This document shows, piece after piece, positions 1 to 64,000 of a DNA stretch of 64,000 nucleotides. This DNA comes from Lepidurus packardi (Eukaryota; Arthropoda; Branchiopoda; Notostraca; Triopsidae), in assembly GCA_023053545.1 (NCBI GenBank), contig JAKZAN010000072.1, positions 47,994 to 111,993 on the forward strand, written 5' to 3'. The notes beneath the pieces were generated by a model that saw nothing but the letters and a program-made list of their open reading frames with translations, ran no database searches and had not been told where the DNA came from. Made by a program: the position numbers and the translations under genes. Each line of letters opens with the position of its first letter. The first letter of the stretch is position 1.

Positions 1-480
1 TTACGGACTGAATTAATTCCTTACGGACTTAATTAATTCCTTACGTACTTAATTAATTCCTTACGGTCTGAATTAATTCCGTACGGATTTTATTACTTCC
101 TTACGGACTTAATTAATTCCTTACGAACTGAAATAATTCCTTACGGACTGAATTAATTCCTTACGGACTGAATTAATTCCTTACTGACTGAATTAATTCC
201 TTACGGACTGAATTAATTAATTTCGGACTGAATTAATTCCTTACTGACTGAATTAAATCCTTACGGACTGAATTAATTCCTTACGGACTGAATTAGTTCC
301 TTAAGGACTGAATTAATTCCTTACGGACTGAATTAATTCCTTACGGACTGAATTAATACCTTACGGACTGAATGAATTCCTTACGGATTGAATTAATTCC
401 TTGCTGACTGAATTAATTCCTTACGGACTGAATTAATTCCTTTCGGACTGAATTAATTCCTTACGGACTGAATTAATTCC
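1..480. repeat. Opening satellite block with truncated M1 module
   Basis: Positions 1-200 align with 461-660 at an offset of 460 bp, sharing the order of ACTT, GTACTT, GGTCTG and GTACGGATTTTATTACTTCC monomers (marker at 81). The copy is lost after about 210, where a monomer ending AATTAATTAA is followed by TTTCGGACTG. From there to 460 the monomers are close to consensus with scattered single changes. Nothing but satellite is present. Confidence 0.85.
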
Positions 481-1000
481 TTACGGACTTAATTAATTCC
501 TTACGTACTTAATTAATTCCTTACGGTCTGAATTAATTCCGTACGGATTTTATTACTTCCTTACGGACTTAATTAATTCCTTACGAACTGAATTAATTCC
601 TTACGGACTGAATTAATTCCTTACGGACTGAATTAATTCCTTACTGACTGAATTAATTCCTTACGGACTGAATTAATTCCTTACAGACTGAATTAATTCC
701 TTACGGACTGAATTAATTCCTTTCGGACTTAATTAATTCCTTACGTACTTTATTAATTCCTTACGGTCTGAATTAATTCCGTACGGATTTTATTAATTCC
801 TTACGGACTGAATTAATTCCGTACGGATTTTATTAATTCCTTACGGACTGAATAAATTCCTTACGAACTGAATTAATTCCGTACGGATTTTATTAATTCC
901 TTACGGACTGAATTTATTCATTACGGACTTAATTAATCCATTACAGACTGAATTATTTCCTTACGTATTGAAGTTATTCCTTACGGACTGAATTAATTCC
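481..1000. repeat. M1 module, long form (first complete copy)
   Basis: This is the first complete copy of a recurring module. It opens with an ACTT / GTACTT / GGTCTG / GTACGGATTTTATTACTTCC series (marker at 541) and closes with TTACGTATTGAAGTTATTCC at 961. Marker-to-marker distance is 420 bp (21 monomers), the long form. It includes the extra pair TTACGGACTGAATTAATTCC then GTACGGATTTTATTAATTCC at about 801-840, which is absent from the 380-bp form. Equivalent marker positions for later copies are 2612, 5464, 6164, 6904, 8656, 10994, 12746, 13766, 16124, 16884 and 18484; the marker at 81 belongs to a truncated copy. Confidence 0.88.
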
Positions 1001-1600
1001 TTACGGACTGAATTAATTCCTTACGGACTTAATTAATTCCTTACGTACTTAATTAATTCCTTACGGTCTGAATTAATTCCGTACGGATTTTATTAATTCC
1101 TTACGGACTGAATTAATTCCTTACGAACTGAATTAATTCCTTACGGACTGAATTAATTCTTTACGGACTGAATTAATTCCTTAAAGACTGAATTAATTCC
1201 TTATGGACTTAATTAGTTCCGTAAGGAATGAATTAATTAATTACGGACTGAAATAATTCCCTACGGACTGAATTAATTAATTACGGACTGAAATAATTCC
1301 TTACGGACTGTATTAATTCCTTACGGACTGAGTTAATTCCTTACGGACTGAATTAATTTCATACGGACTGAATTAATTCATTACGGACTTAATTAATCGA
1401 TTACGGACTGAATTAATTCCTTACGGACTGAATTAATTCCTTACTGACTGAATTAATTCCTTACGGACTGAATTAATTCCTTACGGACTGAATTAATTTC
1501 ATACGGACTGAATTAATTCCTTACGGACTTAATTAATCGATTACGGACTGAATTAATTCCTTACGGACTGAATTAATTCCTTACTGACTGAATTAATTCT
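1001..1600. repeat. M2 block and CGATTA-type monomers
   Basis: This satellite segment links M1 to the 19-bp TTAGGA monomer. It contains TTAAAGACTG and TTATGGACTT monomers followed by GTTCCGTAAGGAATG (TCCGTAAGGA core near 1219), then monomers ending AATTAATTAA, GAAATAATTCC monomers, a GAGTTAATTCC monomer, and TTAATTAATCGA monomers. The same order follows M1 in later copies, for example after 6904 and 10994, so this is part of a higher-order unit and not random drift. Confidence 0.85.
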
Positions 1601-1639
1601 TTAGGATTTATTGAATTCCTTTCTTACTGAATTAACTAC
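1601..1639. repeat. 39-bp divergent dimer marker, left-domain form
   Basis: Two adjacent strongly diverged monomers: a 19-bp one, TTAGGATTTATTGAATTCC, then a 20-bp one, TTTCTTACTGAATTAACTAC. The missing base shifts the 20-bp register, and the pair contains GAATTC, which the consensus monomer lacks. Further left-domain copies begin at 3532, 7944, 9716, 12034, 14846, 17924, 19524 and 22666. A closely related pair marks the right domain (TTAGGATTGATTGAATTCC and TTTCTTACTGTATTAATTCC), so the dimer predates the split of the two variant sets. Confidence 0.92.
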
Positions 1640-2550
1640 TTACGGACTGAATTAATTCCTTACGTACTTAATTAATTCCTTACGGTCTGAATTAATTCCG
1701 TACGGATTTTATTAATTCTTTACGGACTGAATTAATTCATTACGGACTTAATTAATCCATTTCGGACTGAATTATTTCTTTACGTACTGAAGTTATTCCT
1801 TACGGACTGAATTAATTACTTACGGACTGAATTATTTCCTTACATACTGAAATAATTCCTTACGGACTGAATTAATTCCTTACGGACTGAATTAGTTCCT
1901 TAATTAATTCCTTACGGACTGAATTAATTTCATACGGACTGAATTACTTCATTACGGACTTAATTAATCGATTACGGACTTAATTAATCCATTACAGACT
2001 GAATTAATTCCTTACGGACTGAATTAATTCCTTACTGACTGAATTAATTCCTTACGGACTTAATTAATTCCTTACAGACTGAATTAATTCCTTACGGACT
2101 GAATTAATTCCTTTCGGACTTAATTAATTCCTTACGTACTTTATTAATTCCTTACGGTCTGAATTAATTCCGTACGGATTTTATTAATTCCTTACGGACT
2201 GAATTAATTCCGTACGGATTTTATTAATTCCTTACGGACTGAATAAATTCCTTACGAACTGAATTAATTCCTTACGGACTGAATTAATTCTTTACGGACT
2301 GAATTAATTCCTTAAAGACTGAATTAATTCCTTATGGACTTAATTAGTTCCGTAAGGAATGAATTAATTAATTACGGACTAAAATAATTCCCTACGGACT
2401 GAATTAATTAATTACGGACTGAAATAATTCCTTACGAACTGAATTAATTCCTTACGGACTGAGTTAATTCCTTACGGACTGAATTAATTCCTTACGGACT
2501 GAATTAATTCCTTTCGGACTGAATTAATTCCTTACGGACTGAATTAATTC
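1640..2550. repeat. Satellite, segment between first and second M1 cycle
   Basis: This stretch is entirely satellite. It begins with the series that follows each 39-bp marker, including TTTCGGACTGAATTATTTC and a GTACTGAAGTTATT monomer. It holds a 12-bp truncated monomer near 1900 (two TTAATTAATTCC ends joined without the ACGGACTG part), then another M1-like series with TTTCGGACTT and GTACTTTATT monomers and a second M2 block (TCCGTAAGGA near 2349). Confidence 0.82.
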
Positions 2551-2551
2551 C

Positions 2552-4450
2552 TTACGGACTTAATTAATTCCTTACGTACTTAATTAATTCCTTACGGTCT
2601 GAATTAATTCCGTACGGATTTTATTACTTCCTTACGGACTTAATTAATTCCTTACGAACTGAATTAATTCCTTACGGACTGAATTAATTCCTTACGGACT
2701 GAATTAATTCCTTACTGACTGAATTAATTCCTTACGGACTGAATTAATTCCTTACAGACTGAATTAATTCCTTACGGACTGAATTAATTCCTTTCGGACT
2801 TAATTAATTCCTTACGTACTTTATTAATTCCTTACGGTCTGAATTAATTCCGTACGGATTTTATTAATTCCTTACGGACTGAATAAATTCCTTACGAACT
2901 GAATTAATTCCGTACGGATTTTATTAATTTCTTACGGACTGAATTTATTCATTACGGACTTAATTAATCCATTACAGACTGAATTATTTCCTTAGGTATT
3001 GAAGTTATTCCTTACGGACTGAATTAATTCCTTACGGACTTAATTAATTCCTTACGGACTTAATTAATTCCTTACGTACTTAATTAATTCCTTACGGTCT
3101 GAATTAATTCCGTACGGATTTTATTAATTCCTTACGGACTGAATTAATTCCTTACGAACTGAATTAATTCCTTACGGACTGAATTAATTAATTACGGACT
3201 GAAATAATTCCCTACGGACTGAATTAATTAATTACGGACTGAAATAATTCCTTACGGACTGAATTAATTCCTTACGGACTGAGTTAATTCCTTACGGGCT
3301 GAATTAATTCATTACGGACTTAATTAATCGATTACGGACTGAATTAATTCCTTACGGACTGAATTAATTCCTTACTGACTGAATTAATTCCTTACGGACT
3401 GAATTAATTCCTTACGGACTGAATTAATTTCATACGGACTGAATTAATTCCTTACGGACTTAATTAATCGATTACGGACTGAATTAATTCCTTACGGACT
3501 GAATTAATTCCTTACTGACTGAATTAATTCTTTAGGATTTATTGAATTCCTTTCTTACTGAATTAACTACTTACGGACTGAATTAATTCCTTACGTACTT
3601 AATTAATTCCTTACGGTCTGAATTAATTCCGTACGGATTTTATTAATTCCTTACGGACTGAATTAATTCATTACGGACTTAATTAATCCATTTCGGACTG
3701 AATTATTTCTTTTTCGTACTGAAGTTATTCCTTACGGACTGAATTAATTAATTACGGACTGAATTATTTCCTTACATACTGAAATAATTCCTTACGGACT
3801 GAATTAATTCCTTACGGACTGAATTAATTCCTTAATTAATTCCTTACGGACTGAATTAATTTCATACGGACTGAATTAATTCCGTACGGATTTTATTAAT
3901 TCCTTACGGACTGAATAAATTCCTTACGGACTGAATTAATTCATTACGGACTTAATTAATCGATTACGGACTGAATTAATTCCTTACGTACTTTATTAAT
4001 TCCTTACGGTCTGAATTAATTCCGTACGGATTTTATTAATTCCTTACGGACTGAATAAATTCCTTACGAACTGAATTAATTCCGTACGGATTTTATTAAT
4101 TCCTTACGGACTGAATTTATTCATTACGGACTTAATTAATCCATTACAGACTGAATTATTTCCTTACGTATTGAAGTTATTCCTTACGGACTGAATTAAT
4201 TCCTTACGGACTTAATTAATTCCTTACGTACTTAATTAATTCCTTACGGTCTGAATTAATTCCGTACGGATTTTATTAATTCCTTACGGACTGAATTTAT
4301 TCATTACGGACTTAATTAATCCATTACAGACTGAATTATTTCCTTACGTATTGAAGTTATTCCTTACGGACTGAATTAATTCCTTACGTACTGAAATAAT
4401 TCCTTACGGACTGAATTAATTCCTTACGGACTGAATTAATTCCTTTCGGA
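2552..4450. repeat. Second M1-M2-TTAGGA cycle, diverged copy of 481-2420
   Basis: Marker offsets against the first cycle are 2071 bp at the M1 marker (541 to 2612) and 1931 bp at the 39-bp marker (1601 to 3532). The difference reflects the short M1 form here (2612 to 2992 is 380 bp) and loss of about 100 bp of M2-flanking monomers. A private change turns the closing M1 monomer into TTAGGTATTGAAGTTATTCC at 2992. At about 3708 the monomer reads CTTTTTCGTACTG, one base longer than the first-cycle CTTTACGTACTG near 1779. That longer form recurs near 8110, 12200 and 18100. Confidence 0.78.
3532..3570. repeat. 39-bp divergent dimer, second left-domain copy
   Basis: TTAGGATTTATTGAATTCC followed by TTTCTTACTGAATTAACTAC, identical to the pair at 1601. 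Its position 1931 bp after the first copy gives the clearest offset for the first two cycles of the left domain. Confidence 0.9.
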
Positions 4451-5170
4451 CTTAATTAATTCCTTACGTACTTAATTAATTCCTTACGGTCTGAATTAAT
4501 TCCTTATGGACTTAATTAGTTCCGTAAGGAAGGAATTAATTAATTACGGACTGAAATAATTCCTTACGGACTGAATTAATTAATTACGGACTGAAATAAT
4601 TCCTTACGGACTGAATTAATTCCTTACGGACTGAGTTAATTCCTTACGGACTGAATTAATTTCATAGGGACTGAATTAATTCATTACGGACTTAATTAAT
4701 CGATTACGGACTGAATTAATTCCTTACGGACTGAATTAATTCATTACGGACTTAATTAAATCCTTACAGACTGAATTAATTCCTTGTGGACTTAATTAGT
4801 TCCGTAAGGAATGAATTAATTAATTACGGACTGAATTAATTCATTACGGACTTAATTAATCGATTACGGACTGAATTAATTCCTTACGGACTGAATTAAT
4901 TCCTTACTGACTGAATTAATTCCTTACGCACTGAATTAATTCCTTACGGACTGAATTAATTTCAAACGGACTGAATTAATTCATTACGGACTTAATTAAT
5001 CGATTACGGACTGAATTAATTCCTTACGGACTTAATTAAGTCCTTACGTACTTAATTAATTCCTTACGGTCTGAAATAATTCCGTTCGAATTTTATTAAT
5101 TCCTTACGGACTGAGATAATTCCTTACTGACTGAATTAATTCCTTACGGACTGAATTAATTCCTTACGGA
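4451..5170. repeat. Satellite, M2-rich mixed segment
   Basis: This holds two M2 blocks close together (TCCGTAAGGA near 4521 and 4801), monomers ending AATTAATCGA, a CGCACTG monomer, a TTTCAAACGG monomer and a GTTCGAATTTTATT monomer. The same ordered series reappears around 10040-10640, 15180-15750, 21790-22080 and 23000-23580, so this is an older member of a segment spread by later duplications. Only satellite is present. Confidence 0.8.
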
Positions 5171-7450
5171 CTGAATTAATTTCTTAAGGACTGAATTAAT
5201 TCCTTAATTCCTTAATTAATTCCTTACGGACTGAATTAATTTCATCCGGAATGAATTAATTAATTACGGACTGAAATAATTCCTTACGAACTGAATTAAT
5301 TCCTTACGGACTGAGTTAATTCCTTACGGACTGAATTAATTCCTTACGGACTGAATTAATTCCTTTCGGACTGAATTAATTCCTTACGGACTGAATTAAT
5401 TCCTTACGGACTTAATTAATTCCTTACGTACTTAATTAATTCCTTACGGTCTGAATTAATTCCGTACGGATTTTATTACTTCCTTACGGACTTAATTAAT
5501 TCCTTACGAACTGAATTAATTCCTTACGGACTGAATTAATTCCTTACGGACTGAATTAATTCCTTACTGACTGAATTAATTCCTTACGGACTGAATTAAT
5601 TCCTTACAGACTGAATTAATTCCTTACGGACTGAATTAATTCCTTTCGGACTTAATTAATTCCTTACGTACTTTATTAATTCCTTACGGTCTGAATTAAT
5701 TCCGTACGGATTTTATTAATTCCTTACGGACTGAATAAATTCCTTACGAACTGAATTAATTCCGTACGGATTTTATTAATTCCTTACGGACTGAATTTAT
5801 TCATTACGGACTTAATTAATCCATTACAGACTGAATTATTTCCTTACGTATTGAAGTTATTCCTTACGGACTGAATTAATTCCTTACGTACTGAAATAAT
5901 TCCTTACGGACTGAATTAATTCCTTACGGACTGAATTAATTCCTTACGGACTTAATTAATTCCTTTCGTACTTAATTAATTCCTTACGGTCTGAATTAAT
6001 TCCGTACGGACTTAATTAATTCCTTACGTACTTAATTAATTCCTTACGGACTGAATTAATTCCTTTCGGACTGAATTAATTCCTTACGGACTGAATTAAT
6101 TCCTTACGGACTTAATTAATTCCTTACGTACTTAATTAATTCCTTACGGTCTGAATTAATTCCGTACGGATTTTATTACTTCCTTACGGACTTAATTAAT
6201 TCCTTACGAACTGAATTAATTCCTTAAGGACTGAATTAATTCCTTACGGACTGAATTAATTCCTTACTGACTGAATTAATTCCTTACGGACTGAATTAAT
6301 TCCTTACAGACTGAATTAATTCCTTACGGACTGAATTAATTCCTTTCGGACTTAATTAATTCCTTACGTACTTTATTAATTCCTTACGGTCTGAATTAAT
6401 TCCGTACGGATTTTATTAATTCCTTACGGACTGAATAAATTCCTTACGAACTGAATTAATTCCGTACGGATTTTATTAATTCCTTACGGACTGAATTTAT
6501 TCATTACGGACTTAATTAATCCATTACAGACTGAATTATTTCCTTACGTATTGAAGTTATTCCTTACGGACTGAATTAATTCCTTACGTACTGAAATAAT
6601 TCCTTACGGACTGAATTAATTCCTTAAGGACTGAATTAATTCCTTAATTCCTTAATTAATTCCTTACGGACTGAATTAATTTCATCCGGAATGAATTAAT
6701 TAATTACGGACTGAAATAATTCCTTACGAACTGAATTAATTCCTTACGGACTGAGTTAATTCCTTACGGACTGAATTAATTCCTTACGGACTGAATTAAT
6801 TCCTTTCGGACTGAATTAATTCCTTACGGACTGAATTAATTCCTTACGGACTTAATTAATTCCTTACGTACTTAATTAATTCCTTACGGTCTGAATTAAT
6901 TCCGTACGGATTTTATTACTTCCTTACGGACTTAATTAATTCCTTACGAACTGAATTAATTCCTTACGGACTGAATTAATTCCTTACGGACTGAATTAAT
7001 TCCTTACTGACTGAATTAATTCCTTACGGACTGAATTAATTCCTTACAGACTGAATTAATTCCTTACGGACTGAATTAATTCCTTTCGGACTTAATTAAT
7101 TCCTTACGTACTTTATTAATTCCTTACGGTCTGAATTAATTCCGTACGGATTTTATTAATTCCTTACGGACTGAATAAATTCCTTACGAACTGAATTAAT
7201 TCCGTACGGATTTTATTAATTCCTTACGGACTGAATTTATTCATTACGGACTTAATTAATCCATTACAGACTGAATTATTTCCTTACGTATTGAAGTTAT
7301 TCCTTACGGACTGAATTAATTCCTTACGTACTGAAATAATTCCTTACGGACTGAATTAATTCCTTACGGACTGAATTAATTCCTTACGGACTTAATTAAT
7401 TCCTTTCGTACTTAATTAATTCCTTACGGTCTGAATTAATTCCGTACGGA
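5171..7450. repeat. 1440-bp tandem duplication with nested 700-bp repeat
   Basis: Sequence from about 5171 to 6000 reappears at 6611-7440 with an offset of exactly 1440 bp (72 monomers); rare markers TTCATCCGGAATG (5241 and 6681) and TTTCGTACTT (near 5962 and 7402) both match. Inside it, 5361-6000 also matches 6061-6700 at an offset of 700 bp (35 monomers), bringing M1 markers at 5464, 6164 and 6904. The identity ends near 6003/7443, where one copy has GTACGGACTT and the other GTACGGATTTT. Almost all variants are shared, which suggests recent duplication. Confidence 0.9.
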
Positions 7451-10400
7451 TTTTATTAATTCCTTACGGACTGAATTAATTCCTTACGAACTGAATTAAT
7501 TCCTTACGGACTGAATTAATTCATTACGGACTGAATTAATTCCTTAAAGACTGAATTAATTCCTTATGGACTTAATTAGTTCCGTAAGGAATGAATTAAT
7601 TAATTACGGACTGAAATAATTCCCTACGGACTGAATTAATTAATTACGGACTGAAATAATTCCTTACGGACTGAATTAATTCCTTACGGACTGAGTTAAT
7701 TCCTTACGGACTGAATTAATTCATTACGGACTTAATTAATCGATTACGGACTGAATTAATTCCTTACGGACTGAATTAATTCCTTACTGACAGAATTAAT
7801 TCCTTACGGACTGAATTAATTCCTTACGGACTGAATTAATTTCATACGGACTGAATTAATTCCTTACGGACTTAATTAATCGATTACGGACTGAATTAAT
7901 TCCTTACGGACTGAATTAATTCCTTACTGACTGAATTAATTCTTTAGGATTTATTGAATTCCTTTCTTACTGAATTAACTACTTACGGACTGAATTAATT
8001 CCTTACGTACTTAATTAATTCCTTACGGTCTGAATTAATTCCGTACGGATTTTATTAATTCCTTACGGACTGAATTAATTCATTACGGACTTAATTAATC
8101 CATTTCGGACTGAATTATTTCTTTTTCGTACTGAAGTTATTCCTTACGGACTGAATTAATTAATTACGGACTGAATTATTTCCTTACATACTGAAATAAT
8201 TCCTTACGGACTGAATTAATTCCTTACGGACTGAATTAATTCCTTAATTAATTCCTTACGGACTGAATTAATTTCATACGGACTGAATTAATTCCGTACG
8301 GATTTTATTAATTCCTTACGGACTGAATTAATTCATTACGGACTTAATTAATCGATTACGGACTGAATTAATTCCTTACGTACTTTATTAATTCCTTACG
8401 GTCTGAATTAATTCCGTACGGATTTTATTAATTCCTTACGGACTGAATAAATTCCTTACGAACTGAATTAATTCCGTACGGATTTTATTAATTCCTTACG
8501 GACTGAATTTATTCATTACGGACTTAATTAATCCATTACAGACTGAATTATTTCCTTACGTATTGAAGTTATTCCTTACGGACTGAATTAATTCCTTACG
8601 GACTTAATTAATTCCTTACGTACTTAATTAATTCCTTACGGTCTGAATTAATTCCGTACGGATTTTATTACTTCCTTACGGACTTAATTAATTCCTTACG
8701 AACTGAATTAATTCCTTACGGACTGAATTAATTCCTTACGGACTGAATTAATTCCTTACTGACTGAATTAATTCCTTACGGACTGAATTAATTCCTTACA
8801 GACTGAATTAATTCCTTACGGACTGAATTAATTCCTTTCGGACTTAATTAATTCCTTACGTACTTTATTAATTCCTTACGGTCTGAATTAATTCCGTACG
8901 GATTTTATTAATTCCTTACGGACTGAATTAATTCCGTACGGATTTTATTAATTCCTTACGGACTGAATAAATGCCTTACGAACTGAATTAATTCCGTACG
9001 GATTTTATTAATTCCTTACGGACTGAATTTATTCATTACGGACTTAATTAATCCATTACAGACTGAATTATTTCCTTACGTATTGAAGTTATTCCTTACG
9101 GACTGAATTAATTCCTTACGTACTGAAATAATTCCTTACGGACTGAATTAATTCCTTACGGACTTAATTAATTCCTTACGTACTTAATTAATTCCTTACG
9201 GTCTGAATTAATTCCGTACGGATTTTATTAATTCCTTACGGACTGAATTAATTCCTTACGAACTGAATTAATTCCTTACGGACTGAATTAATTCTTTACG
9301 GACTGAATTAATTCCTTAAAGACTGAATTAATTCCTTATGGACTTAATTAGTTCCGTAAGGAACGAATTAATTAATTACGGACTGAATTAATTCCTTACG
9401 GACTTAATTAATTCCTTACGGACTTAATTAATTCCTTACGTACTTAATTAATTCCTTACGGTCTGAATTAATTCCGTACGGATTTAATTAATTCCTTACG
9501 GACTGAATTAATTCCTTACGGACTGAATTAATTCATTATGGACTTAATTAATTCCGTAAGGAATGAATGAATTAATTACGGACTGAAATAATTCCTTACG
9601 GACTGAATTAATTCCTTATGAACTGAATTAATTCCTTACGGACTGAATTAATTCCTTACGGACTGAATTAATTCCTTACGGACTGAATTAGTTCCTTACA
9701 TACTGAATTAATTCTTTAGGATTTATTGAATTCCTTTCTTACTGAATTAACTACTTACGGACTGAATGAATTCCTTACGGACTGAATTAATTCCTTACGG
9801 AATTAATAATTCCTTACGGACTGAATTAATTCCTTACGAACTGAATTAATTCCTTACGGACTTAATTAATTCCTTACGTACTTAATTAATTCCTTACGGT
9901 CTGAATTAATTCCGTACGGATTTTATTAATTCCTTACGGACTGAATTAATTCCTTACGAACTGAATTAATTCCTTACGGACCGAATTAATTCATTACGGA
10001 CTTAATTAAATCCTTACAGACTGAATTAATTCCTTATGGACTTAATTAGTTCCGTAAGGAAGGAATTAATTAATTACGGACTGAAATAATTCCTTACGGA
10101 CTGAATTAATTAATTACGGACTGAAATAATTCCTTACGGACTGAATTAATTCCTTACGGACTGAGTTAATTCCTTACGGACTGAATTAATTTCATAGGGA
10201 CTGAATTAATTCATTACGGACTTAATTAATCGATTACGGACTGAATTAATTCCTTACGGACTGAATTAATTCATTACGGACTTAATTAAATCCTTACAGA
10301 CTGAATTAATTCCTTATGGACTTAATTAGTTCCGTAAGGAATGAATTAATTAATTACGGACTGAATTAATTCATTACGGACTTAATTAATCGATTACGGA

Positions 10401-10770
10401 CTGAATTAATTCCTTACGGACTGAAATAATTCCTTACTGACTGAATTAATTCCTTACGCACTGAATTAATTCCTTACGGACTGAATTAATTTCAAACGGA
10501 CTGAATTAATTCATTACGGACTTAATTAATCGATTACGGACTGAATTAATTCCTTACGGACTTAATTAAGTCCTTACGTACTTAATTAATTCCTTATGGT
10601 CTGAATTAATTCCGTTCGAATTTTATTAATTCCTTACGGACTGAGATAATTCCTTACTGACTGAATTAATTCCTTACGGACTGAATTAATTCCTTACGGA
10701 CTGAATTAATTTCTTAAGGACTGAATTAATTCCTTAATTCCTTAATTAATTCCTTACGGACTGAATTAAT
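6681..10770. repeat. Left-domain super-unit, copy I (4090 bp)
   Basis: Super-units are counted from the rare TTCATCCGGAATG monomer. Copy I holds, in order, a short-form M1 (6904), M2 (near 7581), the 39-bp marker (7944), a long-form M1 (8656), M2-type blocks (near 9354 and 9554), a second 39-bp marker (9716) and a mixed M2-rich segment (10040-10640). M1 to first 39-bp marker is exactly 1040 bp. A private ATGCC monomer (near 8972) and the CGTAAGGAACGAATT form of M2 (near 9356) allow unambiguous alignment to copy II at an offset of 4090, changing to 4110 after about 9160. Confidence 0.88.
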
Positions 10771-13700
10771 TTCATCCGGAATGAATTAATTAATTACGGA
10801 CTGAAATAATTCCTTACGAACTGAATTAATTCCTTACGGACTGAGTTAATTCCTTACGGACTGAATTAATTCCTTACGGACTGAATTAATTCCTTTCGGA
10901 CTGAATTAATTCCTTACGGACTGAATTAATTCCTTACGGACTTAATTAATTCCTTACGTACTTAATTAATTCCTTACGGTCTGAATTAATTCCGTACGGA
11001 TTTTATTACTTCCTTACGGACTTAATTAATTCCTTACGAACTGAATTAATTCCTTACGGACTGAATTAATTCCTTACGGACTGAATTAATTCCTTACTGA
11101 CTGAATTAATTCCTTACGGACTGAATTAATTCCTTACAGACTGAATTAATTCCTTACGGACTGAATTAATTCCTTTCGGACTTAATTAATTCCTTACGTA
11201 CTTTATTAATTCCTTACGGTCTGAATTAATTCCGTACGGATTTTATTAATTCCTTACGGACTGAATAAATTCCTTACGAACTGAATTAATTCCGTACGGA
11301 TTTTATTAATTCCTTACGGACTGAATTTATTCATTACGGACTTAATTAATCCATTACAGACTGAATTATTTCCTTACGTATTGAAGTTATTCCTTACGGA
11401 CTGAATTAATTCCTTACGTACTGAAATAATTCCTTACGGACTGAATTAATTCCTTACGAACTGAATTAATTCCTTACGGACTTAATTAATTCCTTACGTA
11501 CTTAATTAATTCCTTACGGTCTGAATTAATTCCGTACGGATTTTATTAATTCCTTACGGACTGAATTAATTCCTTACGAACTGAATTAATTCCTTACGGA
11601 CTGAATTAATTCATTACGGACTGAATTAATTCCTTAAAGACTGAATTAATTCCTTATGGACTTAATTAGTTCCGTAAGGAATTAATTAATTAATTACGGA
11701 CTGAAATAATTCCCTACGGACTGAATTAATTAATTACGGACTGAAATAATTCCTTACGGACTGAATTAATTCCTTACGGACTGAGTTAATTCCTTACGGA
11801 CTGAATTAATTCATTACGGACTTAATTAATCGATTACGGACTGAATTAATTCCTTACGGACTGAATTAATTCCTTACTGACTGAATTAATTCCTTACGGA
11901 CTGAATTAATTCCTTACGGACTGAAATAATTTCATACGGACTGAATTAATTCCTTACGGACTTAATTAATCGATTACGGACTGAATTAATTCCTTACGGA
12001 CTGAATTAATTCCTTACTGACTGAATTAATTCTTTAGGATTTATTGAATTCCTTTCTTACTGAATTAACTACTTACGGACTGAATTAATTCCTTACGTAC
12101 TTAATTAATTCATTACGGTCTGAATTAATTCCGTACGGATTTTATTAATTCCTTACGGACTGAATTAATTCATTACGGACTTAATTAATCCATTTCGGAC
12201 TGAATTATTTCTTTTTCGTACTGAAGTTATTCCTTACGGACTGAATTAATTAATTACGGACTGAATTATTTCCTTACATACTGAAATAATTCCTTACGGA
12301 CTGAATTAATTCCTTACGGACTGAATTAATTCCTTAATTAATTCCTTACGGACTGAATTAATTTCATACGGACTGAATTAATTCCGTACGGATTTTATTA
12401 ATTCCTTACGGACTGAATTAATTCATTACGGACTTAATTAATCGATTACGGACTGAATTAATTCCTTACGTACTTTATTAATTCCTTACGGTCTGAATTA
12501 ATTCCGTACGGATTTTATTAATTCCTTACGGACTGAATAAATTCCTTACGAACTGAATTAATTCCGTACGGATTTTATTAATTCCTTACGGACTGAATTT
12601 ATTCATTACGGACTTAATTAATCCATTACAGACTGAATTATTTCCTTACGTATTGAAGTTATTCCTTACGGACTGAATTAATTCCTTACGGACTTAATTA
12701 ATTCCTTACGTACTTAATTAATTCCTTACGGTCTGAATTAATTCCGTACGGATTTTATTACTTCCTTACGGACTTAATTAATTCCTTACGAACTGAATTA
12801 ATTCCTTACGGACTGAATTAATTCCTTACGGACTGAATTAATTCCTTACTGACTGAATTAATTCCTTACGGACTGAATTAATTCCTTACAGACTGAATTA
12901 ATTCCTTACGGACTGAATTAATTCCTTTCGGACTTAATTAATTCCTTACGTACTTTATTAATTCCTTACGGTCTGAATTAATTCCGTACGGATTTTATTA
13001 ATTCCTTACGGACTGAATTAATTCCGTACGGATTTTATTAATTCCTTACGGACTGAATAAATGCCTTACGAACTGAATTAATTCCGTACGGATTTTATTA
13101 ATTCCTTACGGACTGAATTTATTCATTACGGACTTAATTAATCCATTACAGACTGAATTATTTCCTTACGTATTGAAGTTATTCCTTACGGACTGAATTA
13201 ATTCCTTACGTACTGAAATAATTCCTTACGGACTGAATTAATTCCTTACGGACTGAATTAATTCCTTACGGACTTAATTAATTCCTTACGTACTTAATTA
13301 ATTCCTTACGGTCTGAATTAATTCCGTACGGATTTTATTAATTCCTTACGGACTGAATTAATTCCTTACGAACTGAATTAATTCCTTACGGACTGAATTA
13401 ATTCTTTACGGACTGAATTAATTCCTTAAAGACTGAATTAATTCCTTATGGACTTAATTAGTTCCGTAAGGAACGAATTAATTAATTACGGACTGAATTA
13501 ATTCCTTACGGACTTAATTAATTCCTTACGGACTTAATTAATTCCTTACGTACTTAATTAATTCCTTACGGTCTGAATTAATTCCGTACGGATTTAATTA
13601 ATTCCTTACGGACTGAATTAATTCCTTACGGACTGAATTAATTCATTATGGACTTAATTAATTCCGTAAGGAATGAATGAATTAATTACGGACTGAAATA

Positions 13701-15900
13701 ATTCCTTACGGACTGAATTAATTCCTTACGAACTTAATTAATTCCTTACGGTCTGAATTAATTCCGTACGGATTTTATTACTTCCTTACGGACTTAATTA
13801 ATTCCTTACGAACTGAATTAATTCCTTACGGACTGAATTAATTCCTTACGGACTGAATTAATTCCTTACTGACTGAATTAATTCCTTACGGACTGAATTA
13901 ATTCCTTACAGACTGAATTAATTCCTTACGGACTGAATTAATTCCTTTCGGACTTAATTAATTCCTTACGTACTTTATTAATTCCTTACGGTCTGAATTA
14001 ATTCCGTACGGATTTTATTAATTCCTTACGGACTGAATTAATTCCGTACGGATTTTATTAATTCCTTACGGACTGAATAAATGCCTTACGAACTGAATTA
14101 ATTCCGTACGGATTTTATTAATTCCTTACGGACTGAATTTATTCATTACGGACTTAATTAATCCATTACAGACTGAATTATTTCCTTACGTATTGAAGTT
14201 ATTCCTTACGGACTGAATTAATTCCTTACGTACTGAAATAATTCCTTACGGACTGAATTAATTCCTTACGGACTGAATTAATTCCTTACGGACTTAATTA
14301 ATTCCTTACGTACTTAATTAATTTCTTACGGTCTGAATTAATTCCGTACGGATTTTATTAATTCCTTACGGACTGAATTAATTCCTTACGAACTGAATTA
14401 ATTCCTTACGGACTGAATTAATTCTTTACGGACTGAATTAATTCCTTAAAGACTGAATTAATTCCTTATGGACTTAATTAGTTCCGTAAGGAACGAATTA
14501 ATTAATTACGGACTGAATTAATTCCTTACGGACTTAATTAATTCCTTACGGACTTAATTAATTCCTTACGTACTTAATTAATTCCTTACGGTCTGAATTA
14601 ATTCCGTACGGATTTAATTAATTCCTTACGGACTGAATTAATTCCTTACGGACTGAATTAATTCATTATGGACTTAATTAATTCCGTAAGGAATGAATGA
14701 ATTAATTACGGACTGAAATAATTCCTTACGGACTGAATTAATTCCTTACGAACTGAATTAATTCCTTACGGACTGAATTAATTCCTTACGGACTGAATTA
14801 ATTCCTTACGGACTGAATTAGTTCCTTACATACTGAATTAATTCTTTAGGATTTATTGAATTCCTTTCTTACTGAATTAACTACTTACGGACTGAATGAA
14901 TTCCTTACGGACTGAATTAATTCCTTACGGAATTAATAATTCCTTACGGACTGAATTAATTCCTTACGAACTGAATTAATTCCTTACGGACTTAATTAAT
15001 TCCTTACGTACTTAATTAATTCCTTACGGTCTGAATTAATTCCGTACGGATTTTATTAATTCCTTACGGACTGAATTAATTCCTTACGAACTGAATTAAT
15101 TCCTTACGGACCGAATTAATTCATTACGGACTTAATTAAATCCTTACAGACTGAATTAATTCCTTATGGACTTAATTAGTTCCGTAAGGAAGGAATTAAT
15201 TAATTACGGACTGAAATAATTCCTTACGGACTGAATTAATTAATTACGGACTGAAATAATTCCTTACGGACTGAATTAATTCCTTACGGACTGAGTTAAT
15301 TCCTTACGGACTGAATTAATTTCATAGGGACTGAATTAATTCATTACGGACTTAATTAATCGATTACGGACTGAATTAATTCCTTACGGACTGAATTAAT
15401 TCATTACGGACTTAATTAAATCCTTACAGACTGAATTAATTCCTTATGGACTTAATTAGTTCCGTAAGGAATGAATTAATTAATTACGGACTGAATTAAT
15501 TCATTACGGACTTAATTAATCGATTACGGACTGAATTAATTCCTTACGGACTGAATTAATTCCTTACTGACTGAATTAATTCCTTACGCACTGAATTAAT
15601 TCCTTACGGACTGAATTAATTTCAAACGGACTGAATTAATTCATTACGGACTTAATTAATCGATTACGGACTGAATTAATTCCTTACGGACTTAATTAAG
15701 TCCTTACGTACTTAATTAATTCCTTACGGTCTGAATTAATTCCGTTCGAATTTTATTAATTCCTTACGGACTGAGATAATTCCTTACTGACTGAATTAAT
15801 TCCTTACGGACTGAATTAATTCCTTACGGACTGAATTAATTTCTTAAGGACTGAATTAATTCCTTAATTCCTTAATTAATTCCTTACGGACTGAATTAAT
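10771..15900. repeat. Left-domain super-unit, copy II (5130 bp)
   Basis: This aligns to copy I with M1 markers at 10994 and 12746 (both offset 4090). It is longer by 1040 bp: one extra 20-bp monomer near 13240 and an internal 1020-bp tandem duplication. A private substitution in M2 near 11670 gives TCCGTAAGGAATTAATT. M1 to 39-bp marker is again 1040 bp (10994 to 12034). The second 39-bp marker lies at 14846, an offset of 5130 from 9716. Confidence 0.88.
12726..14765. repeat. 1020-bp tandem duplication (51 monomers)
   Basis: The M1 marker at 12746 repeats at 13766. Every diagnostic variant between them is repeated at +1020: the ATGCC monomer (near 13062 and 14082), the closing TTGAAG monomer (13166 and 14186), the GAACGAATT form of M2 (13471 and 14491) and the GAATGAATGAATT monomer (near 13671 and 14691). 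The two copies appear to differ at only a few bases, for example ATTTCTTACGG near 14321 and AACTTAATT against AACTGAATT at the far ends, so this is one of the youngest events in the left domain. Confidence 0.93.
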
Positions 15901-16110
15901 TTCATCCGGAATGAATTAATTAATTACGGACTGAAATAATTCCTTACGAACTGAATTAATTCCTTACGGACTGAGTTAATTCCTTACGGACTGAATTAAT
16001 TCCTTACGGACTGAATTAATTCCTTTCGGACTGAATTAATTCCTTACGGACTGAATTAATTCCTTACGGACTTAATTAATTCCTTACGTACTTAATTAAT
16101 TCCTTACGGT

Positions 16111-17640
16111 CTGAATTAATTCCGTACGGATTTTATTACTTCCTTACGGACTTAATTAATTCCTTACGAACTGAATTAATTCCTTACGGACTGAATTAAT
16201 TCCTTACGGACTGAATTAATTCCTTACTGACTGAATTAATTCCTTACGGACTGAATTAATTCCTTACAGACTGAATTAATTCCTTACGGACTGAATTAAT
16301 TCCTTTCGGACTTAATTAATTCCTTACGTACTTTATTAATTCCTTACGGTCTGAATTAATTCCGTACGGATTTTATTAATTCCTTACGGACTGAATAAAT
16401 TCCTTACGAACTGAATTAATTCCGTACGGATTTTATTAATTCCTTACGGACTGAATTTATTCATTACGGACTTAATTAATCCATTACAGACTGAATTATT
16501 TCCTTACGTATTGAAGTTATTCCTTACGGACTGAATTAATTCCTTACGTACTGAAATAATTCCTTACGGACTGAATTAATTCCTTACGGACTGAATTAAT
16601 TCCTTACGGACTTAATTAATTCCTTACGTACTTAATTAATTCCTTACGGTCTGAATTAATTCCGTACGGATTTTATTAATTCCTTACGGACTTAATTAAT
16701 TCCTTACGTACTTAATTAATTCCTTACGGTCTGAATTAATTCCGTACGGATTCTATTAATTCCTTACGGACTGAATTAATTCCTTACGAACTGAATTAAT
16801 TCCTTACGGACTGAATTAATTCTTTACGGACTTAATTAATTCCTTACGTACTTAATTAATTCCTTACGGTCTGAATTAATTCCGTACGGATTTTATTACT
16901 TCCTTACGGACTTAATTAATTCCTTACGAACTGAATTAATTCCTTACGGACTGAATTAATTCCTTACGGACTGAATTAATTCCTTACTGACTGAATTAAT
17001 TCCTTACGGACTGAATTAATTCCTTACAGACTGAATTAATTCCTTACGGACTGAATTAATTCCTTTCGGACTTAATTAATTCCTTACGTACTTTATTAAT
17101 TCCTTACGGTCTGAATTAATTCCGTACGGATTTTATTAATTCCTTACGGACTGAATAAATTCCTTACGAACTGAATTAATTCCGTACGGATTTTATTAAT
17201 TCCTTACGGACTGAATTTATTCATTACGGACTTAATTAATCCATTACAGACTGAATTATTTCCTTACGTATTGAAGTTATTCCTTACGGACTGAATTAAT
17301 TCCTTACGTACTGAAATAATTCCTTACGGACTGAATTAATTCCTTACGGACTGAATTAATTCCTTACGGACTTAATTAATTCCTTACGTACTTAATTAAT
17401 TCCTTACGGTCTGAATTAATTCCGTACGGATTTTATTAATTCCTTACGGACTGAATTAATTCCTTACGAACTGAATTAATTCCTTACGGACTGAATTAAT
17501 TCATTACGGACTGAATTAATTCCTTAAAGACTGAATTAATTCCTTATGGACTTAATTAGTTCCGTAAGGAATGAATTAATTAATTACGGACTGAAATAAT
17601 TCCCTACGGACTGAATTAATTAATTACGGACTGAAATAAT
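16111..17640. repeat. 760-bp repeat containing two M1 modules
   Basis: M1 markers at 16124 and 16884 are 760 bp apart (38 monomers) and their closing monomers at 16504 and 17264 keep the same offset. Both are the short 380-bp form. Between the copies lie two consecutive ACTT / GTACTT / GGTCTG / GTACGGATT series, the second carrying the private GGATTCTATT change at 16751. Confidence 0.86.
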
Positions 17641-19660
17641 TCCTTACGGACTGAATTAATTCCTTACGGACTGAGTTAATTCCTTACGGACTGAATTAAT
17701 TCATTACGGACTTAATTAATCGATTACGGACTGAATTAATTCCTTACGGACTGAATTAATTCCTTACTGACTGAATTAATTCCTTACGGACTGAATTAAT
17801 TCCTTACGGACTGAAATAATTTCATACGGACTGAATTAATTCCTTACGGACTTAATTAATCGATTACGGACTGAATTAATTCCTTACGGACTGAATTAAT
17901 TCCTTACTGACTGAATTAATTCTTTAGGATTTATTGAATTCCTTTCTTACTGAATTAACTACTTACGGACTGAATTAATTCCTTACGTACTTAATTAATT
18001 CCTTACGGTCTGAATTAATTCCGTACGGATTTTATTAATTCCTTACGGACTGAATTAATTCATTACGGACTTAATTAATCCATTTCGGACTGAATTATTT
18101 CTTTTTCGTACTGAAGTTATTCCTTACGGACTGAATTAATTAATTACGGACTGAAATAATTCCTTACGGACTGAATTAATTCCTTACGGACTGAATTAAT
18201 TCCTTACGGACTTAATTAATTCCTTACGTACTTAATTAATTCCTTACGGTCTGAATTAATTCCGTACGGATTTTATTAATTCCTTACGGACTTAATTAAT
18301 TCCTTACGTACTTAATTAATTCCTTACGGTCTGAATTAATTCCGTACGGATTCTATTAATTCCTTACGGACTGAATTAATTCCTTACGAACTGAATTAAT
18401 TCCTTACGGACTGAATTAATTCTTTACGGACTTAATTAATTCCTTACGTACTTAATTAATTCCTTACGGTCTGAATTAATTCCGTACGGATTTTATTACT
18501 TCCTTACGGACTTAATTAATTCCTTACGAACTGAATTAATTCCTTACGGACTGAATTAATTCCTTACGGACTGAATTAATTCCTTACTGACTGAATTAAT
18601 TCCTTACGGACTGAATTAATTCCTTACAGACTGAATTAATTCCTTACGGACTGAATTAATTCCTTTCGGACTTAATTAATTCCTTACGTACTTTATTAAT
18701 TCCTTACGGTCTGAATTAATTCCGTACGGATTTTATTAATTCCTTACGGACTGAATAAATTCCTTACGAACTGAATTAATTCCGTACGGATTTTATTAAT
18801 TCCTTACGGACTGAATTTATTCATTACGGACTTAATTAATCCATTACAGACTGAATTATTTCCTTACGTATTGAAGTTATTCCTTACGGACTGAATTAAT
18901 TCCTTACGTACTGAAATAATTCCTTACGGACTGAATTAATTCCTTACGGACTGAATTAATTCCTTACGGACTTAATTAATTCCTTACGTACTTAATTAAT
19001 TCCTTACGGTCTGAATTAATTCCGTACGGATTTTATTAATTCCTTACGGACTGAATTAATTCCTTACGAACTGAATTAATTCCTTACGGACTGAATTAAT
19101 TCATTACGGACTGAATTAATTCCTTAAAGACTGAATTAATTCCTTATGGACTTAATTAGTTCCGTAAGGAATGAATTAATTAATTACGGACTGAAATAAT
19201 TCCCTACGGACTGAATTAATTAATTACGGACTGAAATAATTCCTTACGGACTGAATTAATTCCTTACGGACTGAGTTAATTCCTTACGGACTGAATTAAT
19301 TCATTACGGACTTAATTAATCGATTACGGACTGAATTAATTCCTTACGGACTGAATTAATTCCTTACTGACTGAATTAATTCCTTACGGACTGAATTAAT
19401 TCCTTACGGACTGAAATAATTTCATACGGACTGAATTAATTCCTTACGGACTTAATTAATCGATTACGGACTGAATTAATTCCTTACGGACTGAATTAAT
19501 TCCTTACTGACTGAATTAATTCTTTAGGATTTATTGAATTCCTTTCTTACTGAATTAACTACTTACGGACTGAATTAATTCCTTACGTACTTAATTAATT
19601 CCTTACGGTCTGAATTAATTCCGTACGGATTTTATTAATTCCTTACGGACTGAATTAATT
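16550..19660. repeat. 1600-bp tandem duplication (80 monomers)
   Basis: The unit at about 16550-18060 is repeated at about 18150-19660. The private GGATTCTATT change (16751 and 18351), the M1 marker (16884 and 18484), the closing monomer (17264 and 18864), M2 (near 17564 and 19164) and the 39-bp marker (17924 and 19524) all keep an offset of 1600. The right edge is sharp: after the marker series, 18061 continues with CATTACGGACTT whereas 19661 continues with CCGTACGGATTTT. I saw essentially no differences between copies, so the event is young or recently homogenised. Confidence 0.92.
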
Positions 19661-21760
19661 CCGTACGGATTTTATTAATTCCTTACGGACTGAATAAATT
19701 CCTTACGAACTGAATAAATTCCGTACGGATTTTATTAATTCCTTACGGACTGAATTTATTCATTACGGACTTAATTAATCCATTACAGACTGAATTAATT
19801 CCTTACGGACTGAATTAATTCCTTACGGACTGAATTAATACCTTACGGACTGAATTAAATCCTTACGGACTGAATTAATTCCTTACGGACTGAATTAATT
19901 CCTTACGGACTGAATTAATTCCTTACTGACTGAATTAAATCCTTACGGACTGAATTAATTCCTTACGGACTGAATTAATTCCTTTCGGACTGAATTAATT
20001 CCTTACGGACTGAATTAATTCCTTTCGGACTGAATTAATTCCTTACGGACTGAATTAATTCCTTACGGACTTAATTAATTCCTTACGTACTTTATTAATT
20101 CCTTACGGTCTGAATTAATTCCGTACGGATTTTTTAATTCCTTACGGACTGAATTAATTCCGTACGGATTTTATTAATTCCTTACGGACTGAATAAATTC
20201 CTTACGAACTGAATTAATTCCGTACGGATTTTATTAATTCCTTACGGACTGAATAAATTCCTTACGGACTGAATTAATTCATTACGGACGTAATAAATCG
20301 ATTACGGACTGAATTAATTCCTTACGTACTGAACTTATTCCTTACGGACTGAATTAATTCCTTACGGACTGAATTAATTCCTTACGGACTGAATTAATTC
20401 CTTACGGACTGAATTAATACCTGACGGACTGAATTAAATCCTTACGGACTGAATTAATTCCTTACGGACTGAATTAATTCCTTACGGACTGAATTAATTC
20501 CTTACAGACTGAATTAATTCCTTACGGACTGAATTAATTCCTTTCGGACTTAATTAATTCCTTACGTACTTTATTAATTCCTTACGGTCTGAATTAATTC
20601 CGTACGGATTTTATTAATTCCTTACGGACTGAATTAATTCCGTACGGATTTTATTAATTCCTTACGGACTGAATAAATTCCTTACGAACTGAATTAATTC
20701 CGTACGGATTTTATTAATTCCTTACGGACTGAATAAATTCCTTACGAACTGAATTAATTCCGTACGGATTTTATTAATTCCTTACGGACTGAATTTATTC
20801 ATTACGGACTTAATTAATCCATTAAAGACTGAATTATTTCCTTACGTATTGAAGTTATTCCTTACGGACTGAATTAATTCCTTACGTACTGAAATAATTC
20901 CTTACGGACTGAATTAATTCCTTACGGACTGAATTAATTCCTTACGGACTGAATTAAATCCTTAATTAATTCCTTACGGACTGAATTAATTCCTTACGGA
21001 CTGAATTAATTCCGTACGGATTTTATTAATTCCTTACGGACTGAATTAATTCATTACGGACTTAATTAATCCATTACGGACTGAATTATTTCCTTATGTA
21101 CTGAAGTTATTCCTTACGGACTGAATTAATTCCTTACGTACTGAAATAATTCCTTACGGACTGAATTAATTCCTTACGGACTGAATTAATTCCTTACGGA
21201 CTGAATTAATTCCTTAATTAATTCCTTACGGACTGAATTAATTTCATACGGACTGAATTAATTCATTACGGACTTAATTAATCGATTACGGACTGAATTA
21301 ATTCCTTACGTACTGAACTTATTCCTTACGGACTGAATTAATTCCTTACGGACTGAATTAATTCCTTACGGACTGAATTAATTCCTTACGGACTGAATTA
21401 ATTCCTTACGGACTGAATTAATTCCTTACGGACTGAATTAATTCCTTACGGACTGAATTAATACCTTACGGACTGAATGAAATCCTTACGGACTGAATTA
21501 ATTCCTTACGGACTGAATTAATTCCTTACAGACTGAATTAATTCCTTACGGACTTAATTAATTCCTTACGGACTTAATTAATTCCTTACGTACTTAATTA
21601 ATTCCTTACGGTCTGAATTAATTCCGTACGGATTTTATTAATTCCTTACGGACTGAATTAATTCCTTACGAACTGAATTAATTCCTTACGGACTGAATTA
21701 ATTCTTTACCGACTGAATTAATTCCTTAAAGACTGAATTAATTCCTTACGGACTGAATTA
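19661..21760. repeat. Degenerate satellite stretch, left domain
   Basis: Satellite only. The order of variants is less well preserved than in neighbouring units: runs of near-consensus monomers alternate with M1 fragments (GTACTTTATT / GGTCTG / GTACGGATTTT near 20080-20240 and 20560-20780). Two truncated joins of TTAATTAATTCC ends occur near 20965 and 21214. Monomers ending AATACC occur near 19838, 20418 and 21470. No M1 TATTACTTCC marker is present, so this stretch is either older or built from partial copies. Confidence 0.75.
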
Positions 21761-24000
21761 ATTCCTTATGGACTTAATTAGTTCCGTAAGGAATGAATTA
21801 ATTAATTACGGACTGAATTAATTCATTACGGACTTAATTAATCGATTACGGACTGAATTAATTCCTTACGGACTGAATTAATTCCTTACTGACTGAATTA
21901 ATTCCTTACGCACTGAATTAATTTCTTACGGACTGAATTAATTTCAAACGGACTGAATTAATTCATTACGGACTTAATTAATCGATTACGGACTGAATTA
22001 ATTCCTTACGGACTTAATTAATTCCTTACGTACTTAATTAATTCCTTACGGTCTGAATTAATTCCGTTCGAATTTTATTAATTCCTTACCGACTGAGATA
22101 ATTCCTTACTGACTGAATTAATTCCTTACGGACTGAATTAATTCCTTACGGACTGAATTAATTTCTTAAGGACTGAATTAATTCCTTAATTCCTTAATTA
22201 ATTCCTTACGGACTGAATTAATTTCATCCGGACTGAATTAATTCATTACGCACTTAATTAATCCATTACGGACTAAATTATTTCCTTACGTATTGAAGTT
22301 ATTCCTTACGGACTGAATTAATTCCTTACGGACTGAATTAATTCCTTACGGACTGAAGTTATTCCTTACGGACTGAATTAATTCCTTACGGACTGAATTA
22401 ATTCCTTACGGACTGAATTAATATCTTACGGACTTAATTAATTCCTTACGGACTGAATTAATTCCTTACGGACTTAATTAATTCCTTACGGACTTAATTA
22501 ATTCCTTACGTACTTAATTAATTCCTTACGGTCTGAATTAATTCCGTACGGATTTAATTAATTCCTTACGGACTGAATTAATTCCTTACGGACTGAATTA
22601 ATTCATTATGGACTTAATTAATTCCGTAAGGAATGAATTAGTTCCTTACATACTGAATTAATTCTTTAGGATTTATTGAATTCCTTTCTTACTGAATTAA
22701 CTACTTACGGACTGAATGAATTCCTTACGGACTGAATTAATTCCTTACGGAATTAATTAATTCCTTACGGACTGAATTAATTCCTTACGAACTGAATTAA
22801 TTCCTTACGGACTTAATTAATTCCTTACGTACTTAATTAATTCCTTACGGTCTGAATTAATTCCGTACGGATTTTATTAATTCCTTACGGACTGAATTAA
22901 TTCCTTACGAACTGAATTAATTCCTTACGGACCGAATTAATTCATTACGGACTTAATTAAATCCTTACAGACTGAATTAATTCCTTATGGACTTAATTAG
23001 TTCCGTAAGGAAGGAATTAATTAATTACGGACTGAAATAATTCCTTACGGACTGAATTAATTAATTACGGACTGAAATAATTCCTTACGGACTGAATTAA
23101 TTCCTTACGGACTGAGTTAATTCCTTACGGACTGAATTAATTTCATACGGACTGAATTAATTCATTACGGACTTAATTAATCGATTACGGACTGAATTAA
23201 TTCCTTACGGACTGAATTAATTCATTACGGACTTAATTAAATCCTTACAGACTGAATTAATTCCTTATGGACTTAATTAGTTCCGTAAGGAATGAATTAA
23301 TTAATTACGGACTGAATTAATTCATTACGGACTTAATTAATCGATTACGGACTGAATTAATTCCTTACGGACTGAATTAATTCCTTACTGACTGAATTAA
23401 TTCCTTACGCACTGAATTAATTCCTTACGGACTGAATTAATTTCAAACGGACTGAATTAATTCATTACGGACTTAATTAATCGATTACGGACTGAATTAA
23501 TTCCTTACGGACTTAATTAATTCCTTACGTACTTAATTAATTCCTTACGGTCTGAATTAATTCCGTTCGAATTTTATTAATTCCTTACGGACTGAGATAA
23601 TTCCTTACTGACTGAATTAATTCCTTACGGACTGAATTAATTCCTTACGGACTGAATTAATTTCTTAAGGACTGAATTAATTCCTTAATTCCTTAATTAA
23701 TTCCTTACGGACTGAATTAATTTCATCCGGACTGAATTAATTCATTACGCACTTAAATAATCCATTACGGACTAAATTATTTCCTTACGTATTGAAGTTA
23801 TTCCTTACGGACTGAATTAATTCCTTACGGACTGAATTAATTCCTTACGGACTGAAGTTATTCCTTACGGACTGAATTAATTCCTTACGGACTGAATTAA
23901 TACCTTACGGACTTAATTAATTCCTTACGGACTGAATTAATTCCTTACGGACTTAATTAATTCCTTACGGACTTAATTAATTCCTTACGTACTTAATTAA
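21760..24000. repeat. 1499-bp tandem duplication
   Basis: Markers pair at an offset of 1499 bp: TCCGTAAGGA (near 21783 and 23282), TTCAAACGG (21943 and 23442), GTTCGAATTTT (22066 and 23565) and TTCATCCGG (22223 and 23722). The offset is one base short of 75 monomers because the unit includes one 19-bp TTAGGATTTATTGAATTCC monomer (22666). The second copy has lost one monomer near 23900 and ends about 24000. The next 130 bp (24001-24130) repeat the series at about 21811-21930 and are cut by the gap. Confidence 0.9.
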
Positions 24001-24130
24001 TTCCTTACGGACTGAATTAATTCATTACGGACTTAATTAATCGATTACGGACTGAATTAATTCCTTACGGACTGAATTAATTCCTTACTGACTGAATTAA
24101 TTCCTTACGCACTGAATTAATTTCTTACGG

Positions 24131-24230
24131 NNNNNNNNNNNNNNNNNNNNNNNNNNNNNNNNNNNNNNNNNNNNNNNNNNNNNNNNNNNNNNNNNNNNNN
24201 NNNNNNNNNNNNNNNNNNNNNNNNNNNNNN
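24131..24230. other. Assembly gap of 100 N
   Basis: Exactly 100 undetermined bases, the conventional placeholder for a gap of unknown size. Satellite runs up to both edges, in the same orientation. The left edge belongs to the left variant set and the right edge to the right variant set. True length, and whether the two sides are neighbours in the chromosome, cannot be known from this sequence. Confidence 0.98.
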
Positions 24231-25620
24231 TTACGGACTTAATTAATTCTTTACGGACTGAATTAATTCCTTACGGACTTAATTAATTCCTTACGGACTG
24301 ACTTAATTCTTTAGAATTGATTGAATTCCTTTCTTACTGTATTAATTCCTTACGGACTGAATTAATTCCTTACGGACTGAATTAATTCCTTACGGACTGA
24401 ATTAATTCATTACGGACTGAATTAATCCCTTACGGACTGAATTAATTCCTTATGGACTGAACAAATTCCTTACGGACTTAATTAATTCCTTACGGACTGA
24501 ATTAATTCTTTAGGATTGATTGAATTCTTTTCTTACTGTAATAATTCCTTACGGACTGAATTAATTCCTTACGGATTGAATTAATTCTTTACGGACTTAA
24601 TTAATTCCTTACGGACTTAATAAATTCCTTACGGACTGAATTAATTCCTTACGGACTGAATTAATTCTTTACGGACTTAATTAATTCCTTACGGACTGAA
24701 CAAATTCCTTTCGGACTTAATTAATTCCTTACGGACTTAATTAATTCTTTACGGACTGAATTAATTCCTTACGGACTTAATAAATTCCTTACAAACTGAA
24801 CAAATTACTTACGGACTGAATTAATTCTTTACGGACTGAATAAATTCATTACGGACTTAATTAATTCCTTACGGACTTAATTAATTCCTTACGGACTGAA
24901 TTAATTCTTTAGGATTGATTGAATTCCTTTTCTACTGAATTAATTCCTTACGGACTGAACAAATTCCTTACGGACTTAATTAATTCTTTACGGACTGAAT
25001 AAATTCCTTACGGACTTAATTAATTCTTTACGGACTGAATTAATTCCTTACGGATTGAATTAATTCTTTACGGACTTAATTAATTCCTTACGGACTGAAT
25101 TAATTCCTTAGGATTGATTGAATTCCTTTCTTACTGAATTAATTCCTTACGTACTGAATTAATTCCTTACGGATTTAATTAATTCCTTACGGACTTAATT
25201 AATTCCTTACGGACTGAACAAATTCCTTACGGAATTAATAAATTCCTTACGGACTGAATTAATTCCTTAAGGACTGAATTAATTCTTTACGGACTGAATT
25301 AATTCATTACGGACTGAATTAATTCCTTACGGACTTAATTAATTCCTTACGTACTGAACAAATTCCTTACCAACTTAATTAATTCCTTACGGACTTAATT
25401 AATTCTTTACGGATGAATTAATTCCTTACGGACTGAGTTAATTCTTTACGGACTTATTTAATTCCTTACGGATTGAATTAATTATTTACGGACTTAATAA
25501 ATTCCTTACGGACTGAATTAATTCCTTACGGACTTAATTAATTCCTTACGGACTTAATTAATTCTTTACGGACTGAATTAATTCCTTACGGACTTAATTA
25601 ATTCCTTACGGACTGACTTA
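24231..25620. repeat. Partial HOR copy at the gap edge
   Basis: This is the right-hand part of the 2.8-kb higher-order repeat. From about 24630 it carries markers seen in full copies, including the TTACAAACTGAACAAATTAC monomer (near 24791), the CCTTTTCTACTG form of the marker dimer (near 24925), the ACCAACTTAATT monomer (near 25369) and the 1-base-short ACGGATGAATT monomer (25411). The latter lies 2691 bp before its partner in the next copy. Relative to other copies about 79 bp, including one GGATTGAATGAATTC marker, is missing near 25520. Confidence 0.8.
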
Positions 25621-28390
25621 ATTCTTTAGGATTGATTGAATTCCTTTCTTACTGTATTAATTCCTTACGGACTGAATTAATTCCATACGGATTTAATTAA
25701 TTCCTTACGGACTTAATTAATTCCTTACGGACTGAACAAATTCCTTACGGACTGAATAAATTCCTTACGGACTTAATTAATTCTTTACGGACTGAATTAA
25801 TTCCTTACGGATTGAATTAATTCTTTACGGACTTAATTAATTCCTTACGGACTGAACAAATTCCTTACGGACTGAATAAATTCCTTACGGACTTAATTAA
25901 TTCTTTACGGACTGAATTAATTCCTTACGGATTGAATTAATTCTTTACGGACTTAATTAATTCCTTACGGACTGAATTAATTCCTTAGGATTGATTGAAT
26001 TCCTTTCTTACTGAATTAATTCCTTACGTACTGAATTAATTCCTTACGGATTTAATTAATTCCTTACGGACTTAATTAATTCCTTACGGACTGAACAAAT
26101 TCCTTACGGAATTAATAAATTCCTTACGGACTTAATTAATTCTTTACGGACTGAATTAATTCCTTACGGATTGAATTAATTCTTTACGGACTTAATTAAT
26201 TCCTTACGGACTTAATAAATTCCTTACGGACTGAATTAATTCCTTAAGGACTGAATTAATTCTTTACGGACTGAATTAATTCATTACGGACTGAATTAAT
26301 TCCTTACGGACTTAATTAATTCCTTACGTACTGAACAAATTCCTTACCAACTTAATTAATTCCTTACGGACTTAATTAATTCTTTACGGATGAATTAATT
26401 CCTTACGGACTGAGTTAATTCTTTACGGACTTATTTAATTCCTTACGGATTGAATTAATTATTTACGGACTTAATAAATTCCTTACGGACTGAATTAATT
26501 CTTTAGGATTGAATGAATTCTTTTCTTACTGTATTAATTCCTTACGGACTTAATTAATTCCTTACGGACTGAACAAATTCCTTACGGACTTAATTAATTC
26601 CTTGCGGACTTAATTAATTCTTTACGGACTGAATTAATTCCTTACGGACTTAATTAATTCCTTACGGACTGACTTAATTCTTTAGGATTGATTGAATTCC
26701 TTTCTTACTGTATTAATTCCTTACGGACTGAATTAATTCCATACGGATTTAATTAATTCCTTACGGACTTAATTAATTCCTTACGGACTGAACAAATTCC
26801 TTACGGACTTAATAAATTCCTTACGGATTTAATTAATTCTTTACGGACTTAATTAATTCCTTACGGATTTAATGAATTCTTTACGGACTTAATTAATTCC
26901 TTACGGACTTAATAAATTCCTTAAGGACTGAATTAATTCCTTACGGACTGAATTAATTCCTTACGGACTGAATTAATTCCTTACGGACTGAATTAATTCA
27001 TTACGGACTGAATTAATCCCTTACGGACTGAATTAATTCCTTATGGACTGAACAAATTCCTTACGGACTGAATTAATTCTTTACGGACTTATTTAATTCC
27101 TTACGGATTGAATTAATTATTTACGGACTTAATTAATTCCTTACGGACTGAATTAATTCTTTAGGATTGAATTAATTCTTTACGGACTTAATTAATTCCT
27201 TACGGACTTAATACATTCCTTACGGACTGAATTAATTCCTTACGGACTGAATTAATTCTTTACGGACTTAATTAATTCCTTACGGACTGAACAAATTCCT
27301 TACGGACTTAATTAATTCCTTTCGGACTTAATTAATTCTTTACGGACTGAATTAATTCCTTACGGACTTAATTAATTCCTTACGGACTGAACAAATTCCT
27401 TACGGACTTAATTAATTCCTGACGGACTGAACAAATTCCTTACGGACTAAATAAATTCCTTACAAACTGAACAAATTACTTACGGACTGAATTAATTCTT
27501 TACGGACTGAATAAATTCATTACGGACTTAATTAATTCCTTACGGACTTAATTAATTCCTTACGGACTGAATTAATTCTTTAGGATTGATTGAATTCCTT
27601 TTCTACTGAATTAATTCCTTACGGACTGAACAAATTCCTTACGGACTTAATTAATTCTTTACGGACTGAATTAATTCCTTACGGATTGAATTAATTCTTT
27701 ACGGACTTAATTAATTCCTTACGGACTGAATTAATTCCTTAGGATTGATTGAATTCCTTTCTTACTGAATTAATTCCTTACGGACTTAATTAATTCCTTA
27801 CGGACTGAACAAATTCCTTACGGAATTAATAAATTCCTTACGGACTTAATTTATTCTTTACGGACTGAATTAATTCCTTACGGATTGAATTAATTCTTTA
27901 CGGACTTAATTAATTGCTTACGGACTTAATAAATTCCTTACGGACTGAATTAATTCCTTAAGGACTGAATTAATTCTTTACGGACTGAATTAATTCATTA
28001 CGGACTGAATTAATTCCTTACGGACTTAATTAATTCCTTACGTACTGAACAAATTCCTTACCAACTTAATTAATTCCTTACGGACTTAATTAATTCTTTA
28101 CGGATGAATTAATTCCTTACGGACTGAGTTAATTCTTTACGGACTTATTTAATTCCTTACGGATTGAATTAATTATTTACGGACTTAATAAATTCCTTAC
28201 GGACTGAATTAATTCTTTAGGATTGAATGAATTCTTTTCTTACTGTATTAATTCCTTACGGACTTAATTAATTCCTTACGGACTGAACAAATTCCTTACG
28301 GACTTAATTAATTCCTTACGGACTTAATTAATTCTTTACGGACTGAATTAATTCCTTACGGACTTAATTAATTCCTTACGGACTGACTTA
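25621..28390. repeat. 2.8-kb higher-order repeat, copy 1 (2770 bp)
   Basis: HOR copies are counted from the first of two ACTGACTTAATTCTTTAGG anchors (A), the second (B) lying 1056 bp later at 26677. B to next A is 1714 bp here against the canonical 1754. Forty bases (a GTACTG monomer and a GGATTTAATT monomer) that follow the marker dimer near 27770 in copies 3 and 4 are absent. Diagnostic monomers are TTGCGG just upstream of B, AATACATTCC (27211), CCTGACGG (27419) and ACGGATGAATT (28102). Confidence 0.9.
25741..25980. repeat. 120-bp hexamer duplication inside the A segment
   Basis: Six monomers (GAATAAATT, ACTTAATT ending TTCT, ACTGAATT, GGATTGAATT ending TTCT, ACTTAATT, GAACAAATT) are directly repeated once, at 25741-25860 and 25861-25980. 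The same doubled hexamer occurs in copy 2 (about 28501-28740), copy 3 (from about 31200) and copy 4 (from about 35766), so the duplication preceded amplification of the 2.8-kb unit. Confidence 0.9.
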
Positions 28391-31081
28391 ATTCTTTAGG
28401 ATTGATTGAATTCCTTTCTTACTGTATTAATTCCTTACGGACTGAATTAATTCCATACGGATTTAATTAATTCCTTACGGACTTAATTAATTCCTTACGG
28501 ACTGAACAAATTCCTTACGGACTGAATAAATTCCTTACGGACTTAATTAATTCTTTACGGACTGAATTAATTCCTTACGGATTGAATTAATTCTTTACGG
28601 ACTTAATTAATTCCTTACGGACTGAACAAATTCCTTACGGACTGAATAAATTCCTTACGGACTTAATTAATTCTTTACGGACTGAATTAATTCCTTACGG
28701 ATTGAATTAATTCTTTACGGACTTAATTAATTCCTTACGGACTGAATTAATTCCTTAGGATTGATTGAATTCCTTTCTTACTGAATTAATTCCTTTCGTA
28801 CTGAATTAATTCCTTACGGATTTAATTAATTCCTTACGGACTTAATTAATTCCTTACGGACTGAACAAATTCCTTACGGAATTAATAAATTCCTTACGGA
28901 CTTAATTAATTCTTTACGGACTGAATTAATTCCTTACGGATTGAATTAATTCTTTACGGACTTAATTAATTCCTTACGGACTTAATAAATTCCTTACGGA
29001 CTGAATTAATTCCTTAAGGACTGAATTAATTCTTTACGGACTGAATTAATTCATTACGGACTGAATTAATTCCTTACGGACTTAATTAATTCCTTACGTA
29101 CTGAACAAATTCCTTACCAACTTAATTAATTCCTTACGGACTTAATTAATTCTTTACGGATGAATTAATTCCTTACGGACTGAGTTAATTCTTTACGGAC
29201 TTATTTAATTCCTTACGGATTGAATTAATTATTTACGGACTTAATAAATTCCTTACGGACTGAATTAATTCTTTAGGATTGAATGAATTCTTTTCTTACT
29301 GTATTAATTCCTTACGGACTTAATTAATTCCTTACGGACTGAACAAATTCCTTACGGACTTAATTAATTCCTTGCGGACTTAATTAATTCTTTACGGACT
29401 GAATTAATTCCTTACGGACTTAATTAATTCCTTACGGACTGACTTAATTCTTTAGGATTGATTGAATTCCTTTCTTACTGTATTAATTCCTTACGGACTG
29501 AATTAATTCCATACGGATTTAATTAATTCCTTACGGACTTAATTAATTCCTTACGGACTGAACAAATTCCTTACGGACTTAATAAATTCCTTACGGATTT
29601 AATTAATTCTTTACGGACTTAATTAATTCCTTACGGATTTAATTAATTCTTTACGGACTTAATTAATTCCTTACGGACTTAATAAATTCCTTAAGGACTG
29701 AATTAATTCCTTACGGACTGAATTAATTCCTTACGGACTGAATTAATTCCTTACGGACTGAATTAATTCATTACGGACTGAATTAATCCCTTACGGACTG
29801 AATTAATTCCTTATGGACTGAACAAATTCCTTACGGACTGAATTAATTCTTTACGGACTTATTTAATTCCTTACGGATTGAATTAATTATTTACGGACTT
29901 AATTAATTCCTTACGGACTGAATTAATTCTTTAGGATTGAATTAATTCTTTACGGACTTAATTAATTCCTTACGGAATTAATACATTCCTTACGGACTGA
30001 ATTAATTCCTTACGGACTGAATTAATTCTTTACGGACTTAATTAATTCCTTACGGACTGAACAAATTCCTTACGGACTTAATTAATTCCTTTCGGACTTA
30101 ATTAATTCTTTACGGACTGAATTAATTCCTTACGGACTTAATTAATTCCTTACGGACTGAACAAATTCCTTACGGACTTAATTAATTCCTGACGGACTGA
30201 ACAAATTCCTTACGGACTAAATAAATTCCTTACAAACTGAACAAATTACTTACGGACTGAATTAATTCTTTACGGACTGAATAAATTCATTACGGACTTA
30301 ATTAATTCCTTACGGACTTAATTAATTCCTTACGGACTGAATTAATTCTTTAGGATTGATTGAATTCCTTTTCTACTGAATTAATTCCTTACGGACTGAA
30401 CAAATTCCTTACGGACTTAATTAATTCTTTACGTACTGAATTAATTCCTTACGGATTTAATTAATTCCTTACGGACTTAATTAATTCCTTACGGACTGAA
30501 CAAATTCCTTACGGAATTAATAAATTCCTTACGGACTTAATTTATTCTTTACGGACTGAATTAATTCCTTACGGATTGAATTAATTCTTTACGGACTTAA
30601 TTAATTGCTTACGGACTTAATAAATTCCTTACGGACTGAATTAATTCCTTAAGGACTGAATTAATTCTTTACGGACTGAATTAATTCATTACGGACTGAA
30701 TTAATTCCTTACGGACTTAATTAATTCCTTACGTACTGAACAAATTCCTTACCAACTTAATTAATTCCTTACGGACTTAATTAATTCTTTACGGATGAAT
30801 TAATTCCTTACGGACTGAGTTAATTCTTTACGGACTTATTTAATTCCTTACGGATTGAATTAATTATTTACGGACTTAATAAATTCCTTACGGACTGAAT
30901 TAATTCTTTAGGATTGAATGAATTCTTTTCTTACTGTATTAATTCCTTACGGACTTAATTAATTCCTTACGGACTGAACAAATTCCTTACGGACTTAATT
31001 AATTCCTTACGGACTTAATTAATTCTTTACGGACTGAATTAATTCCTTACGGACTTAATTAATTCCTTACGGACTGACTTA
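28391..31081. repeat. 2.8-kb higher-order repeat, copy 2 (2691 bp)
   Basis: A is at 28391 and B at 29447 (1056 bp apart). B to next A is 1635 bp, 119 less than the canonical 1754. At about 30430 an ACGTACTGAATT monomer directly follows a TTCTTT end, joining the sequence before the marker dimer to the sequence after it, so that one marker dimer and its neighbours are missing. Private changes include ACGGAATTAATACATTCC at 29976 and TTTCGTACTG at about 28795. Confidence 0.9.
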
Positions 31082-33891
31082 ATTCTTTAGGATTGATTGA
31101 ATTCCTTTCTTACTGTATTAATTCCTTACGGACTGAATTAATTCCATACGGATTTAATTAATTCCTTACGGACTTAATTAATTCCTTACGGACTGAACAA
31201 ATTCCTTACGGACTGAATAAATTCCTTACGGACTTAATTAATTCTTTACGGACTGAATTAATTCCTTACGGATTGAATTAATTCTTTACGGACTTAATTA
31301 ATTCCTTACGGACTGAACAAATTCCTTACGGACTGAATAAATTCCTTACGGACTTAATTAATTCTTTACGGACTGAATTAATTCCTTACGGATTGAATTA
31401 ATTCTTTACGGACTTAATTAATTCCTTACGGACTGAATTAATTCCTTAGGATTGATTGAATTCCTTTCTTACTGAATTAATTCCTTACGTACTGAATTAA
31501 TTCCTTACGGATTTAATTAATTCCTTACGGACTTAATTAATTCCTTACGGACTGAACAAATTCCTTACGGAATTAATAAATTCCTTACGGACTTAATTAA
31601 TTCTTTACGGACTGAATTAATTCCTTACGGATTGAATTAATTCTTTACGGACTTAATTAATTCCTTACGGACTTAATAAATTCCTTACGGACTGAATTAA
31701 TTCCTTAAGGACTGAATTAATTCTTTACGGACTGAATTAATTCATTACGGACTGAATTAATTCCTTACGGACTTAATTAATTCCTTACGTACTGAACAAA
31801 TTCCTTACCAACTTAATTAATTCCTTACGGACTTAATTAATTCTTTACGGATGAATTAATTCCTTACGGACTGAGTTAATTCTTTACGGACTTATTTAAT
31901 TCCTTACGGATTGAATTAATTATTTACGGACTTAATAAATTCCTTACGGACTGAATTAATTCTTTAGGATTGAATGAATTCTTTTCTTACTGTATTAATT
32001 CCTTACGGACTTAATTAATTCCTTACGGACTGAACAAATTCCTTACGGACTTAATTAATTCCTTGCGGACTTAATTAATTCTTTACGGACTGAATTAATT
32101 CCTTACGGACTTAATTAATTCCTTACGGACTGACTTAATTCTTTAGGATTGATTGAATTCCTTTCTTACTGTATTAATTCCTTACGGACTGAATTAATTC
32201 CATACGGATTTAATTAATTCCTTACGGACTTAATTAATTCCTTACGGACTGAACAAATTCCTTACGGACTTAATAAATTCCTTACGGATTTAATTAATTC
32301 TTTACGGACTTAATTAATTCCTTACGGATTTAATTAATTCTTTACGGACTTAATTAATTCCTTACGGACTTAATAAATTCCTTAAGGACTGAATTAATTC
32401 CTTACGGACTGAATTAATTCCTTACGGACTGAATTAATTCCTTACGGACTGAATTAATTCATTACGGACTGAATTAATCCCTTACGGACTGAATTAATTC
32501 CTTATGGACTGAACAAATTCCTTACGGACTGAATTAATTCTTTACGGACTTATTTAATTCCTTACGGATTGAATTAATTATTTACGGACTTAATTAATTC
32601 CTTACGGACTGAATTAATTCTTTAGGATTGAATTAATTCTTTACGGACTTAATTAATTCCTTACGGACTTAATACATTCCTTACGGACTGAATTAATTCC
32701 TTACGGACTGAATTAATTCTTTACGGACTTAATTAATTCCTTACGGACTGAACAAATTCCTTACGGACTTAATTAATTCCTTTCGGACTTAATTAATTCT
32801 TTACGGACTGAATTAATTCCTTACGGACTTAATTAATTCCTTACGGACTGAACAAATTCCTTACGGACTTAATTAATTCCTGACGGACTGAACAAATTCC
32901 TTACGGACTAAATAAATTCCTTACAAACTGAACAAATTACTTACGGACTGAATTAATTCTTTACGGACTGAATAAATTCATTACGGACTTAATTAATTCC
33001 TTACGGACTTAATTAATTCCTTACGGACTGAATTAATTCTTTAGGATTGATTGAATTCCTTTTCTACTGAATTAATTCCTTACGGACTGAACAAATTCCT
33101 TACGGACTTAATTAATTCTTTACGGACTGAATTAATTCCTTACGGATTGAATTAATTCTTTACGGACTTAATTAATTCCTTACGGACTGAATTAATTCCT
33201 TAGGATTGATTGAATTCCTTTCTTACTGAATTAATTCCTTACGTACTGAATTAATTCCTTACGGATTTAATTAATTCCTTACGGACTTAATTAATTCCTT
33301 ACGGACTGAACAAATTCCTTACGGAATTAATAAATTCCTTACGGACTTAATTAATTCTTTACGGACTGAATTAATTCCTTACGGATTGAATTAATTCTTT
33401 ACGGACTTAATTAATTCCTTACGGACTTAATAAATTCCTTACGGACTGAATTAATTCCTTAAGGACTGAATTAATTCTTTACGGACTGAATTAATTCATT
33501 ACGGACTGAATTAATTCCTTACGGACTTAATTAATTCCTTACGTACTGAACAAATTCCTTACCAACTTAATTAATTCCTTACGGACTTAATTAATTCTTT
33601 ACGGATGAATTAATTCCTTACGGACTGAGTTAATTCTTTACGGACTTATTTAATTCCTTACGGATTGAATTAATTATTTACGGACTTAATAAATTCCTTA
33701 CGGACTGAATTAATTCTTTAGGATTGAATGAATTCTTTTCTTACTGTATTAATTCCTTACGGACTTAATTAATTCCTTACGGACTGAACAAATTCCTTAC
33801 GGACTTAATTAATTCCTTGCGGACTTAATTAATTCTTTACGGACTGAATTAATTCCTTACGGACTTAATTAATTCCTTACGGACTGACTTA
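31082..33891. repeat. 2.8-kb higher-order repeat, copy 3 (2810 bp, canonical)
   Basis: A is at 31082, B at 32138 (1056 bp), and the next B-type anchor at 33892 (1754 bp). This copy has none of the deletions of copies 1 and 2 and serves as the reference: 2810 bp, about 140.5 monomers, the odd length coming from 19-bp TTAGGA monomers and other short ones. Order after B: GGATTT series, TTAAGG monomer, CATTACGG monomer, TTATGGACTGAACAAATT, TATTTACGG, AATACATTCC, CCTGACGG, TTACAAACTG, CCTTTTCTACTG, then back to A-flanking sequence. Confidence 0.92.
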
Positions 33892-35645
33892 ATTCTTTAG
33901 GATTGATTGAATTCCTTTCTTACTGTATTAATTCCTTACGGACTGAATTAATTCCATACGGATTTAATTAATTCCTTACGGACTTAATTAATTCCTTACG
34001 GACTGAACAAATTCCTTACGGACTTAATAAATTCCTTACGGATTTAATTAATTCTTTACGGACTTAATTAATTCCTTACGGATTTAATTAATTCTTTACG
34101 GACTTAATTAATTCCTTACGGACTTAATAAATTCCTTAAGGACTGAATTAATTCCTTACGGACTGAATTAATTCCTTACGGACTGAATTAATTCCTTACG
34201 GACTGAATTAATTCATTACGGACTGAATTAATCCCTTACGGACTGAATTAATTCCTTATGGACTGAACAAATTCCTTACGGACTGAATTAATTCTTTACG
34301 GACTTATTTAATTCCTTACGGATTGAATTAATTATTTACGGACTTAATTAATTCCTTACGGACTGAATTAATTCTTTAGGATTGAATTAATTCTTTACGG
34401 ACTTAATTAATTCCTTACGGACTTAATACATTCCTTACGGACTGAATTAATTCCTTACGGACTGAATTAATTCTTTACGGACTTAATTAATTCCTTACGG
34501 ACTGAACAAATTCCTTACGGACTTAATTAATTCCTTTCGGACTTAATTAATTCTTTACGGACTGAATTAATTCCTTACGGACTTAATTAATTCCTTACGG
34601 ACTGAACAAATTCCTTACGGACTTAATTAATTCCTGACGGACTGAACAAATTCCTTACGGACTAAATAAATTCCTTACAAACTGAACAAATTACTTACGG
34701 ACTGAATTAATTCTTTACGGACTGAATAAATTCATTACGGACTTAATTAATTCCTTACGGACTTAATTAATTCCTTACGGACTGAATTAATTCTTTAGGA
34801 TTGATTGAATTCCTTTTCTACTGAATTAATTCCTTACGGACTGAACAAATTCCTTACGGACTTAATTAATTCTTTACGGACTGAATTAATTCCTTACGGA
34901 TTGAATTAATTCTTTACGGACTTAATTAATTCCTTACGGACTGAATTAATTCCTTAGGATTGATTGAATTCCTTTCTTACTGAATTAATTCCTTACGTAC
35001 TGAATTAATTCCTTACGGATTTAATTAATTCCTTACGGACTTAATTAATTCCTTACGGACTGAACAAATTCCTTACGGAATTAATAAATTCCTTACGGAC
35101 TTAATTTATTCTTTACGGACTGAATTAATTCCTTACGGATTGAATTAATTCTTTACGGACTTAATTAATTGCTTACGGACTTAATAAATTCCTTACGGAC
35201 TGAATTAATTCCTTAAGGACTGAATTAATTCTTTACGGACTGAATTAATTCATTACGGACTGAATTAATTCCTTACGGACTTAATTAATTCCTTACGTAC
35301 TGAACAAATTCCTTACCAACTTAATTAATTCCTTACGGACTTAATTAATTCTTTACGGATGAATTAATTCCTTACGGACTGAGTTAATTCTTTACGGACT
35401 TATTTAATTCCTTACGGATTGAATTAATTATTTACGGACTTAATAAATTCCTTACGGACTGAATTAATTCTTTAGGATTGAATGAATTCTTTTCTTACTG
35501 TATTAATTCCTTACGGACTTAATTAATTCCTTACGGACTGAACAAATTCCTTACGGACTTAATTAATTCCTTACGGACTTAATTAATTCTTTACGGACTG
35601 AATTAATTCCTTACGGACTTAATTAATTCCTTACGGACTGACTTA
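33892..35645. repeat. Half unit of the 2.8-kb HOR (1754 bp, B segment only)
   Basis: The anchor at 33892 is of type B, since it is preceded by TTGCGG at 33816 as are 26677, 29447, 32138 and 36702. It follows another B segment directly, so the 1056-bp A segment is missing between them. The segment carries the full set of B markers (AATACATTCC at 34425, CCTGACGG at 34634, CCTTTTCTACTG near 34810). This is the product expected from unequal exchange between the similar sequences upstream of the A and B anchors. Confidence 0.88.
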
Positions 35646-38030
35646 ATTCTTTAGGATTGATTGAATTCCTTTCTTACTGTATTAATTCCTTACGGACTGA
35701 ATTAATTCCATACGGATTTAATTAATTCCTTACGGACTTAATTAATTCCTTACGGACTGAACAAATTCCTTACGGACTGAATAAATTCCTTACGGACTTA
35801 ATTAATTCTTTACGGACTGAATTAATTCCTTACGGATTGAATTAATTCTTTACGGACTTAATTAATTCCTTACGGACTGAACAAATTCCTTACGGACTGA
35901 ATAAATTCCTTACGGACTTAATTAATTCTTTACGGACTGAATTAATTCCTTACGGATTGAATTAATTCTTTACGGACTTAATTAATTCCTTACGGACTGA
36001 ATTAATTCCTTAGGATTGATTGAATTCCTTTCTTACTGAATTAATTCCTTACGTACTGAATTAATTCCTTACGGATTTAATTAATTCCTTACGGACTTAA
36101 TTAATTCCTTACGGACTGAACAAATTCCTTACGGAATTAATAAATTCCTTACGGACTTAATTAATTCTTTACGGACTGAATTAATTCCTTACGGATTGAA
36201 TTAATTCTTTACGGACTTAATTAATTCCTTACGGACTTAATAAATTCCTTACGGACTGAATTAATTCCTTAAGGACTGAATTAATTCTTTACGGACTGAA
36301 TTAATTCATTACGGACTGAATTAATTCCTTACGGACTTAATTAATTCCTTACGTACTGAACAAATTCCTTACCAACTTAATTAATTCCTTACGGACTTAA
36401 TTAATTCTTTACGGATGAATTAATTCCTTACGGACTGAGTTAATTCTTTACGGACTTATTTAATTCCTTACGGATTGAATTAATTATTTACGGACTTAAT
36501 AAATTCCTTACGGACTGAATTAATTCTTTAGGATTGAATGAATTCTTTTCTTACTGTATTAATTCCTTACGGACTTAATTAATTCCTTACGGACTGAACA
36601 AATTCCTTACGGACTTAATTAATTCCTTGCGGACTTAATTAATTCTTTACGGACTGAATTAATTCCTTACGGACTTAATTAATTCCTTACGGACTGACTT
36701 AATTCTTTAGGATTGATTGAATTCCTTTCTTACTGTATTAATTCCTTACGGACTGAATTAATTCCATACGGATTTAATTAATTCCTTACGGACTTAATTA
36801 ATTCCTTACGGACTGAACAAATTCCTTACGGACTTAATAAATTCCTTACGGATTTAATTAATTCTTTACGGACTTAATTAATTCCTTACGGATTTAATTA
36901 ATTCTTTACGGACTTAATTAATTCCTTACGGACTTAATAAATTCCTTAAGGACTGAATTAATTCCTTACGGACTGAATTAATTCCTTACGGACTGAATTA
37001 ATTCCTTACGGACTGAATTAATTCATTACGGACTGAATTAATCCCTTACGGACTGAATTAATTCCTTATGGACTGAACAAATTCCTTACGGACTGAATTA
37101 ATTCTTTACGGACTTATTTAATTCCTTACGGATTGAATTAATTATTTACGGACTTAATTAATTCCTTACGGACTGAATTAATTCTTTAGGATTGAATTAA
37201 TTCTTTACGGACTTAATTAATTCCTTACGGACTTAATACATTCCTTACGGACTGAATTAATTCCTTACGGACTGAATTAATTCTTTACGGACTTAATTAA
37301 TTCCTTACGGACTGAACAAATTCCTTACGGACTTAATTAATTCCTTTCGGACTTAATTAATTCTTTACGGACTGAATTAATTCCTTACGGACTTAATTAA
37401 TTCCTTACGGACTGAACAAATTCCTTACGGACTTAATTAATTCCTGACGGACTGAACAAATTCCTTACGGACTAAATAAATTCCTTACAAACTGAACAAA
37501 TTACTTACGGACTGAATTAATTCTTTACGGACTGAATAAATTCATTACGGACTTAATTAATTCCTTACGGACTTAATTAATTCCTTACGGACTGAATTAA
37601 TTCTTTAGGATTGATTGAATTCCTTTTCTACTGAATTAATTCCTTACGGACTGAACAAATTCCTTACGGACTTAATTAATTCTTTACGGACTGAATTAAT
37701 TCCTTACGGATTGAATTAATTCTTTACGGACTTAATTAATTCCTTACGGACTGAATTAATTCCTTAGGATTGATTGAATTCCTTTCTTACTGAATTAATT
37801 CCTTACGTACTGAATTAATTCCTTACGGATTTAATTAATTCCTTACGGACTTAATTAATTCCTTACGGACTGAACAAATTCCTTACGGAATTAATAAATT
37901 CCTTACGGACTTAATTTATTCTTTACGGACTGAATTAATTCCTTACGGATTGAATTAATTCTTTACGGACTTAATTAATTGCTTACGGACTTAATAAATT
38001 CCTTACGGACTGAATTAATTCCTTACGGAC
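35646..38030. repeat. 2.8-kb higher-order repeat, copy 4 (truncated)
   Basis: A is at 35646 and B at 36702 (1056 bp). AATACATTCC (37235) and CCTGACGG (37444) lie 2810 bp after their equivalents in the half unit. Identity ends near 38030: after GCTTACGGACTTAATAAATT, the HOR copies continue with a TTAAGGACTG monomer, whereas here a plain TTACGGACTG monomer leads into a different series with TTCGTTGCGG and TTGAATTTTTTC variants. This is the right border of the regular 2.8-kb HOR block. Confidence 0.87.
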
Positions 38031-41000
38031 TGAATTAATTCTTTACGGACTTAATTAATTCTTTAGGATTGATTGAATTCCTTTCCTACTGAATTAATTC
38101 CTTACGGACTGAATTAATTCCTTACGGATTTAATTAATTCCTTACGGACTTAATTAATTCCTTACGGACTGAACAATTTCCTTGCGGACTTAATTAATTC
38201 CTTACGGACTGAACAAATTCTTTACGGACTTAATTAATAACTTACGGACTTAATTAATTCTTTACAGACTGAACAAGTTCCTTACGGACTTAATTAATTC
38301 CTTACGGACTGAATTAATTCTTTAGGATTGATTGAATTTTTTCAAACTGAATTAATTCCTTATGGACTGAATTAATTCCTTACGGATTTAATTAATTCCT
38401 TACGGACTTAATTAATTCGTTGCGGACTGAATCAATTCCTTACGGACTGAATTAATTCCTTACGGACTGAATTAATTTATTACGGACTGAATTAATCCCT
38501 TACGGACTTAATTAATTCCTTACGGACTGAACAAATTCCTTACGGACTTATCTAATTCCTTACGGATTTAATTAATTCTTTACGGACTTAATTAATTCCT
38601 TACGGATTTCATTAATTCTTTACGGACTTAATTAATTCCTTACGGACTTAATAAATTCCTTAAGGACTGAATTTAATTAATTCTTTAGGATTTATTGAAT
38701 TCTTTTCCTACTGAATTAATTCCTTACGGACTGAATTAATTCCTTACGGATTTAATTAATTCCTTACGGACTTAATTAATTCCTTACGGACTGAACAAAT
38801 TCCTGGCGGACTTAATTAATTCCTTACGGACTGAACAAATTCTTTACGGACTTAATTAATTCCTTACGGACTGAATTAATTCTTTAGGATTTATTGAATT
38901 TCTTTCTTACTGAATTAATTCCTTATGGAATGAATTAATTCCTTACGGATTTAATTAATTCCTTACGGACTTAATTAATTCGTTGCGGACTGAATTAATT
39001 CCTTACGGACTGAATTAATTCCTTAGGGACTGAATTAATTTATTACGGACTGAATTAATCCCTTACGGACTTAATTAATTCCTTCCGGACTGAACAAATT
39101 CCTTACGGACTTAATTAATTCCTTACGGATTTAATTAATTCTTTACGGACTTAATTAATTCCTTACGGATTTAATTAATTCTTTACGGACTTAATTAATT
39201 CCTTACGGACTGAACAAATTCCTTACGGACTTAAAAAATTCCTTACGGACTGAACAAATTCCTTACGGAATTAATAAATTCCTTACGGACTGAATTAATT
39301 CCTTAAGGACTGAATTAATTCTTTACGGACTGAATTAATTCATTACGGACTGAATTAATTCCTTACGGACTGAACAAATTCCTTACCAACTTAATTAATT
39401 CCTTACGGACTGAACAAATTCCTTACGGACTTAATTAATTCCTTACGGAATTATTTAATTCTTTACGGACTGAATTAATTCCTTACGGATTGAATTAATT
39501 CTTTACGGACTTAATTAATTCCTTACGGACTTAATTAATTCCTTACGGACTTAATTAATTCTTTACGGACTGAATTAATTCCTTACGGACTTAATTAATT
39601 CCTTACGGACTGAACAAATTCCTTACGGACTTAATTAATTCCTTACGGACTTAATTAATTCTTTACGGACTGAATTAATTCCTTACGGACTTAATTATTT
39701 CCTTACGGACTGAACAAATTCCTTACGGACTTAATTAATTCCTGACGGACTGAACAAATTCCTTACGGACTTAATAAATTCCTTACAAACTGAACAAATT
39801 ACTTACGGACTGAATTAATTCTTTACGGACTGAATTAATTCATTACGGACTTAATTAATTCCTTACGGACTTAATTAATTCCTTACGGACTGAATTAATT
39901 CTTTAGGATTGATTGAATTCCTTTCCTACTGAATTAATTCCTTTCGGACTGAATTAATTCCTTACGGATTTAATTAATTCCTTACGGACTTAGTTAATTC
40001 CTTACGGACTGAACAAATTCCTTACGGACTTAATTAATTCTTTACGGACTGAATTAATTCCTTACGGACTTAATTAATTCTTTACGGACTGAATTAATTC
40101 CTTACGGATTGAATTAATTCTTTACGGACTTAATTAATTCCTTACGGACTGAATTAATTCCTTAGGATTGATTGAATTCCTTTCTTACTGAATTAATTCC
40201 TTACGTACTGAATTAATTCCTTACGGATTTAATTAATTCCTTTCGGACTTAATTAATTCCTTACGGACTGAACAAATTCCTTACGGAATTAATTAATTCC
40301 TTACGGACTTAATTAATTCTTTACGGACTGAATTAATTCCTTACGGATTGAATTAATTCTTTACGGACTTAATTAATTCCTTACGGACTTAATAAATTCC
40401 TTACGGACTGAATTAATTCCTTACGGACTGAATTAATTCTTTACGGACTGAATTAATTTTTTACGGACTGAATTAATTCATTACGGACTTAATTAATTCC
40501 TTACGGACTTAATTAATTCTTTACGGACTGAATTAATTCCTTACGGACTTAATTAATTCCTTACGGACTGACTTAATTCTTTAGGATTGATTGAATTCCT
40601 TTCTTACTGTATTAATTCCTTACGGACTGAATTAATTCCATACGGATTTAATTAATTCCTTACGGACTTAATTAATTCCTTACGGACAGAACAAATTCCT
40701 TACGGACTTAATTAATTCCTTACGGATTTAATTAATTCTTTACGGATTTAATTAATTCCTTACGGATTTAATTAATTCTTTACGGACTTAATTAATTCCT
40801 TACGGACTTAATAAATTCCTAAAGGACTGAATTAATTCCTTACGGACTGAATTAATTCATTACGGACTGAATTAATTCCTTACGGACTGAACAAATTCCT
40901 TACGGACTTAATTAATTCCTTACGGACTGAACAAATTCTTTACGGACTTAATTAATAACTTACGGACTTAATTAATTCTTTACAGACTGAACAAATTCCT

Positions 41001-41750
41001 TACGGACTTAATTAATTCCTTACGGATTGAATTAATTATTTACGGACTTAATTAATTCCTTACGGACTGAATTAATTCTTTAGGATTGATTGAATTCTTT
41101 TCTTACTGTATTAATTCCTTACGGACTGAATTAATTCCTTACGGATTTAATTAATTCCTTACGGACTTAATTAATTCCTTACGGACTGAACAAATTCCTT
41201 ACGGACTTAATTAATTCCTTACGGAATTATTTAATTCTTTACGGACTGAATTAATTCCTTACGGATTGAATTAATTCTTTACGGACTTAATTAATTCCTT
41301 ACGGACTTAATTAATTCCTTACGGACTTAATTAATTCTTTACGGACTGAATTAATTCCTTACGGACTTAATTAATTCCTTACGGACTGAACAAATTCCTT
41401 ACGGACTTAATTAATTCCTTACGGGCTTAATTAATTCTTTACGGACTGAATTAATTCCTTACGGACCTAATTAATTCCTTACGGACTGAACAAATTCCTT
41501 ACGGACTTAATTAATTCCTGACGGACTGAACAAATTCCTTACGGACTTAATAAATTCCTTACAAACTGAACAAATTACTTACGGACTGAATTAATTCTTT
41601 ACGGACTGAATTAATTCATTACGGACTTAATTAATTCCTTACGGACTGAATTAATTCTTTAGGATTGATTGAATTCCTTTCCTACTGAATTAATTAGTTT
41701 TGGACTAAATTAATTCCTTACGGATTTAATTAATTCCTTACGGACTTAAT
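38031..41750. repeat. Transitional satellite between HOR blocks
   Basis: Right-domain monomers in an order that shares pieces with the 2.8-kb HOR (CCTGACGG at 39742 and 41519, TTACAAACTG monomers, TTAAGG monomers, tccatacggattt after a marker dimer near 40637) and pieces with the following block (TTGAATTTTTTCAAACTG at 38335, TTCGTTGCGG near 38418 and 38983, AATAACTTACGG near 38234). It shows no single clean period. It looks like a patchwork of older copies between two homogenised blocks. Confidence 0.78.
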
Positions 41751-44700
41751 TAATTCCTTACGGACTGAACAAATTCCTTGCGGACTTAATTAATTCCTTA
41801 CGGACTGAACAAATTCTTTACGGACTTAATTAATAACTTACGGACTTAATTAATTCTTTACAGACTGAACAAATTCCTTACGGACTGAATTAATTCTTTA
41901 GGATTGATTGAATTTTTTCAAACTGAATTAATTCCTTATGGACTGAATTAATTCCTTACGGATTTAATTAATTCCTTACGGACTTAATTAATTCGTTGCG
42001 GACTGAATTAATTCCTTACGGACTGAATAAATTCCTTACGGACTGAATTAATTCCTTAAGGACTGAATTAATTCTTTACGGACTGAATTAATTCATTACG
42101 GACTGAATTAATTCCTTACGGACTTAATTAATTCCTTACGGACTGAACAAATTCCTTACCAACTTAATTAATTCCTTACGGACTTAATTAATTCTTTACG
42201 GATGAATTAATTCCTTACGGACTGAATTAATTCTTTACGGACTTATTTAATTCCTTACGGATTGAATTAATTATTTACGGACTTAATTAATTCCTTACGG
42301 ACTGAATTAATTCTTTAGGATTGATTGAATTCTTTTCTTACTGTATTAATTCCTTACGGACTGAATTAATTCCTTACGGATTTAATTAATTCCTTACGGA
42401 CTTAATTAATTCCTTACGGACTGAACAAATTCCTTACGGACTTAATTAATTCCTTACGGAATTATTTAATTCTTTACGGACTGAATTAATTCCTTACGGA
42501 TTGAATTAATTCTTTACGGACTTAATTAATTCCTTACGGACTTAATTAATTCCTTACGGACTTAATTAATTCTTTACGGACTGAATTAATTCCTTACGGA
42601 TTGAATTAATTCTTTACGGACTTAATTAATTCCTTACGGACTGAATTAATTCCTTAGGATTGATTGAATTCCTTTCTTACTGAATTAATTCCTTACGTAC
42701 TGAATTAATTCCTTACGTACTGAATTAATTCCTTACGGATTTAATTAATTCCTTTCGGACTTAATTAATTCCTTACGGACTGAACAAATTCCTTACGGAA
42801 ATAATTAATTCCTTACGGACTTAATTAATTCTTTACGGACTGAATTAATTCCTTACGGATTGAATTAATTCTTTACGGACTTAATTAATTCCTTACGGAC
42901 TTAATAAATTCCTTACGGACTGAATTAATTCCTTACGGACTGAATTAATTCTTTACGGACTGAATTAATTCTTTACGGACTGAATTAATTCATTACGGAC
43001 TTAATTAATTCCTTACGGACTTAATTAATTTAATTCATTACGGACTGAATTAATTCCTTACGGACTGAACAAATTCCTTACGGACTTAATTAATTCCTTA
43101 CGGACTGAACAAATTCCTTACGGACTTAATAAATTCCTTACAAACTGAACAAATTACTTACGGACTGAATTAATTCTTTACGGACTGAATTAATTCCTTA
43201 CGGATTGAATTAATTCTTTACGGACTTAATTAATTCCTTACGGACTTAATAAATTCCTTACGGACTGAATTAATTCCTTACGGACTGAATTAATTCTTTA
43301 CGGACTGAATTAATTCTTTACGGACTGAATTAATTCATTACGGACTTAATTAATTCCTTACGGACTTAATTAATTCTTTACGGACTGAATTAATTCCTTA
43401 CGGACTTAATTAATTCCTTACGGACTGACTTAATTCTTTAGGATTGATTGAATTCCTTTCTTACTGTATTAATTCCTTACGGACTGAATTAATTCCATAC
43501 GGATTTAATTAATTCCTTACGGACTTAATTAATTCCTTACGGACTGAACAAATTCCCTACGGACTTAATTAATTCCTTACGGATTTAATTAATTCTTTAC
43601 GGATTTAATTAATTCCTTACGGATTTAATTAATTCTTTACGGACTTAATTAATTCCTTACGGACTTAATTAATTCTTTACGGACTGAATTAATTCCTTAC
43701 GGACCTAATTAATTCCTTACGGACTGAACAAATTCCTTACGGACTTAATTAATTCCTGACGGACTGAACAAATTCCTTACGGACTTAATAAATTCCTTAC
43801 AAACTGAACAAATTACTTACGGACTGAATTAATTCTTTACGGACTGAATTAATTCATTACGGACTTAATTAATTCCTTACGGACTGAATTAATTCTTTAG
43901 GATTGATTGAATTCCTTTCCTACTGAATTAATTAGTTTTGGACTGAATTAATTCCTTACGGATTTAATTAATTCCTTACGGACTTAATTAATTCCTTACG
44001 GACTGAACAAATTCCTTACGGACTTAATTAATTCTTTACGGACTGAATTAATTCCTTACGGACTTAATTAATTCTTTACGGACTGAATTAATTCCTTACG
44101 GATTGAATTAATTCCTTACGGACTTAATTAATTCTTTACGGACTGAATTAATTCCTTACGGATTGAATTAGCGGACTTAATAAATTAATTACAAACTGAA
44201 CAAATTACTTACGGACTGAATTAATTCTTTACGGACTGAATTAATTCATTACGGACTTAATTAATTCCTTACGGACTTAATTAATTCCTTACGGACTGAA
44301 TTAATTCTTTAGGATTGATTGAATTCCTTTCCTACTGAATTAATTCCTTACGGACTGAATTAATTCCTTACGGACTGAACAAATTCCTTGCGGACTTAAT
44401 TAATTCCTTACGGACTGAACAAATTCTTTACGGACTTAATTAATAACTTACGGACTTAATTAATTCTTTACAGACTGAACAAATTCCTTACGGACTGAAT
44501 TAATTCTTTAGGATTGATTGAATTTTTTCAAACTGAATTAATTCCTTATGGACTGAATTAATTCCTTACGGATTTAATTAATTCCTTACGGACTTAATTA
44601 ATTCGTTGCGGACTGAATTAATTCCTTACGGACTGAATAAATTCCTTACGGACTGAATTAATTCCTTAAGGACTGAATTAATTCTTTACGGACTGAATTA

Positions 44701-46620
44701 ATTCATTACGGACTGAATTAATTCCTTACGGACTTAATTAATTCCTTACGGACTGAACAAATTCCTTACCAACTTAATTAATTCCTTACGGACTTAATTA
44801 ATTCTTTACGGATGAATTAATTCCTTACGGACTGAATTAATTCTTTACGGACTTATTTAATTCCTTACGGATTGAATTAATTCTTTAGGATTGATTGAAT
44901 TCTTTTCTTACTGTATTAATTCCTTACGGACTGAATTAATTCCTTACGGATTTAATTAATTCCTTACGGACTTAATTAATTCCTTACGGACTGAACAAAT
45001 TCCTTACGGACTTAATTAATTCCTTACGGAATTATTTAATTCTTTACGGACTGAATTAATTCCTTACGGATTGAATTAATTCTTTACGGACTTAATTAAT
45101 TCCTTACGGACTTAATTAATTCCTTACGGACTTAATTAATTCTTTACGGACTGAATTAATTCCTTACGGATTGAATTAATTCTTTACGGACTTAATTAAT
45201 TCCTTACGGACTGAATTAATTCCTTAGGATTGATTGAATTCCTTTCTTACTGAATTAATTCCTTACGTACTGAATTAATTCCTTACGTACTGAATTAATT
45301 CCTTACGGATTTAATTAATTCCTTTCGGACTTAATTAATTCCTTACGGACTGAACAAATTCCTTACGGAATTAATTAATTCCTTACGGACTTAATTAATT
45401 CTTTACGGACTGAATTAATTCCTTACGGATTGAATTAATTCTTTACGGACTTAATTAATTCCTTACGGACTTAATAAATTCCTTACGGACTGAATTAATT
45501 CCTTACGGACTGAATTAATTCTTTACGGACTGAATTAATTCTTTACGGACTGAATTAATTCATTACGGACTTAATTAATTCCTTACGGACTTAATTAATT
45601 TAATTCATTACGGACTGAATTAATTCCTTACGGACTGAACAAATTCCTTACGGACTTAATTAATTCCTTACGGACTGAACAAATTCCTTACGGACTTAAT
45701 AAATTCCTTACAAACTGAACAAATTACTTACGGACTGAATTAATTCTTTACGGACTGAATTAATTCCTTACGGATTGAATTAATTCTTTACGGACTTAAT
45801 TAATTCCTTACGGACTTAATAAATTCCTTACGGACTGAATTAATTCCTTACGGACTGAATTAATTCTTTACGGACTGAATTAATTCTTTACGGACTGAAT
45901 TAATTCATTACGGACTTAATTAATTCCTTACGGACTTAATTAATTCTTTACGGACTGAATTAATTCCTTACGGACTTAATTAATTCCTTACGGACTGACT
46001 TAATTCTTTAGGATTGATTGAATTCCTTTCTTACTGTATTAATTCCTTACGGACTGAATTAATTCCATACGGATTTAATTAATTCCTTACGGACTTAATT
46101 AATTCCTTACGGACTGAACAAATTCCCTACGGACTTAATTAATTCCTTACGGATTTAATTAATTCTTTACGGATTTAATTAATTCCTTACGGATTTAATT
46201 AATACTTTACGGACTTAATTAATTCCTTACGGACTTAATTAATTCTTTACGGACTGAATTAATTCCTTACGGACCTAATTAATTCCTTACGGACTGAACA
46301 AATTCCTTACGGACTTAATTAATTCCTGACGGACTGAACAAATTCCTTACGGACTTAATAAATTCCTTACAAACTGAACAAATTACTTACGGACTGAATT
46401 AATTCTTTACGGACTGAATTAATTCATTACGGACTTAATTAATTCCTTACGGACTGAATTAATTCTTTAGGATTGATTGAATTCCTTTCCTACTGAATTA
46501 ATTAGTTTTGGACTGAATTAATTCCTTACGGATTTAATTAATTCCTTACGGACTTAATTAATTCCTTACGGACTGAACAAATTCCTTACGGACTTAATTA
46601 ATTCTTTACGGACTGAATTA
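41750..46620. repeat. 2610/2570-bp tandem duplication
   Basis: A unit starting about 41750 is repeated from about 44360. TTGAATTTTTTC is at 41911 and 44521 (offset 2610). After a 40-bp deletion in the second copy near 44880 (a TATTTACGGACTT monomer and the following one), the offset becomes 2570: the TTTAATTCATTACGG insertion marker at about 43031 and 45601, and AGTTTTGG at 43934 and 46504. A third AGTTTTGG at 41696, with GGACTAAATT, marks an older relative just before the first copy. Confidence 0.9.
44164..44195. repeat. Truncated-monomer junction (GAATTAGCGGACTT)
   Basis: A monomer is cut to 13 bp by loss of about seven bases between GAATTA and GCGGACTT, and the next reads TAATAAATTAATTAC and continues into a CAAACTGAACAAATT monomer. 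The identical junction occurs at about 47817-47848, 3653 bp away (2570 + 1083). The junction therefore arose once and was copied by the two nested duplications. Confidence 0.9.
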
Positions 46621-47700
46621 ATTCCTTACGGATTGAATTAATTCTTTACGGACTTAATTAATTCCTTACGGACTTAATTAATTTAATTCATTACGGACTG
46701 AATTAATTCCTTACGGACTGAACAAATTCCTTACGGACTTAATTAATTCCTTACGGACTGAACAAATTCCTTACGGACTTAATAAATTCCTTACAAACTG
46801 AACAAATTACTTACGGACTGAATTAATTCTTTACGGACTGAATTAATTCCTTACGGATTGAATTAATTCTTTACGGACTTAATTAATTCCTTACGGACTT
46901 AATAAATTCCTTACGGACTGAATTAATTCCTTACGGACTGAATTAATTCTTTACGGACTGAATTAATTCTTTACGGACTGAATTAATTCATTACGGACTT
47001 AATTAATTCCTTACGGACTTAATTAATTCTTTACGGACTGAATTAATTCCTTACGGACTTAATTAATTCCTTACGGACTGACTTAATTCTTTAGGATTGA
47101 TTGAATTCCTTTCTTACTGTATTAATTCCTTACGGACTGAATTAATTCCATACGGATTTAATTAATTCCTTACGGACTTAATTAATTCCTTACGGACTGA
47201 ACAAATTCCCTACGGACTTAATTAATTCCTTACGGATTTAATTAATTCTTTACGGATTTAATTAATTCCTTACGGATTTAATTAATACTTTACGGACTTA
47301 ATTAATTCCTTACGGACTTAATTAATTCTTTACGGACTGAATTAATTCCTTACGGACCTAATTAATTCCTTACGGACTGAACAAATTCCTTACGGACTTA
47401 ATTAATTCCTGACGGACTGAACAAATTCCTTACGGACTTAATAAATTCCTTACAAACTGAACAAATTACTTACGGACTGAATTAATTCTTTACGGACTGA
47501 ATTAATTCATTACGGACTTAATTAATTCCTTACGGACTGAATTAATTCTTTAGGATTGATTGAATTCCTTTCCTACTGAATTAATTAGTTTTGGACTGAA
47601 TTAATTCCTTACGGATTTAATTAATTCCTTACGGACTTAATTAATTCCTTACGGACTGAACAAATTCCTTACGGACTTAATTAATTCTTTACGGACTGAA
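45540..47700. repeat. 1083-bp tandem duplication
   Basis: The tail of the preceding unit is duplicated: the TTTAATTCATTACGG marker at about 45601 and 46684, the AATACTTTACGG monomer near 46202 and 47285, and AGTTTTGG at 46504 and 47587 all keep an offset of 1083. The first AATACTTTACGG is absent from the copy at 43631, so that substitution arose before this duplication and after the 2570-bp one. The length is 54 monomers plus 3 bp, the odd bases coming from a 5-bp insertion and short monomers. Confidence 0.9.
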
Positions 47701-50700
47701 TTAATTCCTTACGGACTTAATTAATTCTTTACGGACTGAATTAATTCCTTACGGATTGAATTAATTCCTTACGGACTTAATTAATTCTTTACGGACTGAA
47801 TTAATTCCTTACGGATTGAATTAGCGGACTTAATAAATTAATTACAAACTGAACAAATTACTTACGGACTGAATTAATTCTTTACGGACTGAATTAATTC
47901 ATTACGGACTGAACAAATTCCTTGCGGACTTAATTAATTCCTTACGGACTGAACAAATTCTTTACGGACTTAATTAATAACTTACGGACTTAATTAATTC
48001 TTTACAGACTGAACAAATTCCTTACGGACTTAATTAATTCCTTACGGACTGAATTAATTCCTTACGGACTGAATTAATTCTTTAGGATTGATTGAATTTT
48101 TTCAAACTGAATTAATTCCTTATGGACTGAATTAATTCCTTACGGATTTAATTAATTCCTTACGGACTTAATTAATTCGTTGCGGACTGAATTAATTCCT
48201 TACGGACTGAATTAATTCCTTACGGATTGAATTAATTTATTACGGACTGAATTAATCCCTTACGGACTTAATTAATTCCTTACGGACTGAACAAATTCCT
48301 TACGGATTTAATTAATTCCTTACGGATTTAATTAATTCTTTACGGACTTAATTAATTCCATACGGATTTAATTAATTCTTTACGGACTTAATTAATTCCT
48401 TACGGACTTAATAAATTCCTTAAGGAATGAATTAATTCCTTACGGACTGAATTAATTCTTTACGGACTGAATTAATTCATTACGGACTGAATTAATTCCT
48501 TACGGACTGAACAAATTCCTTACGGACTTAATTAATTCCTAACGGACTGAACAAATTCCTTACGGACTTAATAAATTCCTTAAAAACTGAACAAATTACT
48601 TACGGACTGAATTAATTCCTTACGGACTTAATTAATTCTTTACGGACTGAATTAATTCCTTACGGATTGAATTAATTCTTTACGGACTTAATTAATTGCT
48701 TACGGACTTAATAAATTCCTTACGGACTGAATTAATTCCTTACTTACTGAATTAATTCTTTACGGACTTAATTAATTCCTTACGGACTGAACAAATTCCT
48801 TACGGACTTAATTAATTCCTTACGGACTTAATTAATTTTTACGGACTGAATTAATTCCTTACGGACTTAATTAATTCCTTACGGACTGAACAAATTCTTT
48901 AGGATTGATTGAATTCCTTTCTTACTGTATTAATTCCTTACGGAATGAATTAATTCCATACGGATTTAATTAATTCCTTAAGGACTTAATTAATTCCTTA
49001 CGGACTGAACAAATTCCTTACGGACTTAATTAATTCCTTACGGATTTAATTAATTCTTTACGGATTTAATTAATTCCTTACGGATTTAATTAACTCTTTA
49101 CGGACTTAATTAATTCCTTACGGACTTAATACATTCCTTAAGGACTGAATTAATTCCTTTCGGACTGAATTTATTCTTTACGGACTGAATTAATTCATTA
49201 CGGACTGAATTTATTCTTTACGGACTGAATTAATTCATTACGGACTGAATTAATTCCTTACGGACTGAACAAATTCCTTACGGACTTAATTAATTCTTTA
49301 CGGACTTAATTAATTCTTTACGGACTGAATTAATTCCTTACGGACTTAATTAATTCCTTACGGACTGACTTAATTCTTTAGGATTGATTGAATTCCTTTC
49401 TTACTGTATTAATTCCTTACGGACTGAATTAATTCCATACGGATTTAATTAATTCCTTACGGACTTAATTAATTCCTTACGGACTGAACAAATTCCTTAC
49501 GGACTTAATTAATTCCTTACGGATTTAATTAATTCTTTACGGACTTAATTAATTCCTTACGGACTTAATAAATTCCTTAAGGACTGAATTAATTCCTTAC
49601 GGACTGAATTAATTCTTTACGGACTGAATTAATTCATTACGGACTAAATTAATTCCTTACGGACTGAACAAATTCCTTACGGACTTAATTAATTCTTTAC
49701 GGACTGAATTAATTCCTTACGGACTTAATTAATTCTTTACGGACTGAATTAATTCCTTACGGATTGAATTAATTCTTTACGGACTTAATTAATTCCTTAC
49801 GGACTGAATTAATTCCTTAGGATTGATTGAATTCCTTTCTTACTGAATTAATTCCTTACGTACTGAATTAATTCCTTACGGATTTAATTAATTCCTTTCG
49901 GACTTAATTAATTCCTTACGGACTGAACAAATTCCTTACGGAATTAATTAATTCCTTACGGACTTAATTAATTCTTTACGGACTGAATTAATTCCTTACG
50001 GATTGAATTAATTCTTTACGGACTTAATTAATTCCTTACGGACTTAATAAATTCCTTACGGACTGAATTAATTCCTTACGGACTGAATTAATTCTTTACG
50101 GACTGAATTAATTCTTTACGGACTGAATTAATTCATTACGGACTTAATTAATTCCTTACGGACTTAATTAATTCTTTACGGACTGAATTAATTCCTTACG
50201 GACTTAATTAATTCCTTACGGACTGACTTAATTCTTTAGGATTGATTGAATTCCTTTCTTACTGTATTAATTCCTTACGGACTGAATTAATTCCATACGG
50301 ATTTAATTAATTCCTTACGGACTTAATTAATTCCTTACGGACTGAACAAATTCCCTACGGACTTAATTAATTCCTTACGGATTTAATTAATTCCTTACGG
50401 ATTTAATTAATTCTTTACGGACTTAATTAATTCCTTACGGACTTAATAAATTCCTAAAGGACTGAATTAATTCCTTACGGACTGAATTAATTCATTACGG
50501 ACTGAATTAATTCCTTACGGACTGAACAAATTCCTTACGGACTTAATTAATTCCTTACGGACTGAACAAATTACTTACGGACTGACTTAATTCTTTACGG
50601 ACTGAATTAATTCCTTACGGATTGAATTAATTCTTTACGGACTTAATTAATTCCTTACGGACTTAATAAATTCCTTACGGACTGAATTAATTCCTTACGG

Positions 50701-50985
50701 ACTGAATTAATTCTTTACGGACTGAATTAATTCTTTACGGACTGAATTAATTCATTACGGACTTAATTAATTCCTTACGGACTTAATTAATTCTTTACGG
50801 ACTGAATTAATTCCTTACGGACTTAATTAATTCCTTACGGACTGACTTAATTCTTTAGGATTGATTGAATTCCTTTCTTACTGTATTAATTCCTTACGGA
50901 CTGAATTAATTCCATACGGATTTAATTAATTCCTTACGGACTTAATTAATTCCTCACGGACTGAACAAATTCCCTACGGACTTAA
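47701..50985. repeat. Mixed right-domain satellite
   Basis: Starts with the 13-bp truncated monomer GAATTAGCGGACTT (47824), shared with 44171. It then has a relative of the TTGAATTTTTTC segment (48095) followed by a long series in which cassettes beginning ACTGACTTAATTCTTTAGG and containing CCATACGGATTT recur (near 49370, 50230 and 50845). The last of these carries CCTCACGG at 50953. TTAAAAACTGAACAAATT near 48582 and AACTCTTTACGG near 49092 are private. No non-satellite sequence is present. Confidence 0.78.
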
Positions 50986-53900
50986 TTAATTCCTTACGGA
51001 TTTAATTAATTCTTTACGGATTTAATTAATTCCTTACGGATTTCATTAATTCTTTACGGACTGAATTAATTCCTTACGGACTGATTAATTCATTACGGAC
51101 TGAATTAATTCCTTACGGACTGAACAAATTCCTTACGGACTTAATTAATTCCTTACGGACTGAACAAATTCCTTACGGACTTAATAAATTCCTTACAAAC
51201 TGAACAAATTACTTACGGACTGAATTAATTCTTTACGGACTGAATTAATTCATTACGGACTTAATTAATTCCTTACGGACTTAATTAATTCCTTACGGAC
51301 TGAATTAATTCTTTAGGATTGATTGAATTCCTTTCCTACTGAATTAATTCCTTACGGACTGAACAAATTCCTTACGGAATTAATTAATTCCTTACGGACT
51401 TAATTAATTCTTTACGGACTGAATTAATTCCTTACGGATTGAATTAATTCTTTACGGACTTAATTAATTCCTTACGGACTTAATAAATTCCTTACGGACT
51501 GAATTAATTCCTTACGGACTGAATTAATTCTTTACGGACTGAATTAATTCTTTACGGACTGAATTAATTCATTACGGACTTAATTAATTCCTTACGGACT
51601 TAATTAATTCTTTACGGACTGAATTAATTCCTTACGGACTTAATTAATTCCTTACGGACTGACTTAATTCTTTAGGATTGATTGAATTCCTTTCTTACTG
51701 TATTAATTCCTTACGGACTGAATTAATTCCATACGGATTTAATTAATTCCTTACGGACTTAATTAATTCCTTACGGACTGAACAAATTCCCTACGGACTT
51801 AATTAATTCCTTACGGATTTAATTAATTCTTTACGGATTTAATTAATTCCTTACGGACTGAATTAATTCCTTACGGACTGAATTAATTCCTTACGGACTG
51901 AATTAATTTATTACGGACTGAATTAATCCCTTACGGACTTAATTAATTCCTTACGGACTGAACAAATTCCTTACGGACTTAATTAATTCCTTACGGACTG
52001 AATTAATTCTTTAGGATTGATTGAATTCCTTTCTTACTGAATTAATTCCTTATGGACTGAATTAATTCTTTAGGATTGATTGAATTCCTTTCTTACTGAA
52101 TTAATTCCTTATGGACTGAATTAATTCCTTACGGATTTAATTAATTCCTTACGGACTTAATTAATTCGTTGCGGACTGAATTAATTCCTTACGGACTGAA
52201 TTAATTCCTTACGGACTGAATTAATTCCTAACGGACTGAAGTAATTCATTACAGACTGAATTAATTCCTTACGGACTTAAATAATTCCTTACGGACTTAA
52301 TTAATTCATTACGGACTTAATTAATTCGTTGCGGACTGAATTAATTCCTTACGGACTTAAATAATTCCTTACGGACATAATTAATTCATTACGGACTGAA
52401 TTAATCCCTTACGGACTTAATTAATTCTTTACGGACTGAATTAATTCCTTGCGGATTGAATTAATTCTTTACGGACTTAATTAATTCCTTACGGACTGAA
52501 TTAAATCCTTAGGACTGATTGAATTCCTTTCTTACTGAATTAATTCCTTACGGACTGAATTAATTCCTTACGGATTTAATTAATTCCTTACGGACTTAAT
52601 TAATTCCTTACGGACTGAACAAATTCCTTACGGACTTAATTAATTCCTTACGGACTTAATTAATTCTTTACGGACTGAATTAATTCCTTACGGATTGAAT
52701 TAATTCTTTACGGACTTAATTAATTCCTTACGGACTTAATAAATTCCTTACGGACTGAATTAATTCCTTACGGACTGAATTAATTCTTTACGGACTTATT
52801 TAATTCCTTACGGATTGAATTAATTATTTACGGACTTAATTAATTCCTTACGGACTGAATTAATTCTTTAGGATTGATTGAATTCTTTTCTTACTGTATT
52901 TATTCCTTACGGACTGAATTAATTCCTTACGGATTTAATTAATTCCTTACGGACTTAATTAATTCCTTACGGACTGAACAAATTCCTTACGGACTTAATT
53001 AATTCCTTACGGATTTTATTAATTCTTTACGGACTGAATTATTTCCTTACGGACTGAATTAATTCCTTAGGATTGATTGAATTCCTTTCTTACTGAATTA
53101 ATTCCTTACGGACTGAATTAATTCCTAACGGATTTAATTAATTCCTTACGGACTTAATTAATTCCTTACGGACTGAATTAATTCTTTACGGACTTAATTA
53201 ATTCCTTACGGACTGAACAAATTCCTTACGGACTTAATTAATTCCTTACGGACTTAATTAATTCTTTACGGACTGAATTAATTCCTTACGGACTTAATTA
53301 ATTCCTTACGGACTGAACAAATTCCTTACGGACTTAATTAATTCCTTACGGACTGAACAAATTCCTTACGGACTTAATAAATTCCTTACAAACTGAACAA
53401 ATTACTTACGGACTGAATTAATTCTTTACGGACTGAATTAATTCATTACGGACTTAATTAATTCCTTACGGACTGAATTAATTCTTTAGGATTGATTGAA
53501 TTAGTTTCCTACTGAATTAATTCCTTACGGACTGAATTAATTCCTTACGGATTTAATTAATTCCTTACGGACTTAATTAATTCCTTACGGACTGAACAAA
53601 TTCCTTACGGACGTAATTAATTTTTTACGGACTGAATTAATTCCTTACGGACTTAATTAATTCTTTACGGACTGAATTAATTCCTTACGGACTGAATTAA
53701 TTCCTTAGGATTGATTGAATTCCTTTCTTACTGAATTAATTCCTTACGGACTGAATTAGTTCCTTACGGATTTAATTAATTCTTTACGGACTTAATTAAT
53801 TCCTTACGGACTGAACAAATTCCTTACGGACTTAATTAATTCCTTACGGACTTAATTAATTCTTTACGGACTTAATTAATTCCTTACGGACTTAATTAAT

Positions 53901-55150
53901 TCTTTACGGACTGAATTAATTCCTTACGGATTGAATTAATTCTTTACGTAATTAATTAATTCCTTACGGACTTTATAAATTCCTTACGGACTGAATTAAT
54001 TCTTTACGGACTTAATTAATTCCTTACGGACTGAACAAATTCCTTACGGACTTAATTAATTCTTTACGGACTTAATTAATTCCTTACGGACTGACTTAAT
54101 TCTTTAGGATTGATTGAATTCCTTTCTTACTGTATTAATTCCTTACGGACTGAATTAATTCCATACGGATTTAATTAATTCCTTACGGACTTAATTAATT
54201 CCTTACGGACTGAACAAATTCCTTACGGACTTAATTAATTCCTTACGGATTTAATTAATTCTTTACGGACTTAATTAATTCCTTACGGACTTAATAAATT
54301 CCTTAAGGACTGAATTAATTCCTTGCGGACTGAATTAATTCTTTACGGAATGAATTAATTCATTACGGACTAAATTAATTCCTTACGGACTGAACAAATT
54401 CCTTACGGACTTAATAAATTCCTTACAAACTGAACAAATTACTTACGGACTGAATTAATTCTTTACGGACTGAATTAATTCATTACGGACTTAATTAATT
54501 CCTTACGGACTTAATTAATTCCTTACGGACTGAATTAATTCTTTAGGATTGATTGAATTCCTTTCCTACTGAATTAATTCCTTCCGGACTGAATTAATTC
54601 CTTACGGATTTAATTAATTCCTTACGGACTTAATTAATTTCTTACGGACTGAACAAATTCCTTGCGGACTTAATTAATTCCTTACGGACTGAACAAATTC
54701 TTTACGGACTTAATTAATAACTTACGGACTTAATTAATTCTTTACGGACTGAACAAATTCCTTACGGACTTAATTAATTCTTTATGATTGATTGAATTTC
54801 TTTCTCACTGAATTAATTCCTTATGGACTGAATTAATTACTTACGGATTTAATTAATTTATTACGGACTGAATTAATCCCTTACGGGCTTAATTAATTCC
54901 TTACGGACTGAACAAATTCCTTACGGACTTAATTAATTCCTTACGGATTTAATTAATTCTTTACGGACTTAATTAATTCCTTACGGATTTAATTAATTCT
55001 TTACGGACTTAATTAATTCCTTACGGACTTAATAAATTCCTTAAGGACTGAATTAATTCCTTACGGACTGAATTAATTCTTTACGGACTGAATTAAGTCA
55101 TTACGGACTGAATTAATTCCTTACGGACTGAACAAATTCCTTACGGACTT
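50985..55150. repeat. 4.15-kb unit, copy 1 (4167-bp offset)
   Basis: First copy of a large tandem duplication. Shared rare markers with copy 2 include GGATTTCATTAATT (51038 and 55205), the short monomer ACTGATTAATT (51080 and 55247), CCTAACGGACTGAAGTAATT (52227 and 56394), TTAGGACTGATTG (52509 and 56676), GAATTAGTTTCCTACTG (53499 and 57646), ACGTAATTAATTAATT (near 53946) and TTTCTCACTG (54801 and 58948). A private change here is TTTATGATTG at 54781 where copy 2 has TTTAGGATTG. Within it, the dimer marker is itself doubled near 52008-52090. Confidence 0.92.
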
Positions 55151-58100
55151 AATTAATTCCTTACGGATTTAATTAATTCTTTACGGATTTAATTAATTCC
55201 TTACGGATTTCATTAATTCTTTACGGACTGAATTAATTCCTTACGGACTGATTAATTCATTACGGACTGAATTAATTCCTTACGGACTGAACAAATTCCT
55301 TACGGACTTAATTAATTCCTTACGGACTGAACAAATTCCTTACGGACTTAATAAATTCCTTACAAACTGAACAAATTACTTACGGACTGAATTAATTCTT
55401 TACGGACTGAATTAATTCATTACGGACTTAATTAATTCCTTACGGACTTAATTAATTCCTTACGGACTGAATTAATTCTTTAGGATTGATTGAATTCCTT
55501 TCCTACTGAATTAATTCCTTACGGACTGAACAAATTCCTTACGGAATTAATTAATTCCTTACGGACTTAATTAATTCTTTACGGACTGAATTAATTCCTT
55601 ACGGATTGAATTAATTCTTTACGGACTTAATTAATTCCTTACGGACTTAATAAATTCCTTACGGACTGAATTAATTCCTTACGGACTGAATTAATTCTTT
55701 ACGGACTGAATTAATTCTTTACGGACTGAATTAATTCATTACGGACTTAATTAATTCCTTACGGACTTAATTAATTCTTTACGGACTGAATTAATTCCTT
55801 ACGGACTTAATTAATTCCTTACGGACTGACTTAATTCTTTAGGATTGATTGAATTCCTTTCTTACTGTATTAATTCCTTACGGACTGAATTAATTCCATA
55901 CGGATTTAATTAATTCCTTACGGATTTAATTAATTCCTTACGGACTGAACAAATTCCCTACGGACTTAATTAATTCCTTACGGATTTAATTAATTCTTTA
56001 CGGATTTAATTAATTCCTTACGGACTGAATTAATTCCTTACGGACTGAATTAATTCCTTACGGACTGAATTAATTTATTACGGACTGAATTAATCCCTTA
56101 CGGACTTAATTAATTCCTTACGGACTGAACAAATTCCTTACGGACTTAATTAATTCCTTACGGACTGAATTAATTCTTTAGGATTGATTGAATTCCTTTC
56201 TTACTGAATTAATTCCTTATGGACTGAATTAATTCTTTAGGATTGATTGAATTCCTTTCTTACTGAATTAATTCCTTATGGACTGAATTAATTCCTTACG
56301 GATTTAATTAATTCCTTACGGACTTAATTAATTCGTTGCGGACTGAATTAATTCCTTACGGACTGAATTAATTCCTTACGGACTGAATTAATTCCTAACG
56401 GACTGAAGTAATTCATTACAGACTGAATTAATTCCTTACGGACTTAAATAATTCCTTACGGACTTAATTAATTCATTACGGACTTAATTAATTCGTTGCG
56501 GACTGAATTAATTCCTTACGGACTTAAATAATTCCTTACGGACATAATTAATTCATTACGGACTGAATTAATCCCTTACGGACTTAATTAATTCTTTACG
56601 GACTGAATTAATTCCTTGCGGATTGAATTAATTCTTTACGGACTTAATTAATTCCTTACGGACTGAATTAAATCCTTAGGACTGATTGAATTCCTTTCTT
56701 ACTGAATTAATTCCTTACGGACTGAATTAATTCCTTACGGATTTAATTAATTCCTTACGGACTTAATTAATTCCTTACGGACTGAACAAATTCCTTACGG
56801 ACTTAATTAATTCCTTACGGACTTAATTAATTCTTTACGGACTGAATTAATTCCTTACGGATTGAATTAATTCTTTACGGACTTAATTAATTCCTTACGG
56901 ACTTAATAAATTCCTTACGGACTGAATTAATTCCTTACGGACTGAATTAATTCTTTACGGACTTATTTAATTCCTTACGGATTGAATTAATTATTTACGG
57001 ACTTAATTAATTCCTTACGGACTGAATTAATTCTTTAGGATTGATTGAATTCTTTTCTTACTGTATTTATTCCTTACGGACTGAATTAATTCCTTACGGA
57101 TTTAATTAATTCCTTACGGACTGAACAAATTCCTTACGGACTTAATTAATTCCTTACGGATTTTATTAATTCTTTACGGACTGAATTATTTCCTTACGGA
57201 CTGAATTAATTCCTTAGGATTGATTGAATTCCTTTCTTACTGAATTAATTCCTTACGGACTGAATTAATTCCTAACGGATTTAATTAATTCCTTACGGAC
57301 TTAATTAATTCCTTACGGACTGAATTAATTCTTTACGGACTTAATTAATTCCTTACGGACTGAACAAATTCCTTACGGACTTAATTAATTCCTTACGGAC
57401 TTAATTAATTCTTTACGGACTGAATTAATTCCTTACGGACTTAATTAATTCCTTACGGACTGAACAAATTCCTTACGGACTTAATTAATTCCTTACGGAC
57501 TGAACAAATTCCTTACGGACTTAATAAATTCCTTACAAACTGAACAAATTACTTACGGACTGAATTAATTCTTTACGGACTGAATTAATTCATTACGGAC
57601 TTAATTAATTCCTTACGGACTGAATTAATTCTTTAGGATTGATTGAATTAGTTTCCTACTGAATTAATTCCTTACGGACTGAATTAATTCCTTACGGATT
57701 TAATTAATTCCTTACGGACTTAATTAATTCCTTACGGACTGAACAAATTCCTTACGGACGTAATTAATTTTTTACGGACTGAATTAATTCCTTACGGACT
57801 TAATTAATTCTTTACGGACTGAATTAATTCCTTACGGACTGAATTAATTCCTTAGGATTGATTGAATTCCTTTCTTACTGAATTAATTCCTTACGGACTG
57901 AATTAGTTCCTTACGGATTTAATTAATTCTTTACGGACTTAATTAATTCCTTACGGACTGAACAAATTCCTTACGGACTTAATTAATTCCTTACGGACTT
58001 AATTAATTCTTTATGGACTTAATTAATTCCTTACGGACTTAATTAATTCTTTACGGACTGAATTAATTCCTTACGGATTGAATTAATTCTTTACGTAATT

Positions 58101-59320
58101 AATTAATTCCTTACGGACTTTATAAATTCCTTACGGACTGAATTAATTCTTTACGGACTTAATTAATTCCTTACGGACTGAACAAATTCCTTACGGACTT
58201 AATTAATTCTTTACGGACTTAATTAATTCCTTACGGACTGACTTAATTCTTTAGGATTGATTGAATTCCTTTCTTACTGTATTAATTCCTTACGGACTGA
58301 ATTAATTCCATACGGATTTAATTAATTCCTTACGGACTTAATTAATTCCTTACGGACTGAACAAATTCCTTACGGACTTAATTAATTCCTTACGGATTTA
58401 ATTAATTCTTTACGGACTTAATTAATTCCTTACGGACTTAATAAATTCCTTAAGGACTGAATTAATTCCTTGCGGACTGAATTAATTCTTTACGGAATGA
58501 ATTAATTCATTACGGACTAAATTAATTCCTTACGGACTGAACAAATTCCTTACGGACTTAATAAATTCCTTACAAACTGAACAAATTACTTACGGACTGA
58601 ATTAATTCTTTACGGACTGAATTAATTCATTACGGACTTAATTAATTCCTTACGGACTTAATTAATTCCTTACGGACTGAATTAATTCTTTAGGATTGAT
58701 TGAATTCCTTTCCTACTGAATTAATTCCTTCCGGACTGAATTAATTCCTTACGGATTTAATTAATTCCTTACGGACTTAATTAATTTCTTACGGACTGAA
58801 CAAATTCCTTGCGGACTTAATTAATTCCTTACGGACTGAACAAATTCTTTACGGACTTAATTAATAACTTACGGACTTAATTAATTCTTTACGGACTGAA
58901 CAAATTCCTTACGGACTTAATTAATTCTTTAGGATTGATTGAATTTCTTTCTCACTGAATTAATTCCTTATGGACTGAATTAATTACTTACGGATTTAAT
59001 TAATTTATTACGGACTGAATTAATCCCTTACGGGCTTAATTAATTCCTTACGGACTGAACAAATTCCTTACGGACTTAATTAATTCCTTACGGATTTAAT
59101 TAATTCTTTACGGACTTAATTAATTCCTTACGGATTTAATTAATTCTTTACGGACTTAATTAATTCCTTACGGACTTAATAAATTCCTTAAGGACTGAAT
59201 TAATTCCTTACGGACTGAATTAATTCTTTACGGACTGAATTAAGTCATTACGGACTGAATTAATTCCTTACGGACTGAACAAATTCCTTACGGACTTAAT
59301 TAATTCCTTACGGACTGAAC
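55151..59320. repeat. 4.15-kb unit, copy 2 (4147-bp offset after deletion)
   Basis: Second copy of the large unit. Offset to copy 1 is 4167 until about 57110, where one monomer (GGACTTAATTAATTCCTTAC) is missing, and 4147 after that. Observed differences from copy 1 are few: that missing monomer, TTATGGACTT near 58011 where copy 1 has TTACGGACTT (a C-to-T change at the CpG), and GGATTT near 55922 where the older cassette has GGACTT. This low divergence over more than 4 kb points to a recent event. Confidence 0.92.
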
Positions 59321-59816
59321 AAATTCCTTACGGACTTAATAAATTCCTTACAAACTGAACAAATTACTTACGGACTGAATTAATTCTTTACGGACTGAAT
59401 TAATTCATTACGGAATAAATTAATTCCTTACGGACTGAACAAATTCCTTAAGGACTTAATAAATTCCTTACAAACTGAACAAATTACTTACGGACTGAAT
59501 TAATTCTTTACGGACTGAATTAATTCATTACGGACTTAATTAATTCCTTACGGACTTAATTAATTCCTTACGGACTGAATTAATTCTTTAGGATTGATTG
59601 AATTCCTTTCCTACTGAATTAATTCCTTCCGGACTGAATTAATTCCTTACGGATTTAATTAATTCCTTACGGACTTAATTAATTTCTTACGGACTGAACA
59701 AATTCCTTGCGGACTTAATTAATTCCTTACGGACTGAACAAATTCTTTACGGACTTAATTAATAACTTACGGACTTAATTAATTCTTTACGGACTGAACA
59801 AATTCCTTACGGACTT
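58490..59816. repeat. 898-bp partial duplication at the end of the 4.15-kb unit
   Basis: About 58490-58918 is repeated at 59388-59816. The CCTTCCGGACTG monomer lies at 58729 and 59627, the AATAACTTACGG and TTACAAACTG monomers follow the same offset of 898, and the TTTCTTACGGACTGAACAAATT pair is shared. The copies diverge at about 59815, where a CCTTACGGACTGAATT monomer is added before TTAGGATTG. Between the two lies a private ACGGAATAAATT monomer (59411) and TTAAGGACTTAATAAATT (59448), both of which recur near 63700-63730. Confidence 0.85.
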
Positions 59817-61480
59817 AATTAATTCCTTACGGACTGAATTAATTCTTTAGGATTGATTGAATTTCTTTCTTACTGAATTAATTCCTTATGGACTGAATTA
59901 ATTCCTTACGGATTTAATTAATTACTTACGGACTTAATTAATTCCTTGCGGACTGAATTAATTCCTTGCGGATTTAATTAATTCTTTACGGACTTAATTA
60001 ATTCCTTACGGATTTAATTTATTCTTTACGGACTTAATTAATTCCTTACGGACTTAATAAATTCCTTAAGGACTGAATTAATTCCTTACGGACTGAATTA
60101 ATTCTTTACGGACTGAATTAAGTCATTACGGACTGAATTAATTCCTTACAAACTGAACAAATTACTTACGGACTGAATTAATTCTTTATGGACTGAATTA
60201 ATTCATTACGGACTGAATTAATTCTTTACGGACTTATTTAATTCCTTACGGATTGAATTATTTATTTACGGACTTAATTAATTCCTTACGGACTGAATTA
60301 ATTCTTTAGGATTGATTGAATTCTTTTCTTACTGTATTAATTCCTTACGGACTGAATTAATTCCTTACGGATTTAATTAATTCCTTACGGACTGAACAAA
60401 TTCCTTACGGACTTAATAAATTCCTTACAAACTGAACAAATTACTTACGGACTGAATTAATTCTTTACGGACTGAATTAATTCATTACGGACTTAATTAA
60501 TTCCTTACGGACTTAATTAATTCCTTACGGACTGAATTAATTCTTTAGGATTGATTGAATTCCTTTCCTACTGAATTAATTCCTTACGGACTGAATTAAT
60601 TCCTTACGGATTTAATTAATTCCTTACGGACTGAACAAATTCCTTACGGACTTAATTAATTCCTTACGGATTTTATTAATTCTTTACGGACTGAATTATT
60701 TCCTTACGGACTGAATTAATTCCTTAGGATTGATTGAATTCCTTTCTTACTGAATTAATTCCTTACGGACTGAATTAATTCCTAACGGATTTAATTAATT
60801 CCTTACGGACTTAATTAATTCCTTACGGACTGAATTAATTCTTTACGGACTTAATTAATTCCTTACGGACTGAACAAATTCCTTACGGACTTAATTAATT
60901 CCTTACGGACTTAATTAATTCTTTACGGACTGAATTAATTCCTTACGGACTTAATTAATTCCTTACGGACTGAACAAATTCCTTACGGACTTAATTAATT
61001 CCTTACGGACTGAACAAATTCCTTACGGACTTAATTAATTCCTTACGGACTGAACAAATTCCTTACGGACTTAATTAATTCCTTACGGACTGAACAAATT
61101 CCTTACGGACTTAATAAATTCCTTACAAACTGAACAAATTACTTACGGACTGAATTAATTCTTTACGGACTGAATTAATTCATTACGGACTTAATTAATT
61201 CCTTACGGACTGAATTAATTCTTTAGGATTGATTGAATTAGTTTCCTACTGAATTAATTCCTTACGGACTGAATTAATTCCTTACGGATTTAATTAATTC
61301 CTTACGGACTTAATTAATTCCTTAAGGACTGACCAAATTCCTTACGGACGTAATTAATTTTTTACGGACTGAATTAATTCCTTACGGACTTAATTAATTC
61401 TTTACGGACTGAATTAATTCCTTACGGACTGAATTAATTCCTTAGGATTGATTGAATTCCTTTCTTACTGAATTAATTCC
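59817..61480. repeat. Satellite with third copy of part of the 4.15-kb unit
   Basis: From about 60580 the sequence follows 57060-57890 of the 4.15-kb unit. GGATTTTATTAATTCTTTACGG is at about 60668 (57158 in copy 2, offset 3510) and GAATTAGTTTCCTACTG near 61236 (offset 3590). The extra 80 bp comes from four instead of two repeats of a 40-bp dimer. A private ACTGACCAAATT monomer lies near 61329. The first part, 59817-60580, is a mixture including TTATTTACGG and CCTTGCGG monomers. Confidence 0.83.
60961..61120. repeat. 40-bp dimer repeated four times
   Basis: The pair CCTTACGGACTGAACAAATT then CCTTACGGACTTAATTAATT is present four times in a row (the last partner has AATAAATT). The equivalent place in the two 4.15-kb copies (near 53301 and 57461) has two repeats. 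This is a small copy-number change at the dimer level. Confidence 0.92.
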
Positions 61481-62660
61481 TTACGGACTGAATTAATTCC
61501 TTACGGATTTAATTAATTCTTTACGGACTTAATTAATTCCTTACGGACTTAATTAATTCTTTACGGACTGAATTAATTCCTTACGGATTGAATTAATTCT
61601 TTACGGACTGAATTAATTCCTAACGGATTTAATTAATTCCTTACGGACTTAATTAATTCCTTACGGACTGAATTAATTCCTTACGGATTTAATTAATTCC
61701 TTACGGACTGAACAAATTCCTTACGGACTGAATTAATTCCTTACGGATTTAATTAATTCTTTACGGACTTAATTAATTCCTTACGGACTTAATTAATTCT
61801 TTACGGACTGAATTAATTCCTTACGGATTGAATTAATTCTTTACGGACTGAATTAATTCCTAACGGATTTAATTAATTCCTTACGGACTGAACAAATTCC
61901 TTACGGACTGAATTAATTCCTTACGGATTTAATTAATTCTTTACGGACTTAATTAATTCCTTACGGACTTAATTAATTCTTTACGGACTGAATTAATTCC
62001 TTACGGATTGAATTAATTCTTTACGGACTGAATTAATTCCTAACGGATTTAATTAATTCCTTACGGACTTAATTAATTCCTTACGGACTGAATTAATTCT
62101 TTACGGACTTAATTAATTCCTTACGGACTGAACAAATTCCTTACGGACTTAATTAATTCCTTACGGACTTAATTAATTCTTTACGGACTGAATTAATTCC
62201 TTACGGACTTAATTAATTCCTTACGGACTGAACAAATTCCTTACGGACTTAATTAATTCCTTACGGACTGAACAAATTCCTTACGGACTTAATAAATTCC
62301 TTACAAACTGAACAAATTACTTACGGACTGAATTAATTCTTTACGGACTGAATTAATTCATTACGGACTTAATTAATTCCTTACGGACTGAATTAATTCT
62401 TTAGGATTGATTGAATTAGTTTCCTACTGAATTAATTCCTTACGGACTGAATTAATTCCTTACGGATTTAATTAATTCCTTACGGACTTAATTAATTCCT
62501 TACGGACTGAACAAATTCCTTACGGACGTAATTAATTTTTTACGGACTGAATTAATTCCTTACGGACTTAATTAATTCTTTACGGACTGAATTAATTCCT
62601 TACGGACTGAATTAATTCCTTAGGATTGATTGAATTCCTTTCTTACTGAATTAATTCCTT
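61238..62660. repeat. 1178-bp tandem repeat of the GAATTAGTTTCC segment
   Basis: GAATTAGTTTCCTACTG at 61236 recurs at 62414 (offset 1178), and the ACGTAATTAATTTTTTACGG monomer that follows recurs near 61347 and 62525. Its 5' part matches 57646-57900 and 53499-53755. The change TTAAGGACTGACCAAATT near 61322 is private to the first copy. A further copy of the ACGTAATTAATTTTTT monomer lies near 62965. Confidence 0.85.
61560..62060. repeat. 240/180-bp local amplification (three copies)
   Basis: A block containing GGATTGAATTAATTCTTTAC, ACTGAATTAATTCC and TAACGGATTTAATTAATTCC recurs with TAACGG at 61621, 61861 and 62041 (spacings 240 and 180 bp). The 60-bp difference is three monomers present in the first interval and missing from the second. 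The block is found here in serial copies only, so the amplification is local and probably recent. Confidence 0.9.
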
Positions 62661-64000
62661 ACGGACTGAATTAGTTCCTTACGGATTTAATTAATTCTTT
62701 ACGGACTTAATTAATTCCTTACGGACTGAACAAATTCCTTACGGACTTAATTAATTCCTTACGGACTTAATTAATTCTTTACGGACTTAATTAATTCCTT
62801 ACGGACTTAATTAATTCTTTACGGACTGAATTAATTCCTTACGGATTGAATTAATTCTTTACGTAATTAATTAATTCCTTACGGACTTTATAAATTCCTT
62901 ACGGATTTAATTAATTCCTTACGGACTTAATTAATTCCTTACGGACTGAACAAATTCCTTACGGACGTAATTAATTTTTTACGGACTGAATTAATTCCTT
63001 ACGGACTTAATTAATTCTTTACGGACTGAATTAATTCCTTACGGACTGAATTAATTCCTTAGGATTGATTGAATTCCTTTCTTACTGAATTAATTCCTTA
63101 CGGACTGAATTAATTCCTTACGGATTTAATTAATTCTTTACGGACTTAATTAATTCCTTACGGACTTAATTAATTCTTTACGGACTGAACAAATTCCTTA
63201 CGGACTTAATTAATTCTTTAGGATTGATTGAATTTCTTTCTCACTGAATTAATTCCTTATGGACTGAATTAATTACTTACGGATTTAATTAATTTATTAC
63301 GGACTGAATTAATCCCTTACGGGCTTAATTAATTCCTTACGGACTGAACAAATTCCTTACGGACTTAATTAATTCCTTACGGATTTAATTAATTCTTTAC
63401 GGACTTAATTAATTCCTTACGGATTTAATTAATTCTTTACGGACTTAATTAATTCCTTACGGACTTAATAAATTCCTTAAGGACTGAATTAATTCCTTAC
63501 GGACTGAATTAATTCTTTACGGACTGAATTAAGTCATTACGGACTGAATTAATTCCTTACGGACTGAACAAATTCCTTACGGACTTAATTAATTCCTTAC
63601 GGACTGAACAAATTCCTTACGGACTTAATAAATTCCTTACAAACTGAACAAATTACTTACGGACTGAATTAATTTTTTTTCGGACTGAATTAATTCATTA
63701 CGGAATAAATTAATTCCTTACGGACTGAACAAATTCCTTAAGGACTTAATAAATTCCTTACAAACTGAACAAATTACTTACGGACTGAATTAATTCTTTA
63801 CGGACTGAATTATTTCATTACGGACTTAATTAATTCCTTACGGACTTAATTAATTCCTTACGGACTGAATTAATTCTTTAGGATTGATTGAATTCCTTTC
63901 CTACTGAATTAATTCCTTCCGGACTGAATTAATTCCTTACGGATTTAATTAATTCCTTACGGACTTAATTAATTTCTTACGGACTGAACAAATTCCTTGC
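62661..64000. repeat. Partial copy of the end of the 4.15-kb unit, open at the window edge
   Basis: From about 63170 the sequence follows 58880-59710: TTTCTCACTG at 63237 (58948, offset 4289), CCGGACTG at 63919 (59629, offset 4290). The one-base increase lies at about 63673, where the usual AATTCTTTACGG reads as a run of eight T before CGG. A segment at 62661-62900 follows 57903-58150 (GAATTAGTTCC, ACGTAATTAATTAATT, ACTTTATAAATT). A private ATTATTTCATTACGG occurs at 63810. The array continues beyond 64000. Confidence 0.86.

Follow-up and report, generated by a model that had tools for sequence, protein, structure and literature searches.

What kind of sequence repeats a single 20-bp unit over tens of kilobases, and which part of a chromosome could it represent? 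The window, i.e. the whole stretch of 64,000 bases analysed here (63,900 called bases and 100 N), corresponds to positions 47,994-111,993 of the contig C61, which ends where the window ends. Satellite DNA is expected to form long head-to-tail arrays of one unit, to reach a high genomic copy number and to be locally homogenised in a concerted way. We examined the window and the rest of the assembly with respect to these three properties, and then to the possible chromosomal location of the repeat.

The window is composed of a 20-bp satellite

Tandem Repeats Finder described a period-20 array over positions 1-63,998, with 3,208 head-to-tail copies and 84% matches. Cyclic alignment to the monomer TTACGGACTGAATTAATTCC gave 91.5% identity across the called bases of the window, the insertions amounting to 5 bases and the deletions to 269. 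Such identity across 3,208 monomers rules out chance or simple sequence as the origin of the array. The exact monomer was found in 554 copies on the forward strand and in none on the reverse strand, and no open reading frame of at least 100 amino acids was found in the window. When identity was scanned in 100-bp windows with a step of 20 bases, the poorest of those clear of the N run, at 22,601 and 22,621, reached 83%; therefore, there is no insert. Outside the gap, the window is thus a 20-bp satellite in a single orientation, without gene, transposon or unique insert, as stated in the original prediction. The latter also held both ends of the array to be open. This is true of the low end, where the same satellite runs on into C61:27,994-47,993, but not of the high end, which is the end of the contig.

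The most variable position of the monomer is position 10 (G in 62% and T in 37%), followed by positions 20, 8 and 14. Only 243 distinct monomers are present among the 3,208 of the window, and the variants therefore recur, as block duplication predicts.

Two different sub-arrays meet at an assembly gap

The array had been described as single and uninterrupted, which does not agree with the comparison of the sequences on the two sides of the N run (Table 1). These have no 3-monomer word in common, with 360 distinct words on the left and 515 on the right, and share nine 2-monomer words. Several variants are private to one side: all 68 window copies of GTACGGATTTTATTAATTCC lie to the left of the gap, and all 159 copies of TTACGGACTGAACAAATTCC and all 66 copies of the 19-bp variant TTAGGATTGATTGAATTCC lie to the right. 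Similarly, 2.5-3.8% of the 40-mers are common to both sides, a level also seen when each side is compared with the arrays on the scaffolds C1 and C2; within a side, the corresponding values are 67% for the two left halves and 41-50% for the two right halves. The left side is continuous with the sequence upstream of the window, since window positions 1-12,000 contain 65% of the distinct 40-mers present in C61:37,994-47,993. Judged by these words, the window is best read as two different sub-arrays joined over an assembly gap and not as one array. Given the lack of common 3-monomer words and the low sharing of 40-mers, the join is a statement of the scaffolding and not of the sequence; for users of the assembly, it should be marked as unreliable.

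Table 1. Sub-arrays, assembly gap and longest listed repeated block of the window
Feature	Position	Strand	Description
Left sub-array of the 20-bp satellite	1..24130	+	Private variants, e.g. GTACGGATTTTATTAATTCC; extends upstream into C61:27,994-47,993
100 N, gap at which two different sub-arrays were joined in the assembly	24131..24230		No 3-monomer word common across the gap
Right sub-array of the 20-bp satellite	24231..64000	+	Private variants TTACGGACTGAACAAATTCC and 19-bp TTAGGATTGATTGAATTCC; ends with contig C61
Right array, longest of the listed near-identical blocks, first copy	30403..33501	+	Ungapped self-BLAST, 3,099 bp, 99.7%
Right array, longest of the listed near-identical blocks, second copy	34967..38065	+	Ungapped self-BLAST

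The sub-arrays are probably homogenised by kilobase blocks

Block matches were defined by ungapped self-BLAST as segments of at least 1 kb with at least 98% identity. At least 69% of the right array lies inside segments that match another place in the same array (40 self-matches listed, the longest pair of which is given in Table 1), and at least 13% of the left array is covered in the same way (two listed). No such match between the left and right arrays is found among those listed. Together with the small number of distinct monomers, these kilobase blocks reveal a concerted local homogenisation.

On the other hand, a fixed higher-order repeat, similar to that of alpha satellite, was looked for and rejected. 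Indeed, sequence identity declines steadily with the lag, from 0.83 at 20 bp to 0.48 at 400 bp, and no lag up to 600 monomers stands out in the autocorrelation of monomer types. At 205 and 229 monomers, the lags that score highest, monomer-type identity is 0.20 and 0.17 versus 0.07-0.08 by chance. The duplicated blocks are of many lengths and do not constitute a fixed multi-monomer tandem unit. We infer that local unequal exchange, or replication-based duplication of kilobase blocks, is the main process by which the arrays expand and become homogenised. Such a process would render neighbouring stretches nearly identical, while distant arrays would keep only the basic 20-bp unit in common.

The satellite is abundant and placed at scaffold ends

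The assembly comprises 108,557,554 bases in 344 contigs, a total that includes contigs of other organisms. The exact monomer occurs in it 86,918 times (48,863 forward and 38,055 reverse), versus 0 for the reversed control. Taken together with the near-identical blocks of the right array, this high copy number on the two strands bears out the original prediction of a large, homogenised satellite of short period, and it speaks against the objection, raised along with that prediction, of a minor locus expanded by assembly error. Extrapolation from the density in the window (554 copies per 63.9 kb) gives about 10 Mb of satellite, with a range of 5.6-16 Mb obtained from five nearly pure 10-kb loci carrying 53-154 exact copies each. 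Part of the unplaced sequence of the assembly consists of this satellite.

Among the six chromosome-size scaffolds, C1-C6, of 10.7-14.0 Mb each, the satellite is located at one end of each of C1-C4. On C1, the first exact monomer is found at 91 kb from the end of the scaffold, directly outside a run of N; as this run is inside the block, the link to C1 depends on scaffolding. C2 and C4 begin with the 20-bp satellite, and on C3 a second satellite precedes it. A 3-monomer tag (100 of 11,009 sites listed, as far as C4:21 kb) occurs on C1 only in the end block. Among the 100 matches listed for this tag, C2 is hit only at 3-22 kb and 165 kb, and C3 is not hit. Direct reading of C2 showed the satellite up to 30 kb and found none at 40 kb or in five samples beyond, up to 600 kb. 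Similarly, none was found in four samples of C3 from 20 to 200 kb. On C4, the satellite is present, in both orientations, in four of the six samples of 1 kb read between 50 and 541 kb. The ends read of C5 and C6 do not carry it, C6 beginning with the second satellite, and three longer satellite tags have no site on either scaffold among the matches listed.

The second, AT-rich satellite has an 11/45-bp base (TTGAAATTTCC type) and recurs in the vicinity of the 20-bp one. It occupies C61:1-10,000, with the 20-bp satellite present by 18,884, and adjoins the latter at C3:8.3 kb. It also has sites at C4:519-525 kb, the 20-bp satellite being present at C4:510 kb, and forms the beginning of C100, which carries the 20-bp satellite at 93-107 kb. 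Retroelements are the other neighbours: on C3 the 20-bp array is followed, without N, by a T run and then by a reverse-transcriptase frame, and the block of C1 is broken by a reverse-transcriptase frame and a BEL/Pao-type frame and switches strand. In view of these interruptions and strand switches on other scaffolds, the purity of the window is only local, and it cannot be extended to the satellite family as a rule.

To which chromosome could the window belong? The tag of the left array has 410 sites, and the 100 listed fall on C4 (8), C30 (16) and C36 (76). The tag of the right array has 102 sites, of which the 100 listed fall on C4 (25), C36 (1), C40 (1), C48 (11), C54 (24), C61 itself (16), C79 (8), C106 (5), C110 (3) and C310 (6). 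Among these matches, listed in contig order and past C6, none of either tag is on C1, C2, C3, C5 or C6, so C4 is the only one of the six large scaffolds to carry both. Furthermore, of the 40-mers in a 1-kb sample taken at C4:150 kb, 55% are also present in the final 20 kb of the window. The left array shares 28% of 40-mers with C4:50 kb versus 27% with the unplaced contig C70. By sequence likeness, C61 is likely to belong to the block of C4, though C5 or C6 could also be its source, as their satellite ends may be missing from the assembly. The window would then contain two sub-arrays, probably both derived from the C4 block and set side by side by scaffolding.

A probable pericentromeric satellite and a possible centromere core

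With moderate confidence, we favour a pericentromeric location. The 20-bp repeat, a short-period and locally homogenised satellite, probably makes up much of the pericentromeric heterochromatin of an animal with a small genome, most likely an arthropod. It probably acts as non-coding constitutive heterochromatin placed beside, and perhaps under, the kinetochore, and each scaffold may represent a telocentric chromosome or one arm.

A stronger form of this explanation, and not its opposite, is that the repeat constitutes the centromere core itself: putative CENP-A nucleosomes would occupy it where telocentric or acrocentric chromosomes end, in the manner reported for a 20-bp repeat of Astragalus sinicus. 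It is a possible, though rather doubtful, reading. The repeat is the most abundant tandem repeat that we met and sits at one end of four of the six large scaffolds, and the published accounts offer, as precedents, CENH3 on units of 20-28 bp in plants and on 5- and 10-bp repeats in Drosophila. However, no host CENP-A gene was found among the 150 of 221 histone candidates that were scored, with frames read regardless of introns, and the divergent H3 that was found belongs to ciliate-like contigs. The monomer does not display the 10-bp periodicity of A/T dinucleotides that would favour nucleosome phasing, since its harmonic of 0.36 is reached by 41% of 20,000 shuffled monomers. Moreover, the core could instead be formed by the second satellite or by the islands of retroelements.

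Two further candidates were rejected. The 10-bp palindrome GAATTAATTC of the monomer was considered as a functional dyad, but 4.0% of shuffled monomers equal it; it is present in 1,229 copies in some 3,208 monomers, and positions 10 and 14 are among the most variable. A histone gene of C283, called CENP-A-like by inspection, was dismissed as a host gene, as its in-frame TAG/TAA codons and the (CCCCAA)n contig starts indicate a ciliate. Among solved structures, those of H3/CENP-A chimeras match it best, with ordinary H3 only just behind.

It seems rather unlikely, albeit conceivable, that a kinetochore is built at telocentric ends on this repeat with its array-specific variant sets, which would make it an animal counterpart of the Astragalus repeat, block-homogenised like a miniature alpha satellite. 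If the repeat did carry CENP-A, an animal centromere could run on a unit far shorter than a nucleosome, with array-specific variants.

Less probable readings: chromosome tips and assembly errors

The satellite-bearing scaffold ends could also be chromosome tips, with a subtelomeric satellite just inside the telomere. This is rather improbable, even though the satellite does sit at scaffold ends and C86 carries, along with the satellite, a TTAGG run of some 350 bp. Indeed, C3, the only large scaffold that terminates in (TTAGG)n, does so over about 65 bp preceded by another minisatellite, and its 20-bp satellite is at the opposite end. The terminal 1 kb of C2, C3 and C4 is free of the 20-bp satellite, and no 3-monomer tag is located near that end of C3 among the matches listed. 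On C86, where the satellite was found at the start, at 70 kb and at 90-109 kb, the TTAGG run lies between satellite stretches and continues into ordinary DNA, not to a contig end. Hence, on neither C3 nor C86 does the satellite adjoin (TTAGG)n. The location of TTAGG opposite to the satellite on C3 therefore favours the pericentromeric over the subtelomeric position, although it concerns one scaffold and a short run, and the argument is weakened by interstitial TTAGG, found as 25-bp words inside C1 and C3-C6 (104 in all, 100 listed). If the chromosomes are telocentric, the two readings would merge.

It is very improbable that the copy number was inflated by misassembly or that the repeat comes from a co-sequenced organism: it is true that two unrelated sub-arrays are joined across 100 N in the window and that the assembly contains ciliate-like contigs and stop-free COX1 genes of bacterial look, but the satellite is present on four chromosome-size scaffolds, passes without N through the T run into the reverse-transcriptase frame on C3, forms sub-arrays that differ in sequence and so are not copies of one locus, and is absent from the first kb of all five sampled contig starts with (CCCCAA)n.

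Relation to known satellites

The repeat is real, abundant and of short period, and is apparently an undescribed satellite of an ordinary kind. The original prediction had not recognised the monomer from any named satellite; six 16-mers of the monomer and its T variant had no match in a string search of 5.39 million open-access papers. The monomer has no occurrence in viral or in prokaryote contigs either, which says little about animals. The short period, considered unusual at the outset, is indeed uncommon, yet it has plant precedents in Astragalus sinicus (20 bp) and Chionographis (23/28 bp), as far as the published descriptions go.

Tek et al. in 2011 reportedly described a 20-bp centromeric tandem repeat of Astragalus sinicus associated with CENH3. 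The likeness lies in a 20-bp tandem unit, linked there with centromeres; the host, on the other hand, is a plant, the CENH3 association is reported there, and the two repeats are likened by unit length and not by sequence. Primate alpha satellite, with its unit of about 171 bp, has sets of variants specific to each array and, inside an array, blocks that are nearly identical. Both traits are found in the 20-bp satellite, which differs in its unit length and by the absence of a fixed higher-order period.

Chionographis japonica possesses two satellites, Chio1 and Chio2, of 23 and 28 bp, which are described as CENH3-enriched by ChIP (PMC10264360). They resemble the 20-bp satellite in their short unit, great abundance, megabase-scale amount and variant families, and differ in unit length, in the holocentric plant host and in the CENH3 enrichment observed there (PMC10264360). 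In Drosophila melanogaster, centromeric repeats of 5 and 10 bp are described, for which a 10-bp rotational phasing was proposed (PMC5844345). These are also short AT-rich units of an arthropod, but they are 2-4 times shorter, and the 10-bp phasing is unsupported for the 20-bp monomer. According to a review, satellite units are usually of nucleosome length or of 5-10 bp (PMC8122249), and the 20-bp unit is situated between these two sizes.

As to the other contents of the assembly, ciliate-like and bacteria-like contigs are mixed into it. An arthropod host, perhaps a branchiopod crustacean, would agree with the termination of C3 in (TTAGG)n and with a nuclear copy of COX1, both of which suggest an arthropod. 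In this COX1 copy TGA reads as Trp, and it contains no stop under table 14 and one stop under tables 4 and 5.

Probable foreign DNA, nuclear COX1 copies and histone clusters in the assembly

The L. packardi assembly seems, from sequence features, to include macronuclear chromosomes of a ciliate cohabiting with the host, since five of 13 small contigs sampled begin with (CCCCAA)n, which we take to be a ciliate-type telomere, and since a histone H3-like gene on contig C283 has an open reading frame only when TAA and TAG are read as Gln. Bacteria in the sample are probably the source of three COX1 genes free of internal stops, whose contigs have G+C contents of 41% (C52), 66% (C214) and 41% (C43). 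Mitochondrial COX1 copies or fragments are numerous in the nuclear scaffolds C1, C2, C4, C5 and C6, several of them lying within the first 1.6 Mb of C4 and C2. Histone genes occur in tandem clusters on different scaffolds, with units of about 4.4 to 7.1 kb.

Telomere-type and satellite repeats

Since the GGTTTCGGGAAGAGCAAG-type minisatellite lies directly inward of the TTAGG run at the end of C3, and its reverse complement follows 5,000 N at the C5 start, its position in these sequences makes it a candidate subtelomeric repeat. An interstitial (TTAGG)n run of about 350 bp is located within non-satellite DNA of contig C86, which also carries the 20-bp satellite at the contig start and at 70 kb, in opposite orientations. 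A third satellite, AT-rich and with a unit of about 92 bp (AAACGAAATTTCGACATTTGAAG...), is present on C20.

Location of the features in contigs (C) and excerpts read from them (L)
Feature	Location	Excerpt
(CCCCAA)n at contig start	C120	L072
(CCCCAA)n at contig start	C150	L073
(CCCCAA)n at contig start	C220	L075
(CCCCAA)n at contig start	C260	L076
(CCCCAA)n at contig start	C300	L077
H3-like gene	C283	L059:28-504
Stop-free COX1 genes	C52:160321-161757; C214:60865-62079; C43:162713-164005	L009-L011
Nuclear COX1 copy or fragment (example)	C6:697216-698424	
Histone cluster	C2:2.56-2.60 Mb	
Histone cluster	C3:1.31-1.34 Mb	
Histone cluster	C3:2.26-2.28 Mb	
Histone cluster	C9	
GGTTTCGGGAAGAGCAAG-type minisatellite	C3 end	L034
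GGTTTCGGGAAGAGCAAG-type minisatellite, reverse complement	C5 start	L023:5002-5804
Interstitial (TTAGG)n	C86:58,115-58,450	L082
Third satellite	C20:1-10000	L028
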